Part shown: positions 1 to 59,069 of the stretch, one piece after another
Layout: the number at the start of each line of letters is the position of its first letter
Position numbering within the stretch: the stretch's first letter is position 1
Assembly: GCA_016181895.1 (NCBI GenBank)
Contig: JACOYL010000012.1
Coordinates: 1 to 59,069 of the forward strand
DNA from: Candidatus Pacearchaeota archaeon
GTDB lineage: Archaea > Nanobdellota > Nanobdellia > Pacearchaeales > GW2011-AR1
Direction of reading: 5' to 3'
DNA: 59,069 bases
Translations under genes and position numbers: made by a program
Notes under the pieces: generated by a model
The model's database searches: none
The model's input: only the letters and a program-made list of their open reading frames with translations
What the model was told of the DNA's origin: nothing

Positions 1-189
1 AAAATAAACGAGGATGATTTGTTCAACGAGTTTTACAACATTTCAAACGCGGTTGGAATCAATGCCAAGGAATTTTTTGAAACGGCTTACATAATTTTAA
101 TCGGAAAAAGAAAAGGGCCGAGGCTCGCGAATCTCATAATCACGGCGGGAAAAGACAAAATTATTAAACTTTTGGAGCAGATAAAATAA
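1..189 (+). CDS. lysS: Lysyl-tRNA synthetase class I, C-terminal end (partial)
   Basis: The frame is open from base 1 to a TAA at 187-189 and gives the last 62 residues of a protein whose start lies outside the window. The tail reads YIILIGKKRKGPRLANLI, then a helix ending KIIKLLEQIK. This resembles the C-terminal helical end of class I lysyl-tRNA synthetases, which typically close with a GPR(L/A) turn and an LG-K-x-x-I/V-x-x-L helix. The enzyme charges tRNA-Lys in the cytoplasm. The call rests on this short tail only, with no catalytic HIGH or KMSKS motif in view. It is probable but not certain. Confidence 0.6.
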   Translation, partial: KINEDDLFNEFYNISNAVGINAKEFFETAYIILIGKRKGPRLANLIITAGKDKIIKLLEQIK

Positions 190-365
190 AAAATACTCGC
201 GCCTTCGGCGCTCCTTTGGATATTGATATTGCTCCAAATCGGCTTCCAGCACGATTTTCCGCCTAAATGAAGATTATTAATGACAAGGAATTTACAGCAA
301 ATTATTATAATACAACGACGATTTTTTTATACTAACATGTTTCCATCGGGTGGGTGGGGCAAAAA
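190..365 (+). repeat. Dispersed intergenic repeat, copy 1 (divergent)
   Basis: This gap contains a degenerate copy of the window-wide intergenic repeat. It has a GC-rich left part with CTCGCGCCTTCGGCGCTC and GCACGATTTTCCGC, the latter shared with the copy near 54.34 kb. An AT-rich middle with GATTATTAATGAC follows. A right G-run block CGGGTGGGTGGGG at 347-359 lies just upstream of the TATA region of the next gene. The left block is weakly conserved, so membership rests mainly on order of parts and the G-run end. Confidence 0.5.
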
Positions 366-394
366 TTATTAAACTTATCAGATAATTATATATC

Positions 395-565
395 ATGGCG
401 CTCATCATAAAATCAAACATAAGAAAAACCGTGAGAAATTTGGACAAGGAAAAGGAAATCACGAGCGTCGCCGACGAAGTTGAAAGAGAACTGGAGAAAA
501 AAGTCGAGGATATTTTGAGAGAGAAAGCCAATGGAAGGAGAACGCTTCAGGCTAGGGATTTGTAA
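395..565 (+). CDS. Short histone-fold-like DNA-binding protein
   Basis: A 56-residue protein that begins MALIIKSNIRKTVR and ends KANGRRTLQARDL. The C-terminal NGRRTxxxRD pattern is typical of archaeal histone and DUF1931-like histone-fold proteins, where the Arg-Thr pair contacts DNA. The middle is a charged helix (residues 20-46). It is shorter than a canonical archaeal histone (about 66 residues), so a helix may be reduced. The start is supported by a TATA-like element (ATTATTAAAC) about 25 bases upstream, which implies a leaderless mRNA. Expected role: nucleoid packing. The exact subfamily is inferred. Confidence 0.65.
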   Translation: MALIIKSNIRKTVRNLDKEKEITSVADEVERELEKKVEDILREKANGRRTLQARDL

Positions 566-608
566 TCATTATACAAATTTTTATATAGTTTTAAAAAATT
601 ATTCTTTA

Positions 609-1139
609 ATGGAAGTTATTGAGTCTGAAAAAATGGCGGAAAAATTAATCAAAATTTTATTGAGTCACGGGTTTAATTCCGGATTCTCAACCGGTTCCGA
701 CGAGGCACATTATCATTTAAAACAAATTTCCGAAAAAGCCAAAGAATTAAACTTTGAACTTCCTCTCATCGAACAGAGATTTCATTCATTGTTCCATAAT
801 TTAGGCGCGGGAGATTTTGATGCGGCATATCTTTATGATACCAATTTTAATCCTGTTGCACTTAATGGGGGTCCAAGATTGGAAAATATAACAGGATTGG
901 CGATTGACTTGACGCAATCATTGCCCGAAAACAATTTGATTGTTTTTTATTATAACGACAGATTTGCAATTCCGGTACTTTCACTTTATAAAGGCGGGAA
1001 ATTGATAAGACAATCTGCGAACGCCGGAAGCGAAATTTATCATCCGAATTATTGGAAAGCGGATGAAGAAAAAATTAGAGAAAGAGCCCGGCAAGATTTT
1101 GAAGGGCTCGTTGATTTAGGAATTAAATCCATTCCTTAA
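609..1139 (+). CDS. Hypothetical soluble protein (176 residues)
   Basis: The open frame extends upstream to 531, but the ATG at 609 lies about 25 bases after a TATA box (TTTATATAG near 580-588), so I chose it. That avoids overlap with the histone-like gene. The protein is soluble-looking, with no signal peptide or membrane helix. N-terminal helices (residues 1-60) are followed by a mixed region with GAGDFDAAYLYD and LIVFYYNDRFAIPVLSLY, which looks like a beta-rich core. I do not recognise the family. Codon use is AT-rich. It may form its own transcription unit. Confidence 0.6.
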   Translation: MEVIESEKMAEKLIKILLSHGFNSGFSTGSDEAHYHLKQISEKAKELNFELPLIEQRFHSLFHNLGAGDFDAAYLYDTNFNPVALNGGPRLENITGLAIDLTQSLPENNLIVFYYNDRFAIPVLSLYKGGKLIRQSANAGSEIYHPNYWKADEEKIRERARQDFEGLVDLGIKSIP

Positions 1140-1172
1140 AAATATAAAAACTCGTTCTTCTTTTTCTTTATC

Positions 1173-1604
1173 ATGAAAGTTGATTCAAAATCCAAACGCG
1201 GCAGGCTCGCACGCGCCGCAGGCGCGCGATTTGAATTGAAAGTGAGAACGGATTTGGAAAAACAAGGATGGATTTTGGATAAATGGACAAACAATGTTAA
1301 TTTGGGAAAAAAAGAGATAATTTCCGCAAAACCAAAGTTTGTATTTAATCCAAAAACTAGAATGAGGATAATGATAGGAAAAAGTTCTGGTTTTCCAGAT
1401 TTTATTTGTTTTAAATTATCTAAAAAAAAATATGATATAATTGGAGTCGAGGTCAAAATGAACGGTTTCCTTGATGCAGAAGAGAAAGAAAAATGCAGAT
1501 TTCTGCTCAATAAAAAGATTTTCTCCAAAATACGGATTGCAAAAAAGGGAAAGAAAAGAGGGGAGATAGAATACATTGACTTTGCGGAGAAGTATGATTT
1601 ATAA
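1173..1604 (+). CDS. PD-(D/E)XK superfamily nuclease-like protein
   Basis: A 143-residue protein with the restriction-endonuclease-like fold signature. Glu21 sits in an N-terminal helix (ARFELKVR), Pro75-Asp76 in SGFPDFICF, and Glu93-x-Lys95 in GVEVKMN, giving the E...PD...ExK metal-binding set. The N-terminus is strongly basic. The family includes Holliday-junction resolvases, VRR-NUC proteins and restriction enzymes. The short single-domain form with a GFPD loop is closest in look to VRR-NUC or resolvase-like nucleases. A TATA-like AAATATAAAAAC lies about 25 bases before the ATG. No partner methylase is nearby, so a restriction system is unlikely. The substrate is unknown. Confidence 0.6.
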   Translation: MKVDSKSKRGRLARAAGARFELKVRTDLEKQGWILDKWTNNVNLGKKEIISAKPKFVFNPKTRMRIMIGKSSGFPDFICFKLSKKKYDIIGVEVKMNGFLDAEEKEKCRFLLNKKIFSKIRIAKKGKKRGEIEYIDFAEKYDL

Positions 1605-1807
1605 AATTAGACAGCGCCTCGCCTCCTACTCGCGCCCCGACTTTGCTATCAATAAATAAAATTTGCCAAAGTCAAAGCACTCGGCTCGCTAATCAATTGC
1701 TACGAACCAAGTTTCGCCAAGGTTCTTCGTTGATAATTAAAAAATTAATACAGAAAATTTATAGTTAGGGGTTTAATATTCACACCTGTCTTTGGGAGGG
1801 TGGGCGG
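1605..1807 (+). repeat. Dispersed intergenic repeat, copy 2
   Basis: The gap holds the left block CTCGCGCCCCGACTTTG near 1629, followed by TTTGCCAAAGTCAAAGCACT. Both are shared with copies near 5.89, 37.19 and 54.28 kb. An AT-rich middle follows, and the right end is the G-run GGGAGGGTGGGCGG at 1794-1807. The G-run end lies 45 bases upstream of the next start codon and just before its promoter. Confidence 0.7.
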
Positions 1808-1851
1808 AACAACACAACAATGTTTAAAATTAATTATTACCTGTAATTTTA

Positions 1852-2625
1852 ATGAGATTTTTAGCATTGATGATTTTTGTTGTCTTATTGATTAATCTTG
1901 TTTCTGCGATAAGAATAAATGAAGTTGAGATAAACCCTATGGGAGGAAGTGGAGGAAATGAATGGATTGAACTCTATAACGATGGGACAAATTTAGATAT
2001 TTCCAGTTGGGAAATTTATGAAGGGATAGTAGGAGGGATAGTAAATCCTAAAAAAATATTAATTATACCTAATGATACTGTAATTGAAGAAAATAGTTAT
2101 TATACAATTGAATTAAGCAGCTCAAAATTAAATAATGACGGAGATTTTGTAATTCTTTATGATTCTTCAGATAATGAGGTAGATAGAACAGAAATATTTG
2201 GGGATAGTTCGTCTGGAACAAAAACATGGCAATATTGTAGTAGTTTATGGGAATTTATTGAATCTACTAAAAATACGAAAAATAGTTGTTCTGTAACTGA
2301 TGAAGAAAATGAAGAAACTAATTCTAATAATAACACAAATAACAGCGAGATTGAAGTTAATGTTGAAGTAAATATTGGTGTGGAAAATGAAACAGGGAAT
2401 TCAACAACGGCTCGAACCTCATCTGTTAGCAATAAAAATGCAATAACTCCAATGACTTCAGAAGTCATAAAATTGAACGCGGATTCACAGGAAGATATAA
2501 AAAGCGAAAACAGTTTTGGAAATTTGTACAGCAATTGGGCAATAATAAGCCTCGGAGTTTTCTCTGTCGTTATTGCATTGTTGCTTTTATTAAAAAACAA
2601 AACAAAGAAAAATGGGCTCGTATGA
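1852..2625 (+). CDS. Membrane-anchored lamin-tail-domain (LTD) surface protein
   Basis: A 257-residue protein. Residues 1-19 form a Sec-type signal peptide (MRFLALMIFVVLLINLVSA). Residues 20-110 resemble a lamin tail domain: INEVEINP, an EWIELYN strand, DISSWEI, then LNNDGDFVILYD and a short Asp-rich loop. These are the hallmark strands of the family. A Ser/Thr/Asn-rich linker follows, then one C-terminal membrane helix (about residues 228-248) and a lysine-rich tail. The protein is predicted to be displayed on the cell surface. A TATA-like GTTTAAAATT lies about 25 bases before the start. Its end overlaps the next gene by 14 bases. Confidence 0.75.
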   Translation: MRFLALMIFVVLLINLVSAIRINEVEINPMGGSGGNEWIELYNDGTNLDISSWEIYEGIVGGIVNPKKILIIPNDTVIEENSYYTIELSSSKLNNDGDFVILYDSSDNEVDRTEIFGDSSSGTKTWQYCSSLWEFIESTKNTKNSCSVTDEENEETNSNNNTNNSEIEVNVEVNIGVENETGNSTTARTSSVSNKNAITPMTSEVIKLNADSQEDIKSENSFGNLYSNWAIISLGVFSVVIALLLLLKNKTKKNGLV

Positions 2626-3055
2626 GGAAACAAAAAACATTCAGGCAGTGATGATACTTGAAGCGCTTGGAAAACCGCCGGAACATTTGACGGAAACCCT
2701 GAATAATCTTGCAAAAGAAATTGAAAAAGAAAAAGGCGTGCATGTTATCAGCAAAAAAATAAACGAGCCTGTTGAAATGAAAGACAAGAAAGATTTCTAC
2801 ACCAATTTTCTGGAAATAGAAGTTGAAGTCGAAGAGATTCTGCATCTGGCGATTTTGCTTTTCAAATACATGCCCGCGCACATTGAGATAATTTATCCGG
2901 AATTTATAGCATTGACAAACAACGGCTGGAATGACATTTTCAACGAATTAACAAGAAGGCTTCATGGTTATGATGAAATCGCGAGAATAATGCAGATTGA
3001 AAAAAACATTCTAGAAAAAAAATTAAGAGAGATTCTTAGCAAAGACAAAAAATAA
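2612..3055 (+). CDS. Conserved DPANN-type hypothetical protein (147 residues)
   Basis: The start overlaps the LTD gene by 14 bases, so the two are probably co-transcribed and translationally coupled. The protein is soluble and mostly helical. A first part (LEALGKPPEHLTETLNNLA, then KGVHVISKKI) leads into YTNFLEIEVEVEEI and a membrane-neutral stretch PAHIEIIYPEF. A C-terminal helix ends in lysines. The 'LGKPPEHLTETL' and 'MPAHIEIIYPE' segments look like a conserved archaeal family of unknown function that I recall from DPANN genomes. That recollection could not be checked here. No catalytic motif is evident. Confidence 0.65.
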   Translation: MGSYEETKNIQAVMILEALGKPPEHLTETLNNLAKEIEKEKGVHVISKKINEPVEMKDKKDFYTNFLEIEVEVEEILHLAILLFKYMPAHIEIIYPEFIALTNNGWNDIFNELTRRLHGYDEIARIMQIEKNILEKKLREILSKDKK

Positions 3056-3126
3056 TCTCTCATTACTTCGCCTGAAAGTCAAAGTAAAGGGATGTTTTGG
3101 GGGAGAAGAAGAAATAAATTAATTAT

Positions 3127-4479
3127 CTAATCATGGACACATATAACAATTTTTTTTGTATCGTCACGGCAAGGATGGGTACCAAACAATACAAAACCAC
3201 ATTGTGAGAAGTAAGCACCATAATCTTGTGAATGATAAGGTTCATCTGCAGCCCCAAAACCTTTTGGTGGACATCCTCCCCCAGCACTTAGAGAAAAATT
3301 AAATAAAGAAATAATGGCAGGGTCACCACCATCTAATCTTATATTTGTAAATTCTTCTGTAGTGGGCAATCTCCAACCTGAACCTAGATTTTCACAGTAT
3401 TCAAATGCAGGATAATCATTTTTAGTAAAGGGAAAATAATCATAGTGGTCCCCAATCCACCTAGGAATTTTAAATTCTTGATATCTTAAATTATCTCCTT
3501 GACAGGTTGACCATTTGTATAAATTTTTATCACTTTCAACCCATTTAAGATTGCCGCATTGTTGTTCATAATAGCCATTAATTCCATACAATTCACTATC
3601 AACATAAACAAACTCATTACAATTTCCAAGAAAAGTTTGTTGCGTTAAAGTCTCTTCAATGACTAATTCACAATTACCTAAACAACATTTTCCATTATCA
3701 GAAGAATTTATTAAAGATCCATTACAAATTTCTGTTTCATTACAAAAATTTCCATTCTGTTCAAAACAAGTTGATATTGTCCCAATAACAACACACTCTT
3801 GTTCTTCTTCAGGTTTACTTTCTACTGTCCCACAATTATTTAAATCTTCACATGTTCTTGTTTGTAGTCCATCCAAACATTCCAACCATTCATCACATTG
3901 CCAATATTCCTCACAAAAAGAATTAATTTCTTCACTAATTTTTTTAATTTCTATATGTGCTATTTCATTAACAGTACTGTTTAGTCTGATTTGCAAATCA
4001 TAGAATCCATCATTATTTAAATCAAACTTCTTTTTCTCCCCAATTTTAAGGTTTGTATTAATTGGTTCGCTTTGGATAATTATATCAATAGAATCATCAT
4101 AAATAGAATCTACAATAATTTTATGTTCTTCTCCAACTATTTCAATCTTAACCCCCTTACCTTCCTTTAATTCTATTAAAATTCCTTGAGAAAGTTCATC
4201 TTCAGAGATGATTTTTGAAAAAAATTTGGTAAAGAAAAAAATAACTATAATTATTATTAATATACTAACAAAAATCCAAATTTTTTTGTTTGATTTTTGT
4301 GTATCTTGTGAAGAAGATTGTGTAATCTTCTTATTATTTATATCTTCAACATAATTAATCGTATCGTAAACGTTTTGTGAGTGATGACCTTGATTTATTA
4401 GGGAATTTCTAATGTAAGCAGCATTAAAACCATTATTGAAACTTTGTTGAATATACTTAATTAATTTTGTATCTATCAT
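3127..4479 (-). CDS. Single-pass membrane protein with Cys-rich module and FISUMP/DUF1566-like C-terminal domain
   Basis: A 450-residue protein. Residues 1-45 form a small helical domain (LIKYIQQSFNNGF ... LINQGHHSQNVYDTI) that also occurs in the 54482-54754 protein. Residues 66-87 are a membrane helix. Next comes a beta-rich region, then a Trp/Cys motif (EYWQCDEWLEC) resembling a thrombospondin type 1 element. A Cys module with CFEQNGNFC and CCLGNC is shared with the next gene. The C-terminal part has the GWRLPTTEEF signature of DUF1566/FISUMP domains. There is no signal peptide; the N-terminus is probably cytoplasmic and the C-terminal two thirds outside. Only three bases separate it from the upstream gene on this strand. 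Confidence 0.65.
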   Translation of the reverse strand: MIDTKLIKYIQQSFNNGFNAAYIRNSLINQGHHSQNVYDTINYVEDINNKKITQSSSQDTQKSNKKIWIFVSILIIIIVIFFFTKFFSKIISEDELSQGILIELKEGKGVKIEIVGEEHKIIVDSIYDDSIDIIIQSEPINTNLKIGEKKKFDLNNDGFYDLQIRLNSTVNEIAHIEIKKISEEINSFCEEYWQCDEWLECLDGLQTRTCEDLNNCGTVESKPEEEQECVVIGTISTCFEQNGNFCNETEICNGSLINSSDNGKCCLGNCELVIEETLTQQTFLGNCNEFVYVDSELYGINGYYEQQCGNLKWVESDKNLYKWSTCQGDNLRYQEFKIPRWIGDHYDYFPFTKNDYPAFEYCENLGSGWRLPTTEEFTNIRLDGGDPAIISLFNFSLSAGGGCPPKGFGAADEPYHSQDYGAYFSQCGFVLFGTHPCRDDTKKIVICVHD

Positions 4480-4482
4480 TAT

Positions 4483-5802
4483 TCATCTTCTCCTCGCAAC
4501 TTTCAGCAAATCAACTGGATTTCTTACTTTTCTGTACTTGAAGAAATAAAACCAAAGAACAAATCCAACTGCAATTATTACAATCGTCCAGCCGATGATT
4601 TTTCCGTAGGAACTTCCCGAAACAACAGAACAGGAACTCAAACAGCAAATTCCGTCTTTTGAAACTTTCGTGTTTGCATTTTCGCATTTTTCGTTGCTTT
4701 TGCAAATTGTTCCGTTCAATTCAAAGCATGAAGGTGTTGAAGAATCTCCTGTCTGATTAACAGGCTGATAATTTTTTATAAAATCAAGCGAAACAGAAAT
4801 ATAATCATAAAAATCATCGCTTGTTTTTGCTTTTATCTGTCCCGAAATCATAGCCTCCGTGCTTCCGGAGAAAAAAGTTATTTCAATCTTCTCGCTGGAA
4901 TTTTCATTTATTTTTGAGATGTTTTTTGCCGGAAGCAGAATGTACGGCTTTAATTCGTCTGAAAAAGACAGTTCAATATTTTCCAAATCCACTGAATTGA
5001 GATTGAACAAGTAAACTGTTCTGTTTATTTTTGAATTCAAGCCCAGGGAAATGTTTAATTCCGAAGGCTCGAATCTTAATTTGTTTCCGGAAATATTTTC
5101 ATCTCTTTCATCCTTATCTGATGTAATAAAAACAGGAAACTCGTAATTTGTATTTTCGGTTGAGAAGAGAATTTTTTGAACTGCAAACGAATCGAAAGTA
5201 TTCTTGTCGAAATTTATTTTTTTTGTCTCCCCTGTTTTGATTTTTATTTCATTTTCCCCTGTTTCTCCAGAAGATTCAGAGCCGAACAAGGAACCAAAAT
5301 CGAAAAATCCGCCGTCTTCAGGCTCTTCTGAGATTTCAGATTCGTTCACTATTTTGTAACTCAAAATTATTTCAGAATCCTTTAGATTTTGAACTTCCAC
5401 ATCAAAACTCCCATCTGTTGAGATGAATCCGGGTTCAATTGAGAAATCAGAGAAATTTTCATTGATTGTGAAATTTCTCTCCAAGTCTTTTTCAATTATC
5501 TGCCCGAATTCCAAAATTTTCGCGTTTTCTATTACAAGAGAATAATTTCCAGGTTGCTTGTTAAGAAGCTGTCCGTAAATATAGAAATCATTGTCGATTT
5601 TTTCGACAAAAGGAACAATTGATATTCTGGTATGTCCTCTTAAAAAGATTATGTCATTTTCAGAAATCGGCTCGAAAAAGTTTCCTGAAATCCGAGCCAG
5701 AAAAGTCTCGCCTTGCTGAAAGTCTGTTTTTCCCTGAAATTCAACCGCGGAAATTGTAGATAAAAGGAAAATTGACAATAAAATTAATGCACCGCTTTTC
5801 AT
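4483..5802 (-). CDS. Exported membrane-anchored protein with C-terminal Cys-rich module
   Basis: A 439-residue protein with a signal peptide at residues 1-19 (ending STISA). A long beta-sandwich-like ectodomain follows, with repeated EIE/LSFSDE strands typical of Ig-like folds. A cysteine module (CFELNGTIC, then CC and C) comes next. The protein ends with a membrane helix (GWTIVIIAVGFVLWFYFF) and a basic tail ending RRR. It is the upstream member of a probable minus-strand operon with the 3127-4479 gene. The ectodomain family is not recognised. The anchor and tail resemble other surface proteins of this window, but no ITG-type sorting motif is present. Confidence 0.65.
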   Translation of the reverse strand: MKSGALILLSIFLLSTISAVEFQGKTDFQQGETFLARISGNFFEPISENDIIFLRGHTRISIVPFVEKIDNDFYIYGQLLNKQPGNYSLVIENAKILEFGQIIEKDLERNFTINENFSDFSIEPGFISTDGSFDVEVQNLKDSEIILSYKIVNESEISEEPEDGGFFDFGSLFGSESSGETGENEIKIKTGETKKINFDKNTFDSFAVQKILFSTENTNYEFPVFITSDKDERDENISGNKLRFEPSELNISLGLNSKINRTVYLFNLNSVDLENIELSFSDELKPYILLPAKNISKINENSSEKIEITFFSGSTEAMISGQIKAKTSDDFYDYISVSLDFIKNYQPVNQTGDSSTPSCFELNGTICKSNEKCENANTKVSKDGICCLSSCSVVSGSSYGKIIGWTIVIIAVGFVLWFYFFKYRKVRNPVDLLKVARRR

Positions 5803-5849
5803 AAATTTCAGAATAAAATTAAGTTAATAAAGTTTTATCTGAAAAAAGA

Positions 5850-6216
5850 TACGCTCGCCATTCGGCTCGCTTATTGATATGCTCAAAACCTCTCGTGCCC
5901 CGACTTTGTTATAAATATAAAATTTGTCAAAATCAAAACACTCGCTTCGTCAGGTTTTTCGCTAAAAAAAATTTTAATGTAGAAAAAAGATTCATATAAA
6001 TTCTCATTGAAATTATTGAAATTAATGATAATGTAGAATCTAACATTAAATCAGACAAATTTGTTTTACAATTAAACTGGTTTTGGGCGACGACAAATTT
6101 ATTGTAATTATAAAAAAGTTAATGTGAAAAAGTCTTTTATTAATAATCAGTTTCTCAAAGTTGGATTTATCATTAAAATTGTTTTAGTGGTGGGTGGTCG
6201 GGGGTTGGTCGGCGGG
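5850..6216 (+). repeat. Dispersed intergenic repeat, copy 3
   Basis: This long gap holds CTCGTGCCCCGACTTTG at 5892, then TTTGTCAAAATCAAAACACTCG. The middle motifs are TTTTAATGTAGAAAAAAG, CAAATTTGTTTTACAATTAAAC and GTTAATGTGAAAAAG. TTATCATTAAAATTG leads to a right G-run block (GGTGGGTGGTCGGGGGTTGG, then GGCGGG) at 6188-6216. That block abuts the stop codon of the minus-strand gene. No convincing small ORF was seen inside. Confidence 0.75.
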
Positions 6217-6220
6217 ATTT

Positions 6221-8083
6221 TTATTTCCCCATATCCTTGAGCTTTTTCAGGACTTCTGAAAGTTCACCGTGTTTTTGAGGATGGTGTTCTTGAGGAACGT
6301 GATGCTGCTGCGGCTGCGTCGGAACAACTCTTCTCGGGAAAATTGCGGGAGGATTGAACGGAGGTCTTCTTGGATATGAAGGAGGCATTCCATGTCCTGA
6401 ACCGGATTTAATTCTAAACCAAAGATGCCTTAATCTTTCCCTGAAAAGAATTCCAAGTGCCGCAAAAATTATCAATATTACAAGTGTCCAAATCCAGAAT
6501 GCAGAAATCCCCCTTATTTTTGTTTCCTTAATGCAGCAGATGTCAGAACTGAATTCGCATTGTTCGGAAGATTCTGTTTCTCCTGAAAGACAGCCGCTGC
6601 TGCTGCGCCTGCATTCTCCTCCTGCAGCCTCGCATTGTGATTCCTCTTCTTCTGAAGGAATTTCGCATGTTCCGGATATGCAACAGATTTCTCCAGAGGA
6701 AATATCAGAAGCATCTCCTTCAGAACCTCCAACACAATCCTGAGATGAAGTGCAAATTTGTCCTCCCTGTTCGTCACAGGTTTCAAGAATCCTCTGCCTG
6801 TCACAGCATACAGAAGTCCCTGAACAACTGTATATTGAACTTGAAAGAACGTCTCCTTCAGCAAGACTGCAACTTATTCCCGACATGCAAAAAAATCCTG
6901 CACTTTCACAAGAGGTTATGTTTGCAGGGGTTATGTTTGAATCTATCGGCGGCGGCGTTGTGGATCTCAAGGAAGGTGTTCTTGGGTCCAATGCATGCAA
7001 AATAAATGCTGTGTCTTTTACATTTCCGCTGTTCCAGCATCCGTCTGCTCCTTGCGTGTTTTCATCAAGAAGCCAGTCTATTGCATCCTGTTTTTCCAAA
7101 GGATCGTCATTTTGAAGAAAATACAATGCAAGCGCGGTGTCATAATATTTGTCGCTGCTTTCCTGCCACCAATTTCCCGGTTTTTGTTTTGAAAGAAGTT
7201 CGTTCTGAAATTTTCCCGTCAGCAAATACAAAAACGCTTCCGGCAAAAAATCATCGTTTGTTCCGGTGTCCATGTTTATAACAAGATAGGGGATAAATGC
7301 CGAAACATCGTAGTTGAAGGAATTGCTCAAAATAAATGCCGCCCACAAACTTGCCTCATATTTGCACTCTCCCGTTGACCCGCTGGTGCCAAAACACAAT
7401 GATTTAACTTTTTCTGTTGTTTCCCCCCCTGACGAAGAAGAGTGTGTTTCCTCGGAAACATAAATTGTCGAGGTTCCCTGTTTTTGATACAAAAGATTTG
7501 TCGTGAAGGATTTGTCGCATGAGGTTTTTATATCTTTGTTAAAACAGGTTTGGGAAATTTTAAGCCAGTAATCGCCGACGCTGTTTTCATCCACGCATGT
7601 TCCTAAAGCAACGCTGGCTATTGTTTTATCTTCATTGAAAGTCACATCTTGAAATGAAGTTCCGTAAGAGACCTTGCATGCCAATGTTCCTGTTTCAGCA
7701 GTGTCAATTTGCAAGAGCCAGTCAATATTGTCCGCTGTTCTGTTTTTTGAAATCAGCCAGTCTTTATCCCCGCTTGTTGAAGCGCCGCCAAGAAAAGCCA
7801 AAGAAGTATATTTAATACCAAGAGCGGTATTTGTCTTGAAATTTGAATCGCTTGTGACTTCTGATTTGCAGTCTCCCGTCGCTATGAGGGAAAAAACTTT
7901 TTCTTCGGAAGTTAAACTGGAACATGTGCGCGTGTCTATTTTATCCTGAAGGCAAATGTAACCGTTGTCAATCTTGCAATCATCATCGTCAGGTTCACAT
8001 TCCTGTATTTGGGCAAATGTCAGGTTTGCGAGAAATGAGACAATCATTAAAAACAAAAACAAACTCAACACCGCTTTTTTCAT
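6221..8083 (-). CDS. Exported alpha/alpha-toroid-like protein with Cys-rich repeats and C-terminal anchor
   Basis: The frame opens with a TTG at 8098, but the ATG at 8083 begins a clean signal peptide (MKKAVLSLFLFLMIVSFLA), so I used it (620 residues). A region near residues 240-370 has YYDTALALYFLQ, AIDWLLDENT and VKDTAFILHALD, the pattern of terpenoid-cyclase/prenyltransferase-like or TED-like alpha-alpha barrels. No catalytic motif is identified. Three cysteine modules with CC pairs follow (CESAGFFC, CDEQGGQIC, CEAAGGEC). After them come a membrane helix (FWIWTLVILIIFAALGILF) and a Pro/His/Gln-rich cytoplasmic tail. The extracellular role is unknown. Confidence 0.65.
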   Translation of the reverse strand: MKKAVLSLFLFLMIVSFLANLTFAQIQECEPDDDDCKIDNGYICLQDKIDTRTCSSLTSEEKVFSLIATGDCKSEVTSDSNFKTNTALGIKYTSLAFLGGASTSGDKDWLISKNRTADNIDWLLQIDTAETGTLACKVSYGTSFQDVTFNEDKTIASVALGTCVDENSVGDYWLKISQTCFNKDIKTSCDKSFTTNLLYQKQGTSTIYVSEETHSSSSGGETTEKVKSLCFGTSGSTGECKYEASLWAAFILSNSFNYDVSAFIPYLVINMDTGTNDDFLPEAFLYLLTGKFQNELLSKQKPGNWWQESSDKYYDTALALYFLQNDDPLEKQDAIDWLLDENTQGADGCWNSGNVKDTAFILHALDPRTPSLRSTTPPPIDSNITPANITSCESAGFFCMSGISCSLAEGDVLSSSIYSCSGTSVCCDRQRILETCDEQGGQICTSSQDCVGGSEGDASDISSGEICCISGTCEIPSEEEESQCEAAGGECRRSSSGCLSGETESSEQCEFSSDICCIKETKIRGISAFWIWTLVILIIFAALGILFRERLRHLWFRIKSGSGHGMPPSYPRRPPFNPPAIFPRRVVPTQPQQHHVPQEHHPQKHGELSEVLKKLKDMGK

Positions 8084-8100
8084 TTTTAAATCAGGCAATT

Positions 8101-9642
8101 CTAGTTTTTAAAATTATCCGTAATTTTCCCGGCTTGTTTCCTCGGTTTGGATTTTTTCAAAACATAATTCACAGGGTTCTTCATCCCGATTTCTTCGTCC
8201 GTCGGAATGATTCCTATGCCGCGATAATAATCCTTGTCGAAATTCGGCGGCGGCACGATTTTGTTTCTGTAACTCCAAAGAATTTGGGTTTTTATGTAGC
8301 CTTCCTTCAAAGGCAAAGGATTTTTTTTGTTCCATTCGTGAATCCTTTTTTCAAGCTCGTCTCTTTCCATTCCTATGGAACGAAAAAGATTTATCAAAAT
8401 AAACAACGCGCGTTTTTTTCCATCGGCGATGCCGAGAAGAATTTTCTGGATGCTCGGAGGAAGATATGAATCGGAAAATTTTTCTATTTTAATCGGCTTG
8501 AATTCCTCTTTCTGCGCTTTTACGTCGCCGAAATCCATGTTTTTGCTCCAGTCCAAAGCCCTTGTCACGAGTTCTTTTGCTTCATTCTCCTCGGAATTTG
8601 GAAGAAAATCTCTTGTTTTTATCATCATCGGATTTGCATCTTTCGGCTGAAAATCCCGAATCTCCTGCTCTGAAATCACGACGCTGGCGAGCGAGGTTTT
8701 TTCATGCAGCGAATACGGAACGCGGAACAAATGCCTTGGAGAAACAAGAATCAAATCCAGACCGAGAATTTCAAACATGTCGCTTTCGATTTTTTTTGAA
8801 AAGTTTTCTGGATTTTTCTTTGAATCCATGGAACATTTTCTGCATTCGAAAAAATCAGCCATGTTATCATCGTCCAAAACAAGAATTGAATTGCACTTGT
8901 CATTAAGGCAGCGATGGGTTTTTTTAAGTTCATCCTGGATTTTTTCCTTTCTTATTTTTTTTGTTTCTTTTCTCAGGCATCTCGGATTTTCGCAGTCGTA
9001 TGTAACAAGGGAATATTCGTCGGCGATTTCCCTGCAGTTGCCGCACTTTATTCCCTTTTTTATTTTTGTCTTTTCAAACTGCTTCAAATCCTCGGAAGAA
9101 AGCAAATCCTGCAACTCGCCTTCGGCGTTGAATCTGATGTAGGAAATTATTTTTCTCGGAAGTTCCGGAAAAAGATTTTTTGTCTCCAATCCCGCGATTG
9201 ACTTCGGAAACGCGTCCCATGGAACAATGATGTGAAATCCCTTGTTTCCAGAATATTTTATCCCGATGTTTTTTATTTTGTGCTTTTTCAGGACATTAAT
9301 AACGGCCTGCGCGGCTTTCTTGCTGAAATCGAAATACTTGCAGTCTATGTCAATCAGCAAATCCCAGCCTATCCTCAAATCGTCAACCTGTTTTTCCTTC
9401 ATTCCTATTGAGATGTCAAGGGGATTTTTCCACAATTCCTCGGAACAATGAAAAGATGTCGCTCCTTTTTTCACGAGTTCGAAAATGTCGCCCTCGTACT
9501 GAAAAGAATCCGGCCTTTTCCCGAAGCCCTCGAAATATCTCGGGACGACTTCGCGATTTTTTGAAAAAGAAAAAATCGCCTTCTGGATTTCCGGCTTTGA
9601 ATAATAAAGCGAAGTTATTTTCCTGATTTTTTCCTCTGACAT
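8101..9642 (-). CDS. priS: DNA primase: small-subunit catalytic domain fused to a PriL-CTD-like domain
   Basis: The open frame reaches 9885, but the ATG at 9642 starts the typical MSEEKIRKITSLYY and avoids overlap with PCNA. The resulting protein has 513 residues. Asp98 and Asp100 in LLIDIDC and the SGNKGFHIIVPW motif (131-142) are the archaeo-eukaryotic primase metal and nucleotide sites. A zinc-ribbon-like insert holds paired cysteines (CGNC, CENPRC, CLNDKC, CRKC). After the core, SPRHLFRVPYSLHEKT is typical. The last 120 residues (PPSIQKIL ... KEGYIKTQILW ... KNPVNYVL) resemble the PriL C-terminal domain, but no cysteines are present there. The enzyme makes RNA/DNA primers. It is divergent from PCNA. 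Confidence 0.85.
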   Translation of the reverse strand: MSEEKIRKITSLYYSKPEIQKAIFSFSKNREVVPRYFEGFGKRPDSFQYEGDIFELVKKGATSFHCSEELWKNPLDISIGMKEKQVDDLRIGWDLLIDIDCKYFDFSKKAAQAVINVLKKHKIKNIGIKYSGNKGFHIIVPWDAFPKSIAGLETKNLFPELPRKIISYIRFNAEGELQDLLSSEDLKQFEKTKIKKGIKCGNCREIADEYSLVTYDCENPRCLRKETKKIRKEKIQDELKKTHRCLNDKCNSILVLDDDNMADFFECRKCSMDSKKNPENFSKKIESDMFEILGLDLILVSPRHLFRVPYSLHEKTSLASVVISEQEIRDFQPKDANPMMIKTRDFLPNSEENEAKELVTRALDWSKNMDFGDVKAQKEEFKPIKIEKFSDSYLPPSIQKILLGIADGKKRALFILINLFRSIGMERDELEKRIHEWNKKNPLPLKEGYIKTQILWSYRNKIVPPPNFDKDYYRGIGIIPTDEEIGMKNPVNYVLKKSKPRKQAGKITDNFKN

Positions 9643-9749
9643 TGTACGACAATATTTTCCCCCTTTTATTATTCCAGACAAAGCCTTTATAATAATTATT
9701 CTATACTCCATAATAACAATGCTTAAAATCCCAGAGAATATATAAAAAA

Positions 9750-10490
9750 ATGCTCGTGAAACTTGAAAACCCTTCATTGTTGTCCAGACCTGTTGAGATA
9801 ATTTCCGAATTGGTGACGGAAGTAAAAATAAAAATAAACGATTTCGGTTTGGGAATTTCGGCGATAGATCCGGCGAACGTTTCAATGGTTGGACTTAGAA
9901 TTCCAAGAAGCGCATTTTCGCAATTTGAAACGGGAAACGAAACGCTTGGGATAAATCTTGAAAACCTGAAGCAAATTTTGAAAAGAGCTGGAGCGGGAAG
10001 CTCCGTGGTTCTGGAAAAAAAAGACAACATTCTAAACATACAAATTCACGACAGGATAAAAAGAAATTTCACTTTGAGCCTCATAGAAATAGAATCGGAG
10101 GACGTTGATTTCCACGAGAAGGAATCGAGGATGGAGTTTTCATCAAGGATTGAAATGAATTCAAATGATTTAATCGCTTCCGTGGAAGACTGCGCTGTCG
10201 TCGCGGACGCCTGTTCTTTTGTTTTGAGAAACGGAAGATTTGTCATCGAGGCAAAGGCTTTGAATTCCGCGATGTCCGAGTTTTCCGGCGACGAGGCAAG
10301 AATTGAGGGCGAGGATTCCAAGGCGAAATACAGCCTCGAGTATTTGGGAAAATTCATGAAGGGCGCGAAACTTTGCGACAAAACTGTTTTGAAATTCGCG
10401 GAGGATCATCCGCTGAAAATAGAATTCAAAAATCAGGGAATGGAACTTGATTTTATTCTGGCGCCAAGAGTTGAAGAAATGGAAGACTGA
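9750..10490 (+). CDS. pcn: DNA polymerase sliding clamp PCNA
   Basis: A 246-residue protein of normal PCNA length. It has two matching halves, with FGLGISAIDPANVSMVGLR at residues 32-50 equivalent to the DSSHVxL region of PCNA. The interdomain part follows (GINLENLKQILKRA, residues 72-85), then the C-terminal half with LEYLGKFMKGA and DHPLKIEF, ending LDFILAPRVEE. It forms the trimeric ring that tethers replicative polymerase, ligase and FEN1 to DNA. It is transcribed divergently from the primase gene with a 107-base gap that contains AT-rich TATA-like elements on both strands, which suggests co-regulation of two replication genes. Confidence 0.93.
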   Translation: MLVKLENPSLLSRPVEIISELVTEVKIKINDFGLGISAIDPANVSMVGLRIPRSAFSQFETGNETLGINLENLKQILKRAGAGSSVVLEKKDNILNIQIHDRIKRNFTLSLIEIESEDVDFHEKESRMEFSSRIEMNSNDLIASVEDCAVVADACSFVLRNGRFVIEAKALNSAMSEFSGDEARIEGEDSKAKYSLEYLGKFMKGAKLCDKTVLKFAEDHPLKIEFKNQGMELDFILAPRVEEMED

Positions 10491-10579
10491 AATCGTCTGA
10501 CATATCATCTAAGATTGATGGCATAATAGAAGATTAATTCCAAATTTCTAGTTTTTGGGTTAGTTAATTAATAGAAGGG

Positions 10580-10611
10580 TTTATATACACAAAGTTACTT
10601 GGTAACTTTGT
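10580..10611 (+). promoter_or_regulatory. VapBC promoter with overlapping palindromic operator
   Basis: The TATA box TTTATATAC (10580-10588) is followed directly by a hyphenated perfect palindrome, ACAAAGTTAC-TTG-GTAACTTTGT (10589-10611). VapB antitoxins normally bind such inverted repeats to repress their own operon, so this is the likely operator. The 100 bases that follow, up to the start codon, also contain GC-rich inverted repeats. Confidence 0.7.
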
Positions 10612-10710
10612 AGAAGCAATTACGCATAGCGATGCGATTGCATACGCTTCGCAACGAAAGGCATCGGCAGACACTGAATCAAAAAAGCATCGCGAGGCGG
10701 AGTAATAAAA

Positions 10711-10968
10711 ATGACTTCAAAAACTATAAAAATAAGCGAGGAAAATTACAAAAGATTGTTAAACATAGCTTCAGAGTTGCAAAAGCAGAGAGAGGAAAGG
10801 GTTTCGTTTGATGATGCTTTGAAAATTATGGAAGCAATAAAAATGAACGGAAAAAAGAAGAAATTAAGCGACTTGGCCGGAAAATGGAAATATATGACTG
10901 ACAAAGAAGCCAATGTTCTTATTAAAGAAATATACAAAGAAAGAAAGATTATATCGAAGAGGTTATGA
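10711..10968 (+). CDS. vapB: VapB-type antitoxin
   Basis: An 85-residue protein directly upstream of and overlapping a PIN-domain gene. The N-terminus TSKTIKISEENYKRLLNIA resembles the ribbon-helix-helix/CopG-like start of archaeal VapB antitoxins: a beta strand followed by a helix with the E-N-Y-x-R-L pattern. A central helix and a basic C-terminal tail (KERKIISKRL) should wrap the toxin. It is expected to bind the palindrome at 10589-10611 and neutralise VapC. Stop and start codons overlap (ATGA), so the pair is translationally coupled. Confidence 0.8.
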   Translation: MTSKTIKISEENYKRLLNIASELQKQREERVSFDDALKIMEAIKMNGKKKKLSDLAGKWKYMTDKEANVLIKEIYKERKIISKRL

Positions 10969-11345
10969 TGGTGTGTTTGGATTCGGATGTGCTTATAAAT
11001 CTATTAAGAAATGATAAAGACACGGTTTTGTTAATAAAGAAAATAGAGAAATCCCACAAAATAACGACAACTGTTATTAACAGCTTTGAATTGTGGAAAG
11101 GATTTTACAGAATGAGAAAAGGTGAAAGGGCAATTATTGAATTATTGGACACAGTGTTTTTGTTAGAATTTGATAAAGAAGCAAGCAAAAAGGCGGCTGA
11201 AATTTTTGAGTATTTAAGAAATAAAGGAAAAACAATTGATGCCCTTGATGTCATGATATCATCCATTGCAATAACAAATGATGAATCATTGTTGACATTT
11301 AACAAGAAGCATTTTGAGAATATTCCTGGTTTAAAATTAATGTAA
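10965..11345 (+). CDS. vapC: VapC-type PIN-domain ribonuclease toxin
   Basis: A 126-residue PIN domain. LDSDVLINLL at the N-terminus holds the first acidic residue. NSFELWKGF carries the second (Glu). IDALDVMISSIAI holds the third Asp with its hydrophobic partner, and LLTFNKKHFENIPGLKL is the usual C-terminal strand and loop. VapC toxins cut tRNA or rRNA with Mg2+ when freed from VapB. Two ATG codons (10965 and 10968) are possible starts; both keep the ATGA-type overlap with vapB. Length and active site look intact. Confidence 0.88.
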   Translation: MMVCLDSDVLINLLRNDKDTVLLIKKIEKSHKITTTVINSFELWKGFYRMRKGERAIIELLDTVFLLEFDKEASKKAAEIFEYLRNKGKTIDALDVMISSIAITNDESLLTFNKKHFENIPGLKLM

Positions 11346-11431
11346 AAAGAGGATATATTTTTTCTGTTATTAGTACAGAAAATATTACAGATTCTAATAA
11401 AATTTATAAGCGTTCAAATATTGATTAACTA

Positions 11432-12259
11432 ATGGATTTAAAGAGGGGTGAATTATTTTTTTCAGAGAGAAAAAAAGGACAAATCACTATTTTTGTAATA
11501 GCCGCTATTTTGATTGTCGCAATAGTAGGATTATTTTTTCTTTTCAGAACAGGAATAATTCCCGGAATCGGAGGCGGAACAAAAGAAACAAATGTGAACG
11601 CGTTTTTGAATTCGTGCATCGAAGACAAAATAAAAGAATCTGTTAATTTAATTTCCCTTCAGGGAGGGTATACGAAACCTGTTCCATTAAGCGTAAAATT
11701 CAGATTTCAAAATGAAGATTATTACAACATTTCTTATTTGTGCTACACGTCTCAAAATTATGTGCCATGCGTCAATCAAAACTCGCTTTTAATCCAAAAT
11801 GTTGAAGATGAAATAAAAAATTACATCTCAAATGACGTTGAAACCTGTTTTAACGAATTGAAAGACAACTTTGAAAAACAAGGATTTGACGTCGCTCCAA
11901 ATTCCGGATTGAATGATTTTAATGTTGAATTGGTGCCGAAAAAAATCGCGATAAAAACAGATTCTGAATTTATACTGACGAAAACCGATGAAACAACAAC
12001 ACAGGAAAATTTTGAGGTTATAATTTTAAGCAGAAGCTATGAAATATTGCAGGTTGTCCAGGAAATTGCAAACCAAGAAGCGGAATTTTGCAATTTCAAT
12101 CTGGACGGATTTATGCTGACATATCCTGAATTCGAAGTGGAAAAGTTCAGCCTTGCGGAAAAAGGGGTGATTTACACTGTAAAATACATAGATACAAATG
12201 AAAAATTCAGGTTTGCAATCAGGAGCTGCTTTATACCTCCTGGCTTCATTGCCAACTAA
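11432..12259 (+). CDS. Prepilin-like surface protein 1 (RKKG/QITIF type)
   Basis: A 275-residue protein. Residues 14-38 read RKKGQITIFVIAAILIVAIV then more hydrophobics. A basic stretch, Gly then Gln, and a 20-residue helix is the archaeal class III (prepilin/archaellin) signal, with cleavage expected after Gly16. The globular part contains SLQGGY, YLCYTSQNYVPCV and VETCFNELKDNFEKQGFDV, all matched by the 17316-18101 protein, so they are paralogs. Four or more conserved cysteines suggest disulfides outside the cell. A TATA box (AATTTATAAGC) lies about 25 bases upstream. It is the first gene of a large surface locus and probably forms an extracellular filament or complex. The family is unnamed to me. 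Confidence 0.7.
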   Translation: MDLKRGELFFSERKKGQITIFVIAAILIVAIVGLFFLFRTGIIPGIGGGTKETNVNAFLNSCIEDKIKESVNLISLQGGYTKPVPLSVKFRFQNEDYYNISYLCYTSQNYVPCVNQNSLLIQNVEDEIKNYISNDVETCFNELKDNFEKQGFDVAPNSGLNDFNVELVPKKIAIKTDSEFILTKTDETTTQENFEVIILSRSYEILQVVQEIANQEAEFCNFNLDGFMLTYPEFEVEKFSLAEKGVIYTVKYIDTNEKFRFAIRSCFIPPGFIAN

Positions 12260-12274
12260 AATGAAAAACAAAAA

Positions 12275-12388
12275 ATGACAAAGCATGATAAAGAAATGAA
12301 AACTAAAATGGAATGGGTTAATCACCAACCCTCATCAAGGAATATCCCTTATGTTAAGAAGTATTTAAAATTAATTAATTCAAAATGA
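12275..12388 (+). CDS. Small ORF, 37 residues (tentative)
   Basis: ATG at 12275 to TGA at 12386, encoding MTKHDKEMKTKMEWVNHQ and so on. Its stop overlaps the start of the next small ORF (ATGA), which is the only support besides its position. The DNA includes CACCAACCCTCATCAAGG, resembling the CACCCTGCCTCATCAAC repeat found twice farther on. It may be a real micropeptide gene or chance. Confidence 0.2.
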   Translation: MTKHDKEMKTKMEWVNHQPSSRNIPYVKKYLKLINSK

Positions 12389-12564
12389 TAAAAAAAACAG
12401 AAACAAAAAAAATAGAAAAAGGGTTCAAAAAAGGAACCCTAATAGTAAGAGACTTCTCCCAAGATGATAATGTATACAATTACAACAATTATATAAATAT
12501 TTCTTACTGCAACGCACCCGCTAATTTTCCTAATTCAGTTAAATTAAATGTTTCAAATTTATAA
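12385..12564 (+). CDS. Small ORF, 59 residues (tentative)
   Basis: ATG at 12385 to TAA at 12562. It is lysine-rich at the start, then has GTLIVRDFSQDDNVYNYNN. It overlaps the 37-residue ORF by four bases, and a third ORF of 30 residues (12566-12658) starts one base after its stop, so three small ORFs are arranged in a coupled chain. Codons 12-19 contain a perfect hairpin AGGGTTC/GAACCCT (12420-12440). No family is recognised. The chain lies between the first pilin-like gene and the first giant gene. Confidence 0.3.
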   Translation: MIKKTETKKIEKGFKKGTLIVRDFSQDDNVYNYNNYINISYCNAPANFPNSVKLNVSNL

Positions 12565-12637
12565 AATGAAAAAAATAGAATGCACCCTGCCTCATCAACC
12601 AAATGTTCAGGAAATTAAAGTTTATAAATTTTACCAT

Positions 12638-12710
12638 GGCGGCATAGCATATTGCTAATGCACCCTGCCTCATCAACAGGGTGAAGTGGGTTGAATTCCC
12701 ACTGCCGCCA
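12638..12710 (+). ncRNA. tRNA-like cloverleaf with aberrant loops (possible degenerate tRNA)
   Basis: The 73 bases fold as a full cloverleaf with every stem perfect: acceptor GGCGGCA/TGCCGCC, D-stem GCAT/ATGC, anticodon stem CCCTG/CAGGG and T-stem GTGGG/CCCAC, plus a 3' A. The loops are wrong for a working tRNA. The D-loop ATTGCTA lacks GG, the T-loop is TTGAATT instead of TTCRANN, and the anticodon loop has nine bases (CCTCATCAA). With one C-A mismatch it could be read as a seven-base loop with CAT. It ends 18 bases before the giant gene's ATG. A 19-base piece of it is duplicated at 12581-12599. It could be a pseudo-tRNA or a leader element. Confidence 0.45.
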
Positions 12711-12728
12711 CGATGACAAAAAAAGAAA

Positions 12729-15700
12729 ATGAAAAAAATAAAAAAGGAAACAGGGATAAGTTTGATTGTAATCGCATTAATGCAAATAATGATAATGCTC
12801 ATTTCCATAAGTTCCGAGAGTTACGCAATCAGCCAGAATAATAATTTTAACAATATTAATATAATTGAAAATGATTTTGGGAAGTTAATAAATCTCGGTT
12901 TTGATTTCCTCGTCGGATTTTTGGCGATAAAACAGATTGCTTCGGTTTCAGCGCAGGATGATCAGATTTACTGCTGTGAAAAAAGATTAGATAGTTATGG
13001 GGGTGGATTGTGCACAGAAGTAAATAATAATACTGAATGCGACAGCTCTTACAGAACAAATCCCTCAACATGTCAACCGCTTCTTGATGGAACCGGGGGA
13101 ACTTCCTTCTGCAGAATGGGAACATGTGTTTTTGACAATGGATTAAGTTGCAGTGATAACAGCGTTCAAACATTTTGCGAGGCAGACGGAGGAGAATGGA
13201 TTTTTGACAGTTCTGCCAATGTTCCCGAATGCGACAGGGGCGCGTGTGTTTTTCCGGACTCGGCTGTTTTTTCAACACTGAGACAGTGCGAATTGGAATA
13301 TTTATCCAGGGGTTTGGACACAAGCGACATTGATTCCAGAGATGATTATGATGAAACTCAAACTATTTTGCTTTCACTTGCATTGTCATCAGGAGAAAAC
13401 AAAGGAGCGTGTGTTCTTTCTGGGGGGGCTTGTAGATTTGAAACAGGCGCTGAATGTGAAAACGACGGGGGAACCCATTTCCCCGGATTTTTATGCACGC
13501 ATCCTGATTTGCAGGGTGATGAAAATTTTGGAGTTAATTGTTTTCCCACAAGTACTGTAAGTTGCTTGAATGGAAAGGACGAGATTTATTTCATGGACAG
13601 TTGTCAACAACCTGGAAATATTTATAATGCGTCAATGGTAAAAGAGCCAAATGAAGATTTTAACATGGTTGACATCGACGATGGGAATGATGGAGACGAT
13701 GATGATTATTGGGCTTATGTTGTTTCAAAAACAAGCAGTTGTGAACTTGATTTAAATGACGATAATTCCTTGCAAACCTGCGGAAACTGCGCAAGAACAT
13801 CAAGCAGCGTTTGTTCCGAAACAACAACAGGGGAAACGCACATTCAAGACGGAGATTTTGTCTGTAAGGATTTGAGATGCGAGTATGCTGATGAGGTTTT
13901 CAATCACGGAGAAAGTTTTTGTGTTTACACAAGCGCGATAGGGCAGCAATTAATAAATTACAAAAGTTATAATGGAGAGAGTGATGGAAATACAAGCGAT
14001 GTAATTTCTACCGATGCTCCCGGAAGCGAACACTGGAAATTAAGCTGCATTAACGGGAAAATACATCCTGAGCCTCCGGATAGTTTTGGAAGAGTGCAAG
14101 TATGCGTTCCAAAAATAATAAGCCAGGAAATAACCTTGCCAGATGGAACCAATGACACAATAAGTTTCAGGACAGCAACTCTTGAAAACAATTTGGCTTC
14201 CTTATGCGTTTCCTACAATCCTCTTCAGGAAAAAGTAGGCGATAAAATGGAAGACATACAGCAAAGCATTGATTTTTGCGAGCAAAATCCTCATTGCTAT
14301 TGGAAAGAAATGTTTATCGACGACAATGATGATGACAAAGGCAATGATGATTTCAAGTTCAAGATTTGCGTTCCAAGATATCCGCTTGGAACTTCTGACT
14401 ATTGTCCCATGGCAACTCTTTCATGCCCTACTGTTTATGTCAAGGGAGAAGATATAGAAGATGTAGTTTTAAGAAGCGGGTTGTGGGATGTGTATGCAAA
14501 CGAATATTGCGAGAAGCCTATTTTTGCGGAAAAAATGAACAACCTCTGTGTTTCTTTCGGGGATTGCGGAAATTATGTGAATTACATCGGAGAGGGAACA
14601 AATGATAATATTGAGATAAAAAGGAACAAGGGAGATAAAAGCCATAATTTGAATGACAACTGGCCGTATGAAGACGGAGATGACAATTGGGATTTCAGCA
14701 ATTACATTGGTTTTGCAAATGAAACTAATTTTTTACCACAAGCCGCGGTTTCGGGATTAACTCTTGGAGAAGAAACCTGCCCTCCCGGAACCCCTCCTGA
14801 TGAATGCGCGATTGATTTGGGAAATGTTAATGTGAAGATTGGGGGAAATTTATTGACAAGTAATTTAAAGATAGCAAATGCATTGGGAGGTATTGGAGCA
14901 TTGACTTTTATAGGCACCAAAATATTTGGAGATATAGCATTAGTTCAAGGAGTTCAAAACGTAATACTAACAATTGAAAGCAGAGGAAGTACGCAATATT
15001 TCTATTATACTCAACCAACTGCCACCACCGGTCCTATTATTGCTCCTGCCGCCGGCGCTGTAGTCGGAGCAATTATCGGCGCGCGTCTCGGAAGTTTTCT
15101 TGCAGAACAGGCAGGTGTTGTTCCGGGTGTTGCTAATATTTATATTTTAAGCGGGGCGATTGCAGGAGGTACAGCAGGATATGCTTTGGTCAGTGGTTGG
15201 ATCGCAGGTCAGTGGATAGCATGGGGAGCATACACTGGGTGGGGGTTTGTTGCAGCTGTGGCAATATTGATATACTTAGAATGGTCCGGCGCAGGAGAAA
15301 TAGAAACAAGAAACATTGATTTTGTTTGCAATCCGTGGCAGGCACCGACAGGAGGGGATTGCGAAAGATGCAATGAAGATTCCTTGATTCCATGCACACA
15401 ATATGCTTGTGAAAACATAGGGCAATTATGCAAATTTGTTGAAGACGACACAACCACGCCATTTTGCATAAGTGAAAGTTCAAGCGACAATGTTCCTCCT
15501 ATATTAACACTTGGAAGTTATGATGATGCCGCATATGAAATAGACAATGCAGCAGAAAATTTTAGTGATTTGGAAATCATAATTGGAGAAAGGGAAAGCG
15601 ACAGAAGATACCCTGGACCTGTTGTAGTTTCAGGGGAATCTGGAAACAATGTAGGCTGCATACAGGAAGACACAGAAGTCATATTGAATTTAAACACAGA

Positions 15701-16976
15701 CGAGTTTGCGCAATGCAAATTCAGTTTTGAGGCAAATGAACTTTCAGAAACAATTAACAGCAACGGAGAAATTGAAATCGGGGGAAATTTCGTTGGAAAT
15801 AATGAATGGAAAAAAGCACATGTTCTCACAATGCAAACCCCGACATTGGGAAGCCTTGACCCTTCGTTCAATTCAGAACAGCAAAACACAGCCGCGTATA
15901 TAAGATGTAAGGATTATTATAATAACCCCAACATAATTCCTCAAGGTTTGTACAAGGTAAAATTCTGTGTTGAAGCAAGACCAGACATAGAACCGCCGAT
16001 AATAAACAGCATAGAGCCTGCAACAAACTCTTATCTGCCTTTCGAAACAACTGAAAAAGAAATAGACATATGGTTGGATGAAAGAGGAAGCGGAAGTTGC
16101 AGATATAGCACTTCAATAGGAACAAGTTATGAAAATATGCTTGGTAATAGTGATGCAGACAATACTAGAGAGTGCACAACAATCGGCTTAAAAACAGCAA
16201 AGGGAATTTTATGCAACGGAATGACTCTAACAGGAATTGTTCCAGGAGAAAACAAATTCTATATAAGATGTTCCGATGATGAAACACCGCCAAATGCAAA
16301 TCAACAGGATTATGAATACAAATTATTTTCAACAGAAACGCAATTGTCAATTAACTCAATTTCATTAACAACGCACAACAGCTTCGGAGATAGAGATTAC
16401 AATTTGGATATCATCGGAACCACGGAAACAGAAGTAACGGGAGGGGGAGACGACTTCAATATTGATTTGAAAGCGATAACTTCGGGAGGAAGCGATGGAG
16501 GAAAAGCGATTTGCGGATATGAATTTACCGATAGCAGTGGATTTGTATTTTCAGATAATTTCTTTTCGGACATAACAGGCACGAAAACACACACACAAAA
16601 CGGTCTTGGACTTAATAGCGGGAATTGGAATGTTTTAGTGTCGTGCGAAGACAACGCCGGAAATGAAATAGAAAAATCAGGAACATTCAACCTGTCTGTG
16701 GATTCACAGCCTCCGATTGTTACAAGAGCGTTCAAGGAAGGAAACAAACTGACATTGTTCACAAACGAGGAAGCAAAATGTTCTTATGGAACCCAATTGA
16801 ATTATTGCTCGCAAGGAACAGTTGACTCTGGGGTTTCAATAACAACAGGCTTTGCAAAAGAGCATTCAACCTCTTGGATTCCGGGACAAACTTATTACAT
16901 CAAATGCAAGGACTTGTTCGACAAGGAAAATCAAGGATGCGCAAGAATAATTGTTCCCAATTTCGAGGTTGTTTGA
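12729..16976 (+). CDS. Giant Cys-rich multi-domain membrane protein (1415 residues)
   Basis: An N-terminal hydrophobic segment (SLIVIALMQIMIMLISI, about residues 10-27) is followed by a region starting YCCEK that has dozens of cysteines and many acidic loops. The middle (about 715-860) holds several glycine-rich membrane helices (PAAGAVVGAIIGARLGSFLA and neighbours). A C-PWQ-P-GG-C-C-CN Cys cluster follows, then Ig-like beta domains to the C-terminus (DSQPPIVTRAF, NEEAKC, YYIKCKD). The N-terminal half matches the 18189-19934 protein and the C-terminal half matches the 20593-23043 protein, so this is the fused version of that pair. It probably sits in the membrane with large disulfide-bonded ectodomains and works with the pilin-like proteins. 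Function unknown. Confidence 0.7.
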   Translation: MKKIKKETGISLIVIALMQIMIMLISISSESYAISQNNNFNNINIIENDFGKLINLGFDFLVGFLAIKQIASVSAQDDQIYCCEKRLDSYGGGLCTEVNNNTECDSSYRTNPSTCQPLLDGTGGTSFCRMGTCVFDNGLSCSDNSVQTFCEADGGEWIFDSSANVPECDRGACVFPDSAVFSTLRQCELEYLSRGLDTSDIDSRDDYDETQTILLSLALSSGENKGACVLSGGACRFETGAECENDGGTHFPGFLCTHPDLQGDENFGVNCFPTSTVSCLNGKDEIYFMDSCQQPGNIYNASMVKEPNEDFNMVDIDDGNDGDDDDYWAYVVSKTSSCELDLNDDNSLQTCGNCARTSSSVCSETTTGETHIQDGDFVCKDLRCEYADEVFNHGESFCVYTSAIGQQLINYKSYNGESDGNTSDVISTDAPGSEHWKLSCINGKIHPEPPDSFGRVQVCVPKIISQEITLPDGTNDTISFRTATLENNLASLCVSYNPLQEKVGDKMEDIQQSIDFCEQNPHCYWKEMFIDDNDDDKGNDDFKFKICVPRYPLGTSDYCPMATLSCPTVYVKGEDIEDVVLRSGLWDVYANEYCEKPIFAEKMNNLCVSFGDCGNYVNYIGEGTNDNIEIKRNKGDKSHNLNDNWPYEDGDDNWDFSNYIGFANETNFLPQAAVSGLTLGEETCPPGTPPDECAIDLGNVNVKIGGNLLTSNLKIANALGGIGALTFIGTKIFGDIALVQGVQNVILTIESRGSTQYFYYTQPTATTGPIIAPAAGAVVGAIIGARLGSFLAEQAGVVPGVANIYILSGAIAGGTAGYALVSGWIAGQWIAWGAYTGWGFVAAVAILIYLEWSGAGEIETRNIDFVCNPWQAPTGGDCERCNEDSLIPCTQYACENIGQLCKFVEDDTTTPFCISESSSDNVPPILTLGSYDDAAYEIDNAAENFSDLEIIIGERESDRRYPGPVVVSGESGNNVGCIQEDTEVILNLNTDEFAQCKFSFEANELSETINSNGEIEIGGNFVGNNEWKKAHVLTMQTPTLGSLDPSFNSEQQNTAAYIRCKDYYNNPNIIPQGLYKVKFCVEARPDIEPPIINSIEPATNSYLPFETTEKEIDIWLDERGSGSCRYSTSIGTSYENMLGNSDADNTRECTTIGLKTAKGILCNGMTLTGIVPGENKFYIRCSDDETPPNANQQDYEYKLFSTETQLSINSISLTTHNSFGDRDYNLDIIGTTETEVTGGGDDFNIDLKAITSGGSDGGKAICGYEFTDSSGFVFSDNFFSDITGTKTHTQNGLGLNSGNWNVLVSCEDNAGNEIEKSGTFNLSVDSQPPIVTRAFKEGNKLTLFTNEEAKCSYGTQLNYCSQGTVDSGVSITTGFAKEHSTSWIPGQTYYIKCKDLFDKENQGCARIIVPNFEVV

Positions 16977-17250
16977 CGCTCGCCTTCGGCTCGCTTTTTG
17001 GCTCGTTCTGTGAACTCGCTTATTGATATAAATATTAATGTATAAAATCCAATGTTAAATTACCGAACAAATTTGTTTGACAGTTAAATTGATTTCTTGG
17101 ATGATGTGAAATATACAAAAGAGTTTAATCATGAAAAAGTGGTGAAGGGATTTCGCCAATAAAAATATTAATGCGTATAATTTTTAACGCGTAGCGTAAT
17201 TGTTAATGAAAGTGAGTTTTATTGTTAATTTCAGTTTGCAGGGCGGGAAC
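16977..17250 (+). repeat. Dispersed intergenic repeat, copy 4
   Basis: Starts with CTCGCCTTCGGCTCGC just after the giant gene's stop, then TTATTGATATAAATATTAAT. The middle carries CAAATTTGTTTGACAGTTAA, shared almost exactly with copies near 32.88 and 37.34 kb, and further AATATTAATGCG motifs. It ends with the short G-run CAGGGCGGGAACAAATTAAT near 17239-17250. The G-run end lies upstream of the next gene's TATA box. Confidence 0.7.
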
Positions 17251-17315
17251 AAATTAATTCAAGTTTTTCTTTCAGAATAAGAAGATTTTTTAAACTAAAT
17301 TCCCTTAAAAATATT

Positions 17316-18101
17316 ATGAAAAAGGAGGAAAGGATTTTATCGGATAATCGCGGACAACTTACGATTTTCGTCATAGCCGCGATTGTCATTGTCGGAATCA
17401 TAGGGATGATTTATTTTTTCTTTCCGTCCGTTCTTGTGAATCTTGGAGTTGTTTCCGGAAACCCAAGTGCATTCATGCAAGATTGCATTGAAGAAGAAAT
17501 CCAAAATAATGTTGAAACAATTTCCCTTCAAGGAGGTTCTTTGGAGCCGGAAAATTTTATTTTATACAAAGACCAGAAAATAGAATATCTTTGCTACAAC
17601 GGCAATTATTACCTTCCCTGCGTGATGCAGCAGCCGTTGCTGAAGCAGCATATTGAAAGCGAAATCGAAAGGGGAATAAAAAATCAGGAAGATGTTTGCT
17701 TTGAAAACCTAAAGGACAGTTTTGAAAGGCGGGGTTTTGACATTTCGCTTTCAGAAGGAGAAACATTTGTAGAATTGCTTCCAAAAAAAATCTCGGTGAC
17801 ATTTGAAAAAGAAATTACATTAACCCAAGGAGATGAAAGCCAGAGGTTTGAAAAAATAAACGTCGTTTTGAACAACAATCTTTATGAATTGACGAGCATT
17901 GCGGATTCAATATTGAACTGGGAGGCAAGATACGGAGACTCTGAAACAACGCTGTACATGGGATATTATCATGACTTGAAAGTCGAGAAATTAAAGCAGA
18001 GCGACGGAAGCACGATTTACATTTTGACAGACAGAAACAAAGGAAATAAATTCCAGTTCGCATCAAGAAGCGTTGCATGGCCTCCGGGAGTTGACATTTA
18101 A
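17316..18101 (+). CDS. Prepilin-like surface protein 2 (NRG/QLTIF type)
   Basis: A 261-residue paralog of the 11432-12259 protein. Residues 9-36 read SDNRGQLTIFVIAAIVIVGI plus more hydrophobics, a class III prepilin signal with cleavage expected after Gly13. Shared landmarks in the globular part are ISLQGGS, YLCYNGNYYLPCV, VCFENLKDSFERRGFDI and VELLPKKI. A C-terminal FASRSVAWPPG matches FAIRSCFIPPG of the first copy. TATA-like TTTTTTAAAC lies about 25 bases before the ATG. It heads the second pilin-plus-giant unit, which supports the view that the pilin-like and Cys-rich proteins act together. Confidence 0.7.
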   Translation: MKKEERILSDNRGQLTIFVIAAIVIVGIIGMIYFFFPSVLVNLGVVSGNPSAFMQDCIEEEIQNNVETISLQGGSLEPENFILYKDQKIEYLCYNGNYYLPCVMQQPLLKQHIESEIERGIKNQEDVCFENLKDSFERRGFDISLSEGETFVELLPKKISVTFEKEITLTQGDESQRFEKINVVLNNNLYELTSIADSILNWEARYGDSETTLYMGYYHDLKVEKLKQSDGSTIYILTDRNKGNKFQFASRSVAWPPGVDI

Positions 18102-18188
18102 AATGGAAAATAAAAAAAGAATAATAAATATCCAATCTTCATCAATTAATTTTTATTGCAATAAAAACCATTTAAAATTATATAAAAA

Positions 18189-19934
18189 ATGAAAAACAAA
18201 AAAAAGTTAGCGGTTTTGGGAATTTTGATTTTGGGAATTTTCCTGGTAGTTATTATACAAAATAATTTGACAAGAGCCGTCGGAGAACCGACTTATTGCT
18301 GCGAGAAAACCAAAGCGGGAGCTTGGTGCCAAAATGTTCCTGACATTTCGCAATGCGACACTTCTGGAAATTTTAGATCTGTTCCCACTTCGTGCGAGGC
18401 AACAAGTTATTGCAAGTTGGGAACATGCGTGAACACTCAGGAAGGAGTTTGCATGGAGAACACGCCTCAAAGAGTTTGCGAACAGCCTGTTGGAGGAATT
18501 GCAGGAGGACTTTGGTTTTCTTCCAAAGTTGGAGAAATTCCGCAATGCCGATTGGGATGCTGCCTTATCGGAGAGCAGGCCGCATTTACAACGCAGACAA
18601 GATGCGAGCAGCTTTCTTCATTGTATGGATTGGAAATTAATTACAGGACAGACATTTCATCGGAAACTTCGTGCATTGCATCCGCTTTTCCAAAAACAAA
18701 AGGCGCTTGTGTTTTTGAGGAAGAATTCCAAAAAAGCTGTCGTTTTGTTACGAGAGAAGAATGCAACACTTTGCAAACACAAGAACAAAATGTTGAGTTC
18801 CACGAGGGATTTTTGTGTTCTTCCGAGGAATTGGGAACAATATGCGGACCGAGCGAGAAAACGACAATATTTGAAGGCAAGGATGAAATTTATTTTTTAG
18901 ACACCTGCGGAAATCAGGGAAATATTTATGATGCGAGCAGGCAGAATGACAGGCAGTATTGGGACAAGATAATAGGAAAGGCGGAAAGCTGCGGCTTTGG
19001 AAATCCAAATGGAAACGCCCAAAACCCCGCCTGCGGAAACTGCGATTATCTTTCAGGAAGCACGGGAGCGTTGTATGACCGATTAAAAGACGGAACAAAT
19101 GCACGCCCGATTTTTGGAGACTACGTTTGCAGAAATTTGAATTGCAGATTTGAAGCCGACTTGAACAACGACGGGGACACGAGCGATGATTTGGAAAATG
19201 AACAATTTCAGCATGGGGAAAGCTGGTGCGCGCAGTCTGCAGGAGTTTCGCAAATAATTTCAGAAGACGGTTTCATTTCGGGAACGCCAAACTCATCAAA
19301 AGAAAACATTCCCGGAAGCAGGTATTTCAGAATGGTTTGCTACAACGGCGATGTTACCATAGAACCTTGCGCGGATTTCCGGCAGGAAATTTGCATTCAA
19401 TCAGAAATTGAAACAAACTCGGGAATTTTCAGGAATTCAGCGTGCCGTGTAAACAAATGGCAGGATTGCATAGCACAGGAAAGACAGGAAGACTGCGAGA
19501 ATTTCGAGCAAAGGGATTGCAAATGGATTGAGGGATATTCAATTTTGAAAGATGAGAAAGGAAAGGAAAAAGAATTGCAAAACAACGAGAGCGAAAACGT
19601 GAAAGCTTCGTGCGTTCCAAAATATTCTCCGGGATTTAATTTCTGGGATGAAACAGGGGATGCAAACGCGCTTTGCGTGCAGGCAAGCAAGACTTGCACT
19701 GTAAAAGTCAACAAGAATATTGCCGGAGTCATACAAGGCAGGAGCATTTCCGATATTTGCGATGATAATCAATTAAAACAAGATGTTGAAGGATGCAATT
19801 GCTTGAAAGATTCATGGCTTGGAGAAGCGAACAATTTGTGCATTCAATTCGGAGACTGCGGAGTTTCAAAAAATTACATGGGCGACGAGGGTTTCAACGA
19901 ACTTGATGATTTGTTCAACAGGGAAAAGGAATAA
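18189..19934 (+). CDS. Large Cys-rich surface protein, homologous to N-terminal half of the 1415-residue protein
   Basis: A 581-residue protein. Residues 5-25 form a signal or anchor helix (KKLAVLGILILGIFLVVII). The rest is a cysteine-dense ectodomain: YCCEK near residue 36, CKLGTC, CRLGCC, GKDEIYFLDTCGNQGNIYDAS and QHGESWC. The last two also occur, with small changes, in the giant protein (GKDEIYFMDSCQQPGNIYNAS, NHGESFC). It stops after NLCIQFGDCGVSKNYMGDEG, equivalent to the NLCVSFGDCGNYVNYIGEG point where the giant protein continues into its membrane domain. It therefore looks like one half of a split gene. No membrane helix is present after the N-terminus. Confidence 0.7.
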   Translation: MKNKKKLAVLGILILGIFLVVIIQNNLTRAVGEPTYCCEKTKAGAWCQNVPDISQCDTSGNFRSVPTSCEATSYCKLGTCVNTQEGVCMENTPQRVCEQPVGGIAGGLWFSSKVGEIPQCRLGCCLIGEQAAFTTQTRCEQLSSLYGLEINYRTDISSETSCIASAFPKTKGACVFEEEFQKSCRFVTREECNTLQTQEQNVEFHEGFLCSSEELGTICGPSEKTTIFEGKDEIYFLDTCGNQGNIYDASRQNDRQYWDKIIGKAESCGFGNPNGNAQNPACGNCDYLSGSTGALYDRLKDGTNARPIFGDYVCRNLNCRFEADLNNDGDTSDDLENEQFQHGESWCAQSAGVSQIISEDGFISGTPNSSKENIPGSRYFRMVCYNGDVTIEPCADFRQEICIQSEIETNSGIFRNSACRVNKWQDCIAQERQEDCENFEQRDCKWIEGYSILKDEKGKEKELQNNESENVKASCVPKYSPGFNFWDETGDANALCVQASKTCTVKVNKNIAGVIQGRSISDICDDNQLKQDVEGCNCLKDSWLGEANNLCIQFGDCGVSKNYMGDEGFNELDDLFNREKE

Positions 19935-19961
19935 GATGAAAAATAAAATTAAATTTGAGAA

Positions 19962-19985
19962 GATTTAAATAATATCAATTGATAT
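19962..19985 (+). promoter_or_regulatory. TATA box plus palindromic operator of the wHTH/RelE-like module
   Basis: TATA-like GATTTAAATA (19962-19971) is followed at once by the perfect 14-base palindrome ATATCAATTGATAT (19972-19985), and the ATG follows 8 bases later. This layout, with the operator overlapping the transcription start, suits autorepression by the winged-helix product. Confidence 0.55.
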
Positions 19986-19992
19986 CACCAAA

Positions 19993-20283
19993 ATGGAAAG
20001 TGCTTACAAAAAGAAAAACGAAATAGCAAGGTCGCCAACACTTCAAACTGTGCTAATGGTTGAAAAATTTATTGATGAAAACAGCGGAGAATATACTAAG
20101 ACACAAATATTCCAAAATTTGCCAAAAAAAGTGATGTGGCAGACATTTCAAGTAATAATGGAATATCTTGAAAACATTAACAAAATTGCTTATGATAGAA
20201 AAGGGTATGTTGTTTATATCTGGAATCCAAAGTTTGCGGCTAAATACAAAAATAGGGATGATTTAACATGGAAGGGGAAATAA
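19993..20283 (+). CDS. Winged-helix protein, probable antitoxin/autorepressor of a RelE-like module
   Basis: A 96-residue protein. LQTVLMVEKFIDENSG, then TKTQIFQNLPKKVMWQTF (recognition-helix region) and VIMEYLENINKIAYDRKGYV give a helix-turn-helix plus a beta wing ending VVYIWNP. It overlaps the RelE-like gene by 16 bases in another frame, the usual arrangement of a toxin-antitoxin pair. The promoter palindrome directly upstream suggests autorepression. The module sits between two halves of what is one gene elsewhere in this locus. Its codons are more AT-rich than those of the flanking genes. Confidence 0.65.
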   Translation: MESAYKKKNEIARSPTLQTVLMVEKFIDENSGEYTKTQIFQNLPKKVMWQTFQVIMEYLENINKIAYDRKGYVVYIWNPKFAAKYKNRDDLTWKGK

Positions 20284-20591
20284 AATTTGCAAATGAAAAA
20301 TTGAAAGAAGCATTTGAAAATCTCAAAGAAATTGACAAAGATCTTTATGAACAAATAGATAAAGCAACAGAAGAAATTAGAAAAAATGTTTTCTGCGGAA
20401 GAAATGTGAAAAAAGAATTAATTCCAAAATCATTAATTCAAAAGTATGGTATCAACAACTTATGGATTTATAATTTAAGAAGCGGATGGAGATTGTTATA
20501 TTCAGTAACTTCCCAAAACAAAATAGAGATTATAGCAATTGTTTTAGACTGGATGAATCATAAAGATTACGAGAGGTTATTTAAATTTTAA
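20268..20591 (+). CDS. RelE/ParE-superfamily toxin-like protein
   Basis: A 107-residue protein. The N-terminal helices (FENLKEIDKDLYEQIDKA) are followed by a beta sheet with LIPKSLIQKYGINNLWIYNL, RSGWRLLYSV and IEIIAIVLDWMNHKDYERLF. The RxGWRLLY strand and the IxAIVLDWxxHKDYxRxF end are typical of archaeal RelE-like toxins, which cleave mRNA on the ribosome or inhibit it. A C-terminal Lys/His/Tyr set (HKDYERLF) is present. The 816-residue gene begins one base after its stop, so the module has become part of the surface-protein transcription unit. Confidence 0.7.
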   Translation: MEGEIKFANEKLKEAFENLKEIDKDLYEQIDKATEEIRKNVFCGRNVKKELIPKSLIQKYGINNLWIYNLRSGWRLLYSVTSQNKIEIIAIVLDWMNHKDYERLFKF

Positions 20592-20592
20592 G

Positions 20593-23043
20593 ATGAAAAA
20601 TAAATATTTCCCGACGAGAAAAGACATTGCATTCTCGCAGATTTTTCTGCTTGTGATTTCGATTGTTGCTTTTACTTGGGCGATTGGCTCGGAAGTTGGA
20701 GTGGTGAGTGGGGAAATTATAATTCCAAAAGATGTGACAATAAATAAAGTATACCAAGACTCTAAAATATTACAAGAAAAATTTCCGAATATACAAACCC
20801 TTAGAGATTTTTTATATGCTAATTACGAAGGAAAAATTGGATGTACTTTAGGAGAAGATATTTGTGTAACAGAAGATTATAGATTTTCAGAGAGTTTTTT
20901 TGATGTCGCATTAAAAATACAACAAAAAAAAGGTGCACCCCTTACAGCACCAAAACCTGCGCCAAAAAAAGGTGCGTATCAATTAACTTGTAGTGATGGT
21001 TATAAGGTTAGTGATAATGGAAGAAATTGTCTAAAAATAATTGAAACCAAAGATCCTGTAAATGGTGCTTGTGAAGAAGGATTTATTCCAAATTCAGATA
21101 AAACAAAATGTGTAAAATTAGAAGCCCCGCCACAAGGAGCAGGACCTGCTGGAGAAGAACCCCAATTAAAACCAGGAGATTCTGGATTTTGTGATCTAAA
21201 AGATGATGCTGGTAAATTAATTAATGCAAAGGACGTAACTTGCGCTTCAGCTCTTGGCATCCTCGGAGAAAGTGCTTTATTTGCAGCAGGAATTTATGGG
21301 GTTGTAACTTTATTTGGACCAATTTTTGGACTTGATGATGAACAAACAAAAGCAATTTCAGAAGCAGGTGCTTTAGGTGTTTTGGTTGGGAATTCAGTTT
21401 CGGGATTTGGTGCAAAGTATCAATGGGGTTGGGCTTCAACAGAATATGGTGGAGTTTCCGGCGCAACTTATGCAGGGCTTTTAGCCGCTGGAGCATACTT
21501 CCTCGCAAATTACAGAGATGAAGATTCAAAGAAAGTGCAGTTTTCCTGCGTTCCATGGCAAGCCGGTTTGGGAGGAGACAACTGCGAAGTTTGCAATCAA
21601 GGATTTTTGCCGTGCAGCGAATACCAGTGCAAATCCTTAGGACAAAGTTGTGAACTTGTCAATCCGGGAACAACAGATGAGAAATGCGTTTGGGTTAACA
21701 GAAATGATGTAACATCTCCAATCATAGAAGCATGGATTGGAGGTTTGTTGAACGCGGATTACAGATACAATCCTGATGCAGCGATTCTTCCTCCGGACAG
21801 AGGAGTAAAAGTTGAATATCTGAAATCAACACTTGGAGACAACTGCATTCCAGCATTCACTCCTTTGAGAATTGGAATCAGTTCAAACGAGCCGGCAAAA
21901 TGCAAAATCGACGGATTGAGAAAAAATGATTTCGAAACAATGGATGTCTTAATGAGCGGCGGGCTTTTGCAATACAATCATACATTCTCTTTGTCTCTTC
22001 CAGGAAGCGACAATTTGAATTCAGCGGGAATCGAAGTGCAAAACGACGGAAACTATGATTTGTTTGTAAGATGCGAGGACGCAAACGGAAATGCAAACGA
22101 GGGAACATTTGTTTTCAAATATTGTGTTGACAAAGGCCCTGATGTAACCCCTCCTTTGATAGTTGCGACAAGCATTCCAAACAACGCGCCTGTTGCCTAC
22201 AACCAAACCTCTTTGAATTTGGAAGTTTATGTGAACGAGCCAAGCGAATGCAAGTGGAGCCACAACAATCGGGAATATGATTCAATGGAAGTTCAGATGA
22301 GTTGCGACACGTTCATAAGAGACAACAACGCCCAAGGGCTTTACACATGCCGAACAACTTTGGAAGGAATAAAAGACAGGTTTGTAAACAAATTTTTCTT
22401 CAGATGCAAGGACAAGCCGCAAGCCCAGGAAAACGAGAGAAATGTAAATCAGGAATCTTTTGAATACAAGGTAATAGGAACCCAAGCTCTTGTCATTGAT
22501 TACGCTCTTCCAAACGACACGATAAGGGATTCCACAAGCGTTGTCAAAGTCACGTTCGAGACAAAAACATCCGCGGGATTTGACGAGGGAAAGGCAGAAT
22601 GTTTCTTTAGTGATACTGGAGACGATGATGATTTTACAACAAGGTTCCTTGAATCAAATTCGCATTTGCACAAGCAGGAATTATTCCTTCCTTCGGGAAG
22701 CTATGTTTACTACATAAGGTGCATTGATTTGGGAGGAAATCGGGATGATGAAACAATAACATTCAGCGTTGAGTCTGATGATCAAGCCCCGATTGTCGTA
22801 AGAGCGTATCATGAAGAACAGTATTTGAAACTGATAACAAACGAGGAAGCAAAATGCGTTTACGATGTAGTCGATTGTTCCTATCCTTTTGATTCAGGAA
22901 TTCCAATAACAGAAATAGACGGAACAAATCATTTTACAGACTGGAACATAAATAAAAATCTTTATATAAAATGCCAGGACGCATATGGAAACCAGCCGTT
23001 GCCAAACCAGTGCAGCATAATCGTGAAGAGCAGTGATTTCTAA
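20593..23043 (+). CDS. Large Cys-rich membrane protein, homologous to C-terminal half of the 1415-residue protein
   Basis: An 816-residue protein. An N-terminal membrane helix (FSQIFLLVISIVAFTWAIG) and a unique region with two short Cys loops come first. Glycine-rich membrane helices near residues 215-310 follow (ESALFAAGIYGVVTLFGPIF, TYAGLLAAGAYFLA). The Cys cluster FSCVPWQAGLGG-NCEVCNQG matches FVCNPWQAPTGG of the giant protein. Ig-like domains then run to the end (DDQAPIVVRAYH, TNEEAKC, LYIKCQDAYGNQ). With the 18189-19934 protein it makes up the equivalent of the fused giant protein. It starts one base after the RelE-like stop codon, with no separate promoter seen. Confidence 0.7.
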   Translation: MKNKYFPTRKDIAFSQIFLLVISIVAFTWAIGSEVGVVSGEIIIPKDVTINKVYQDSKILQEKFPNIQTLRDFLYANYEGKIGCTLGEDICVTEDYRFSESFFDVALKIQQKKGAPLTAPKPAPKKGAYQLTCSDGYKVSDNGRNCLKIIETKDPVNGACEEGFIPNSDKTKCVKLEAPPQGAGPAGEEPQLKPGDSGFCDLKDDAGKLINAKDVTCASALGILGESALFAAGIYGVVTLFGPIFGLDDEQTKAISEAGALGVLVGNSVSGFGAKYQWGWASTEYGGVSGATYAGLLAAGAYFLANYRDEDSKKVQFSCVPWQAGLGGDNCEVCNQGFLPCSEYQCKSLGQSCELVNPGTTDEKCVWVNRNDVTSPIIEAWIGGLLNADYRYNPDAAILPPDRGVKVEYLKSTLGDNCIPAFTPLRIGISSNEPAKCKIDGLRKNDFETMDVLMSGGLLQYNHTFSLSLPGSDNLNSAGIEVQNDGNYDLFVRCEDANGNANEGTFVFKYCVDKGPDVTPPLIVATSIPNNAPVAYNQTSLNLEVYVNEPSECKWSHNNREYDSMEVQMSCDTFIRDNNAQGLYTCRTTLEGIKDRFVNKFFFRCKDKPQAQENERNVNQESFEYKVIGTQALVIDYALPNDTIRDSTSVVKVTFETKTSAGFDEGKAECFFSDTGDDDDFTTRFLESNSHLHKQELFLPSGSYVYYIRCIDLGGNRDDETITFSVESDDQAPIVVRAYHEEQYLKLITNEEAKCVYDVVDCSYPFDSGIPITEIDGTNHFTDWNINKNLYIKCQDAYGNQPLPNQCSIIVKSSDF

Positions 23044-23420
23044 ACCTTTGGCTCATTGCTCTGCAATTCGCATTTTGAAATAAATGATAATATAAAAATA
23101 ATTTGCAGTCAATTTAATGGTTGATAAAATTTGTTTGGAAGTTAAAATGGATTGATTGGGTGAGCGGGAAATCGACGGGATGAAATTAAAAGATTAATAT
23201 GCAGAGAATTTATCATAAGGTGAATATGCCGGTGGGATGAGAAAAGTTTTATAGAGAAATTAACATGCTCAAATCCGACTTTATTGAATTCGACAAAAGT
23301 TTTTCGCTGATGAAAATTGTTAATCCAATATCAAACTAAACGCGTGGTGTAACTATTGAACAAATTTAGAAAATTCTTTGTTATTAAAACTTGGATTGTT
23401 TTGCGGGGCGGGTGGGCGGG
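23044..23420 (+). repeat. Dispersed intergenic repeat, copy 5, ending in a canonical G-quadruplex motif
   Basis: The gap starts with TTGGCTCATTGCTCTGC. AAATTTGTTTGGAAGTTAAA near 23127 and GATTAATATGCAGAGAAT follow. A second left-type block (CTCAAATCCGACTTTATTG) near 23270 suggests two fused copies. The right end is GGGGCGGGTGGGCGGG at 23405-23420: four G-runs with one-base loops. A TATA box (ATTTATAAG) lies a few bases later and serves the next gene. Confidence 0.75.
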
Positions 23421-23453
23421 AAAATTTATAAGTTGATTTTGTTTTGATAAATA

Positions 23454-23951
23454 ATGAGCAAAAGAGGCGTTGTCAATCTGTCATTCGGGATGATTTTTTC
23501 CATAGTCATGATAATAATTTTTCTCACATTTGCTTTTTATGCGATACAAAAATTCCTTAGCATTCAAAACACGGCGCAAGCCGGAAAATTCGTGAATGAT
23601 CTGCAAAACGACATTGACAGAATGTGGAAATCCTCACAAGGAGAACAGGAACAGGAATACACAATCCAAGGAAAAGTAAGATACATTTGTTTTGTAGATT
23701 ATGAATTCTCTAAAAGAGGAGAAAAAGAAAATTTTTATGACGAATTGAATCAAGTTTATTACGGAGAGGAAAATCTGTTTTTTTATCCTGTTGGCTCGGG
23801 AGAAGGATTTGATTCCGCGGCTTTAAGGCATGTTGACATTGAAAAAACAACAGAAATTGACAATCCGTTGTGTTTTGAAAACATAAATGGAAAAATTTCA
23901 TTCACGATAAAAAAAGATTTCAACGAGGCATTGGTGACGATTTCGGAGTAA
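23454..23951 (+). CDS. Prepilin-like surface protein 3 (SKRG/VVNL type)
   Basis: A 165-residue protein starting MSKRGVVNLSFGMIFSIVMI and continuing hydrophobic to residue 32. The short basic leader, Gly5 at the expected cleavage point and long helix fit an archaeal prepilin, although Val replaces the more usual Gln at +1. The rest is a small mixed domain with QAGKFVNDLQNDIDRMWKSS, a helix typical after the pilin stem. Two cysteines (RYICFVDYEF, NPLCFENING) are spaced to form one disulfide. The TATA box is about 25 bases upstream. It is the first gene of the downstream run 23454-26488, likely one operon. Confidence 0.65.
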   Translation: MSKRGVVNLSFGMIFSIVMIIIFLTFAFYAIQKFLSIQNTAQAGKFVNDLQNDIDRMWKSSQGEQEQEYTIQGKVRYICFVDYEFSKRGEKENFYDELNQVYYGEENLFFYPVGSGEGFDSAALRHVDIEKTTEIDNPLCFENINGKISFTIKKDFNEALVTISE

Positions 23952-23956
23952 GATAA

Positions 23957-24157
23957 ATGAGGGGAAAAATTAAAAATCTGTTTAACGATAACATCGATAT
24001 TTTATTTGAGATAGGATTAATTTTGATTGCAACAGCATTATTTTTGGTATTTGATAAAAAGTTTAGTTTTGGGGTTTGGTATTCCATAATCTTAATTGTT
24101 TTAATATTGATAATTTTAGTCTTTGCCGTTAAATATCTCAGGGAAAACAAAAAATGA
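23957..24157 (+). CDS. Small two-helix membrane protein (66 residues)
   Basis: Two membrane helices (about residues 16-32, EIGLILIATALFLVF, and 40-60, WYSIILIVLILIILVFAVKY) joined by a short Lys/Phe loop, with basic ends. It begins five bases after the previous gene and overlaps the next by four (ATGA), so it is clearly in the operon. A small membrane partner or platform accessory for the pilin-like proteins is plausible, but no family is recognised. Confidence 0.65.
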   Translation: MRGKIKNLFNDNIDILFEIGLILIATALFLVFDKKFSFGVWYSIILIVLILIILVFAVKYLRENKK

Positions 24158-25074
24158 AAAACAAAAAAGGTGTTGAGTTTCAGTTTGCATGGCTTTTCGG
24201 GCTTGTTGTAGGAATGATTATTCTGGTTCTTGCAATTTACGCCGTCTCAAGAGTTATTCAAACAGAGGAACTTTCAATCGACGCCGCGACGGCAAAGGAA
24301 ATCGGCGTTTTGCTTAATCCCTTGGAAACAGGATTTGAGTCTGCCAAAACCACGACCCTGGTTTTGCCGAAGGAAACAAGAATATTCAACGGATGCAACA
24401 ATGAAAGTGTTTTTGGAAGGCAAACCCTCAGGATTTCGCAGAGAAGTTTCAACAAATGGACAGATACCAATATTAACGTCGGTTTTTCAAACAAATATAT
24501 TTTCTCGGAAAATTTCACAGAAGGAAAAAAATTCTTTATTTTTTCAAAGCCTTTTGAATTTCCCTTCAAGATTTCCGACGTGATTTACATAACTTCTTCA
24601 AATAAAAAATATTGTTTTGAAAATGCTCCAGAAGATATTTCAGAAGAACTCTCTAATTTGGGACAAGAAAATATTTTCACTGATGATTGCCCTGACGAAA
24701 GCATAGAGGTTTGCTTTTCGGGAAATTGCGAAATTAAAGTTGATTTGTTTTCAGGATACGTCGAGAAAAATTCAGAGAGAATGCATTTTCCTTCGGATTC
24801 AATGATGTACGCGGCGATTTTTTCAAGCCCCGAAATTTACGAATGTCAAGTTGAAAGATTGATGATGAGGGGAACCCAATTGTCCATTTTATATTCCGAG
24901 AAATCGGACATCGTGGCTTCCAGAGGATGCAACTCCGACTTGAAAAACGAGCTTGTAATTTTGAGCGACAGATTAAACCAAACAACAGGTTCTGCGGGAT
25001 TGAATACAGCATTGATAAATGACATTGAAGATATTAAAGAAAAAAATGAAAATGCTAACTGCAAGTTGTGGTGA
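24154..25074 (+). CDS. Prepilin-like surface protein 4 (NKKG/VEFQF type)
   Basis: A 306-residue protein starting MKNKKGVEFQFAWLFGLVVG with a helix to about residue 31. This fits a class III signal with Gly6 at -1 and, at +3, a Phe/Gln-containing start of the stem helix. The ectodomain holds several cysteines (IFNGCNN, KYCFENAP, DDCPDESIEVCFSGNCEIKV). It ends with a predicted helix and an NANCKLW tail. The ATGA overlap with the small membrane gene and the next start five bases after the stop place it inside the operon. Confidence 0.65.
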   Translation: MKNKKGVEFQFAWLFGLVVGMIILVLAIYAVSRVIQTEELSIDAATAKEIGVLLNPLETGFESAKTTTLVLPKETRIFNGCNNESVFGRQTLRISQRSFNKWTDTNINVGFSNKYIFSENFTEGKKFFIFSKPFEFPFKISDVIYITSSNKKYCFENAPEDISEELSNLGQENIFTDDCPDESIEVCFSGNCEIKVDLFSGYVEKNSERMHFPSDSMMYAAIFSSPEIYECQVERLMMRGTQLSILYSEKSDIVASRGCNSDLKNELVILSDRLNQTTGSAGLNTALINDIEDIKEKNENANCKLW

Positions 25075-25078
25075 AAAA

Positions 25079-25507
25079 ATGAAAATAAGAAAGGCGACGA
25101 AAAAAGATTTGAAAGAAGTGGCCAAGATATTCAGAGAAGAAACTTCGAAAAAACCATATTCCACAAAATGGACCGAACAATCTTCATATAAAGCAATATG
25201 TGAATTATTCAAAAAAGCGGAAATTAATCTTGCAGTTATTGACGATAAAATTGTCGGGTTTATAATCTCCCGCATAACCCCAGAAAAAAAATATGCTTAC
25301 ATTGAAGAATTATGGTTAAAGTCAAAATATCAGGGAAAAGGCACAGGAAAATTCTTGATGAAATTTGTTGAAGATAAATACAAAAAGAAAGGGGTTAAAA
25401 ATATTGGTATTACAGCCAATCAAAAAGCAAAAGCCCTTTATTTTTACAAAAAATTGGGATATAAAAAGGAACATTCCTTTTTCCATATGAACAAAAAACT
25501 AAAATGA
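25079..25507 (+). CDS. GNAT-family N-acetyltransferase
   Basis: The start at 25079 (MKIRKATKKDLKEVAKIF) is chosen over a longer frame that overlaps the previous gene, giving 142 residues. Family marks: IRKATKKDLKEV at the N-terminus, YAYIEELWLKSKYQGKGTG (motif A with the Q/R-x-x-G-x-G/A acetyl-CoA loop near residues 78-96) and ALYFYKKLGYKKE (motif B). It could acetylate a protein N-terminus or a small molecule. It sits between prepilin-like genes 4 and 5, overlapping the latter by four bases. Either it modifies the surface proteins or it was inserted as a passenger; its codons are AT-richer than those of its neighbours. Confidence 0.85.
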   Translation: MKIRKATKKDLKEVAKIFREETSKKPYSTKWTEQSSYKAICELFKKAEINLAVIDDKIVGFIISRITPEKKYAYIEELWLKSKYQGKGTGKFLMKFVEDKYKKKGVKNIGITANQKAKALYFYKKLGYKKEHSFFHMNKKLK

Positions 25508-26010
25508 AATCCAAAGGACAACTGAAAATCCAGCAAATGGCATTCATGTTAATTGCACTTATATTGTTTTTCGCATTGGTTGGAATGTTTTTTCTCACGC
25601 TTCAGTTTTCAAAAATAAAAGAAACCGCGGGAATTTTGGAAGAAAAAAACGCGTTGCTTCTCGTGACAAAACTTGCGAACTCTCCGGAATTTTCCTGCGG
25701 GGAAAGTTTTGGAACTGGAAAAGTGAATTGTGTTGATTCCGATAAAGTCATGGCTTTAAGGAACAATGCCAAAAAATACAAGGATTTCTGGGGTGTGAAC
25801 AACATAGAAATAAGAAAGATATATCCTGAAAACAACGGAAAGGAATGCACTGCCGGAATCTATCCGAATTGCGACATAATAAAAATAGAAAAAGGAATAA
25901 TAACTTCTGAATACCCGAATTTCATATCGCTTTGCAGGAAAGAGTCTGTGGGAGACGAAAGCTTTGACAAATGCGAGATTGCGAAATTAATGGTGAGTTA
26001 CGATGGTTGA
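25504..26010 (+). CDS. Prepilin-like surface protein 5 (KSKG/QLKIQ type)
   Basis: A 168-residue protein starting MKSKGQLKIQQMAFMLIALI, with the helix running to about residue 35. KG followed by Q is the textbook archaeal prepilin cleavage context. A coiled segment (KIKETAGILEEKNALLLVTKL) extends the stem. The ectodomain has cysteines in pairs (FSCGESF, VNCVDSD, KECTAGIYPNCDIIK, SLCRKES, DKCEIAK). It overlaps both neighbours by a few bases, so it is tightly coupled to the GNAT gene before it and prepilin-like 6 after it. Confidence 0.7.
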   Translation: MKSKGQLKIQQMAFMLIALILFFALVGMFFLTLQFSKIKETAGILEEKNALLLVTKLANSPEFSCGESFGTGKVNCVDSDKVMALRNNAKKYKDFWGVNNIEIRKIYPENNGKECTAGIYPNCDIIKIEKGIITSEYPNFISLCRKESVGDESFDKCEIAKLMVSYDG

Positions 26011-26488
26011 AACGAGGAAAAAGAATAAATTCGGGCAGGAAGAAATGGTTGGGTTCGCTTTGATTTTGATACTGGTGGCTGTGATTTTGCTTGTTTTTCT
26101 TGGGTTTTCCTTGAGAAGTCCGCCAAAGGAAAGCGTTGAAAGCTACGAAGTCGAAAGTTTTTTGCAGTCAATGCTTCAATACACGACAGAATGCGAGGAC
26201 AACATTGAAAGGCTTTCTGTTCAGGATTTGATTTTCTCGTGCAATGAAAATGAAAAATGTGCAGATGGAAAAAACAGCTGCGAGGTTTTGAAGACAGAAG
26301 TAGAGAGCATATTGAAAGAATCCTGGAAAATCGGGGATGAATGGCCTGTAAAAGGCTACGAGCTGATAATAAATACAGACACTCAAAGCATTTTGGAGAT
26401 AAAAGAAGGAGAAACAACAGGAAATTCAAAAGGGGCGCCGCAATATCTTCCCAAGGAAACAGATGTTTTTTTCAAGGCTTATTATTAA
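26003..26488 (+). CDS. Prepilin-like surface protein 6 (NKFG/QEEMVGF type)
   Basis: A 161-residue protein starting MVETRKKNKFGQEEMVGFAL. FG followed by Q-E-E, with Glu at +2/+3 and a helix to about residue 36, fits the archaeal prepilin pattern. The ectodomain has cysteines TTECEDN, FSCNENEKC and NSCEVLK. The C-terminal part (YELIINTDTQSILEIKEG) is beta-rich. It is the last gene of the operon; four bases overlap the end of the convergent MazF gene, so transcription probably ends here. Confidence 0.7.
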   Translation: MVETRKKNKFGQEEMVGFALILILVAVILLVFLGFSLRSPPKESVESYEVESFLQSMLQYTTECEDNIERLSVQDLIFSCNENEKCADGKNSCEVLKTEVESILKESWKIGDEWPVKGYELIINTDTQSILEIKEGETTGNSKGAPQYLPKETDVFFKAYY

Positions 26489-26820
26489 AAAATCTTCAAT
26501 AATTCTGATTTTATTTTCTTCAAAACATCATCTTTAATTGTCCCAATTTTCATAGAGATTAAATTCTTTTCAACTGTGAAAATCTTATCGATTCTTATCC
26601 TGCTTGCTTTTAGAAGCTTCCCGGAAGATAAATCTTCATTATTTATTAAAATTGAGTAAGGCTCGTCTTTTATTACAGTCGTTAAAGGTATCGCCACGCA
26701 ATCATTTAATCTAGCGTTAAAAAAGTTGTTAGAAATAACTAATGCGGGGCGGATTTTTTTATCTTTCAGGTTAGAGAAAGGGTATGGCAGCAAAACTATG
26801 TCTTTCTGGTTAATTATCAT
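26485..26820 (-). CDS. mazF: MazF/PemK-family endoribonuclease toxin
   Basis: A 111-residue protein with the MazF fold marks: QKDIVLLPYPFSNLKDKKIRP at the start (the F/Y-SN-x-KxRPALV strand pair), RPALVISNN, CVAIPLTTV and a C-terminal helix (IGTIKDDVLKKIKSELL). MazF toxins cut single-stranded RNA at short sequences. The Arg of KIRPALV and the Thr of PLTT match conserved active-site positions. It overlaps the MazE-like gene by 11 bases and is convergent with the pilin-like operon, overlapping its last gene by four. Confidence 0.85.
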   Translation of the reverse strand: MIINQKDIVLLPYPFSNLKDKKIRPALVISNNFFNARLNDCVAIPLTTVIKDEPYSILINNEDLSSGKLLKASRIRIDKIFTVEKNLISMKIGTIKDDVLKKIKSELLKIF

Positions 26821-27058
26821 CTTTCAAATAAGAGTTCCAAATCTCGTCCTCTTCATTACCCCATATTTCTTTTAGAGAAATCTCATTAAATTTTTTTATA
26901 TCTTCAAATTGATCTTTTATCCTATCTGATTTTTCAAGAACTATTTTGCCATCAAGCTCAAAGAGAATTAGTTCATCGCCCTCTCTAATCCCTGTTGAAT
27001 CTCTAACTGCCCTTGGAATTGAGATTTGTCCTTTATCTGAAACTTTAATAATTTTCAT
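26810..27058 (-). CDS. mazE: MazE/AbrB-type antitoxin
   Basis: An 82-residue protein with an N-terminal SpoVT/AbrB swapped-hairpin domain: VSDKGQISIPRAVRDSTGIR, then GDELILFELDGKIVLEK. The acidic, flexible C-terminal half (IWGNEEDEIWNSYLKDDN) is the usual MazF-binding tail. A TATA-like element on the minus strand lies about 15-25 bases upstream of the start (ATTTATAAGTAAG). It is translated first and overlaps mazF by 11 bases. It is expected to neutralise MazF and repress the pair. Confidence 0.85.
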   Translation of the reverse strand: MKIIKVSDKGQISIPRAVRDSTGIREGDELILFELDGKIVLEKSDRIKDQFEDIKKFNEISLKEIWGNEEDEIWNSYLKDDN

Positions 27059-27100
27059 ATATAAGTAAAATTTTTCTTACTTATAAATCTTTCTTAACCA

Positions 27101-27457
27101 CTACAATTTTATGTTTATATTAATATTATCCACTACAATTTCTGGTTTATGCCTTATCCGATTTTTGGTTCTTTCTTCAATAAGTTCGATAAAACCAAAC
27201 CTTTCAAGGAGTTTTATGTCTTCTTTTACTGACTTGAAATCCCTTCCTAAAATCTTGGCAAGCCTGTAAATAGAGCCTGGTTTTTGATACTTAATCACAT
27301 CCAAAATCCTTGCTTTTTCATTGCTTAAAAGTTGCCTTAAAGCTGAAATTCCAGAAAAATCATAGTCTTCTGTTGAAAGCCCAAGCCTTTTCAATATGGA
27401 GAAGGTTCCTTGGGATTCCTTTATTAATATCTCTCTTGACTTTGTTTTTCGAGCCAT
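27101..27457 (-). CDS. Winged-helix transcriptional regulator (HVO_A0114-like antitoxin/regulator)
   Basis: A 118-residue protein. SALRQLLSNEKARILDVIKY, GSIYRLAKILGRDFKSVKED and LLERFGFIELIEE form a winged helix with a recognition helix of the 'RDxKSVxxDxxLL' type. That pattern is seen in archaeal regulators such as the HVO_A0114 family. The C-terminus (RHKPEIVVDNINI) carries the P-x-x-x-x-D-x-I pattern also seen there. Two palindromes upstream are likely operators. No toxin is adjacent on the same strand; the MazEF pair follows 43 bases downstream, and co-transcription is possible. Confidence 0.7.
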   Translation of the reverse strand: MARKTKSREILIKESQGTFSILKRLGLSTEDYDFSGISALRQLLSNEKARILDVIKYQKPGSIYRLAKILGRDFKSVKEDIKLLERFGFIELIEERTKNRIRHKPEIVVDNININIKL

Positions 27458-27480
27458 TTTAAGTTAACTTTTCCCTTTAA

Positions 27481-27538
27481 ACCATATATATGGTATTTTA
27501 ATTTAGATATTTATAAAACATAAATTGTCCATATATGG
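27481..27538 (-). promoter_or_regulatory. Paired palindromic operators around a TATA box of the wHTH gene
   Basis: ACCATATATATGGT (27481-27494) and CCATATATGG (27529-27538) are near-identical palindromes, each followed by TATTTT on the plus strand. They are about 45 bases apart and flank the minus-strand TATA element TTTATAAATA. Two related sites on either side of a promoter suggest cooperative autorepression by the dimeric regulator. Confidence 0.55.
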
Positions 27539-27648
27539 TATTTTTTACTATATATTGAATAACAAAAAAGGCATTAATAAATGTTTTGTTTTCAAAAAAG
27601 GAAAAATGGAACTAAGTTCTATTTAATTTAATAATGACAACGCAATAC

Positions 27649-27881
27649 TTATAAATAAAATATAGAAAAAAGGGGAAATTTAGCAATTAAAAAGTTTTTC
27701 AGGGAAAGCTTTTTAAAGAAAAATGGGTTTTTTCCTATGCACTCCAGGGAGAGTGTTCTAATAGGGAATTAGATGATTACGCTCATGTTCAACATGGCGG
27801 TTTTACCCTATGACTGCCTGTTGGTGAGGGTTGTCGTAGACAACATTAAAAACCTGTGAAAGGAGGTTAATAGAAAAAGAT
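27649..27881 (+). promoter_or_regulatory. S-layer promoter and long structured 5' leader
   Basis: TATA box TTATAAATA (27649-27657) predicts transcription start near 27682 and so a leader of about 200 bases. This is unlike the leaderless genes around it. The leader is GC-richer than its surroundings and holds hairpins CACTC/GAGTG (27740-27755), CATG-TTCAA-CATG (27784-27796) enclosed by ATAGGG/CCCTAT (27761-27811), and GTTGTC-GTA-GACAAC (27830-27844). A strong Shine-Dalgarno AAAGGAGG (27859-27866) lies 15 bases before the ATG. This is likely for mRNA stability and high translation. Confidence 0.65.
27773..27859 (+). CDS. Upstream ORF in the S-layer leader, 28 residues (tentative)
   Basis: ATG at 27773 to TGA at 27857-27859, encoding MITLMFNMAVLPYDCLLV and on to NIKNL. 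The stop lies one base before the Shine-Dalgarno sequence of the S-layer gene. That could couple the two, but the overlap with hairpins suggests the region may be non-coding instead. No ribosome-binding site of its own is evident. Confidence 0.2.
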   Translation: MITLMFNMAVLPYDCLLVRVVVDNIKNL

Positions 27882-30623
27882 ATGGTAAATTTCAAAAAGA
27901 TATCGGCAATAACGGGAAGCGCATTGATGGTTGGAATGACCATGGGCGTTGCTGCAGCTGCAAACTATCCTGCGCCTTTTGTAAGCGGAGGAGCGGCAAA
28001 CGTGGCAATTGTTTATGGTACAGGTTCCGGAGTTTCCATTCTTGACGCAGTAGAAGCAGGTAGCATTCAAGCAAACTTGCAAACATACATGTCAGGAACA
28101 GGAAGCACAACAGGAAGCGTTACAGGAGAGGCTGCGGCACTATTTACAGGTGGAACAAAATTGTACATAAATGACAGTTTAAACACTGTAAGAAGCGTGT
28201 TAACAAAAAATGAGCTTCCAACTATATTGGCTTCCACATCTTTTTCAGGTGATGTAGACGCTACATTAACTCAAACAATTGATATTGGCTCAAATCCAAG
28301 AGTTACATTCAAAAAGCAACCTACAGGCGATGACGAACCACAATATGCTTTGACATTGAGTACATCACAAGCCAATTATATCTATAATGCGACTGCTACT
28401 TTCAGCAAAGCTGTGAATTTCAGCCATGCTGATTCAGAAGGACAAAGCTTAAGTTTATTCGGAATGCCTGTTACTATAGGTTCTGCCACTGATACAGATA
28501 CAATTGTATTGCTAAAAAGTGCTGAGAAGCTTGATTTGTCAAGCGATGCGCCAACAGCAAGTGTGACGATTGCGGGAGCAACCTATACTATTGAATTAGT
28601 CTCTGCTTCAGACACCGCTGCTACTGTAAAAGTTACAGACAGCACTGGAAAAAGTGAAAGCAAGGAAATCAATGAAGCTGCTTCAAAGAAAGTTAACGGA
28701 ATTAGCATGGCAGTTGTAACTGCAGATGAAACAAACTTAAAATTGTCTGCGAGTATTATTGCTGGAAGTGACAAAATAACTCTTGAAGACGGAAGCGCTG
28801 TTAAAATTGGAGAAGCAGATACAAGCATTGATGGAACATTAGTTGATTTTGAAACAGGTAATCCAAATAACTTAACATCATTAACTATTAGTGTCTATGC
28901 TTCAGAATCTGACAAGGATGCTATTAAAGTAGGAGAATCATTTCTAGACCCTGTTTTTGGAAGTTTCAAACTTGATTTTTCCGGACTTAATATAGCTACA
29001 GATTCAACAGCAAGAGAAACCATTACTGTTACTCCAAACACTGATGACAAAATGGAAGTAACATTTACAGACCATAGAGGTTATGAAAAAACATTTCAAT
29101 GGTCTAAAGATATAGCAGGCAACTTACTAGCAGATTATACAAGCAGTGCCCTATTAATGGTTGATGACAACAATAGGAATATGACTGTTGTAGAGATGGG
29201 TAATATATCCTATAATGATTATGTGGTTGTCGGCAACGAAGAAAAAGGTTATTTGTTAAGACTTACCGGTCTTAAAAATGCCTCAAATACAGGTTCGAGT
29301 AACACTGAAGGGGATAGAGTTGAATTCACAGATGTATTTTCAGGAGAATTGCATAAAACTTTATGGACCTCTGATGGTGTTGGTTATATTAACACCATAG
29401 GCGGACAAAGATACGATGTTTATCTAACTGGTAATGCATCTTGGAGTACTAGTGGTAGTACTGGTGAAGAATGGAATTGGCAGGTTAAATTAGATTATCC
29501 TGATAGCACTGGAAATGGTGTTGTAATTTTGTTCCCAACAATTAAAACATCAAAAGGAGCAAAAATTGCATTTTATGAACCGACCGAGCTTAGATTAAGC
29601 GGACATGGAGTAGCACCTGGACGGGAAAGTCAAGTAAACATAACAGAGATTAAAATTCCAGATGGAGATGGATATGAAAGTGCAACTATAGCTGTTCAAG
29701 GAGATGGAAATCTGGATAACTCTTCTGCATTTACTATTACTGTAGATGGAGCTGCCAATAGGCTTGTTGTTAATGGTACCCCTGCAGGAGTCTTATGGGA
29801 TGTTGGAGGACTTAGATTCAACATTACAAACCTTAATGGTACGACTGGTCTTGAGGATGGTTCAAATAAAACAATGATTTATCTTACTGAACCAGATGGA
29901 ATTGGGAACATTAACACATCGGCATTAATTGTTTGGGAAGAAAAAGATGATAATAGCGATTATCATGCCCAAATTATTGTGCTTGAAAGCGGTAGGACCA
30001 GTGACGATGGTTTAGGGGTTGATACCGGATTATCAGGAGATACTTGGAGCAATGCTTCATCATCTTGGAGGTCATCAAGAGCAAGCAACAGCAAAATAAC
30101 AGATGCTGGTGATTTGTGGGGAACAATATTGACTCTTGATAGTGGTGATTCAGACCAGCCAAAAGCAACAATAAGCTACCCTGATGAACAGATATATCCG
30201 CAGTTGTATATTGCTGCTAATGATGCAACCATAACTGCCGGCACAGTTGCCGGAGCAACAGGGGCTGCAATCGGAGATGTTCTTGTAAAGGACTCTGAGG
30301 TTTCCTCGGTTTCGACAAAGAATCTAGTTGTTGTTGGAGGTAGCTGTATTAACAGCGTTGCTGCCAACCTTGTAGATGCCGGATGTGGAAGCGGATGGAC
30401 TGACAAAACCGGAGTTGGTTCGGGACAATTCTTGATCCAAAGTTTCGGTGACGCTTACTCAACAGGAAAGATTGCATTGCTTGTAGCTGGTTATGAAGTT
30501 TCCGATACTGTTAATGCTGCCAAGTACTTGAGAACCCAGACTGTAATGACAGATGCTGGAAAGAAGTACATAGGAACAAGCTCAACAAGTGCGACACTTC
30601 AAACGGAAGAAACAACTGCTTAG
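27882..30623 (+). CDS. Major S-layer protein
   Basis: A 913-residue protein. The signal peptide is about residues 1-27 (VGMTMGVAAAA), followed by NYPAPFVSGGAANVAIVYGT. This matches the S-layer family start in methanogens and DPANN: NYP-PF then A-V-A-I-V-x-G, a domain that folds from both ends. Large Thr/Ser/Gly-rich beta regions fill the middle. The C-terminal part (LVVVGGSCINSVAANLVDAG ... FGDAYSTGKIALLVAGY ... AAKYL) is the matching second half of the family domain. Many N-x-S/T sites suggest N-glycosylation. The long leader, strong Shine-Dalgarno and strong terminator fit a very abundant product. It forms the outer protein lattice. Confidence 0.88.
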   Translation: MVNFKKISAITGSALMVGMTMGVAAAANYPAPFVSGGAANVAIVYGTGSGVSILDAVEAGSIQANLQTYMSGTGSTTGSVTGEAAALFTGGTKLYINDSLNTVRSVLTKNELPTILASTSFSGDVDATLTQTIDIGSNPRVTFKKQPTGDDEPQYALTLSTSQANYIYNATATFSKAVNFSHADSEGQSLSLFGMPVTIGSATDTDTIVLLKSAEKLDLSSDAPTASVTIAGATYTIELVSASDTAATVKVTDSTGKSESKEINEAASKKVNGISMAVVTADETNLKLSASIIAGSDKITLEDGSAVKIGEADTSIDGTLVDFETGNPNNLTSLTISVYASESDKDAIKVGESFLDPVFGSFKLDFSGLNIATDSTARETITVTPNTDDKMEVTFTDHRGYEKTFQWSKDIAGNLLADYTSSALLMVDDNNRNMTVVEMGNISYNDYVVVGNEEKGYLLRLTGLKNASNTGSSNTEGDRVEFTDVFSGELHKTLWTSDGVGYINTIGGQRYDVYLTGNASWSTSGSTGEEWNWQVKLDYPDSTGNGVVILFPTIKTSKGAKIAFYEPTELRLSGHGVAPGRESQVNITEIKIPDGDGYESATIAVQGDGNLDNSSAFTITVDGAANRLVVNGTPAGVLWDVGGLRFNITNLNGTTGLEDGSNKTMIYLTEPDGIGNINTSALIVWEEKDDNSDYHAQIIVLESGRTSDDGLGVDTGLSGDTWSNASSSWRSSRASNSKITDAGDLWGTILTLDSGDSDQPKATISYPDEQIYPQLYIAANDATITAGTVAGATGAAIGDVLVKDSEVSSVSTKNLVVVGGSCINSVAANLVDAGCGSGWTDKTGVGSGQFLIQSFGDAYSTGKIALLVAGYEVSDTVNAAKYLRTQTVMTDAGKKYIGTSSTSATLQTEETTA

Positions 30624-30637
30624 AAGTAATCCAAAAA

Positions 30638-30671
30638 TTTAATTTTTTATTTTTTTCTTTTTCTTTTTTTC
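30638..30671 (+). terminator. Oligo-T terminator after the S-layer gene
   Basis: A run made almost only of T (blocks of six to seven T broken by A or C) begins about 15 bases after the stop codon. Archaeal RNA polymerase ends transcription at such oligo-T tracts without needing a hairpin. This is the strongest T-run in the window after a gene. Confidence 0.8.
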
Positions 30672-30753
30672 AACATCTGGTTGAAACCTTCTTTTAATAA
30701 CCGGGACTTTTCCGCAAAATCGGAAAGATTTAAATAGTCAAATTTCTTATTTA

Positions 30754-31110
30754 ATGTGTATAAAAATGGATAAAATAAGTATTAAAAAAATAGTAAATAA
30801 AAATAAGAAATTCGGCGGCAGCTTGATTAACAAAAGCAATCTGGAATATTGCGTGGAAATGGCAAATAAGGAAAAAAATATTTACAAGAGCAATGCTTAT
30901 TTAGTCAGAGGAATCATAGTTAACCATCCTTTTCTTGATGAAAATAAAAGAACTGCCGTGGACTTAATAGTAAGAAGGTTTGAAAAACATGGAATTAAAT
31001 GTGATGAAAGGGGCTTGGTTAAAGGACTGACAAATGTGGCAAAAGAGAATCTTAATGACGTAAATAAAATATCCAATCGCTTAAGAAAATGGTGCAAAAT
31101 AAAGAATTAG
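30754..31110 (+). CDS. doc: Fic/Doc-family toxin-like protein
   Basis: A 118-residue protein. HPFLDENKRTAVDLIVRRFE near residues 59-78 is the Fic/Doc motif (HPFxx-N-K/R-R-T). The helices before it (LEYCVEMANKEKNIYKSNAY) resemble Doc. Doc phosphorylates EF-Tu, whereas Fic proteins AMPylate. With Glu in place of the usual Gly or Asp after the Asp of the loop (HPFLDENK), the reaction cannot be decided. A TATA element (GATTTAAATAG) precedes the start; an alternative ATG is at 30766. The partner lies downstream, an unusual order for this class. It overlaps the next gene by 22 bases. Confidence 0.75.
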   Translation: MCIKMDKISIKKIVNKNKKFGGSLINKSNLEYCVEMANKEKNIYKSNAYLVRGIIVNHPFLDENKRTAVDLIVRRFEKHGIKCDERGLVKGLTNVAKENLNDVNKISNRLRKWCKIKN

Positions 31111-31301
31111 AAAATAAAATAAAGAGAATGTGCTATTATTTGGAATTCTATGATAAATATGGCTTTTTCCCTTTTGAAAAAAAGAGGATAGACATAACAT
31201 TAAGTGGAAATTTAATTGTTAAATTGAAAGAAAAGAAAAATATTTCTGAATTCATTGAAGAAAGCATCAAGTCAAAATTAAAAAAGGAAAAATCAACATG
31301 A
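31089..31301 (+). CDS. Probable antitoxin of the Doc-type module (RHH-like)
   Basis: A 70-residue protein overlapping the end of the Fic/Doc-like gene. The C-terminal half, RIDITLSGNLIVKLKEKKNI then SEFIEESIKSKLKK, matches a ribbon-helix-helix: a strand (RIDITLS), a helix, a short turn (KNIS) and a second helix. The N-terminal part (ENKIKRMCYYLEFYDKYGFF) is a helix that may contact the toxin. Very AT-rich codons and context suggest recent arrival. Antitoxin identity is inferred from position and fold. Confidence 0.6.
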   Translation: MVQNKELENKIKRMCYYLEFYDKYGFFPFEKKRIDITLSGNLIVKLKEKKNISEFIEESIKSKLKKEKST

Positions 31302-31416
31302 TGAATTTTTGCATAAGTTCCAGCAAGAAAAAATGAAGGTGTTTGGCAAATTAACAAACAAATTAAGAGAATTAATTGTGTAAATAGTTTTTAAATGCAA
31401 ATTTATTAATTAAAAC

Positions 31417-31971
31417 ATGAAAAGCATTTTATCAAAACATGACACGGAAAAAAAGACAAAAAGGAATAGAATGATTCTCGGTGGAATCCTAGTCTTCATA
31501 ATGTTTTTCAGTGTTGCGGAATACGCGCTTTTCGGACAGGATCCCGGAGAAGACGCAATCCAAACCGCGACGGACACTGAAAATTACAACGGCTTTCAAT
31601 TTTCAGAACAGAACGGCTATTGGATTTTAAACGTTGAAGAAAGCAGTTTTATCTTTTCTTACAATCCGAATGAAATTCCCAGAATAAATTCCATTGTAAA
31701 TCCAATTGAGAACTATCAGGAAAAAATCCTGTATTTGATTTCAAACAATTCCCTTGCAAATTCCGAGATAAGAGTTAATATGGCGCAATTTGTCGACGGG
31801 ATTTTGGAAACAGAAATTGAAAACTGCCGGCAGAATACAATAATCGTAAAAGAAGGAAATGAAAATAAAATAACACAAAAAGAAAATTGTATTTATATTG
31901 AAGGGAAAAAAGAGGATTTGATAAAAATTACAGATGAATTCTTGTTCAAATTGCTGAAAATAACCAATTAA
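31417..31971 (+). CDS. Membrane-anchored hypothetical protein, paralog of the next gene
   Basis: A 184-residue protein with a charged N-terminus (KHDTEKKTKRNR), one membrane helix (MILGGILVFIMFFSVAEYAL, residues 19-38) and an extracytoplasmic domain of about 140 residues. Two cysteines (ENCRQNT, KENCIYIEG) match a CDQNGTY...SCYQLN pair in the 32020-32808 protein, as do the closing helices (LIKITDEFLFKLLKI and ILKVTEKFMVESLARI). I do not know the family. A TATA box (GTTTTTAAATGC) is about 25 bases upstream. The two genes are separated by 48 bases. Confidence 0.6.
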   Translation: MKSILSKHDTEKKTKRNRMILGGILVFIMFFSVAEYALFGQDPGEDAIQTATDTENYNGFQFSEQNGYWILNVEESSFIFSYNPNEIPRINSIVNPIENYQEKILYLISNNSLANSEIRVNMAQFVDGILETEIENCRQNTIIVKEGNENKITQKENCIYIEGKKEDLIKITDEFLFKLLKITN

Positions 31972-32019
31972 GTATAACAAACATTAAAAAGCCAGAATTA
32001 TAAAATTAAAAGTAGTAAA

Positions 32020-32808
32020 ATGCCAAGAAAGAAAAAAGAGAAGGAAAGCGATGTTACACACAATGAGCCACGCATTGCCCCCGAGAAAAAGAAGAAAGAA
32101 AAAGAGGAATCTTTTGACGACTTGCAAAAGTCTCCGGAAAAAGAGGAATCAATAGAAGTATTTGAAGTCGAAAAAGACGGGAAAGATAAAATCATCGAGA
32201 CAAAAAGCACGGAAATATTGAATGAAATTCCCAATGAAACGCAGGTTAAAAGCGAAAACAGAATGATGATAAAAATATTTCTTGCTCTTGGAATTTTGAT
32301 TGCCTCGTTTTTCGGGGTTTGGTTTTTCATGAACAGCTTTAATGATTTCGAATACAAGGGAATTAATTTTGAAACAGTCAAGGAAATCGCGCCCTACAGG
32401 ACAAGCATTCCTGTTCTTTATCAGGGTGTTGAAACAGACTACAATTTTTATTTGAGAAACGACCCAAGGGAATTGGAAAATATTGATTTCTACGGAAACC
32501 TGAACATCAAGCCCTTCATGGTTTTGAATGCCACAAACTCCTTAAACTGCGGCGGCGACGGAATAATAGCGATTGCAAACCTCGCGAATTTGTACAAGGT
32601 TCTTGGAACCCAGGTTATAAAGGATCAAAACGCGACTTGCGACCAAAACGGCACTTACATGTTTCTGAACATTGCAGCGGGAAATGAATCCAAAATAGAA
32701 AAATACGGGCCTTCATGCTATCAATTGAATGTTGCAAACTGCGAAATCCTGAAAGTCACGGAAAAATTCATGGTTGAAAGCCTTGCAAGAATCGAGGAAA
32801 TTACTTGA
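32020..32808 (+). CDS. Membrane-anchored hypothetical protein, long charged N-terminal tail
   Basis: A 262-residue protein. Residues 1-80 are a Lys/Glu-rich cytoplasmic tail of low complexity. Residues 83-105 are a membrane helix (MIKIFLALGILIASFFGVWF). The rest is an extracytoplasmic domain of about 155 residues with NSLNCGGDGIIAIANLANLY, ATCDQNGTY and SCYQLNVANCEIL. The Cys spacing and terminal helix mirror the upstream protein, so the pair arose by duplication. The charged tail could contact nucleic acid or a cytoplasmic partner. No family is recognised. Confidence 0.6.
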   Translation: MPRKKKEKESDVTHNEPRIAPEKKKKEKEESFDDLQKSPEKEESIEVFEVEKDGKDKIIETKSTEILNEIPNETQVKSENRMMIKIFLALGILIASFFGVWFFMNSFNDFEYKGINFETVKEIAPYRTSIPVLYQGVETDYNFYLRNDPRELENIDFYGNLNIKPFMVLNATNSLNCGGDGIIAIANLANLYKVLGTQVIKDQNATCDQNGTYMFLNIAAGNESKIEKYGPSCYQLNVANCEILKVTEKFMVESLARIEEIT

Positions 32809-32814
32809 TTTTAC

Positions 32815-32925
32815 AAGAAATAAAATTGGCTCATTGCTTCGCTTAAATGGTTAATGTAAAAACCCAAGGTTAATTATTGTAATAAAATTTATTTGACAGT
32901 TAATCTGGATTTTGGAGTTGGTTGA
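32815..32925 (+). repeat. Dispersed intergenic repeat, copy 6 (short)
   Basis: A compact copy between two convergent genes: TTGGCTCATTGCTTCGC, GGTTAATGTAAAAACCCAAG, AAATTTATTTGACAGTTAAT and CTGGATTTTGGAGTTGG. The left CTCGTGCCCC block and the strong G-run are missing, so this is a 5'- and 3'-worn copy in the same direction as the others. Confidence 0.6.
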
Positions 32926-32967
32926 ATTATTTTTTCTTTTTACAGAATCTAGGAAGGAACATGAAAG

Positions 32968-33585
32968 TCATCTTTTCTTCCTGAAAAATTCCAAGAATAC
33001 CGGAATCAGGGAAATTATTATTATGAGAATGATGACATAATTCAGATTTTTTTCTATAAGAGGAATTCCTCCGAAGAAAAATCCCGAGAAGACAAAAATT
33101 CCAACCCATAAAATTCCCCCGACGACATTAAAGACAAGAAACCTTGAATAATTCATTTTTCCTATTCCCGCGATAAAGGGCGCGAATGTTCTTACAATCG
33201 GAATAAACCGCGCGATTATGATTGTCTTGACTCCGTATTTGTCGTAAAAATCCCGGGTTCTTTGAAGATATTCCTTCCTGACAAATCTTTTGGAAGAAAT
33301 TTTTTTCCCGAGATAATTTCCCATCCAATAATTAACACTGTCTCCGAGAATTGCGGCGATTGAGAGAATAAAAAAAAGGAGCAGAATGTTGATGGAGCCC
33401 GAGGCTGCCAAAGTCCCCGAGACAAAAAGCAGGGAATCTCCGGGAAGCAGCGGAGTGAAAACCAAGCCTGTCTCAAGAAAAATTATCGCAAAGAGAATAA
33501 GATAAGTCAGCAACCCGTAGTTTTCCATGAAAATTCCAATGTATTTGTCAATGTGCAAAATAAAATCTATTATGAGAAATTCCAT
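32968..33585 (-). CDS. DedA/SNARE-associated family membrane protein
   Basis: A 205-residue membrane protein. The signature FLETGLVFTPLLPGDSLLFV (residues 36-55) and the second-half ARFIPIVRTFAPFIAGIG (about 124-141) with YSRFLVFNVVGGILW are typical of DedA proteins. These are flippases or transporters for undecaprenyl/polyprenyl phosphate and phospholipids. The acidic Glu and Asp in ETG and PGD and the Arg residues of the amphipathic helix are all present. It begins one base after the archaeosortase-like gene, so the pair is probably an operon. With the PAP2-like gene nearby it may recycle lipid carriers for envelope glycosylation. Confidence 0.9.
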   Translation of the reverse strand: MEFLIIDFILHIDKYIGIFMENYGLLTYLILFAIIFLETGLVFTPLLPGDSLLFVSGTLAASGSINILLLFFILSIAAILGDSVNYWMGNYLGKKISSKRFVRKEYLQRTRDFYDKYGVKTIIIARFIPIVRTFAPFIAGIGKMNYSRFLVFNVVGGILWVGIFVFSGFFFGGIPLIEKNLNYVIILIIIISLIPVFLEFFRKKR

Positions 33586-33586
33586 T

Positions 33587-34123
33587 TTATCCCTTCAGGA
33601 AAGAATGTTTATGCAGGAATTTGAAATCAGAGTAGAAGGGCGTTTCTTTTATCTTGAAGATTTTCACCTCTGAAAACCAAATCAAAATCACGAAAATCGT
33701 GCTTATGAAATACCAGAAAAACTGATGGGCTAGCACGAATATCGGAAATCCTTCGAGGAAAATCGTGCTAAGCAAGACGATCCTGAAAATGTTGAACGCG
33801 AGCAAAGAGAAAAAAGCCAGTAAGAGCATTTTAATTCTTTTTTCAATATTTATTTTCGGCGTCGACAAATTCAAGATGAACAAAAGATAGTAAGCAGAAC
33901 CCGCTATGCAAGCTTTTATCAACTCTATCGGAATTTCATTGTTTATTATTATGACGTTTCCTATTAAAATCGTGTTGAAAAAAAGGCTCATTATAAAATA
34001 AACAGGATAAATTGTCAACGGTGTGAAAACAAGATAAAAAATAAAAAAGTTTGGAACTGCAGCAAGAACCAGAATAAAATATCTTATAAAGATATCTGAA
34101 AAACTTTTGTGAACTTTGTGCAT
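33587..34123 (-). CDS. Archaeosortase/exosortase-family transpeptidase-like protein
   Basis: A 178-residue protein with several membrane helices. Within helices and loops it carries the Cys-Arg-His set of the family: Cys72 in IELIKACIAGSAYY, Arg114 in LAFNIFRIVLL and His133 in VLAHQFFWYF. Spacing and context match archaeosortases, which recognise a C-terminal tripartite signal, cut it, and pass the surface protein to a lipid anchor. I recall a 'pacearchaeosortase' group of this size but could not check membership. It shares a symmetric TATA palindrome with the divergent PAP2-like gene and is followed by DedA. Candidate substrates are discussed under findings. Confidence 0.7.
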   Translation of the reverse strand: MHKVHKSFSDIFIRYFILVLAAVPNFFIFYLVFTPLTIYPVYFIMSLFFNTILIGNVIIINNEIPIELIKACIAGSAYYLLFILNLSTPKINIEKRIKMLLLAFFSLLAFNIFRIVLLSTIFLEGFPIFVLAHQFFWYFISTIFVILIWFSEVKIFKIKETPFYSDFKFLHKHSFLKG

Positions 34124-34141
34124 GAATTAAAATATGAAAAT

Positions 34142-34153
34142 CTATTTAAATAG
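34142..34153. promoter_or_regulatory. Bidirectional TATA palindrome CTATTTAAATAG
   Basis: A perfect 12-base palindrome centred exactly between the two divergent start codons (34123 and 34172), 18 bases from each. It can serve as the TATA box for both the archaeosortase-like operon and the PAP2-like gene, giving two leaderless mRNAs. Confidence 0.55.
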
Positions 34154-34171
34154 TTTAACTTTCAAACGAGG

Positions 34172-34852
34172 ATGAAAAGAGGATATAAAAAATTTCACAA
34201 ATTTAGCTTGACTGCATCTTCTAAATTTAATCAACGCAGAAGAATAATCTTGTTTTTAATTTTTATTGCATTGATATTTGCAAGCTTTTATTTTGATTCT
34301 CAAATCGTTCGCACGATTTCGTTTTTAAGAAACGGTTTTTTGAATGATTTTTTTCTCGGAATAACTTTCCTAAGCTCCGATTTGCTGATTTTCTTTTTTC
34401 TTACCAGTCTTTTTTTGTGGAATGAAAACAAGAGAAGATGGATTTTTCCCCTGTGGCTGACTTTGTTTCTTTCAGTTGTTGCAAGCTTTCTTTTGAAAAT
34501 GTCAATTCAGAGAATGAGGCCTTTTGAACTGGAAATTGTTTCAACGCTTCCTGTTTTAATCAAGGAAAGTTTCAACGCATGGAATTATTCGTTTCCTTCT
34601 TTCCAGGCAATGCTTGTCTTTTGCGCAATTCCTATTTTGGACATGGAATTCAGGAAATTCAAATATTTTTGGATTGCCTTTGCAGTTCTCGTGGCTTTCT
34701 CAAGAGTTTATTTCGGAGTTCATTTCATGAGCGATGTTCTTGCGGGAGCATTGATTGGATATTTGATCGGTTTGTTTGTTGTAAGAATGGAAAAGGAAAA
34801 AAAGTTTGGAGAAAGAATTTATGAAAAGATTGTTGAGAGGTTTAAGAGATAG
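34172..34852 (+). CDS. PAP2-superfamily membrane phosphatase-like protein with altered motif 2
   Basis: A 226-residue membrane protein. The three phosphatase motifs are KMSIQRMRP (Lys109, Arg116), YSFPSFQAML (residues 139-148, where PSGH is expected) and SRVYFGVHFMSD (Arg178, His184, Asp188). Motifs 1 and 3 are intact, but Gln145 replaces the histidine of motif 2. The family removes phosphate from lipid carriers such as polyprenyl or dolichyl diphosphate. The change could reduce or alter activity. Placement beside the archaeosortase-like and DedA genes suits a role in lipid-carrier turnover. Confidence 0.8.
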   Translation: MKRGYKKFHKFSLTASSKFNQRRRIILFLIFIALIFASFYFDSQIVRTISFLRNGFLNDFFLGITFLSSDLLIFFFLTSLFLWNENKRRWIFPLWLTLFLSVVASFLLKMSIQRMRPFELEIVSTLPVLIKESFNAWNYSFPSFQAMLVFCAIPILDMEFRKFKYFWIAFAVLVAFSRVYFGVHFMSDVLAGALIGYLIGLFVVRMEKEKKFGERIYEKIVERFKR

Positions 34853-34891
34853 TTACTGCGCCATTTGAATTAATTCCATCTGAGTTAGTTC

Positions 34892-35242
34892 TTAGTCTTC
34901 AGCTGAAGTTTCTGTCGAAGGACATCTTGTCTCAATAAAATTGTTAGGCGATCCATTAAATACACGAAGGTTATTTTCAGAATCAGTAAAACTAATTGAT
35001 AGTCCGCTTGCAGAATATTTAATTCTTCGTGCATTCTCGAATTTCATTACTGTATCTTTTCCAGACGAATCTTTTATCTCAATAGAGTAACAACTCTGAC
35101 CTAAAAAATCTGCTTCTATCATTTTATTTGGTTCATAAATTTCAAAAAGGCTTGGAAAATCATATGTGACACATCCGCTTAAAGCCCAAGAACTAGCGCC
35201 AATCAAAAGCGCATTTTTCGCCAGATTTGAAATTGTTTTCAT
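34892..35242 (-). CDS. Small lipoprotein-like exported protein
   Basis: A 116-residue protein with a signal peptide (LAKNALLIGASSWALSGC). The LSGC sequence at residues 20-23 is a lipobox with Cys23 as the lipidation site. The mature part is a small beta-rich domain (SCYSIEIKD, KYSASGLSISFTDSENNL) with one further cysteine near the end. AT-rich codons. It lies 14 bases downstream of the large surface protein gene on the same strand and may be co-transcribed. No family is recognised. Confidence 0.6.
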   Translation of the reverse strand: MKTISNLAKNALLIGASSWALSGCVTYDFPSLFEIYEPNKMIEADFLGQSCYSIEIKDSSGKDTVMKFENARRIKYSASGLSISFTDSENNLRVFNGSPNNFIETRCPSTETSAED

Positions 35243-35256
35243 TTCAATCTAAAAAT

Positions 35257-37047
35257 TTACTTCCTGAAAAATCTTACAGCAACCATTATGATTGCCAAAA
35301 CCAAGATGACATTAACCAATCCGATAAGCCAGATTGTTGCATTGCCCCCGATTGCCCCGCCTGTTATTGAACTGAGGAATCCTGAACTTTCAAGCACGAC
35401 TGAAACAGGCTGCGTCATTACAAGTTGGTTTCCCGAGAGAACTTCAACATTAAATGTTTGTTCTCCTGAAACTCCTGATTTTGTAGCAAGAGTGATTGTA
35501 ACATCTTTTGACTGTCCCGCGTTCAATGAAAATGTCGTCTCGCTTAGAGTTGCTGAATCAGCCCATTGTCCGTAACCTGCAGCATTGACTGTGTAGTTTG
35601 CCGTGTTTGTTCCCGAGTTTGTTACCGTTGCTCTAACTGTCAATGGCTGTCCCGCTTTTCCGCCTGAAACCAAAGATGCCGATACAGTAACAGGGCTTGA
35701 AGTGCCCGCGCATCCGCCGGAAACAGTTAGTGGGATTCTGAACTTTGATTCTCCATCATTGATGTCAAAAACGTTATCGTCTTCATCCTTTATTGTAAAA
35801 TCTATTTGGTACTCTTTCTCAATCGCGTCTTTTGGAACGCTGAATGCAAATTCAAATCCAGTGCTTTTGAATGCCTTTAAATCTCCAATTTCAATTTTTT
35901 GGTCAACTCCAAGTTCAGTGTTGAATACAAAAACAGAATTTGCTTCAAGTTCATCATCTCCGATGTTCCAGATATCTGCTGTTACAAGAACGTTTTCTGA
36001 ACATTGAACCGTTTCCGGGGCTTGTATATTATCCATAACCAATGCGTTTTCAAGCTGCATGTCCACTGAAAGTTCCTCGTATTCGCATGTTTCCAAATCA
36101 TTTTCCTTGTCGTCTCCTGTTGCAATTATGTAAGATATAATGTCTCCTTCAACAAGCGTTTTTATTTTTTCGTCAAGCTTGAATTCAATAATTACATCCT
36201 GGTCATCTCCGCCTTCAAGATTAAAACTTTTGTCTTCATCGTCAATTATCCACTTGTTTGTTGTTCTGTCAAACAATCCCCATTTAGGCTCTATGCTTCT
36301 CATTTTGAAGTCGCTGCTTCCCCTGTATTCTATGTTTGACTCGATATTAACAGTGTCGAACGGGAACCATTGTTCATCTTCCCCATAACCTTTTACAACT
36401 GACAACTCCAAATCACCGACAAGTAATTTGCCGTTTCCGCTTCCGGGCGTTGCAAGGCATGTTATAACTTCTGTTGGAACTAGGTCGCCGGAGAGAACTA
36501 AATCTTTAATGCTAAAAACTTCTGCAGCAGAATCTGCATCATAAGCAAAAATTCTCAATACTAGTGGTGCTGTAGCGCTAACTGGAAGTTTTATTGCAAG
36601 ATTAGAATAGGATGCCTCTACATCTGTAGAACTCACGGCAGTTGTCGTAATTATTTTTGAAGTGACGAAATTATCGTTGGAGTAATTTATTACAAAAAGC
36701 ATAGGAGTAGTTGCTTCGTCTGCTCTATGTTTAAAAGATATAGAATTAATAGCAAAATTAAATCCCGCTAGAGGAGTTAATGTAACTTGGTAAAATTCTG
36801 TTGCATCAACAGCAGCATTCATTGTCCAATCTGTTGTTTCAGCACCATCGGTAGCGTCATTAGTTGGGTCTGGATTTGGAGTTACGCCTGAGCCAGAAAC
36901 GAAAGTACCAGCAAGATTAGTATTTGTTGATACTCCAATGTCATCAACTGTTAAAGCAAATGTAATAGTTTCAGCACTCACTCCCATTACCAAAAATGCG
37001 AATACAAAGATGCTCAATGCGAACAATGCAAAGATTTTGTTTGTCAT
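35257..37047 (-). CDS. Large exported surface protein (putative S-layer-associated), C-terminal ITG motif and anchor
   Basis: A 596-residue protein with a signal peptide at 1-25 (VMGVSA). An N-terminal beta-sandwich (about 26-190) is Thr/Ala/Ser-rich. A middle domain follows with KLLVGDLELSVVKGYGEDEQ and strongly acidic loops (EGGDDQDVIIEFKLDEKI), resembling DPANN proteins labelled 'putative S-layer protein'. Two CARDB/Ig-like domains come next (CSENVLVTADIWNIGDDELE, AGQPLTVRATVTNSGTNTAN). The C-terminus is SSITGGAIGGN, a membrane helix and RFFRK, a tripartite sorting-like tail. The tail makes it a candidate archaeosortase substrate. Confidence 0.7.
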   Translation of the reverse strand: MTNKIFALFALSIFVFAFLVMGVSAETITFALTVDDIGVSTNTNLAGTFVSGSGVTPNPDPTNDATDGAETTDWTMNAAVDATEFYQVTLTPLAGFNFAINSISFKHRADEATTPMLFVINYSNDNFVTSKIITTTAVSSTDVEASYSNLAIKLPVSATAPLVLRIFAYDADSAAEVFSIKDLVLSGDLVPTEVITCLATPGSGNGKLLVGDLELSVVKGYGEDEQWFPFDTVNIESNIEYRGSSDFKMRSIEPKWGLFDRTTNKWIIDDEDKSFNLEGGDDQDVIIEFKLDEKIKTLVEGDIISYIIATGDDKENDLETCEYEELSVDMQLENALVMDNIQAPETVQCSENVLVTADIWNIGDDELEANSVFVFNTELGVDQKIEIGDLKAFKSTGFEFAFSVPKDAIEKEYQIDFTIKDEDDNVFDINDGESKFRIPLTVSGGCAGTSSPVTVSASLVSGGKAGQPLTVRATVTNSGTNTANYTVNAAGYGQWADSATLSETTFSLNAGQSKDVTITLATKSGVSGEQTFNVEVLSGNQLVMTQPVSVVLESSGFLSSITGGAIGGNATIWLIGLVNVILVLAIIMVAVRFFRK

Positions 37048-37164
37048 TTGTAATAATTCCGCAGTAATAACGGTTTATAAATATTTCTATTTTCGAGAAT
37101 ATATTTCCAAAAACCAATGCATACTATTAATATAGTATATGGGAAAATGGATATGAAAATAACA

Positions 37165-37511
37165 ATAAAACAGATACGCTCGTTGCTTCTAACTCGTGCC
37201 CGACTTTATATTAATAAAATAAAATTGTTAAGTCAAAGCACTCACAACTCGCTTATTGATATAAAAAAGACTAATGTGGAAAAAATTATCTTCGGTTAAT
37301 AGTTGTACAAAGCGTTAAATTGCCATTGATTAAATTTGTTTGATAGTCAAAATGGATTATTGATATTTAATGGAAAAGATTAATGCGAAAAAATTCACAA
37401 ATTTTGCTCAACTAATAACCAGTCATAGAATTTTTATTGTTAAAATTTGGATTTATCATTAACATCTGATTTGGATTTTCAGGGGTGGGCGGTCGGGGGT
37501 TGGAGGCGGGA
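37165..37511 (+). repeat. Dispersed intergenic repeat, copy 7 (near-complete)
   Basis: Contains CTCGTGCCCGACTTTATATT at 37193, GTTAAGTCAAAGCACTCAC, CTCGCTTATTGATAT, ACTAATGTGGAAAAAATTAT and TTGTACAAAGCGTTAAATTG. AAATTTGTTTGATAGTCAAA, GATTAATGCGAAAAAATTC and TTATCATTAACATCTGATTT follow. The right G-run block is GGGGTGGGCGGTCGGGGG and GGAGGCGGG (37483-37511). It is the best-preserved copy and the closest to a consensus. The G-run end abuts the stop of the next minus-strand gene. Confidence 0.8.
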
Positions 37512-37519
37512 ATTAAAAT

Positions 37520-38464
37520 TCATTTTTTCTCTTCTTCGTCGTCTTCGGATTCATCGTTCTCGTTTTCATCGGAATCAGAATCATCGTCTTTTCCTTCCCG
37601 GAGTTTCATCAGCCTTTTTTCGTCCCTCATAAGCCTTTTTTTCGCAGCCGCGATTTTCTTTTCCCTGTCGCTCATCTTCGGCTTGCTTTTCAATTCCTGA
37701 ATGTGCTCCTGAAGTTCCTTGAGTTTTGCTTCAGCCTGCGCGAGTTCGTCGTCGTCCTTGTCTTTTTGCTCTTTCTTTTGCTTTCCCTCTTTGAGCTTGT
37801 CGCTTAATTTTGTTATTCTTATTTGTTTTTTTGGAAAATGGAAATGAATGCCTCTTCTTTTCATTATCACAAAACCCGTTGTTCCCAATGCAATCAGCAA
37901 GGCAAAACCGCCGACAATGTAATAAATTAATTTCCTTGAAGTTCCTTCCTTGAACAGCGTGAAGCCTGTTATTTTGGAAAGAAGGTCTGATTTATTTTGT
38001 GTTTCTGCTTTAGCGTTTGCTTCTTCTCCTGCTGAAGTGTCTTCCTCGTCTTCAATCAAAACAGTTGTTTCTGTTTCAGAATCAGCATCGGCAAAATTTC
38101 CGCTTGCCTCAATTTGTTTTTGCTTCAAGTACCATTCGGGATAAACTTCCAATGTCAAAGGAGTTCCAGAAGGATATCCTTCTTCGAATTTCTTGTAGGT
38201 AATTATGACATTGTCTTTTTTAATCCAAACCCTTGCATAGAATTCGCTTTCTTCGGTTGAAAATGTCACGGAAACGGTTCCATTCGAATTTGAAGTTTTA
38301 TGAAAGCTCTCTATCAAACTGTAGCCTTCTATCGGCCTTAAAACGCTGATATCAACGTCGTGGTTAGGCAGGGTTTGAATTGTTATCGTTGTGTCTGCCG
38401 CGGAAATGAACGGAATAATAAATAATGCCGTTAAAAAAAACAATAAAAAAATGCTATTTTTCAT
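37520..38464 (-). CDS. Exported single-pass membrane protein with charged cytoplasmic tail
   Basis: A 314-residue protein. A signal peptide at 1-22 (IIPFISAAD) precedes a beta-rich ectodomain with HDVDISVLRPIEGYSLIESF, which resembles Ig/carboxypeptidase-regulatory-like strands. A linker follows, then KITGFTLFKEGTSRK before a membrane helix (LIYYIVGGFALLIALGTTGF, about residues 180-199). The last 110 residues are cytoplasmic: a Lys/Glu coiled-coil (AEAKLKELQEHIQELKSK) and a poly-Asp/Glu/Ser end. The ITG before the helix resembles the tail of the 35257-37047 protein, though here a long tail follows. Function unknown. Confidence 0.65.
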   Translation of the reverse strand: MKNSIFLLFFLTALFIIPFISAADTTITIQTLPNHDVDISVLRPIEGYSLIESFHKTSNSNGTVSVTFSTEESEFYARVWIKKDNVIITYKKFEEGYPSGTPLTLEVYPEWYLKQKQIEASGNFADADSETETTVLIEDEEDTSAGEEANAKAETQNKSDLLSKITGFTLFKEGTSRKLIYYIVGGFALLIALGTTGFVIMKRRGIHFHFPKKQIRITKLSDKLKEGKQKKEQKDKDDDELAQAEAKLKELQEHIQELKSKPKMSDREKKIAAAKKRLMRDEKRLMKLREGKDDDSDSDENENDESEDDEEEKK

Positions 38465-38579
38465 CTTCCCTCTTTTAATGCATAATCATTTATTTCTATA
38501 AACAAAAACGATTTATAAATTTTATCAAAAAGAATAATATTTAAATAATAGTATATATTGGGATATCAAAGAGGTTAAA

Positions 38580-38963
38580 ATGCTTAAATCCACGGAAAAT
38601 ACAATCGGTGCCTGGGCTTTCTTGATAGGCGTTGTTCTTGCCGTTCTTATAGGTTTGTCGACGACATTGCTTCCGATTCCCGCCTTGACAACATACAGCA
38701 AGCAGATTTATGCCTCTCTTGTTTTTCTTGGAATCATAGTGGGTTTCATGAATGTTACGGGAAGAGACTCGCAAACTTTTTTGATTGCCGGCGCGGTTCT
38801 TGTAATTGTAAGCAGGTTTGGAATGGACAGCGTTTCCGGGAGCGTTATAGGAATAGGATTAAGCGACGCCGTAACATCTGTCTTCGGGGCTTTGCTTGTT
38901 TTGTTCGCGCCGGCGACGATAATAGTTGCATTGAAAACCGTTTTCTCGATAGCGAGGGTGTGA
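38580..38963 (+). CDS. Small polytopic membrane protein (127 residues), conserved unknown
   Basis: Four predicted membrane helices with small residues: WAFLIGVVLAVLIGLSTTLL, QIYASLVFLGIIVGFMN, TFLIAGAVLVIVSRFGM and VTSVFGALLVLFAPATIIVA. It has few charges and no enzyme motif. It starts alone on the plus strand between minus-strand genes, with a TATA-like TTAAATAATAG and a GAGGTTAAA ribosome-binding-like stretch just before the ATG. Similar four-helix proteins occur in DPANN genomes as I recall, with no assigned role. Confidence 0.6.
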   Translation: MLKSTENTIGAWAFLIGVVLAVLIGLSTTLLPIPALTTYSKQIYASLVFLGIIVGFMNVTGRDSQTFLIAGAVLVIVSRFGMDSVSGSVIGIGLSDAVTSVFGALLVLFAPATIIVALKTVFSIARV

Positions 38964-38984
38964 TCTTGCTACAAACTGCTTAAT

Positions 38985-39202
38985 GAACTTAAAGAGATTA
39001 ATGTAAAAAATATTTTTCTCGATTAATGTTGCACAAAGCGTTAAGGGCTTATCATTAATATGGAATTATTGAGTGGCGAGGGAAATATAATTAATATATG
39101 AAAGTTAATTGAAATTGTTTTTTTGAGATTAAATTATTTCTTTAGAGCGGCAGGGATAAAATTATTCAAAGAAAATTAATATTGGTTTTTGGGATGGGTG
39201 GG
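38985..39202 (+). repeat. Dispersed intergenic repeat, copy 8
   Basis: Between convergent genes: GAGATTAATGTAAAAAATAT, GATTAATGTTGCACAAAGCG, GTTAAGGGCTTATCATTAAT, and the right G-run TTTTGGGATGGGTGGGAAC (39187-39204). The CACAAAGCGTTAA motif is shared with copy 7. The left CTCGTGCCCC block is absent. Same orientation as the other copies. Confidence 0.65.
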
Positions 39203-39209
39203 AACAGTA

Positions 39210-39602
39210 TCAAAAATCAAACTTGTTTGCCTTTTCCTTGTCTTTTGGAATCATGTCTTCCTTGTGAATCATTGCAAAGGAAGGAGTCGCGATAATCGTG
39301 TGTTCCCCGAAGCCCGCGATGTTTCCTTCAAGGGCGTCGATTGTTTTTTTGATTTTTGAAATCGCCCTTTTCAATTCTACCGGATCTTTCTGCCTCAAAG
39401 TTTTCATGTCAACTATTGCAATCGTGTAACCTTCCCTTAATGCATTCAGAATATTGTTGATGTCGTCATATTGCCTCAGGTTGAAAAGCTTCACGAGGAC
39501 TTTTTTTTCCTTTTTTTCATGGCCAAGGTCTATTTCTATGTATTCATCGCCCGAGAAATCGTTGCCCGAAGAAAAAATCTTTCTTAGATTGTCCAAAACC
39601 AT
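39210..39602 (-). CDS. sepF: SepF, archaeal membrane anchor of FtsZ
   Basis: The start at 39602 (MVLDNLRKIFSSG) is preferred to a longer frame because a minus-strand TATA box (TTTATAAATATC, 39621-39632) lies about 25 bases before it, giving 130 residues. The N-terminal amphipathic helix (VLDNLRKIF) is the membrane-targeting segment of SepF. The core (VLVKLFNLRQYDDINNILNA then GYTIAIVDMKTLR, and a helix KRAISKIKKTIDALEGNIAG) is the SepF dimer fold. SepF binds the C-terminal tail of FtsZ at midcell. FtsZ is 6 kb away on the same strand. The promoter lies inside the upstream prefoldin gene. Confidence 0.85.
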   Translation of the reverse strand: MVLDNLRKIFSSGNDFSGDEYIEIDLGHEKKEKKVLVKLFNLRQYDDINNILNALREGYTIAIVDMKTLRQKDPVELKRAISKIKKTIDALEGNIAGFGEHTIIATPSFAMIHKEDMIPKDKEKANKFDF

Positions 39603-39645
39603 GATTATTTTATATGGAAGATATTTATAAAGATTTCGCAATTTT

Positions 39646-39966
39646 TTAATCACTTTTCGAGTTGATGACTTCTTCCCTTAATTTCTCGAGTTTTTCCATA
39701 AATGACTCTTCCTGCTGCTCCATTTTCTTCAGTCTCATCTCAAGAATTTTTTCCTTGTTGGAAAGCTCTTCGGAAATCCTTGATTTCTCTGTTTTTATCA
39801 TCAACTGCCCGACGATTTTGTAAACTTCCCCCTCAGAATTGTCAATTTCCTTCATCGCAGATTGTGTTTCAGAAAGTTCCATTTGAAAACTCTGCTTTTG
39901 CATCAAAATGTTTTGAAGGCTTTGTTCCAGCAACTGCAATTCCTGGAATTTTTCTTCGTTTTTCAT
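39646..39966 (-). CDS. pfdB: Prefoldin beta subunit
   Basis: A 106-residue protein made of two long coiled-coil helices (KFQELQLLEQSLQNILMQKQ and LSNKEKILEMRLKKMEQQEE) joined by a short beta-hairpin region (GEVYKIVGQLMIKTEK). The hairpin sequence 'VYKxVGxLMIK' is the beta-type prefoldin mark. With an alpha subunit it forms a hexamer that delivers unfolded proteins to the thermosome. Its position after rpoP and L37Ae is the conserved archaeal order. It starts seven bases after the rpoP stop. Confidence 0.88.
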   Translation of the reverse strand: MKNEEKFQELQLLEQSLQNILMQKQSFQMELSETQSAMKEIDNSEGEVYKIVGQLMIKTEKSRISEELSNKEKILEMRLKKMEQQEESFMEKLEKLREEVINSKSD

Positions 39967-39973
39967 TTAAAAA

Positions 39974-40111
39974 TCAGACAGCCTTGATTTTTTTTACTTT
40001 TGTCCTCGGCTTGTAAAAAATCTTGCTGCCGCAATGGGGGCAGACGAATCTTTTGTCCAGGTTCGCACTAAGGATTTTCTTCTCGCACTTGAAGCATTTG
40101 TAGTTGGCCAT
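39974..40111 (-). CDS. rpoP: RNA polymerase subunit P (Rpb12)
   Basis: A 45-residue zinc-ribbon protein starting MANYKCFKCEKKILSANLD. CxxC at residues 6-9 and CPHC at residues 24-27 make the Zn site (Cys6, Cys9, Cys24, Cys27). A basic tail (KPRTKVKKIKAV) ends the protein. This is the standard archaeal RpoP/Rpb12 size and layout. It is located between L37Ae and prefoldin, as in many archaea. It helps assemble the polymerase and stabilises the open complex. Confidence 0.9.
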   Translation of the reverse strand: MANYKCFKCEKKILSANLDKRFVCPHCGSKIFYKPRTKVKKIKAV

Positions 40112-40115
40112 TTTA

Positions 40116-40322
40116 TCAGAAATAATCTATCCTGCAACCATTCATTTTACTTTCTAAGGATTCTCCTATATTAATATCCTCATCACTCGTTCTTCTTTGA
40201 AATTCCTCAAATGATTTGTTATGTCTTCTTCTTTGAATATAATCTAATATTACTATATAGCCTAATGTTAGAGCACCCACCCCATAAATAATTGGTACAA
40301 GGATATTATCGGGATATTCCAT
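40116..40322 (-). CDS. Small membrane protein inserted between L37Ae and rpoP
   Basis: A 68-residue protein: one membrane helix (ILVPIIYGVGALTLGYIVIL) then a charged tail (QRRRHNKSFEEFQRRTSDED). Its codons (TAT, AAT, ATA) are clearly more AT-rich than those of the conserved genes on both sides. It begins 47 bases after the L37Ae stop and ends four bases before rpoP. It looks like a later insertion into a conserved operon. No family is recognised. Confidence 0.5.
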   Translation of the reverse strand: MEYPDNILVPIIYGVGALTLGYIVILDYIQRRRHNKSFEEFQRRTSDEDINIGESLESKMNGCRIDYF

Positions 40323-40369
40323 TTTATTTTTTCATTTTTCTTGCTTTTAATTCTTTTGTTTTCATTTTT

Positions 40370-40591
40370 TTATTTATTCAAGTAAAACACGCTCGACGCG
40401 AATTTTCTTTTGCATTTTTTGCAATGCCAAATTCCCTTTGAAAGTTTCTTGACTCCGATTTTTCCGCAATGGGGGCACTTCTGCTTCAGTCTTTGCTTCT
40501 GCTCTACGCGGACCAAATTGGCCCTCACTGTTTTTCCGTATCTCGCCCCGAATCTTCCCGCTGATTTTGATTTTTTTTGTTTTGCCGGCAT
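40370..40591 (-). CDS. rpl37ae: Ribosomal protein L37Ae (eL43)
   Basis: A 73-residue protein with RFGARYGKTVRANLVRVEQ near the start and a zinc ribbon: CPHCGKIGV, then WHCKKCKRKF. The spacing C-x2-C-x14-C-x2-C is intact. KSAGRFGARYGKTVR is the family signature. It is a component of the large subunit in archaea and eukaryotes. The tRNA-Pro gene lies 43 bases upstream on the same strand. Confidence 0.92.
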   Translation of the reverse strand: MPAKQKKSKSAGRFGARYGKTVRANLVRVEQKQRLKQKCPHCGKIGVKKLSKGIWHCKKCKRKFASSVFYLNK

Positions 40592-40633
40592 TTTAAATAA
40601 CTAGACAAAAAAGTATTTTTAAATGTTGGTGAA

Positions 40634-40707
40634 TGGGGTTGCCCGGATTTGAACCGGGGTCATCAGGTCCCAAACCTGAGATACTAACCAGGCTATACTA
40701 CAACCCC
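40634..40707 (-). tRNA. tRNA-Pro (TGG)
   Basis: Read on the minus strand, GGGGTTG pairs with CAACCCC, followed by the A discriminator. The anticodon arm is TCAGG-TTTGGGA-CCTGA with anticodon TGG, and the T-arm has the normal TTCAAAT loop. All stems are well paired, with no intron. It lies in the ribosomal cluster between L11 and L37Ae. Confidence 0.93.
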
Positions 40708-40745
40708 ATAGAAAAACAATCAAAATTTTGTTTAAAAACTATTTG

Positions 40746-41417
40746 TTATTTTGCCTTCGCGGATTTTGTGGGCTTTGCGGGAGTTGTCGCAACCACTGGA
40801 GTTGCAGGAGTTGTTGCTTCAGCAGCCGCTTTCTCCGCTTCCTTCGCAGCCTGCTCCGCTTTCAAGAGTTTGTCCTGCTCTTCCTTGATTTTCTTGAAGA
40901 AATCATCAAGTTCTTTTCTTCTTTCCTTAGAAGTTTCGATTTTTTCCGATTTTATTTCCTTATCGTAAACCCCAAGGCCGATTTCCTTTTGGATTTCATG
41001 GGGATGCTTGTTTTCAATCAAAATTCCAAGACTGACGCAGGTTCCGACGATGTTTCTCACAGCCGCTTTCAAATCGCGAGCCAGCATGTTCGGAAATTTC
41101 GTTTTAGCGACGGAAATTATCTGCTCTATTGAAGCGTTTCCCATTTTTATCTTTCCATGGATTCCGGAGCCTTTTTCAATTCCAAGCTCTTTTTTCAGCA
41201 ATTCAGAGGCGGGCGGAGAAAAAACTTTGACTTCAAATGTTTTTTCTATGGGATTCACGGAAATTTCAACAGGAACTTTTATTCCCTTGAATTCCTTTGT
41301 TGCATCATTGACTTTTTGCAGAACATGAGACATGTTTATTCCTGCAGGCCCAAATTTCTGGCTCAGGCTTGGATTAGGAGTCATTGCTCCCCCTTCTGCA
41401 AGAATTTTTATTATCAT
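40746..41417 (-). CDS. rpl11: Ribosomal protein L11 (uL11) with C-terminal Lys/Ala extension
   Basis: A 223-residue protein. Residues 1-160 are standard L11: EGGAMTPNPSLSQKFGPAGI at 9-28 (the KA-PAPP-type proline loop), then MGNASIEQIISVAKTKFPN and a C-terminal RNA-binding domain ending VRNIVGTCVSLGILIE. Residues 161-223 add a charged coiled region and an Ala/Pro/Thr/Lys-rich tail (TPATPVVATTPAKPTKSAKA). This is longer than a typical L11 (about 160), so the tail is unusual. It binds the GTPase-associated centre of 23S rRNA. It starts one base after the stop of the small preceding gene. Confidence 0.92.
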   Translation of the reverse strand: MIIKILAEGGAMTPNPSLSQKFGPAGINMSHVLQKVNDATKEFKGIKVPVEISVNPIEKTFEVKVFSPPASELLKKELGIEKGSGIHGKIKMGNASIEQIISVAKTKFPNMLARDLKAAVRNIVGTCVSLGILIENKHPHEIQKEIGLGVYDKEIKSEKIETSKERRKELDDFFKKIKEEQDKLLKAEQAAKEAEKAAAEATTPATPVVATTPAKPTKSAKAK

Positions 41418-41418
41418 T

Positions 41419-41619
41419 TTAATAGTGTTTTACTTTTTCTAACGCTTGGTTTATTTTATTTTCAGACTCGGTAGATAACATCAAAATTATCTCACCTTTA
41501 ATATCTTCAATATTACTTTCGTCTTCATTAAAATTAATTCCCACATTAATTAGATCTGCTAGTCTATATAACTCATCTAATGATAACTTACTCATCTCAC
41601 TATATATTTTTTTATTCAT
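41419..41619 (-). CDS. Small protein between spt5 and L11
   Basis: The frame starts at 41631, but the second ATG at 41619 has a better-spaced GAGG ribosome-binding sequence, giving 66 residues. It is helical and acidic: KLSLDELYRLADLINVGINF, EDIKGEIILMLS and a C-terminal helix. It overlaps the end of spt5 by eight bases and is followed by L11 after one base, so it is coupled to both. Its AT-rich codons set it apart. Function unknown. Confidence 0.5.
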   Translation of the reverse strand: MNKKIYSEMSKLSLDELYRLADLINVGINFNEDESNIEDIKGEIILMLSTESENKINQALEKVKHY

Positions 41620-42067
41620 TTTCTTCCTCATCCTCCCTTCTTATCACTTTCACGTTGTCGATTTTTACCGTTACCGGAAATGAAACCGCGGCTCCAAGCA
41701 AACTGACAACGACTTCTTCCTTCTGCTTGTCAACCCTTAAAACTTTTGCTTTTTCTCCCTTGAATGTCGCGCCAATCATTTCAACAATGTCGCCTTCCTT
41801 TATTGAAATCGTCGTCATAGAAGGCTCCACCATGTTTTTTATTTCCTCGTAGGAAATTGTTTTTCCGATTATTCCCTTTATGTAAGGAAGATTGAAAACA
41901 GCCTCCTCCGCGCTTTCTCGATCTTCAGCCTCGAGAAGAATGTAACCCCTCAAACCGTGGGGGCGCGAAACCGAGAAGACATTGAGATTTTTCTTTTCCG
42001 CCCTGTCGGCAACCATTTCAATCGCCCTGTCTTCCTTGTTTGTTATTACTTTTATTATGAATATCAT
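41612..42067 (-). CDS. spt5: Transcription elongation factor Spt5 (NusG)
   Basis: A 151-residue protein. The NGN domain (residues 3-85) runs IIKVITNKEDRAIEMVADRA, LNVFSVSRPHGLRGYILLEA and VFNLPYIKGIIG. The KOW domain (95-145) runs IKEGDIVEMIGATFKGEKAK, VLRVDKQKEEVVVSLLGAAV and FPVTVKIDNVKVI. It binds RNA polymerase with Spt4 and raises processivity. The secE-spt5-L11 order is typical, but here a split lipoprotein gene lies between secE and spt5. The protein is of normal length. Confidence 0.92.
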   Translation of the reverse strand: MIFIIKVITNKEDRAIEMVADRAEKKNLNVFSVSRPHGLRGYILLEAEDRESAEEAVFNLPYIKGIIGKTISYEEIKNMVEPSMTTISIKEGDIVEMIGATFKGEKAKVLRVDKQKEEVVVSLLGAAVSFPVTVKIDNVKVIRREDEEENE

Positions 42068-42136
42068 CTTAGTTCCAACTAGCCCCTAAAAAATAAAAGG
42101 AGTAGTGATATTAAAGAAGAAATTGGGTTTATAAAA

Positions 42137-43138
42137 TTATTGGGAAGCCCAAACAGGATGTCCGTCATTATAAGAATTATTAGTTATTCTAGTTTTATTA
42201 GAACCATCAGCATTCATTATCCATAATTCATCTGATGATGAAGAATATCCAACAGGTCTTGAAACATAAACAATTCTTTTTTGGTCTGGAGACCAATATG
42301 GATTTTCATCATGCGTTGAAGAACTGTTTGAGATATTTATAGGATTTGTACCGTCGGCGTTCATAATCCAAATTTCATAATCTCCGGTTCTGTTTGAATC
42401 AAAAGCTATTTGTGTTCCATCGGGCGACCAGTCAGAATGCGAGTTGTAAGCAGAAGTAGTTGTCAATCTTATGGGAATTGATCCCTCCACGGCATTAATT
42501 TTATATATTTCACGATAGCTTGTTTCTTTATTTGAAGAAAACGCTATGACATCTGCGGTCGGAGACCAATCCAAATCCCGATGGTAATAACTTGAAGCGC
42601 CAGAATAGGTGGTTATTAATGTGCCGATTGTTGAGGCGGAATCGCTTAAATTTTTGATATAAATTTGTTGATTAGTACCACGACTGTAAGCAAATTGCGC
42701 CCCATTTCTTGAAAATGCCGGATGGCAGTCATCCGTTGAACTGCTTGTTTTTTGTGTTTTTCCAGAACCATAAATATCATCATTATCAGAACTGAGAGGA
42801 ACTTTAGAACAAAATAAAATTTTAGTTCCATCAGGGGAAATAGATGGATAATTTTCCCATTCACTTGTTGTTGCCAAACCCGTTTCACCAGAACCATCGG
42901 GATTAATTGAGTAAATATTTAGACTGCTGCTTCTGTTGGAAACAAAAATTATTTTTCCATTTTGCGGAGTTTGTTCTCTATTCCCCTGCGCCAAAACAGT
43001 GCTGTAATCAATTACTTTTGCAGAATAATTTCCTATCAATGAACTAAAAATTCCCATATCAATTCCAACGAGTGCCTCCAATCCCCCACGAAATTCCCAA
43101 GAATCAGCATTTGCATTAAAATTCAAATAACCATTCAA
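42137..43138 (-). pseudogene. 3' part of a split TolB-like beta-propeller lipoprotein gene
   Basis: A 333-residue frame without a signal peptide. It starts GYLNFNANADSWEFRGGLEA, then PD40/TolB-like repeats: IYSINPDGSGETGLAT, DGTKILF, WSPDGTQIAFDSNRTGDYEI, WIMNADGTNPINIS and WSPDQKRIVYVS. A propeller like this normally works outside the membrane. The upstream frame has the lipobox signal, and the two overlap by 23 bases in different frames. They are therefore best read as one gene with a frameshift or small deletion near 43120-43150. Only the ATG at 43138 allows this part to be translated alone. Confidence 0.65.
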
Positions 43139-44156
43139 CTCTCCCGAAGGATGCTTTCATATCAGATATCTCCGGCTGGTTTGGAGGAACAAAAGTGAAA
43201 TCATTTGAGAAAGTATTAATGGGGCTCCAAGACCCGTCGCTGTAAGACACTCCAAACGTTGAAGTTGCTTCCTGATTTACAGAGGCTTGTATTAAAGATA
43301 TGCTCCCGTTTAATCCAACATATAATTCAAGGTTTGGCCTAAAAACAACCGGTATTGAAGGAAATGTGGGCGTCCAGACAACAAAAGGGGAAAAATCAAT
43401 ATTCCCTATATTTATTTCCTCGTCAAGATTATTTAACGAAGCCAAGGCGATTACCTCGAGGGAAGATGATTCATTTGATGTGTTTTGAAATGTCAAGTCA
43501 GTCATGTGTCCGCTGGCGGCGCTAAATTGAAAATAAAAGTTTGAATCGAGATGCAGAGTTCCGTTTGCAATAACCTGATCATAAGTTGTATAAGGATTTC
43601 CATCAGCATCAAAAAGAATTACGTTGTCAAAATTTACATCAAAACCTCCAGATAAAGATTGGGACAAAGAAACTCCTTTTTTATCGGAATGCAAATATGC
43701 TTCAGACGGAGAGAGTGTTTCTTGAAATTCAAAACTTCCATCAGGTACAACCTGTTCAACTTTTGCCTGAGAAGTATAAAATGTTTTGTTATCAGAAGTT
43801 GAAGTTATCTCCCTAAGAAATCCATCCGGAGCATTATTGCCGACAGGAGCAACAATTAAATCTCCAGGCAGATAATCAACAGGTTGAAAAAAAACTATTC
43901 TTCCGTCTTCAACCGAAGAGATGTTATCCATTTCTTCCGCAGGCAAAACATAAGTTTGAGGGGATTCATCTTCGGGAGAATCACCATTTCCTCCACCGTC
44001 TCCCCCATTTTCACCTCCATTCCCCGATGAACCTCCTCCGGAACCTCCGCCTCCGCCGCATGAAGCAAGAAAGATTAATGAAGATGTTAATCCCGCAATT
44101 AAAGTTTTTCTCGCAAATCTTTTGGATTTATTTAACAAAGAACTTTCCAGATTCAT
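43116..44156 (-). pseudogene. 5' part of the split lipoprotein gene (signal peptide and beta domain)
   Basis: A 346-residue frame. The signal peptide ends TSSLIFLASCGGGGGSGG, with Cys33 as lipobox cysteine and a Gly/Ser tether. The rest is a beta-rich domain with VLPAEEMDNISSVEDGRIVF, YLPGDLIVAPVGNNAPDGFL and FVVWTPTFP. It then stops at RVEWLFEF, soon after FVPPNQPEISDMKASFG. In the other frame the same bases read on into the TolB-like part. The usual protein would join both. It is inserted in the secE-spt5 pair. Confidence 0.65.
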
Positions 44157-44216
44157 ATTTTAAATATTAAATAAAGCTTTAAAATCTTTATTGTTATTGG
44201 GGTAAAAAATTTGTTT

Positions 44217-44402
44217 TCAAAAAAACATGTTCACGACAATTGATATTGCAAATCCCAAAACTCCGATGACCGCGATTCCCAAAGCCGAGATTTTTGTGAC
44301 CATCCAGAACTCGTCGATCGTCGGCTTTTTCAGAATGTGCCAGACCCTTTTGCATTTCAGCAAAAATGATTTTCCGTGAGTGAGAAGTTCCTTTGTGTTC
44401 AT
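44217..44402 (-). CDS. secE: Preprotein translocase subunit SecE (Sec61-gamma)
   Basis: A 61-residue protein. A cytoplasmic amphipathic helix carries the conserved KRVWHILKKPTIDEFWMVTK (residues 18-37, with the KPT/D-E-F pattern). One membrane helix follows (ISALGIAVIGVLGFAISIVV). Length and layout are standard for archaeal SecE. With SecY it forms the protein-conducting channel. SecE next to spt5 is a widespread arrangement; here the split lipoprotein gene separates them. Confidence 0.9.
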   Translation of the reverse strand: MNTKELLTHGKSFLLKCKRVWHILKKPTIDEFWMVTKISALGIAVIGVLGFAISIVVNMFF

Positions 44403-44434
44403 GAAAAAGAAAGAATAAACGGGTTTTTAAGTTT

Positions 44435-44674
44435 TTATAACGATAAAACTTTCTCTATCTTTGTTATTGTTATTTCAGGATTTGAAGCGTCGAAGAATAC
44501 CACGGGTTTCCTTTCAAAATTACCAATATCTACTAACAGAGGTACGCCATTGAAAGTATCAATTCCATAGAAGAAATTTTTTCTATACAACTCCCCGTTT
44601 CCCCTGTCCCAATAAATATCCAAAATATCTCCCGGTTGATATTCCTTAAATCTATCTGAAAAATTTTCATTCAT
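44435..44674 (-). CDS. Small hypothetical protein (79 residues)
   Basis: The frame is open to 44734, but the ATG at 44674 avoids overlap with the upstream gene. The start is MNENFSDRFKEYQPGDILDI, then YWDRGNGELYRKNFFYGI. The end is strand-rich (VPLLVDIGNFERKPVVFFDA). The pattern fits a small SH3-like or LSM-like barrel, but I cannot assign a family. AT-rich. It lies between the 149-residue gene and secE and looks like part of an inserted block. Confidence 0.45.
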   Translation of the reverse strand: MNENFSDRFKEYQPGDILDIYWDRGNGELYRKNFFYGIDTFNGVPLLVDIGNFERKPVVFFDASNPEITITKIEKVLSL

Positions 44675-44730
44675 AATTATCAAGAAAGATTGCTTTTTAT
44701 AAAGATTATGAAGGACAATTTTATTAAAAT

Positions 44731-45180
44731 TCAATAATCGTAATGTGCTCTTTCATTAACTATTTTCTCGCCCAATAAATTGGCATTTCCTAAATTCATT
44801 TCTTGCATGAAGAAATTAGATAATTTTTCAAAATCATAACCTTTGGGAAGTTGTTTTTCCCTAAACCTTAAAAGCAATTCAATGTAAGGAGGGGCGCCTG
44901 CGGCAAACAAATCAATCCTTGTCAAATCAAATCCGACTGAAAAGCCCATATCTGTATTAATCGGATAAAATGCGACATTATATTTTCTTGAAATGCCAAA
45001 AATTTTTTTCATCTCTCTTTCAGTTATTTGCCTGTCAGTATAATCATCGACAGGAACTAAAAAAGAACTTCCCAATAAATTCGGAGCGAATTCGCTTTGA
45101 TGTGTGGAACGAAGTTGCGAATCCAGATTTTTAAGAAATCTTATGTCTCTTTCAGTTAATTCTCTAACTCTTTTTTCCAT
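44731..45180 (-). CDS. Hypothetical soluble protein (149 residues)
   Basis: Starts MEKRVRELTERDIRFLKNLD and continues with FLVPVDDYTDRQITEREMKK and KKIFGISRKYNVAFYPINTD. A hydrophobic helix with AAGAPPYIELLLRFREKQL follows. It has no signal, membrane helix or recognised motif. The gene is AT-rich and part of a run of orphan genes between ftsZ and secE. These interrupt the usual FtsZ-SecE-Spt5 order. Confidence 0.5.
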   Translation of the reverse strand: MEKRVRELTERDIRFLKNLDSQLRSTHQSEFAPNLLGSSFLVPVDDYTDRQITEREMKKIFGISRKYNVAFYPINTDMGFSVGFDLTRIDLFAAGAPPYIELLLRFREKQLPKGYDFEKLSNFFMQEMNLGNANLLGEKIVNERAHYDY

Positions 45181-45291
45181 ACAATTAAATAATTTCCAGG
45201 TTTATAACTATTATTGTGATTTATCTAACAAACTCATTAGGAAGATCGTCCAATCCTTTCATATCAGTCAGATAATCTTCGTCGACGACTC

Positions 45292-45558
45292 TTATTTCGC
45301 CGGATCTATGAGAGAATCATAAACAACTTTTGACGCGTCCAATGTCCCACGCACAACTTGGCTTAACATTTTATTAACTTGTTCTCTAACTTCTTCTGGC
45401 AAATCTCTGACAGAATTTCTAACGTCTCTCACTTCTTGAACGAAAGAAAGATATGCATCGCCGTCATAACAAACAACAGGATTGGCAGAAATTGGATGGG
45501 GATAAAAGTTTCCTTTTGATTTGGGCTCTCGAATGGTTTCAAGATTTCTTAATTTCAT
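45292..45558 (-). CDS. Hypothetical small protein (88 residues), possible frameshifted end
   Basis: Begins MKLRNLETIREPKSKGNFYP. The middle has SFVQEVRDVRNSVRDLPEEV, and it ends VVYDSLIDPAK. Two helices are rich in Val, Arg and Glu. After the stop, the -1 frame encodes EIRVVDEDYLTDMKGLDDLP and NEFVR before a stop, with no start codon of its own. That looks protein-like and may once have been part of this gene. No family is recognised. It lies 44 bases downstream of ftsZ. Confidence 0.4.
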   Translation of the reverse strand: MKLRNLETIREPKSKGNFYPHPISANPVVCYDGDAYLSFVQEVRDVRNSVRDLPEEVREQVNKMLSQVVRGTLDASKVVYDSLIDPAK

Positions 45559-45602
45559 AATTTTTACTGATAAGATTAGTTTAAATAAATTATTGTGATG
45601 TT

Positions 45603-46670
45603 TTATTCATAAAACTCGATTCCCAATTCGTCTTCCATTTCCCGATGCTTTATGCCTTCAATGTCGTCGCTGCTTCCGAGAATCTGGGAACTTTTCACTC
45701 CCGTGACAATGAGAAGAACGCGCATCGAGCGGTCCATGTCGGGAGAAATTTGCGCGCCCCAAATTAACTTGGCTTCCGGAGACAATTTTTTTCCGATTTG
45801 TTCTATCACGACTTTGCATTCGTCAAGAGACATGTCGTTTCCTCCGACGATGTTTATCAAAGCGCCTGTCGCTCCAGAAATGTCGACGTCAAGAAGAGGA
45901 TTTTTTATCGCCCTTTCAACAGACTCGAAAGCCCTGTTTGTAGAATCAGCTTCGCCCATGCCAATCAGTGAAACGCCGCCGTCTGCCATAATTGCTTTTA
46001 TGTCCGCGAAATCCAGATTTACAAGTCCTGTTGTTGTTATCAATTCTGTTATTCCTTTTACAGCGTTTGTCAAAATCTCGTCTGCAATCTTGAAAGCTGT
46101 TTGCAGGGGCAAATCGGGAGCCAATTCAAGAAGCTTGTCGTTTGGAATCACAATCAATGTATCGACGATTGATTCCATTTTTTCCAATCCGTTTTGCGCG
46201 TTTTCAATTCTTTTTCTTCCCTCAATCGTGAAAGGCAAAGTAACAACGCCGATTATCAAAGCCCCTTGTTTTTTTGCAATGCTTGAAATCACGGGAGCCG
46301 CGCCTGTTCCTGTTCCTCCGCCCAAGCCGCAGGTAATGAACATCATGTCGCTTCCGGAAAGCCTTTTTTTTATCTCCGACTCCGATTCCTTTGCCGCTTC
46401 CTCGCCGATTTTCGGATTGCTTCCCGCGCCAAGCCCCTGAGTCAATTCCTTTCCAATGAGAATTTTCACGTCGGCGTTCGTGTAAAGCAAATCCTGGGCG
46501 TCTGTGTTAACGGCAATCAATTCTCCCCCTTTGATTCCTATTTCCTTCATCCTGTTCAAAGAATTGTTTCCTCCGCCGCCGACACCTATAATCTTAATCT
46601 TTGCCGACTGTTTCTTCAAAAGCTCTTCAAGCTGCCTGTCAACATCCCCAACATCAGAACCATCTTCCAT
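45603..46670 (-). CDS. ftsZ: Cell division GTPase FtsZ
   Basis: The ATG at 46670 is preferred to a GTG at 46685, giving 355 residues. Marks of FtsZ: KIKIIGVGGGGNNSLNRM (residues 25-42), the tubulin signature GLGGGTGTGAAP (115-126), VVTLPFTIEGRKRIENAQNG and the T7 loop VNLDFADIKAIM with its Asp residues for GTP hydrolysis. It polymerises at midcell with SepF. The C-terminal tail (GIKHREMEDELGIEFYE) is a likely SepF-binding peptide. A minus-strand TATA box at 46691-46701 lies about 25 bases upstream, so the mRNA is leaderless. Confidence 0.95.
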   Translation of the reverse strand: MEDGSDVGDVDRQLEELLKKQSAKIKIIGVGGGGNNSLNRMKEIGIKGGELIAVNTDAQDLLYTNADVKILIGKELTQGLGAGSNPKIGEEAAKESESEIKKRLSGSDMMFITCGLGGGTGTGAAPVISSIAKKQGALIIGVVTLPFTIEGRKRIENAQNGLEKMESIVDTLIVIPNDKLLELAPDLPLQTAFKIADEILTNAVKGITELITTTGLVNLDFADIKAIMADGGVSLIGMGEADSTNRAFESVERAIKNPLLDVDISGATGALINIVGGNDMSLDECKVVIEQIGKKLSPEAKLIWGAQISPDMDRSMRVLLIVTGVKSSQILGSSDDIEGIKHREMEDELGIEFYE

Positions 46671-46690
46671 TAAAACAAAAATCACGGGCT

Positions 46691-46701
46691 GTTTATAAAA
46701 A
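46691..46701 (-). promoter_or_regulatory. ftsZ TATA box
   Basis: TTTTTATAAAC on the minus strand, about 25 bases before the chosen ATG at 46670. The spacing supports that ATG rather than the upstream GTG at 46685. Confidence 0.55.
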
Positions 46702-46714
46702 TTGTTGTGATTTT

Positions 46715-47386
46715 TTAATTTGGATTCTTGGTTTTTTCCTTTTCCTTTTTTTCCTCTTTATTTTCCTCCTCAACAAACAATTCCAATCCGAGAATTTCCT
46801 TGAACTTGTCCGCAAACAGATTTACAAACTCCACAAGATTTTTTTCTGCGTTTAAGACAATTTTTTCGCCGCTTATTTCAAATTTCAAATCCTTTCGAAA
46901 AAGAAAATCAATGAAAGATTTTGCCTTTTCATTTATGTCGTCGATTTTTCTCAGCACGTTCAAATCATAAACAACTGTTTTTCCCGCAATCGGGTTGTTG
47001 AAATCCGCGATGATTCTGCCGCCGGAAACAGAAAGGATTTTTGCAATCCTGCCGTCGAAGTTGAACATTATCCCCGGAATCGGTTTAAGATTTTGTTCCC
47101 TGAAAATCCGGGATGGAATTATCTGAATCAGTTTTGAATTTCTTTGCCCGAAGGCCTCTTCAGGTTTGAGTTCAATTTGGTATTTTCCGACGCCTTTTCC
47201 CATGAGAAAATCGTCAATGCCTTTAAGGAACATTCCTGCTCCGAGGGAAAAAATCAACGGCTTTGGTTCAATGTTGAGATTTGATTTTTTCAAATCCTCC
47301 TTTATGTTTGAATCAAATATCTCATTTGTATTCTTGACTTTCGCGGTGAATTCGACTTCAACAAAATCATTTTTTTTCAATTCCAT
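46715..47386 (-). CDS. FKBP-type peptidyl-prolyl isomerase (SlyD-like)
   Basis: A 223-residue protein. Residues 1-150 are FKBP with an IF-domain insert: KKNDFVEVEFTAKVKNTNEI, FDSN, LGAGMFLKGIDDFLMGKGVG, KYQIELKPEEAFG, the flap RNSKLIQIIP, then FNFDGRIAKILSVSGGRIIA and DFNNPIAGKTVVYDL. The C-terminal 70 residues form a mostly helical tail ending in a Lys/Glu run (EENKEEKKEKEKTKN). It is a ribosome-near folding helper that isomerises prolyl bonds. The TATA region at 47404-47418 can serve both this gene and the truncated aIF5A copy on the opposite strand. Confidence 0.88.
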   Translation of the reverse strand: MELKKNDFVEVEFTAKVKNTNEIFDSNIKEDLKKSNLNIEPKPLIFSLGAGMFLKGIDDFLMGKGVGKYQIELKPEEAFGQRNSKLIQIIPSRIFREQNLKPIPGIMFNFDGRIAKILSVSGGRIIADFNNPIAGKTVVYDLNVLRKIDDINEKAKSFIDFLFRKDLKFEISGEKIVLNAEKNLVEFVNLFADKFKEILGLELFVEEENKEEKKEKEKTKNPN

Positions 47387-47436
47387 TAGAACTTTTAATG
47401 GAAAACGTTTATAAATTTAATTTTTTTGGTTGGAGG

Positions 47437-47511
47437 ATGGTTTTAAAGATTATTAATGCAACAGAGGCGAAATCCGGGACTAATATCATTATCGACGGAG
47501 TCGCTTATTAA
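47437..47511 (+). pseudogene. Truncated 5' fragment of a second aIF5A gene
   Basis: A 24-codon frame (MVLKIINATEAKSGTN then IIIDGVAY, stop) aligns with the first 24 residues of the intact aIF5A at 48311, with 18 of 24 identical. It has its own TATA box (GTTTATAAATTTAA) about 25 bases upstream. It breaks off right after the Tyr24 codon, exactly where the convergent rRNA methyltransferase gene begins; the two stop codons overlap. It lacks the hypusine loop, so it is non-functional. It may mark the original aIF5A site interrupted by an insertion. Confidence 0.85.
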
Positions 47512-48248
47512 ACAATTTTTCCTTCCTGACGAACTTTCTCATAAATAACAATTGCAGCACTAATACCTACATTAAGTGAATCAATACCCTGACGCATAGG
47601 AATAGACAACTTCTTATCGCATTTTTTTGATACTTCCTCTGATAATCCCTTGCCTTCGGCTCCCAAAACAAAAGCAATAGGACCAGAAAGATTTTCTTTA
47701 AATATAGATTCACCATCCATTTGAATAGAAAAAATTTTTGTACTGGTTTTTTTAAGTTCCTTTATGGCTTGAAAAATATTCATTTTTACAAGCGGGATTC
47801 TAGCAATTGTTCCGACAGAAAGATGGAGCGTTTCTTCATTAATAAATTGATTTTCATCTCCTTGAAAGATTATCCCATTCACACCGGCAGCAAAGGCAGT
47901 TCTGGCAATAATCCCGATATTGCTTTCATAATTAATTTTATTGAGTAGTAAGAAGAACGGTTTTTTATCAGTCTCATTTAGAGAATCTAATAGTTTTTTA
48001 AGAGACCAAGTATCCTGCCAAACTAAAAACCCAACTAAAACTTCCCTACTTTGCCCACTTCTTCCTTTTACCATTTTTTTGAAGGACATCTTATTAATAG
48101 GCACTCTTCTTTTCATTGCTATAGAAACAATCTCTTTTGTTAAATTATCTTGTTTTAGATTATCAACTAAAGTAATTTTTTCAAAATTAGCACCGCTTTT
48201 CAAAAGCTCTAATATTGCATTTTTATTTCTTATTTTTAATGTTTTCAT
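47508..48248 (-). CDS. TrmH/SpoU-family RNA 2'-O-ribose methyltransferase
   Basis: A 246-residue protein. The N-terminal substrate-binding domain runs KNAILELLKSGANFEKITLV and RVPINKMSFKKMVKGRSGQ. The SPOUT core has the three motifs INYESNIGIIARTA (motif 1), GPIAFVLGAEGKGLSEEVSK (motif 2) and LSIPMRQGIDSLNVGISAAI (motif 3, the knot). It is most like RlmB/TrmH enzymes that methylate guanosine in 23S rRNA or tRNA. Its AT-rich codons differ from neighbours. It lies between a truncated and a complete aIF5A gene on the opposite strand, which suggests it arrived with the second copy. Confidence 0.9.
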   Translation of the reverse strand: MKTLKIRNKNAILELLKSGANFEKITLVDNLKQDNLTKEIVSIAMKRRVPINKMSFKKMVKGRSGQSREVLVGFLVWQDTWSLKKLLDSLNETDKKPFFLLLNKINYESNIGIIARTAFAAGVNGIIFQGDENQFINEETLHLSVGTIARIPLVKMNIFQAIKELKKTSTKIFSIQMDGESIFKENLSGPIAFVLGAEGKGLSEEVSKKCDKKLSIPMRQGIDSLNVGISAAIVIYEKVRQEGKIV

Positions 48249-48310
48249 TGTTTGTGATAATGTTATGGAATTTTAAAAACTTTTATAAATGTAATCTTTT
48301 TGTTTAATTT

Positions 48311-48697
48311 ATGGTTTTAAAATTAATAATAGCCACTCATGCAAAACCAGGAACAAATATCATTATCGAAGGAGTTTCATATACCGTAAGAAGTAATGAC
48401 ATCTCCAAAACAGGAAAGCACGGAGCGTCAAAATGCAGGATAGAAGCGATAGGAATAATATCCGGACAGAAAAAAATAATAGTTGTTCCAGGGCATGAAA
48501 GATTTGAAGTTCCCCTCGTCGAGAAAAAAAAAGCGCAGGTTTTATCAATAGGAGACAACGTCAGCGTCATGGATTTGGAAAGTTTTGAAACCCTTGATGT
48601 CCCGTGTGACAATGAATTGAAAGAACAAATTCAGGAAGGCTCTAATGTTGAATACTGGAATGTTGAAGGAGAAAAAATAATCAAGAGAAAATTATGA
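48311..48697 (+). CDS. eif5a: Translation initiation factor aIF5A
   Basis: A 128-residue protein. The N-terminal barrel carries DISKTGKHGASKCRIEAIGI (residues 31-50), with Lys37 of GKHG as the hypusine site. The S1-like C-terminal domain has VEKKKAQVLSIGDNVSVMDL. It binds the ribosome and relieves stalls at proline stretches. The start has a TATA box (CTTTTATAAATG) about 25 bases upstream. It is the intact counterpart of the 24-codon fragment at 47437, 800 bases away. Confidence 0.93.
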   Translation: MVLKLIIATHAKPGTNIIIEGVSYTVRSNDISKTGKHGASKCRIEAIGIISGQKKIIVVPGHERFEVPLVEKKKAQVLSIGDNVSVMDLESFETLDVPCDNELKEQIQEGSNVEYWNVEGEKIIKRKL

Positions 48698-48828
48698 TTA
48701 TTCGATAAGAAATATTTAGTTAAAGAGGATGAGAGATTAATGTGATCTCTTGGCTTATTATTAAATTGTAAATGGATTGTAAAAATATAACTGAAAAGCC
48801 TTAAAAACTATTTTTATCTAAACTAATC

Positions 48829-48990
48829 ATGGCAAAAATACCAGAGGCAACAAACAGGCTTTTCAGGAACGTGTTTGTATGCAAGAGCTGCAGCGCGAAA
48901 ATAAGGGCGGAGCCCCTGAAAATACTCGCCGGAAAAGTTAAATGCAGGAAGTGCAAGAAAAAATCCTTCCGTCCGATAAAAAAGAAGTAA
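48829..48990 (+). CDS. rpl40e: Ribosomal protein L40e (eL40)
   Basis: A 53-residue protein: MAKIPEATNRLFRNVFVCKS, then CSAKIRAEPLKILAGKVKCR and KCKKKSFRPIKKK. Four cysteines (CKSC, CRKC) form the zinc site. Its size and basic sequence are standard. It is a large-subunit protein found in archaea and, fused to ubiquitin, in eukaryotes. It stands alone, with a TATA-like CTTAAAAACTA about 25 bases upstream. Confidence 0.9.
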   Translation: MAKIPEATNRLFRNVFVCKSCSAKIRAEPLKILAGKVKCRKCKKKSFRPIKKK

Positions 48991-49090
48991 AACTTCATGT
49001 TTCCCTCATAAATTCGATAAAAAGTAAAACAGGAAATTTTACAAGTTTCCTTCATAAATTCAGGAAAAAGAAATAAAAACAAAAAGAAAA

Positions 49091-50524
49091 ATGAATTTTA
49101 ACAGCATCTACGTGTATGACGTGACTTTCCTCGTCGTGTTTGCCGCATTTGTCTCGTATTTCCTTTACACGAGAAGGCACAACCTGAAAAGAGAAGGACT
49201 TTTGTTTTTGTACAAGGCGGGCTGGGGGATAAAATTAATCGACAAAGTCGGGAACAGGTACAAAAAAACCCTCGGTATTTTGAGTTATCTTTCAATAATC
49301 ACGGGATATATTTTGATGGTTGCAATGTTTTATCTTCTTGGAAAAATTGTTTATCTTTATGTCGCTTTTCCCGCAATCGTGAGAGAGATAAAAATTCCGC
49401 CGATAACGCCTTTAATCCCATACCTGCCGCAGGTTTTCCAGCTTGATTTTCTGCCGCCGTTTTATTTCACTTACTGGATTGTAATCATCGCAATAATCGC
49501 AATCTCGCACGAATTTTCCCATGGAATTTTCGCGGCTTACGACAAGATAAAAATAAAATCAACAGGCTTCGGATTTTTCCCTTTCTTTCTGCCTATATTT
49601 CTTGCCGCCTTCGTTGAATTGGACGAGAAAAACATGGCCAAGAAAAAAATCAAAAGTCAATTGGCGATTCTTTCCGCGGGAACTTTTGCAAACGTCCTTA
49701 CTGCCGTGTTGTTTTTCGGAGTCTTGTGGATTTTTTTTACCTCCGCTTTCGCGCCTTCGGGAATTATTTTTGACACTTATCCTTATGCATCTATTGCAAT
49801 TTCAAGCATTACTTCTGTCAACGGAATTCCAGTGAACAATCCAAACAACGACGCGGTTCTCGGATTGATGAATGATGAAGGATTGAACAAAATGGAAGCA
49901 GGAAAGGATTTCGTGACGACAAAGAAATTTTTCGAAGAGCAAAAAAACAACGGGCAAATCATTGTTTATTACGACGCGCCGGCGATAAACGCGGAACTTG
50001 AAAGAATAATCTTGAAAATAAACGGCAAAGAAACGACTAGCATTGATTCAATTGAAAAAGAAATCCTGAATCATGCCCCCGGAGACAAGATAACCCTTAC
50101 TTTGCTCAATAAAGACGGAGAAAGTTACGACAAAGACATCGTCCTTGGGGAAAACCCCGGGGAAAACGGGAAGGCGTGGCTCGGCATAGGATTCACGCAG
50201 CAACGAACATCAGGGGTTTTGGGAAAAATTTATCTGGCTTTGTCGTCGTTCAAAAAACAGGGAATTTATTACGAGCCGAAATTCGACGGCATAAGCGTTT
50301 TCATTTACAATCTTCTGTGGTGGCTGGTTCTCATCAGCATAAGCGTGGCTTTGGTTAACATGCTTCCCGTCGGAATCTTCGACGGCGGGAGATTTTTCTA
50401 TCTTACAATTCTCGGGCTGACAAAAAACGAAAAAAAAGCCAAGAGTTTGTTCTCTTTGATGACATATTTCATACTTTTTTTGGTTTTCGTGCTCATGATT
50501 TTCTGGGCAGTCTCATTTTTCTGA
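49091..50524 (+). CDS. Site-2 protease family zinc metalloprotease (M50) with PDZ-like region
   Basis: A 477-residue membrane protein. HEFSHG at residues 140-145 (HExxH) in a membrane helix and LVNMLPVGIFDGGRF near residues 430-445 (N-x-x-P-x-x-x-x-DGG) supply the zinc ligands. Between them are membrane helices and a periplasmic PDZ-like domain (ISSITSVNGIPVNNPNNDA, LNHAPGDKITLTLLNKDGES). The enzyme cuts transmembrane segments of other proteins, often as part of stress signalling. Only the HEFSH site and the C-terminal DGG are needed to place it. Two 30-base direct repeats lie just upstream (49000-49070). Confidence 0.9.
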   Translation: MNFNSIYVYDVTFLVVFAAFVSYFLYTRRHNLKREGLLFLYKAGWGIKLIDKVGNRYKKTLGILSYLSIITGYILMVAMFYLLGKIVYLYVAFPAIVREIKIPPITPLIPYLPQVFQLDFLPPFYFTYWIVIIAIIAISHEFSHGIFAAYDKIKIKSTGFGFFPFFLPIFLAAFVELDEKNMAKKKIKSQLAILSAGTFANVLTAVLFFGVLWIFFTSAFAPSGIIFDTYPYASIAISSITSVNGIPVNNPNNDAVLGLMNDEGLNKMEAGKDFVTTKKFFEEQKNNGQIIVYYDAPAINAELERIILKINGKETTSIDSIEKEILNHAPGDKITLTLLNKDGESYDKDIVLGENPGENGKAWLGIGFTQQRTSGVLGKIYLALSSFKKQGIYYEPKFDGISVFIYNLLWWLVLISISVALVNMLPVGIFDGGRFFYLTILGLTKNEKKAKSLFSLMTYFILFLVFVLMIFWAVSFF

Positions 50525-50593
50525 GAAAAAATTAAATTATCAAAAGATATTTAAACTAAATTTCCATAATATAATAAATAAAAAGGGGTTAAA

Positions 50594-50671
50594 ATGGCAA
50601 AAAGAAAAAAAACAACAAAGAGGAAGGCAACAAGAAAGAAAACTTCCACAAAAAGAAAGAAAAGAAGATAA
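50594..50671 (+). CDS. Tiny Lys/Arg/Thr-only basic protein (25 residues)
   Basis: MAKRKKTTKRKATRKKTSTK then RKKRR. It uses only K, R, T, A, S and M, so it is the most basic protein in the window. A GGGGTT ribosome-binding-like stretch precedes the ATG, and a T-rich terminator-like tract (50672-50735) follows, so it looks like a real, independent gene. Such peptides could bind DNA or RNA and act like a minimal histone-tail or chromatin protein. The sequence is too short for a family call. Confidence 0.5.
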   Translation: MAKRKKTTKRKATRKKTSTKRKKRR

Positions 50672-50794
50672 TTTCTTTTTAAAATTCTTTTTTCCAATCT
50701 TAATTTATTTTTGTTTTTATAAAATTTCTTTATTTATTCTTTTTAAAATATATTTTTCATCATTCTGAAATCCACAGAGACATGAAAAGAACTG

Positions 50795-50920
50795 ATGAAC
50801 TTCAAGGAATTTTTAGGATATATCAAAGTTGATGGGGATGGCAACTTAACAGTTGAAGAGACAAATTTATATCGTAAAAAAGTGGCAGAAAAGATTAGAA
50901 ATATTTTATCCACATATTAG
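50795..50920 (+). CDS. Micro-protein with one EF-hand-like loop (41 residues)
   Basis: ATG at 50795, TAG at 50918: MNFKEFLGYIKVDGDGNLTV then EETNLYRKKVAEKIRNILST. The DGDGNLTVEE loop has Asp at positions 1 and 3, Gly, and Glu near position 12, the pattern of an EF-hand calcium loop, flanked by two helices. A TATA-like TTTTTAAAATATA lies 40-55 bases upstream. It is shorter than any normal family member, and I did not find a second loop. Reality as a gene is plausible but unproven. Confidence 0.4.
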   Translation: MNFKEFLGYIKVDGDGNLTVEETNLYRKKVAEKIRNILSTY

Positions 50921-50974
50921 CCCGGTTAGTCAAGACAATATCTTTAATTTCCGTTATAAACCAAATTTATATTT

Positions 50975-51325
50975 TTACAAATCAACAATTCCGTCTTTTG
51001 TCAAAACTGCGAAACGAATTCCCACCGGAAGATTAATCAATGCAGAGATAAGAGCCATGTGCTCTTTTCCGTCGCCGCTCGCTATTGAAAGCGCGACTTC
51101 CATCCCTGAAATTTTTCCCTGCAGTTTTTTCATGAACTCCTCTTTTAGAAATTGAATCTTGTTTCCCAGATTCACGCTTATAAATTCAAATTTGTTTTGA
51201 TGCGAAAATTTTCTTGCGGAATCTTCGCCGAGAATTATCACTTTTTCCCATTCTCCGTGCTTCATCAATCCCGAAACCTGTTTCCATGTTTCCTCGTCCC
51301 TTGAAAGCAATGCAATGAGTTCCAT
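50975..51325 (-). CDS. Conserved archaeal protein, Rossmann/CARF-like (tentative)
   Basis: The start at 51325 (MELIALLSRDEETWKQVSGL) is chosen because a minus-strand TATA box (CTTATAAAGTG) is about 25 bases before it. The protein has 116 residues. Alternating strands and helices (KVIILGEDSARKF, FEFISVNLG) lead into GKISGMEVALSIASGDGKEH and MALISALINLPVGIRFAVLT. This last part is like the end of CARF or Csa3-type ligand-binding domains (GxKxMAxxSAL...GIRxV). No CRISPR element is nearby, and the link is inferred from pattern only. Confidence 0.45.
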   Translation of the reverse strand: MELIALLSRDEETWKQVSGLMKHGEWEKVIILGEDSARKFSHQNKFEFISVNLGNKIQFLKEEFMKKLQGKISGMEVALSIASGDGKEHMALISALINLPVGIRFAVLTKDGIVDL

Positions 51326-51410
51326 CAACAAAAAAATAGAAAACACTTTATAAGAATTGTTGTTATCTTAGCACATAAAATTATTTATATTTCAATGAGA
51401 AAGAATAATT

Positions 51411-51920
51411 ATGGATTTCAAAGATAGGGATTATGATTTTATGTTAAAGGCAATTAGACAGGCAGAAATTGCTTATTCTTTAGGGCAATTGCCCATCGCA
51501 GCGATTTTAGTCATAAATAATGAGTTAATTGAAAAAAATAATAATTCACAAGCTGAAAATAAAAATTATTTTAGTCACGCTGAAAATATACTGATTCAAA
51601 AAAAAGCCAAGGAAATAAAAAGTGCCCATAAGAGTGGTAAAAATATTGAATTATTCACAACTTTAGAACCTTGCCTCCAATGTTTTGGATCTGCGGTCCA
51701 TAATAGATTAACGAGAATAATTTACGCATGTCCTGATCCTATTGCAGGAGCCACCAACATAAGTCCGCCGACAAAATGGTATAAAAAAAGATGGCCAGAG
51801 ATAGTTCAAGGTCCTCTAACCAAAGAAAGTTATGAGTTATTTATGAAATATATGGAAGAACATCCTGAAGATTGGGGAAGTACTATTGATGATTACAAAG
51901 AAATGGAAAAGAGATTGTGA
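51411..51920 (+). CDS. Cytidine/deoxycytidylate deaminase-like protein (tRNA/guanine deaminase type)
   Basis: A 169-residue protein with the CDA fold. Residues 56-58 (HAE) in FSHAENIL and PC-x-x-C at 87-91 in LEPCLQC supply the Zn ligands and the catalytic Glu58. The start MLKAIRQAEIAYSLGQLPIA is typical of tadA/guanine-deaminase-like members. The C-terminal part is helical and acidic (MKYMEEHPEDWGSTID). It could deaminate a base in tRNA or a free nucleobase. A TATA box lies about 25 bases upstream. Its AT-rich codons differ from those of the ribosomal genes near it. Confidence 0.8.
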   Translation: MDFKDRDYDFMLKAIRQAEIAYSLGQLPIAAILVINNELIEKNNNSQAENKNYFSHAENILIQKKAKEIKSAHKSGKNIELFTTLEPCLQCFGSAVHNRLTRIIYACPDPIAGATNISPPTKWYKKRWPEIVQGPLTKESYELFMKYMEEHPEDWGSTIDDYKEMEKRL

Positions 51921-51924
51921 AAAG

Positions 51925-52014
51925 TTTTATAAATCTCCTTTTTTTGTGTAAAGCATCGTTAAACTACATCGCTGAAATTCGACGCGGTTTCTGAATTTTC
52001 GGCGCATAATGTAG
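51925..52014 (+). promoter_or_regulatory. Stalk-operon promoter and L1-leader stem-loop
   Basis: TATA box TTTTATAAAT (51925-51934) predicts a start near 51960. The leader folds into a long stem: CTACAT (51964-51969) with ATGTAG (52009-52014), continued by CGCTGAAA (51970-51977) with TTTCGGCG (51997-52004). A one-sided CATA bulge separates the two stems. The 3' arm abuts the GGAG ribosome-binding sequence before the L1 ATG. In archaea L1 represses its own operon by binding an rRNA-like mRNA stem-loop, so this is a likely autoregulatory site. Confidence 0.6.
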
Positions 52015-52025
52015 GAGATATTGAA

Positions 52026-52655
52026 ATGGAAATTGAAGAACAGTTAAAAAAGGCTCTCGAAGAATTGAGAAAAGGAAAGCAAAGAAAATTCGACCAAACC
52101 GTTGATTTAATAGTGAATCTGCAGAAATTCGACCCGAAGAAAAATCAGATAAATCTTTTTGTTCAAGTGCCATACAAAATAAAGAAAAAGAAAATCGCGG
52201 GTTTTCTGGAAATGAAGCACAAAGACGTCGAGCAAATTTCAAAAAACGATTTCAAAAAATATTCGGACAAGAAGGAAATAAAAAAGCTTGTGAAAAAATT
52301 CGATTTCTTCATATCGCAAGCAAGCCTTATGCCAAGCGTTGCCACGACTTTCGGAAGGGTTTTGGGGCCTGCGGGAAAAATGCCGTCGCCGCAATTGGGG
52401 GTTTTGATGAATCCGGATGAAAAATCAATAAACGAACTTACTGAAAAAATAAACCAAAGCGTCAGAATCAGGGTCAAGGAAGCCAGCGTGAAAATCCCAA
52501 TCGGAAAGCAAAGCATGATGGACGAGGAAGTGATAGAAAACATAACAACAATTTACAACGCCCTCCTGAAAGTTTTGCCGAAAGAAAAGGAAAACGTGAA
52601 AAACGTCGAGATTAAATTCACAATGACTAAACCGGTGAAAATCAAGGTAAGATGA
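52026..52655 (+). CDS. rpl1: Ribosomal protein L1 (uL1)
   Basis: A 209-residue protein with the L1 signature near residues 100-140: ASLMPSVATTFGRVLGPAGK, MPSPQLGV and a helix region INELTEKINQSVRIRVKEAS. The RNA-binding basic face (RKFDQTVDLIVNLQKFDPKK) is at the start. It is about normal length. It overlaps the next gene by four bases (ATGA). It binds the 23S rRNA L1 stalk and, by inference, the leader stem-loop just upstream. Confidence 0.93.
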   Translation: MEIEEQLKKALEELRKGKQRKFDQTVDLIVNLQKFDPKKNQINLFVQVPYKIKKKKIAGFLEMKHKDVEQISKNDFKKYSDKKEIKKLVKKFDFFISQASLMPSVATTFGRVLGPAGKMPSPQLGVLMNPDEKSINELTEKINQSVRIRVKEASVKIPIGKQSMMDEEVIENITTIYNALLKVLPKEKENVKNVEIKFTMTKPVKIKVR

Positions 52656-53473
52656 AATCCAAAACAAAAAAAACAACGCATGTTTCTGAAATCAAGAAAA
52701 GCGCTGTAAAAGAACTTGTCGAACTGATGAAAAAGAAGAGCACGATATTGATAGCATCCGTGAAAAATCTGCCTGCTTCGCAGTTCCAGGAAATCTCGAA
52801 AAAATTCAGGGGAAAGGCAATCATAAAAGTCCTGAAAAAAAATCTCGTTCTCAGGGCTTTGGAGGAATCGAAAAACGAGGAACTGAAAAAAATAAAAGAT
52901 TTCGTCGACGACAGCACTGCGGTTTTGTTTTCAGATTTGGACGCATTCGAACTTGCAGCGGATTTGATTCAGAACAAAAGCCCTGCGAAGGCAAAAGCAG
53001 GACAAACATCTCTTAATGACATTGAAGTGGAAGCAGGGCCGACTGATTTGGTTCCGGGACCCGCAATATCTGAATTGGGAGCATTGGGAATTCAGATTCA
53101 AATCGACAAGGGAAAAATCACGATAAAATCCCCGAAGATAATCGTGAAGAAAGGCGAGAAAATTTCAGAGCAGGCATCGAGCATAATGAACAAGCTTGAC
53201 ATAAAGCCGTTTTTAGTAGGATTCATTCCAATTTCAGCATTTGATGTCAAGGAAAAAAAATTGTACAGGGAAATAAGCGTCAATAGAGAAGAAATCTTGA
53301 AGGAATTGAGGGAATCTTTTGCGAAAGCTCTGGCTTTTGCGGTTCATCTCGGATTTGCGACAAGCGAAACAATAAAAATTCTCATAGGAAAGACAGGTAG
53401 GCATGGAAAAACAATTGAAAATTTATTCAACAAGCACGCTTCAGAAAATAAATCCGGGGAGAATGAAAAATGA
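52652..53473 (+). CDS. rpl10: Ribosomal protein P0 (uL10), no acidic GLxxLFG tail
   Basis: A 273-residue protein. The N-terminal L10 domain runs KSAVKELVELMKKKSTILIA, FQEISKKFRGKAIIKVLKKN and VDDSTAVLFSDLDAFELAAD. An insertion domain with PTDLVPGPAISELGALGIQI (residues 131-150) is typical of archaeal P0. A helix SFAKALAFAVHLGFATSETI is a possible P1-binding spine. The end (NKHASENKSGENEK) lacks the usual acidic GLGALFG-type terminus and extra spine helices, so it is a shortened P0. It overlaps L1 by four bases, and its stop overlaps the next small ORF. Confidence 0.92.
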   Translation: MKSKTKKTTHVSEIKKSAVKELVELMKKKSTILIASVKNLPASQFQEISKKFRGKAIIKVLKKNLVLRALEESKNEELKKIKDFVDDSTAVLFSDLDAFELAADLIQNKSPAKAKAGQTSLNDIEVEAGPTDLVPGPAISELGALGIQIQIDKGKITIKSPKIIVKKGEKISEQASSIMNKLDIKPFLVGFIPISAFDVKEKKLYREISVNREEILKELRESFAKALAFAVHLGFATSETIKILIGKTGRHGKTIENLFNKHASENKSGENEK

Positions 53474-53634
53474 ATGATGAAAATATAGAAAGATATGAAA
53501 TGTATGCAGAGGGTTTCTCACAAATTCCAAGATTGCATAGGTTTGAAGAGATAACAAATCCGGTAACATATTTAAGAGGCTATGTTCCAATAACTAAATT
53601 GGGAAAAAATAAATCCATGGAGGATTCAACATAA
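53470..53634 (+). CDS. Unrecognised 54-residue ORF between P0 and P1
   Basis: ATG at 53470 overlaps the P0 stop (ATGA), and its TAA at 53632-53634 shares its last A with the P1 start at 53634 (TAATG). Both junctions are the type used for translational coupling. The sequence starts MNDENIERYEMYAEGFSQIP and includes PRLHRFEEITNPVTYLRGY. It has no low complexity or signal. Its codons are AT-rich. It is unusual to find any gene between P0 and P1, so it is either a new ribosome-linked small protein or an insertion. Confidence 0.55.
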   Translation: MNDENIERYEMYAEGFSQIPRLHRFEEITNPVTYLRGYVPITKLGKNKSMEDST

Positions 53635-53918
53635 TGGAATACATGTATGCGGCACTCTTGTTGCACAAGCTTGGAAAGGAAATCAACGAGAACCACTTGA
53701 AAAGCATTGTCAGCGCCGCGGGGGGAAACATCGACGAAGGAAAAATAAAATCACTTGTCGCAAGCCTCAAGGGAATTGACATTGCGAAGGAATTGGAAAG
53801 CGCAAGTCTTACCCCGGTTCCTGTTGCTTCACACGCGGGACACGAGAAGAAAGAAGAGAAGCCGAAGGAAGAAAAGAAAGAAGCTGCAGCGGAAGGATTG
53901 TCTGCCTTGTTTGGATAA
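53634..53918 (+). CDS. rpl12: Ribosomal protein P1 (L12)
   Basis: A 94-residue protein: YMYAALLLHKLGKEINENHL at the N-terminus (dimerisation helices), IVSAAGGNIDEGKIKSLVAS, a hinge, a charged region (EKKEEKPKEEKKEAAAEGL) and the C-terminal SALFG, the factor-binding end. This is the normal archaeal P1. It forms the flexible stalk that recruits GTPase factors. The start overlaps the stop of the preceding ORF, and a T-rich tract (53919-53935) follows. Confidence 0.92.
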   Translation: MEYMYAALLLHKLGKEINENHLKSIVSAAGGNIDEGKIKSLVASLKGIDIAKELESASLTPVPVASHAGHEKKEEKPKEEKKEAAAEGLSALFG

Positions 53919-53935
53919 TTTTATTTTTTGTTTTT
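53919..53935 (+). terminator. T-rich terminator after the stalk operon
   Basis: TTTTATTTTTTGTTTTT directly after the P1 stop codon, a typical archaeal oligo-T termination tract. The next features (tRNA-Thr and tRNA-Ser) are on the other strand. Confidence 0.65.
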
Positions 53936-53983
53936 AAGACAGTCCTTTATGCAGTCGGAACTTTGATAATATTAATTCTGAAA

Positions 53984-54056
53984 AGCCTCAGGCAGGATTT
54001 GAACCTGCGACCCCAACTTTACGAAAGTTGTGCTCTGCCGACTGAGCTACTGAGGC
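53984..54056 (-). tRNA. tRNA-Thr (CGT)
   Basis: On the minus strand, GCCTCAG pairs with CTGAGGC, with discriminator T. The D-arm is GCTC-AGTCGGCA-GAGC. The anticodon arm is CAACT-TTCGTAA-AGTTG with anticodon CGT. The T-arm is GCAGG-TTCAAAT-CCTGC. There is no intron. U73 agrees with archaeal tRNA-Thr. Confidence 0.93.
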
Positions 54057-54092
54057 ATAATTCTAAGAAAATAAATTGATATAAAAAGGCAA

Positions 54093-54191
54093 CGCCCCCA
54101 CCAGGAATCGAACCTGGAAGCCCAAAGGGCCCGGTTTTCTTATTTTTATTTTAAGCTCAAGACCGGTGCAATACCATTATGCGATGGAGGC
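54093..54191 (-). tRNA. tRNA-Ser (TGA), class II with an intron
   Basis: The acceptor stem GCCTCCA/TGGGGGC has G73 as discriminator, as expected for archaeal Ser. A long variable arm (GCCC-TTT-GGGC) marks class II. The anticodon stem CCGGT/ACCGG encloses the loop start CTTGA, giving anticodon TGA at 34-36. An AT-rich intron of about 18-20 bases (around GCTTAAAATAAAAATAAG) sits after position 37, the standard archaeal site. The T-arm has TTCGATT. The exact intron ends need a bulge-helix-bulge fold to fix. Confidence 0.8.
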
Positions 54192-54244
54192 TCACTAAAT
54201 TCAGAACAATATGCAATTAAAAAGATTTGCTATTTAATCGGTTC

Positions 54245-54470
54245 TGTTAATAATGCCTCGTAATTGATATTGCTACAAATCCAACTCGTGCCCCGACTTT
54301 ATATTAATAAAATAAATTTGCCAAAATCAAAACACTCGCCTTCGGCATGATTTTCCGCGATGGAAAATATTAATCCAAAATAAATTTCACGCTTGGTTCA
54401 ACTGTAAGAAAAATTTGCTCAAAGTTTGATTTACCATTAGCACCGGTTTGGATTTCTCAAGGCGGGTGGA
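54245..54470 (+). repeat. Dispersed intergenic repeat, copy 9
   Basis: Contains TAATTGATATTGCTACAAAT, then CTCGTGCCCCGACTTTATAT at 54285 and TTTGCCAAAATCAAAACACT, near-identical to copies 3 and 7. GCATGATTTTCCGC is shared with copy 1. GTTTGATTTACCATTAGCAC leads to a right G-run, AAGGCGGGTGGAA (54460-54471). It lies between the tRNA-Ser gene and the 3' end of the small minus-strand gene. Same orientation as the others. Confidence 0.75.
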
Positions 54471-54481
54471 AAAAAGGTTTC

Positions 54482-54754
54482 CTATCCCCAGAATTTCCAC
54501 CAGGGCTTTTTTTCCAGGAAAACAGGCTGCTCGAAATCGTAGTCGTCGCGGCTTGTCGTTTTTTCCTTTTCCTTGACAAGATTTCTCTTTGAAAATTCGT
54601 CCTTTATCTGCTCGATGGCGTAGGCAACGTCAACCCTTGAATGCCCCTGTTTTATAAGGGCCCATTTCAGCGTTTCAACGTCGTATCCCTTTTCAAGATT
54701 TTTTTTGAAATACTCGACAAGTTTCTGCCTCTTCAACGTTTCCCTCTCAACCAT
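54482..54754 (-). CDS. Small protein with the domain shared with the 3127-4479 protein
   Basis: The ATG at 54754 (MVERETLKRQKLVEYFKKNL) is preferred to an upstream one that would overlap the AMP phosphorylase end, giving 90 residues. Residues 10-45 (LVEYFKKNLEKGYDVETLKW then ALIKQGHSRVDVAYAIEQI) match the N-terminal domain of the 3127-4479 membrane protein (YIQQSFNNGF, LINQGHHSQNVYDTINYV). The pattern looks like a UBA-type three-helix bundle with 'I/L-x-x-QGH' before helix three. The C-terminus is acidic, then ends PWWKFWG, a possible membrane-interface tail. Role unknown. Confidence 0.55.
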   Translation of the reverse strand: MVERETLKRQKLVEYFKKNLEKGYDVETLKWALIKQGHSRVDVAYAIEQIKDEFSKRNLVKEKEKTTSRDDYDFEQPVFLEKKPWWKFWG

Positions 54755-54803
54755 AAGGTAAAAAGAAATAATGGGTTTAAAAATATGATTGTAAAATTTG
54801 ACA

Positions 54804-56291
54804 TCATTTGAATTTAATAGGATTTTCAACGCGGTAAAATTTTATCGCCTGTCTCAACCTTGATTGGGTTTCGGAATAAAGGGAAATGATTTTTTCCCCC
54901 TTCTTTATTTCATCGCCGACATGATGATAAAGATAAACTCCTGAAAATTTGTCTACGGGACAGCCTGTTATTCTTGCAAGCGAGTTTATTTTCTTGTTGT
55001 CTATGCCTGTTATTCTCGCTTTTTTTGCCGAATGAATTTCTTTTTTGAACCTTGCAACCCGTTTGAGCCTGTTCAGGTTTCCTTTTTGAGCTTCCACTAT
55101 CTCCTTGAATTTCTTGAATGCATCTCCTGAATAGAGAATTTTTTCAGCCATCTTTAAACCATATCCTTTTTTTGCCATTCCGGTAAGCTCAAACAATTCT
55201 CCCGCCAAGAAAAGCGATTTTTTCTCCAAATCCTTTGGACCTTTCTGCTTTGGATCCAGGACTTTTACAATGTCTTTCAATTCCAATGCGGGACCCACGC
55301 CGTTTCCTATCGGTTCGCTTCCATCAGTGAGAACAACGCGGATTTTTTTGTGAAAATGTTTTCCAAGGCTTAGAAATTCATTTTTGAGCGACTCTGCTTT
55401 TTTCCTGTCTACTTTCACGCTTTTTCCGTATGGAATGTCTATGAGAATATACTTGCTTCCTACCGCGAATTTTTTTGACATTATGGAAGCCACGAGCTGC
55501 GATTTCGGGTCTATGTTAAGTTCTTTCTCGACTTTTATTATTTTTGAATCAACGGGAACCATGTCGAGGGAACCGCCCCAAACCATGAACGCGTTTGTTT
55601 TCTTCAGGATTTTTTTCAATTCATCCGGAGTGAATTCCACTTCCATGATTGTTTCCAAAACGTCCGCGGTTCCCGCGGCGCTTGTGATTGCGCGCGAGGA
55701 AGTTTTCGGAAAAATTAATCCGTCTGCAGAACAGATTGAAACGACAATCGGCGTCGTCCTGTTTCCCGCAACTCCTCCGATTGAATGCTTGTCGACGATG
55801 TATTTTCCCTTGACGGAGAATTTGTTCCCGAATTTTATCATTGCTTCTATCATTGCTATCGTCTCGCTCATCCTCATTCCCTGCTTGTACATCGCGGCGA
55901 CGAGCAATGCGATTTCAGCCTCGGAGAGCGCGTTTCTTGCAATGTCCCGCGTTATGATAAAAATTTCGTTTCTCGTCAAAACCCCCGAATTGAGTTTTTT
56001 CTTTATGAAGTTCAAACTTTCCGGAATCGGAGCCAGGTTCACGTCGACTTTCTGCCCTTTTTTCAAACGCATTTCCTCTTTTATTTCGTTGGAAACAAGA
56101 ATTTCATTTTCCCTTACATAAGGCTCGTCAATCGTGTCGATGATTGTCACCATTTCCTTTGAATATTTGGAAAGCGTTTTTATCGAGATGTTTCCCTGAA
56201 TTCTGACGCCGAGCTTCTCCGCGGTTTTGAAGTGAAGCATGGCTACCGGCAATCCGGCTTCCCATTTCAAGAATTTGACTTTCAGTTTCAT
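54804..56291 (-). CDS. deoA: AMP phosphorylase (thymidine phosphorylase family, archaeal type)
   Basis: A 495-residue protein. The first 90 residues are the extra N-terminal domain of archaeal AMP phosphorylases. The catalytic part has SEAEIALLVAAMYKQGMRMS, VDKHSIGGVAGNRTTPIVVS (the phosphate- and base-binding loop), FPKTSSRAITSAAGTADVLE and KIRVVLTDGSEPIGNGVGPA. The C-terminal barrel domain ends YLYHHVGDEIKKGEKIISLY. The enzyme turns AMP, CMP or UMP plus phosphate into ribose 1,5-bisphosphate and a free base, part of archaeal nucleotide breakdown and the type III RuBisCO route. No RuBisCO gene is seen here. Confidence 0.92.
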   Translation of the reverse strand: MKLKVKFLKWEAGLPVAMLHFKTAEKLGVRIQGNISIKTLSKYSKEMVTIIDTIDEPYVRENEILVSNEIKEEMRLKKGQKVDVNLAPIPESLNFIKKKLNSGVLTRNEIFIITRDIARNALSEAEIALLVAAMYKQGMRMSETIAMIEAMIKFGNKFSVKGKYIVDKHSIGGVAGNRTTPIVVSICSADGLIFPKTSSRAITSAAGTADVLETIMEVEFTPDELKKILKKTNAFMVWGGSLDMVPVDSKIIKVEKELNIDPKSQLVASIMSKKFAVGSKYILIDIPYGKSVKVDRKKAESLKNEFLSLGKHFHKKIRVVLTDGSEPIGNGVGPALELKDIVKVLDPKQKGPKDLEKKSLFLAGELFELTGMAKKGYGLKMAEKILYSGDAFKKFKEIVEAQKGNLNRLKRVARFKKEIHSAKKARITGIDNKKINSLARITGCPVDKFSGVYLYHHVGDEIKKGEKIISLYSETQSRLRQAIKFYRVENPIKFK

Positions 56292-56307
56292 TTCAACCTC
56301 TTAGAAT

Positions 56308-57357
56308 TTAACTTTCGGGAGCCTTTAGGAAAAATCCCTGCAGTTCCTTTCCCCTGTAGATTTCCAAAATTATGATCACATAGGCGAGTATCAAAGGGCC
56401 TATGATGAATCCCAGAATCCCGAAAAACAAGAACCCCCCTATCATTCCCGTCAATGAGAGAAGAGGATGCATCTTCGCGCTTTTTGAAACAAAAAAAGGG
56501 CGAAGTATGTTGTCGATAACCGCGGAAATTATTCCGAAGAAAGTCACCCCCGCCGCCGCGAAACCGTTTCCCGCAATCAACAGGTAAATCACGACGGGAA
56601 TCCAGATTATTGTCGGACCAACGATAGGCAGAATTCCCGCGAGAACCGCAATCAATGTAAGGAAAATCATGTTCGGAACTCCGAAAATCAAAAATCCAAG
56701 GCCGGCAATCAAACCCTGAATAACCCCTATCACAACCTGCCCGTAGACAACGGAAAGTGTTATGTCCGTCGACGATTGAAACAATTTCCTTTCAACATCT
56801 TTCGAGAAAGGCATCAATCCCTTCAAATAGTTCAGAATTTCATCCTTGTCCTTCAATACAAAAAAGAAAGTCGCGAAAACAACGACAAGATGCAAAAAGA
56901 TTATTGGAAAATTCAAAAGAATGCCCGAAACCGACGTGACAAACGAATTCAAGGATCTTGTGACGAAACCGGAGAAGACAGAACCGAATTGCGAAGTGAA
57001 TTCTTCGGCGTTCAGAGAAGGAAAGATTTTTGTGAATACATCAACGAAATCTATTTTCTGCGCAGCGACATAAATTTCAAACGATTGCTTTACAAAGATG
57101 GGCAGGAGGAACCAGAAAGGAAGAACTATTATCAGGATAAGGAAAAGGCAGATTAAAATCAATGCAACGCTCTTCAATTTTGTTTTTCTGTGAATCCAAT
57201 CGTAAGCCGGGGAAAAGACCATTGCCATTATCAATCCCATTATTATCGAGAGAAGAATGGGCTTCAAAATAAGGAAAGACAAGACAAGAAGAATCAGCAA
57301 TATCGCCGTCGTTATAATTTTCTTGAAATATTCCGAGTCCATCATTATCGCAGCCAT
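56308..57357 (-). CDS. AI-2E-family transporter/permease
   Basis: A 349-residue membrane protein with about eight helices. Signatures are LSIIMGLIMAMVFSPAYDWI near the start, VVFATFFFVLKDKDEILNYL, LSVVYGQVVIGVIQGLIAGL and FLTLIAVLAGILPIVGPTII. The end has VISAVIDNILRPFFVSKSAK. This is the AI-2E/PerM-like family, whose members are Na+/H+ antiporters or export small molecules. The substrate is unknown. The G-run part of copy 10 of the dispersed repeat lies upstream in the opposite direction. A TATA-like AAATTTATAAATT lies about 20 bases before the start. Confidence 0.9.
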   Translation of the reverse strand: MAAIMMDSEYFKKIITTAILLILLVLSFLILKPILLSIIMGLIMAMVFSPAYDWIHRKTKLKSVALILICLFLILIIVLPFWFLLPIFVKQSFEIYVAAQKIDFVDVFTKIFPSLNAEEFTSQFGSVFSGFVTRSLNSFVTSVSGILLNFPIIFLHLVVVFATFFFVLKDKDEILNYLKGLMPFSKDVERKLFQSSTDITLSVVYGQVVIGVIQGLIAGLGFLIFGVPNMIFLTLIAVLAGILPIVGPTIIWIPVVIYLLIAGNGFAAAGVTFFGIISAVIDNILRPFFVSKSAKMHPLLSLTGMIGGFLFFGILGFIIGPLILAYVIIILEIYRGKELQGFFLKAPES

Positions 57358-57397
57358 TTTTTCAAAACGCAGGGGAAATTTATAAATTTATGCAGTT

Positions 57398-57580
57398 CCC
57401 CTCCCACCCGCCCTAAAATCCAAAACAGATGTTAACTCGCAAACCAATCGATAATTAAAATGATGTTAGTTTCTCGCCAATTGAAAAAGATTAATATGGA
57501 AACAATTATCGCGAGATTCATTGTTGATAATGTCGATAAAAGTTGTTTGATGGTTAACTCGGTTCGGGGCGGGCGGGAAC
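57398..57580. repeat. Dispersed repeat, copy 10: two inward-facing copies head to head
   Basis: The left end is the C-run CCCCTCCCACCCGCCC (57398-57413) followed by TAAAATCCAAAACAGATGTTAA. Read on the minus strand this is TTAACATCTGTTTTGGATTT then G-runs, matching the end of copy 7. The right part has AAAAGATTAATATGGAAACA, GTTGTTTGATGGTTAACTCG and a G-run GGGGCGGGCGGG (57566-57577). So one copy points each way, with G-runs on the outer ends next to each divergent gene. Confidence 0.75.
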
Positions 57581-57612
57581 AAATTTAAAAACAAAATTTC
57601 ACAATCCTAAAT

Positions 57613-58320
57613 ATGAATTTTGTAAAAAAGATTTTCGACGGGAAAATCGACAATGATGTGCATATGCAATTTCAAAAATACAGCAGAGGAGAGTTCAGAA
57701 ACAAGGCTGAAATCCATGGAAAACAATCAAAAGGAAAATTTACAATAAATACAAGCGCGGATTTCGCAAATGACTTGGTTAAAGACATGGCTGGAAAATT
57801 GGGAAACGAGAAAACAAATGTTACCGGAGCGATAATTTCAACAAGCGACCTCAATGGCAGGATAAAATTCAAAAGCAAAAAGCAATTTCAAGGCGTGAAA
57901 AATTACGCAATCGACGAAGAAATGAGCGGAAATGAAATCTTGAAATTGCTTGAAGAATTTCCAAAAACTTTTTTCGCACTTTCTTTTTCAACAAAAGACA
58001 GTATATTAAAAATCAAACCGAAAGCTCCAAAATCCGGGAAACCTGGAAAGGAAACAGAGGAAAGAAAAAAGCCGGATTTTTGCAAGCTAACGACGACGGA
58101 TAGAAGTCTTGGCTCTGAATTCATTTTTGAAAAACCTGATTTCAAGGAGGCTTGGATTTCGCACACTTATTTCATCGAGGAAATCAAAATTCCGGACGAA
58201 TTAAAGAATGAAAGGGATTTTGCTATTGTAAGGGAAAAATCTTTGAGAAAAGGAAGGATTGTCCGAACAGCAAAAATAGACGGAAAGGAAATGAGGGAAG
58301 AAAGGGAGTTTGAGGCGTAG
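57613..58320 (+). CDS. Hypothetical protein (235 residues), basic, no recognised family
   Basis: Starts MNFVKKIFDGKIDNDVHMQF. The N-terminal half is rich in Lys, Asn and Gly. The middle has MSGNEILKLLEEFPKTFFAL and LSFSTKDSILKIKPKAPKSG, and a beta-rich end (FIFEKPDFKEAWISHTYFIE then EIKIPDELKN) closes with RKGRIVRTAKIDGKEMREER. It has no membrane helix or catalytic motif. It may be a DPANN-specific soluble protein. A TATA-like AAATTTAAAAAC lies about 30 bases upstream. Confidence 0.55.
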   Translation: MNFVKKIFDGKIDNDVHMQFQKYSRGEFRNKAEIHGKQSKGKFTINTSADFANDLVKDMAGKLGNEKTNVTGAIISTSDLNGRIKFKSKKQFQGVKNYAIDEEMSGNEILKLLEEFPKTFFALSFSTKDSILKIKPKAPKSGKPGKETEERKKPDFCKLTTTDRSLGSEFIFEKPDFKEAWISHTYFIEEIKIPDELKNERDFAIVREKSLRKGRIVRTAKIDGKEMREEREFEA

Positions 58321-58371
58321 GGGAATTCTATAAGGGAAAAATTATTTAATTAAGCAAATTCCTTATATTGT

Positions 58372-59069
58372 ATGAAGTATATAAAATTAGATGGCTTATC
58401 TAATAAAGTTCCTATCTTTGATAATGAAGATTTATGTAATATTTGTGCTTATCCTATTACAACAGATGGAGAATATAAGGGAAAATGTCTTAGTTGTAGA
58501 ATATTCTTTAAAAACAAGAAGATAACTGGTGGAGAACTCTATTTCGATAAAATCTTTTCGGTTGGAAAATATATTGATTTAGGTAAATCTATTCCTTTAG
58601 ACAAGGGTGAAGAAGACACTATGACATTTCTAATTTTAAATTCTAAAAATGAGAAAGAAAAAATTCCTTTTTGTGCTGAATTATTAAAGATAAAGATTGA
58701 TGAAGTATCCTCAGAATTAAATATTTCTAAAGATACAACAATAATTTGCGTGGTTCCTGATGAGGAGAAGAAGGTTTATCAAAAAGGGAATGAGTTAGCG
58801 AAGACATTGTCTGAAAAGACTGGGTTAGATTACTTACCTATTATTAAAAAGATAAAGGAAACAAAGAAACAAAAAAAATTAAGAGGGATAGAAGAGAAAT
58901 TTGAAAACGTTAAAGGAGCTTTTGGAATAGATGACAAGTTTGTAAATGATATTTATGGGAAAATTATTATATTAGTAGATGATGTCATAAATTCTCTTGC
59001 TACTGTAAATGAATGTTCTAAAGTCTTAAAAGAAAGTAGGGCTAAAAATATATTCGTTTTTTCTGTAGC
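58372..59069 (+). CDS. ComF-like phosphoribosyltransferase (partial, runs off the window)
   Basis: ATG at 58372, with the frame open to the window end (232 codons seen). An N-terminal zinc-finger-like pair (LCNICAYPI, KCLSCRIF) is followed by a body with KIFSVGKYIDLG. The C-terminal part has GKIIILVDDVINSLATVNEC, the PRPP-binding ILVDD loop of phosphoribosyltransferases, then LKESRAKNIFVFSVA. In ComF the loop is usually DDVxTTGAT; here it is DDVINSLAT. This resembles ComF/amidophosphoribosyltransferase-like proteins. AT-rich codons. Full length and function cannot be decided here. Confidence 0.75.
   Translation, partial: MKYIKLDGLSNKVPIFDNEDLCNICAYPITTDGEYKGKCLSCRIFFKNKKITGGELYFDKIFSVGKYIDLGKSIPLDKGEEDTMTFLILNSKNEKEKIPFCAELLKIKIDEVSSELNISKDTTIICVVPDEEKKVYQKGNELAKTLSEKTGLDYLPIIKKIKETKKQKKLRGIEEKFENVKGAFGIDDKFVNDIYGKIIILVDDVINSLATVNECSKVLKESRAKNIFVFSV

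Follow-up and report, generated by a model that had tools for sequence, protein, structure and literature searches.

The type IV pilus loci surveyed in archaea (PMC4858521) are among the closest described relatives of the gene set that we analyse here: as in those loci, a TadA-family ATPase, a putative TadC, an A24 peptidase and class III leaders are present, and the partners comprise S-layer proteins, adhesins and predicted minor pilins, but the subunits of our locus have no Pfam or NCBIfam match. The same survey includes Cys-rich components in the pilus systems of Thermoproteales, and a nanoarchaeal ATPase that was left without identified pilins. The dark-matter islands of DPANN archaea (PMC6393860) are similar in their ATPase, their TadC and their unassigned signal-bearing proteins, taken there to be diverse pilins, whereas the portion of the text considered here, in which the example loci are given in a figure only, names neither Cys-rich giants nor a class-wide block of four pilin-like genes. 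The Tad/CpaF pilus is comparable in its ATPase, since CpaF and GspE2 are the closest among solved structures, and in its many small pilin-like proteins, but no Flp-type major pilin is recognised here, no TadE/F or RcpA-type protein is matched in Pfam scans, and TadC has double length. The tip complex of PilY1 and minor pilins (Pseudomonas-type) offers an analogy of role, i.e. a minor-pilin-like gene immediately followed by a gene for a large, disulfide-rich extracellular protein, without a sequence match and with ectodomain folds that are unmatched in the PDB. Lastly, the murein lytic transglycosylase module of Pacearchaeota and Woesearchaeota (PMC8204110) concerns the same lineages and also SLT-domain surface proteins, located here in the motor locus, but no link to a pilus-like machine is drawn in that work, and the words "pili" and "pilus" are absent from its text. 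The initial annotation knew of no named system with this gene set, and our literature searches found no paper that names it.

The window, i.e. the whole stretch of 59,069 nucleotides that was analysed, comes from a tiny archaeon that probably depends on a host; all window genes given below with start and end are on the forward strand. We consider it likely that the window encodes the outer half, with the pilin-like subunits and the tip adhesins, of a type IV pilus-like (TadA/TadC/A24) contact machine that occurs across the class, as a core trait in Pacearchaeota and in a remodelled form in the wider Nanoarchaeota.

All six prepilin-like reading frames of the initial annotation are present, with the starts and leaders that it had given. 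Two of them belong to family A, which is found in 178 of the 180 genomes of the order: A1 (11432..12259, 275 aa, leader RKKG/QITIF) has one N-terminal TM helix and an ectodomain with conserved Cys and a QGG motif, and A2 (17316..18101, 261 aa, DNRG/QLTIF) is 39% identical to it. The other four are p1 (23454..23951, 165 aa, SKRG/VVNLSFGMIF), p2 (24154..25074, 306 aa, NKKG/VEFQF), in which a 43-residue N-terminal helix precedes a beta domain, p3 (25504..26010, 168 aa, KSKG/QLKIQQMAF), with an invariant Q at +1, and p4 (26003..26488, 161 aa, NKFG/QEEMVGFAL). Across the phylum, p2 occurs in 220 of 279 genomes and p3 in 150 of 279, mostly as a single copy. Profile comparison assigns a shared N-terminal region to p1 and p2 (97% probability); a proposed homology of p4 and p3 was unconvincing by the same approach. 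A TATA-like box lies at -28/-29 of both the A1 gene and the p1 gene.

The pattern [KR]x[GA][QV] ahead of a hydrophobic helix is found in 9 of the 206 six-frame reading frames of the window, including all six prepilin-like ones; the remaining three have Ala at -1, and two of these are Sec-like signals. When the leader residues were shuffled in 1000 rounds, the whole window gave zero to five matches, typically two. The site K-[KR]-[G/A/S]/Q ahead of the helix is kept across relatives, where position -1 is nearly always G, A or S (G85/A9/S6% in family A, G62/A34/S3% in p3, A54/G37/S9% in p4) and positions -3 and -2 are K or R; basic residues, G/A(/S) at -1 and a hydrophobic helix are the marks of a class III leader.

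Glu at position +5 of the mature protein is typical of bacterial major pilins and is not universal in archaea. It is absent from all six proteins, which have F (family A), S (p1), mostly S (p2), Q (p3) or V/I (p4) at this position, and no obvious abundant major pilin is present. The AlphaFold2 model of A2 (pLDDT 93.2) consists of a TM helix (12-35), a separate helix and an alpha/beta ectodomain, while that of p2 (pLDDT 89.5), with a helix at 11-53 followed by the beta domain, agrees in outline with the subunit plan of the type IV filament superfamily, in which a long N-terminal alpha helix precedes a beta-rich globular domain. Foldseek matched neither high-confidence model to a PDB fold at E<=1e-3, with a very weak row for p2 to the type II secretion pseudopilins EpsI/EpsJ (E 1.8, TMt 0.47), and sequence-profile comparison of A, p3 and the Cys-rich proteins CC and CN with the PDB gave nothing. 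Family A, p1-p4 and the Cys-rich proteins have no curated match in Pfam, NCBIfam or PHROGs, stray matches (e.g. CoV_NSP4_N, chryseo_ChrI) being far under the cut-offs and ignored; they likewise lack a match to S-layer families (PF05124 or other), and the Pilin_N family (PF07790) has no match among the window proteins or in the genome.

The three large Cys-rich proteins of the initial annotation were confirmed: CF (12729..16976, 1415 aa, 60 Cys) is composed of a signal/helix, a CysN domain, hydrophobic segments and a CysC/Ig-like domain, CN (18189..19934, 581 aa, 41 Cys) is homologous to its N half, and CC (20593..23043, 816 aa, 29 Cys) is homologous to its C half; the locus thus contains two tandem copies of this architecture, one of them split into two genes. 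The Cys columns that are at least 80% conserved number 57 in the CF family, 42 in the CN family and 21 in the CC family. The membrane helices attributed to all three are internal hydrophobic segments in CF and in CC, where one lies mid-protein after an N-terminal helix, while CN has just the N-terminal signal/helix; the proposed Ig-like domains, placed in the C half of CC, appear as sub-threshold matches only (Big_13, recognised in 21 of the 30 homologues with E 9e-6 at best).

The order PCNA-[A-Cys]n-A-CysN-CysC-p1-p2-p3-p4-S-layer is common to about 90 Pacearchaeota loci. Upstream, the PCNA gene (9750..10490) is a conserved landmark, located 5' of family A in 53 of 53 loci that have both, and a family A gene lies immediately 5' of a Cys-rich gene in 106 of 125 cases; p1-p4 are collinear in all 31 named loci, and p2 and p3 are neighbours in 32 of 32 by the count of locus orders. 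Identical p1-p4 and A-Cys arrangements occur in 20 whole-genome loci, and other orders mostly retain them. The conserved neighbourhood extends 3' to the S-layer protein gene (27882..30623; PF05124 S_layer_C, E 8e-10; ordinary Sec signal), the only one of the locus to match an S-layer family, and to two one-TM surface proteins, s1 (31417..31971, 184 aa) and s2 (32020..32808, 262 aa).

The initial annotation had proposed a shared DPANN prepilin-type surface system and had tied this idea to prepilin-type N-termini and to gene order in relatives; because the cleavage context is conserved across homologues and the gene arrangement is shared throughout the order and through most of the class, the core of this idea is supported, as it is by a motor encoded in the genome and linked to the gene set in relatives. 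The set may, as was suggested, make a disulfide-stabilised filament or a cell-contact device, so that the interpretation as a whole is partly supported. Its part list is retained for the pilin-like and Cys-rich genes and had to be changed in other respects: the S-layer gene is included in the conserved neighbourhood, the motor and further pilin-like subunits lie outside the window, and the two-helix protein (23957) is withdrawn as a member. Relatives have neither this gene nor the GNAT gene (25019), the toxin-antitoxin pair (19993/20268) or the tRNA (12638); for this reason, all of them were excluded from the part list as lineage-specific extras.

As had been noted, no pilus ATPase, platform protein or prepilin peptidase is encoded in the window; a genome-wide check, which the initial annotation had proposed, located all three elsewhere, the A24 peptidase with E 9.6e-16 to 6e-15. 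They lie on contig C22, with about seven further pilin-like genes: the TadA/CpaF-like ATPase (762 aa) is over the PF00437 cut-off and has GspE2 (2oap) and the CpaF pilus ATPase as nearest solved structures, and the candidate double TadC (767 aa) matches PF00482 with E 8e-4, under the curated cut-off. The motor ATPase is present in 266 of 279 genomes, some of which have no detectable p2. On inspection of the loci that were read, no archaellins, FlaF/FlaG, or FlaH beside FlaI/FlaJ were recognised.

Contig C10 carries a second, PilB3-like system, a complete ATPase-TadC-TadC-pilin locus with TadCs over the PF00482 cut-off, and pilin sets can be shared between motors (PMC4858521), so that this motor might drive the same subunits. 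We consider this very unlikely: among the genomes that lack a C10-type ATPase at E<=1e-60, 19 of the first 20 listed keep p2, nearly all of those 20 have the C22-type ATPase, and the linkage in relatives is to the C22 type.

The motor loci also contain muralytic genes (SLT, lysozyme and GH20b), which, together with the many distinct low-copy pilin-like proteins, the GspE2/CpaF-like ATPase and the very weak EpsI/EpsJ row of p2, would suit a type II secretion-like pseudopilus exporting these enzymes or the Cys-rich giants. Such an exporter is improbable, in that the giants carry their own N-terminal signal or anchor helix, for which Sec suffices, and in monoderm archaea an outer membrane, which such a system would have to cross, is absent. 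A pseudopilus for DNA uptake, which would agree with the nucleotide scavenging proposed for Pacearchaeota (PMC8204110), is barely credible and was rejected because ComEC (PF03772) was not found in the 90%-complete genome by a search that detects it in 12 of 14 controls; known Com pili, moreover, have no giant Cys-rich adhesin-like partners.

In the source genome, the motor and the window subunits are on separate contigs, and it is in relatives that they are seen together. At locus L196, the ATPase, an A-like protein (549 aa), a giant with 138 Cys and p1-p2-p3-p4 form a single co-directional run, and at L195 the p1-p4 cluster adjoins 218-109-ATPase-TadC-pil235-pil344-pil129. Among about 150 genomes, 2 have the ATPase directly adjacent to p1-p4, a frequency that by itself is close to what chance would roughly give; the case for linkage thus rests on the co-directional run and on a migrating pilin block, pil344/pil147. 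This block lies beside the motor in Pacearchaeales, and also in L199 and L200. In other orders (G195, G354, G222, G183 and further genomes) it is instead located beside p1-p4, with profile E values as low as 2e-21, and it is missing from the motor loci of both G195 and G354. Judging by this gene arrangement, the subunits and the motor are genomically linked.

The co-directional run, the adjoining clusters and the shared pilin block also argue against a motor-independent envelope complex, i.e. a membrane-anchored assembly, cut by the A24 peptidase, that would sit under or through the S-layer without extension. The adjacent S-layer gene, the missing Glu at +5, the non-pilin ectodomain folds and the lack of a major pilin would all fit such a complex, as would the class III leaders, which in archaea serve static assemblies too; we regard it as rather unlikely.

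For the preferred contact machine, we envisage that Sec would insert A1, A2, p1-p4 and the roughly seven pilin-like proteins of contig C22, and that the A24 peptidase would cut their leaders after Gly, Ala or Ser. The ATPase and the double TadC would then lift the subunits out of the membrane into a heteropolymeric pseudopilus, short or long. The A proteins, each encoded right before a Cys-rich giant, may act as minor-pilin-like subunits that carry the giant outward, where it would serve as an adhesin, armoured by disulfides, at the tip or on the shaft, in a role like that of PilY1, to which it is not homologous; this putative adhesin would pass the S-layer that is encoded next door and touch another cell, possibly a host.

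The gene set is conserved throughout a group of archaea that are uncultured, and is therefore a prime suspect for gripping other cells, while the recurrence of muralytic enzymes in the motor locus hints at bacterial partners. As a speculative and less likely extension, the approximately 13 pilin-like proteins with previously unseen ectodomain folds and the disulfide-armoured adhesins of 600-1400 residues might form a non-canonical type IV contact machine of many different subunits, i.e. a fixed docking or penetration apparatus, with the lineage-specific SLT and tail-lysozyme proteins of the motor locus opening bacterial walls, and the archaea might live as episymbionts on bacteria. The analysis gives a nearly universal gene set, which comprises a motor, a peptidase, pilin-like subunits and adhesin-like giants, for a DPANN group that is among the largest; it supplies candidate pilins for the nanoarchaeal ATPase that had none (PMC4858521), would assign to a surface machine those murein-degrading proteins of Pacearchaeota that had so far had no place (PMC8204110), and bears on how most DPANN archaea hold their hosts.

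The window, 59,069 nt long, spans contig C20 in full, one of the 24 contigs of a 736-kb genome that is 90% complete, and the relatives that carry the same locus are MAGs named Ca. Pacearchaeota or Nanoarchaeota. The locus opens with two modules: the first comprises a pilin-like protein of family A, A1 (11432), and the Cys-rich protein CF (12729), while the second comprises a further family A protein, A2 (17316), and the Cys-rich proteins CN (18189) and CC (20593). A1 and A2 share 39% identity; CN aligns to the N-terminal half of CF and CC to its C-terminal half, and thus, one copy of the module is fused and the other split. Relatives carry one to three modules, with 57 conserved Cys columns in CF, 42 in CN and 21 in CC; the Ig-like domains that the initial annotation had assigned to these proteins recur in CC (21 of 30 members), as weak matches. 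The pilin-like genes p1 (23454), p2 (24154), p3 (25504) and p4 (26003) lie after CC; the genes of this stretch are tightly packed, and the gaps or overlaps between neighbours range from a few bases to some tens. TATA-like boxes are located at -27 to -29 of 11432, 17316 and 23454, and none was found between p1 and p4, a placement that would fit leaderless units beginning at pilin-like genes.

Several genes interrupt the locus: a tRNA-Met gene between A1 and CF (12638-12711), a ParE/RelE-like toxin-antitoxin pair between CN and CC (19993-20591), the two-helix gene between p1 and p2 (23957), and a GNAT acetyltransferase gene, inserted between p2 and p3 and overlapping the end of p2 (25019-25507). 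None of these is conserved at the loci of the relatives (no tRNA occurs in the 20 relative loci scanned), and the two-helix protein, initially counted as a member of the set, is accordingly dropped from it. At the place of the toxin-antitoxin pair, other relatives hold other small ORFs, so that the CN/CC junction could be a hot spot for insertions. A VapB/VapC-like pair, judged by sequence alone, lies between the PCNA gene and A1 (10711-11345); further upstream, a 625-aa protein with 30 Cys and no Pfam match (6221-8098, minus strand) is kept beside primase and PCNA in some relatives (loci L038 and L055).

All six pilin-like proteins are found in the window with the leaders that had been described for them, which could represent either a prepilin cleavage context or ordinary signal peptides. 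The strict pattern [KR]x[GA][QV] followed by a helix matches 9 of the 206 six-frame ORFs, including all six proteins, versus at most five when the leader residues are shuffled (1000 rounds); with Gly demanded at -1, exactly the six proteins match. Among 123 anchored homologues of family A, position -1 is G (85%), A (9%) or S (6%), and positions -3 and -2 are mainly K/R; p1, p3 and p4 show a similar pattern at -1 and mostly Q at +1, this Q being the alignment anchor for A, p3 and p4, with -1 left free, while the pattern at -1 is less clean in p2 homologues. This retention of G/A/S at -1 and of K/R at -3/-2 in homologues favours the prepilin context, and the six leaders are prepilin-like and not ordinary signals. 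The adjoining S-layer protein (27882) has an ordinary signal. Glu5 occurs in none of the six proteins.

Family A is present in 178 of the 180 genomes of the order. As far as contigs reach, the gene order is PCNA-[A-CF]n-A-CN-CC-p1-p2-p3-p4-S-layer-s1-s2, where s1 (31417) and s2 (32020) are one-TM surface proteins, in 20 whole-genome loci and 73 named loci, the latter being partly the same records. The conserved gene order that the initial shared-system idea called for is thus seen in relatives: p1-p4 occur in order in 31/31 loci, p2 and p3 are adjacent in 32/32 and PCNA lies upstream in 53/53, and a Cys-rich gene directly follows A in 106 of 125 cases. In the phylum sample, p2 is found in 220 and p3 in 150 of 279 genomes; 20 loci from the remaining orders of the class keep the p1-p4 block mostly intact, preceded by A-like proteins and by Cys-rich giants that reach 4015 aa. 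The closest relative, G045, of the same genus, has a C22-type ATPase (see below) and only weak family A matches, and p2 and p3 are not detectable in it, owing to a recent loss, a replacement or a gap in the assembly. The small closed or near-closed genomes G278, G303 and G405 (family f59) hold a divergent C22-type ATPase and four paralogues of the C10-type ATPase; p3 was undetected in all three and p2 in G278.

The genome has two T4P-type motors, on contigs C10 and C22. C10 holds a complete second type IV pilus locus (L006), in which a PilB3-like ATPase and two TadC proteins are accompanied by canonical-looking pilins; one of these has the leader KFG|QIWVET, and thus Glu5. On C22 lie seven pilin-like genes and the genes for an ATPase (762 aa), a TadC-like protein (767 aa) and the sole A24 prepilin peptidase found in the genome; this contig carries the peptidase and ATPase, and a candidate platform protein, that the initial annotation suggested looking for in the genome. 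This kind of motor is known. Its ATPase, present in 266 of 279 phylum genomes (about 50-84% identity among the matches listed), has A. fulgidus GspE2 and CpaF as nearest solved structures. Three arrangements tie the window genes to C22: locus L196 has the order ATPase-A-like-giant (138 Cys)-p1-p2-p3-p4, with all genes pointing the same way; in L195, the ATPase cluster adjoins p1-p4; and the pilin-like block pil344/pil147, located beside the ATPase in Pacearchaeales, comes after p1-p4 in a number of other orders (profile E down to 1.7e-21), two genomes of this kind (G354 and G195) having motor loci without it. Moreover, p2 is kept in 19 of the first 20 listed genomes that have no C10-type ATPase.

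The motor loci also hold varying cargo genes, among which murein- or glycan-active or LamG lectin domains recur across different Pacearchaeota: SLT with LysM, and SLT on a pilin-like-headed protein, on C22 itself (L014, 3657-5606, minus strand, and 14835-15941, plus strand), SLT in L197 (13433-14194), a phage-tail-lysozyme domain in L208 (4196-6250), GH20b in L195 (5423-8866) and LamG in L207 (7098-8483). Since archaea, to our knowledge, have no murein, bacterial walls are the likely target of these enzymes. Such enzymes have been reported in these lineages, with no link made to pili (Castelle et al. 2021, PMC8204110).

The predicted structure of A2 (pLDDT 93.2) has a TM helix (12-35) followed by an alpha/beta ectodomain, and that of p2 (pLDDT 89.5) a helix (11-53) followed by a beta domain; neither matched the PDB at E<=1e-3. 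As modelled, p2 looks pilin-like in outline, while A2 does not resemble any known pilin. DPANN loci of unassigned pilins have already been noted (PMC6393860); in the literature, we found no description of these subunits or their folds, of the Cys-rich giants or of the near-universal conservation of the subunit set in the group.

Given the motor, peptidase, leaders, linkage and Cys conservation observed in this system, we propose that the subunits would be cut, that the motor would raise them into a hetero-pseudopilus, and that they would carry the disulfide-rich giants, as adhesins, out across the S-layer. No major pilin is recognisable and Glu5 is lacking, which argues for a structure that is short or specialised and against a long pilus of the classical type. 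For an archaeon that is reduced and probably symbiotic, the most natural use of such a structure would be attachment to another cell.

Follow-up and report, generated by a model that had tools for sequence, protein, structure and literature searches.

The locus described here lies in a contig of a Candidatus Pacearchaeota archaeon, of which we analyzed the whole stretch of 59,069 nucleotides, referred to below as the window. Its features are as follows.

46715-47386, minus strand: gene for an FKBP-type peptidyl-prolyl isomerase (Pfam FKBP26_IF, E 2.2e-12; FKBP_C, E 2.1e-8)
47408-47415, no strand assigned: palindromic TATA box TTTATAAA, at a computed position, candidate bidirectional promoter
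47437-47511, plus strand: 5' end left over from the resident aIF5A gene, 24 codons and a stop codon created at the junction
47508-48248, minus strand: inserted gene for an RlmB-like 2'-O-methyltransferase of the SpoU/TrmH family, 246 aa, convergent with the fragment
48271-48278, minus strand: TTTTAAAA box, centre 26 bp from the methyltransferase ATG, putatively that gene's own promoter
48282-48289, plus strand: TTTATAAA box, centre 25 bp upstream of the ATG of the intact aIF5A, putative new promoter
48311-48697, plus strand: intact aIF5A gene, 128 aa (TIGR00037), the first ~38 codons probably incoming and the remainder probably resident
47509-48424, no strand assigned: putative incoming segment with the methyltransferase, a promoter and ~38 aIF5A codons, its left edge good to within a few bases and its right edge approximate
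48829-48990, plus strand: gene which we take to encode ribosomal protein L40e, conserved right flank by synteny
49091-50524, plus strand: presumably a site-2-protease-like gene, conserved right flank by synteny

The sequence-only reading of this DNA had described a 24-codon 5' fragment of aIF5A, 18 of its 24 residues identical to the intact copy, which abuts the stop codon of a convergent SpoU-type gene and is followed, just past that gene, by a full aIF5A with a similar promoter. The translations and coordinates agree with it on each of these points. The reading frame of the fragment starts with the ATG at 47437 and runs for 24 sense codons to a TAA at 47509-47511, its stop codon and that of the methyltransferase overlapping within TTAA, and its residues differ from those of the intact protein at positions 5, 7, 10, 13, 20 and 23. 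Beyond the methyltransferase, 62 bp with the TTTTAAAA and TTTATAAA boxes separate that gene from the intact aIF5A, and a TTTATAAA box stands 25 bp from each of the two aIF5A start codons. The two 5' ends form an ungapped direct repeat of 107 nt that is 74% identical (47402-47508 versus 48276-48382) and extends from the TATA region through codon 24. The intact protein scores above the cut-off of TIGR00037 (102 bits; cut-off 75.45) and below that of NF003076 (129.3 bits; cut-off 138). A search of its own genome with this protein returned the full copy (E 9.6e-82), the fragment (E 1.8e-4) and nothing further, the intact gene being the sole full copy in that genome. The 24-residue piece gave no match in a Pfam search and is recognised solely by its similarity to the intact copy and to relatives; because no family model recognises it, we call it a fragment and not a gene. 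No Rfam match was found in 46000-50600.

We compared the surroundings of aIF5A at 126 distinct loci, the window included, which are those with a usable aIF5A start and include part of the 173 matching family genomes. FKBP lies divergently upstream of aIF5A in 115 of the 126; the other 11, in which the available stretch shows no divergent FKBP upstream, were excluded from the gap counts. The uninterrupted FKBP-aIF5A pair that had been sought in relatives is present in 76 of the 115 loci (gap of 130 bp or less), though not in the sister genome, which has an insertion of its own; the gap measures 131-400 bp in 6 loci and more than 400 bp in 33. Every one of the 49 compact loci (gap of 40-65 bp; for example L048, L181 and L044) carries the TTTATAAA box; the distances from its centre to the FKBP and aIF5A starts are most often 25/25 bp (15 loci) or 26/25 bp (10 loci). 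The left side of the window shows this same compact layout, with exactly 50 bp between FKBP and the fragment (47387-47436), the ancestral length, and the box at 25/25, and for this reason we place the fragment at the old position of the resident aIF5A.

A palindromic box equidistant from two start codons would be expected where one promoter gives rise to leaderless transcripts in both directions, and the conserved TTTATAAA box probably serves FKBP and aIF5A in this way. In Pyrococcus, a single TATA box has been reported to direct transcription both ways in vitro, with start sites 49 bp apart (PMC6640164). The candidate promoter resembles the cases described there in having a symmetric TATA box and starts about 49-50 bp apart, whereas those cases concern antisense transcripts and were demonstrated, and ours concerns a conserved pair of protein genes and is deduced from sequence (PMC6640164).

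The 39 of 115 loci with a gap above 130 bp (the window and 38 others) hold varied open reading frames, one to five where listed and mostly unlike each other (L117, L046, L072, L043, L081 and others), and in three of the wide-gap loci aIF5A is directly preceded by Lrp-type regulators that look alike. An integration hotspot in the FKBP-aIF5A gap was considered and set aside, as no second stub was found among the wide-gap loci scanned. Elsewhere, genome G296 carries two full-length aIF5A genes (C13:3292-3675 and C32:28183-28563, 58% and 60% identical to that of the window), which represent either a genuine second gene or contamination of the bin.

Within the genus, the comparison covers the genome of the window and one sister genome, G001. 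The sister has the gene order of the window (FtsZ, FKBP, aIF5A, L40e, protease), and neither a match to the methyltransferase nor an aIF5A fragment was found in it. Its FKBP-aIF5A gap holds a different insert, which encodes a 324-aa protein, presumably resembling an Lrp-type regulator, and a 247-aa protein of no recognised kind; this insert is independent of the one in the window. When the 39 wide-gap loci were scanned with their own aIF5A N-termini, the window scored 87 and the best of the other 38 scored 33, and none of those 38 contains a stub like the one in the window. The event is recent and specific to the lineage of the window: an old event had been allowed for beforehand, with relatives all carrying the fragment, the methyltransferase and aIF5A, and the sister carries neither of the first two. 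We consider it highly improbable that the arrangement arose when contigs of two strains were joined at aIF5A during assembly; the genome is a draft in 24 contigs, but the window contains no N, there is no repeat common to the fragment and the methyltransferase at the junction to mislead an assembler, and the genes to the left and to the right of the locus both resemble the same sister genome most. The 5' end of the sister's aIF5A (L117) is also compositionally odd, with a GC3 of 0.83 in codons 1-36 versus 0.47 in the remainder.

The fragment and the intact copy show 11 synonymous differences over 16.5 sites (pS 0.67) and 8 nonsynonymous differences over 55.5 sites (pN 0.144). If the fragment had drifted freely for half of the path between them, 27.8 nonsynonymous differences would be expected versus the 8 seen (P 4e-8); with drift for a quarter of the path P is 0.003, and for a tenth it is 0.57. 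As pN is low and pS high, we conclude that both 5' ends diverged inside two working genes and that the fragment was cut off late. This bears on the simple partial duplication that had been named beforehand as the alternative, by which the promoter and 5' end were doubled in place as the methyltransferase entered and the left copy has drifted since. The two copies do share the direct repeat of 107 nt, which ends at the junction, and in codons 15-24 they agree at 25 of 30 bases, versus 18-19 of 30 with the sister, by a count made by eye. The nonsynonymous count, which rejects a fragment drifting neutrally over half of the path, and the sister, which has the base of the fragment at 8 of the 19 differing positions and that of the intact copy at 1, both disfavour such a duplication, and we regard it as quite improbable.

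The same 19 sites, most of which are third positions, divide evenly when judged by base frequencies in the near clade: 9 favour the fragment, among them the clearest (codons 5, 7 and 10), and 10 the intact copy. Over first and second positions the fragment differs from the near clade by a mean of 8.29, below the functional-gene mean of 9.48; the near and far groups were assigned according to the amino acid at position 29 of intact aIF5A and are not clean clades, because this residue undergoes at least 14 changes on the body tree. The region upstream of the fragment aligns with the promoter of the sister's aIF5A at a score of 40, versus 28 for that of the intact copy. Nor is the sister the closest match to the fragment, 20 of 123 other genes matching it better over the 24 residues. 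A tree of the 72 columns, on which the free search missed better trees, rejected no pairing (AU p 0.63 for fragment with intact copy, 0.79 for fragment with sister, 0.82 for intact copy with sister). The earlier statement that the fragment is nearer to core genes in codon use than the methyltransferase is right in direction, as judged over 24 codons: GC3 is 0.417 in the fragment, 0.424 in FKBP and 0.479 in FtsZ, versus 0.223 in the methyltransferase, and it is 0.167 in codons 1-24 of the intact aIF5A. The evidence supports the fragment as the 5' end of the resident gene itself.

The history proposed from the letters alone was that a segment with the methyltransferase and a whole second aIF5A replaced most of the resident gene. 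Its resident fragment, its recent event and the divergence of the two 5' ends as functional sequences stand, but the whole second aIF5A is not supported: over codons 37-128 the intact gene has its closest counterpart in the sister (84% identity), with which it also pairs in the tree at an SH-aLRT of 89, under the starred level. Since this is what would be expected of resident sequence, it is likelier that only the promoter and about 38 codons were replaced. Codons 1-24 share 62% identity with the sister and have better matches in 25 other genes. In a breakpoint scan against position-expected identity the shift came after codon 38, within the conserved stretch SKTGKHG, with a z of 1.48 and a permutation p of 0.0004. 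Calibration makes this signal weaker: of 74 control gene pairs, 3 reached an equal z and 5 a permutation p of 0.001, the breakpoints in the ten listed falling at codons 79-99 and none at 38, and the scan from the sister's side gave p 0.124. An equally dissimilar N-terminus occurred in 6 of 87 control pairs of similar body identity, and an equally poor N-terminal rank in 4 of 56 controls. The alignment of the aIF5A-L40e intergenic region with that of the sister scored -6 (shuffle mean -14.2, maximum 10), and because this lies within the shuffles the alignment does not demonstrate that the right flank is resident. These results are suggestive, not proof, that the intact aIF5A is probably a hybrid of a foreign promoter and ~38 codons with a resident rest.

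A congeneric or near-genus donor might instead have supplied the methyltransferase together with a complete aIF5A. A donor of the same genus would likewise put the body of the protein closest to the sister, the arguments from recency and divergence apply equally, and the GC3 of codons 37-128 (0.348) lies between those of the methyltransferase (0.223) and FKBP (0.424). Replacement of the whole gene predicts, however, a 5' end as near to the sister as the rest, and the values are 62% versus 84%, a difference over 36 codons that is not decisive; we hold this course of events to be rather unlikely.

The methyltransferase matches Pfam SpoU_methylase (E 1.3e-33) and SpoU_sub_bind (23.7 bits; cut-off 22.8), and it has the SpoU domain and N-terminal substrate-binding domain seen in RlmB, the 23S rRNA Gm2251 methyltransferase. 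Its best NCBIfam model is TIGR00186 (RlmB), and since the score of 139.4 bits is under the equivalog cut-off of 160.15 we name it RlmB-like and not RlmB. With the window counted, matches were found in 6 of 56 relatives (E 1e-3), 5 of 200 genomes of the order (1e-8) and 7 of 371 genomes of the phylum (1e-10), those other than its own being 25-38% identical; the best archaeal matches by E-value have 31% identity. The gene is absent from every other FKBP-aIF5A interval examined, and one Micrarchaeota locus (L080) has a distant methyltransferase (26%) downstream of aIF5A. As for a source, there was no match in viral_contigs and none in PHROGs, and all 102 plasmid and 56 phage records fall below 60% identity, with 33.1% and 33.7% the best among the matches listed. 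No donor for the intact N-terminus was found among 378 genomes of the class, where the best match listed reaches 77%.

The insert holds a single open reading frame, the methyltransferase, and no recombinase gene. Inverted pairs at the locus are imperfect (75-82%), and in the pair with one arm starting at the left junction (47506-47529) the second arm lies within aIF5A (48631-48654) and not at the end of the insert. The nearest tRNA gene, at 53984, is at least 5 kb from the insert. A transposon or integrative element is unlikely, because no recombinase, no inverted repeats at the insert ends and no tRNA gene within 5 kb were found. It is very improbable, in our estimate, that the insert belongs to a rare class of cassettes that insert at the 5' end of the aIF5A coding sequence and supply it again with a working promoter and start, with the stub, the 107-nt repeat and the abutment as its left end, a behavior that would resemble integrative elements restoring the end of the gene they enter.

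We favor, with a probability of roughly 0.6, a history in which DNA of a related, unsampled archaeon created a hybrid gene by a homologous right junction and an illegitimate left junction, the stub being retained. The incoming DNA would have carried an RlmB-like methyltransferase gene divergent from an aIF5A gene and may have used the conserved stretch near codons 36-40 to pair with the resident gene. The left junction would have formed illegitimately, directly after resident codon 24 and at the stop codon of the methyltransferase, where no repeat was found beyond the 107-nt copy itself. Resident codons 25 to ~38 would have been lost, and the new aIF5A would consist of the incoming promoter and 5' end followed by the resident remainder. 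In Haloferax volcanii aIF5A is reported to be essential (PMC3828320), which would explain why solely an event that kept one working copy survived. The resident promoter and first 24 codons would have been left joined to FKBP, probably because the single palindromic TATA box also drives that gene; this box now probably serves FKBP, which would be the reason why the stub survives.

Gene displacement in situ is the replacement of a resident gene by a xenologue at its own locus. The present case would share this feature, with the difference that the junction can still be seen, along with part of the gene that was displaced. Homology-facilitated illegitimate recombination has been described in bacterial transformation and conjugation (PMC3240628), and the proposed route is like the process described there in having one homologous junction, one junction without homology and foreign genes carried in; unlike those bacteria, ours is an uncultured archaeon, the route is read from DNA alone and the homologous junction is placed approximately. 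Such a route has also been proposed for displaced modules that leave remnants in the T6SS effector-immunity arrays of Vibrio (PMC5361080), where, as in the history proposed here, a new module displaces a resident gene and part of the old set stays alongside. The Vibrio arrays, as described in that source, concern accessory genes and repeated displacement, with downstream genes kept, whereas the window would record a single event at a gene with an essential homologue in Haloferax (PMC3828320), with a 5' stub kept. Our literature search on the mechanism and related terms found no report of this locus, which is not to deny that one exists elsewhere. Events of this kind are already known; what is new is that the remnant is so clear and that the symmetric promoter is conserved.

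Conflict between trees is the usual evidence that a core translation gene has been replaced; here the junction and an undecayed remnant make the route readable. As read, this route is probably the formation of a hybrid gene within an essential locus. The TATA box shared by FKBP and aIF5A would give a concrete reason for the persistence of the stub, namely that the neighboring gene still needs its promoter.
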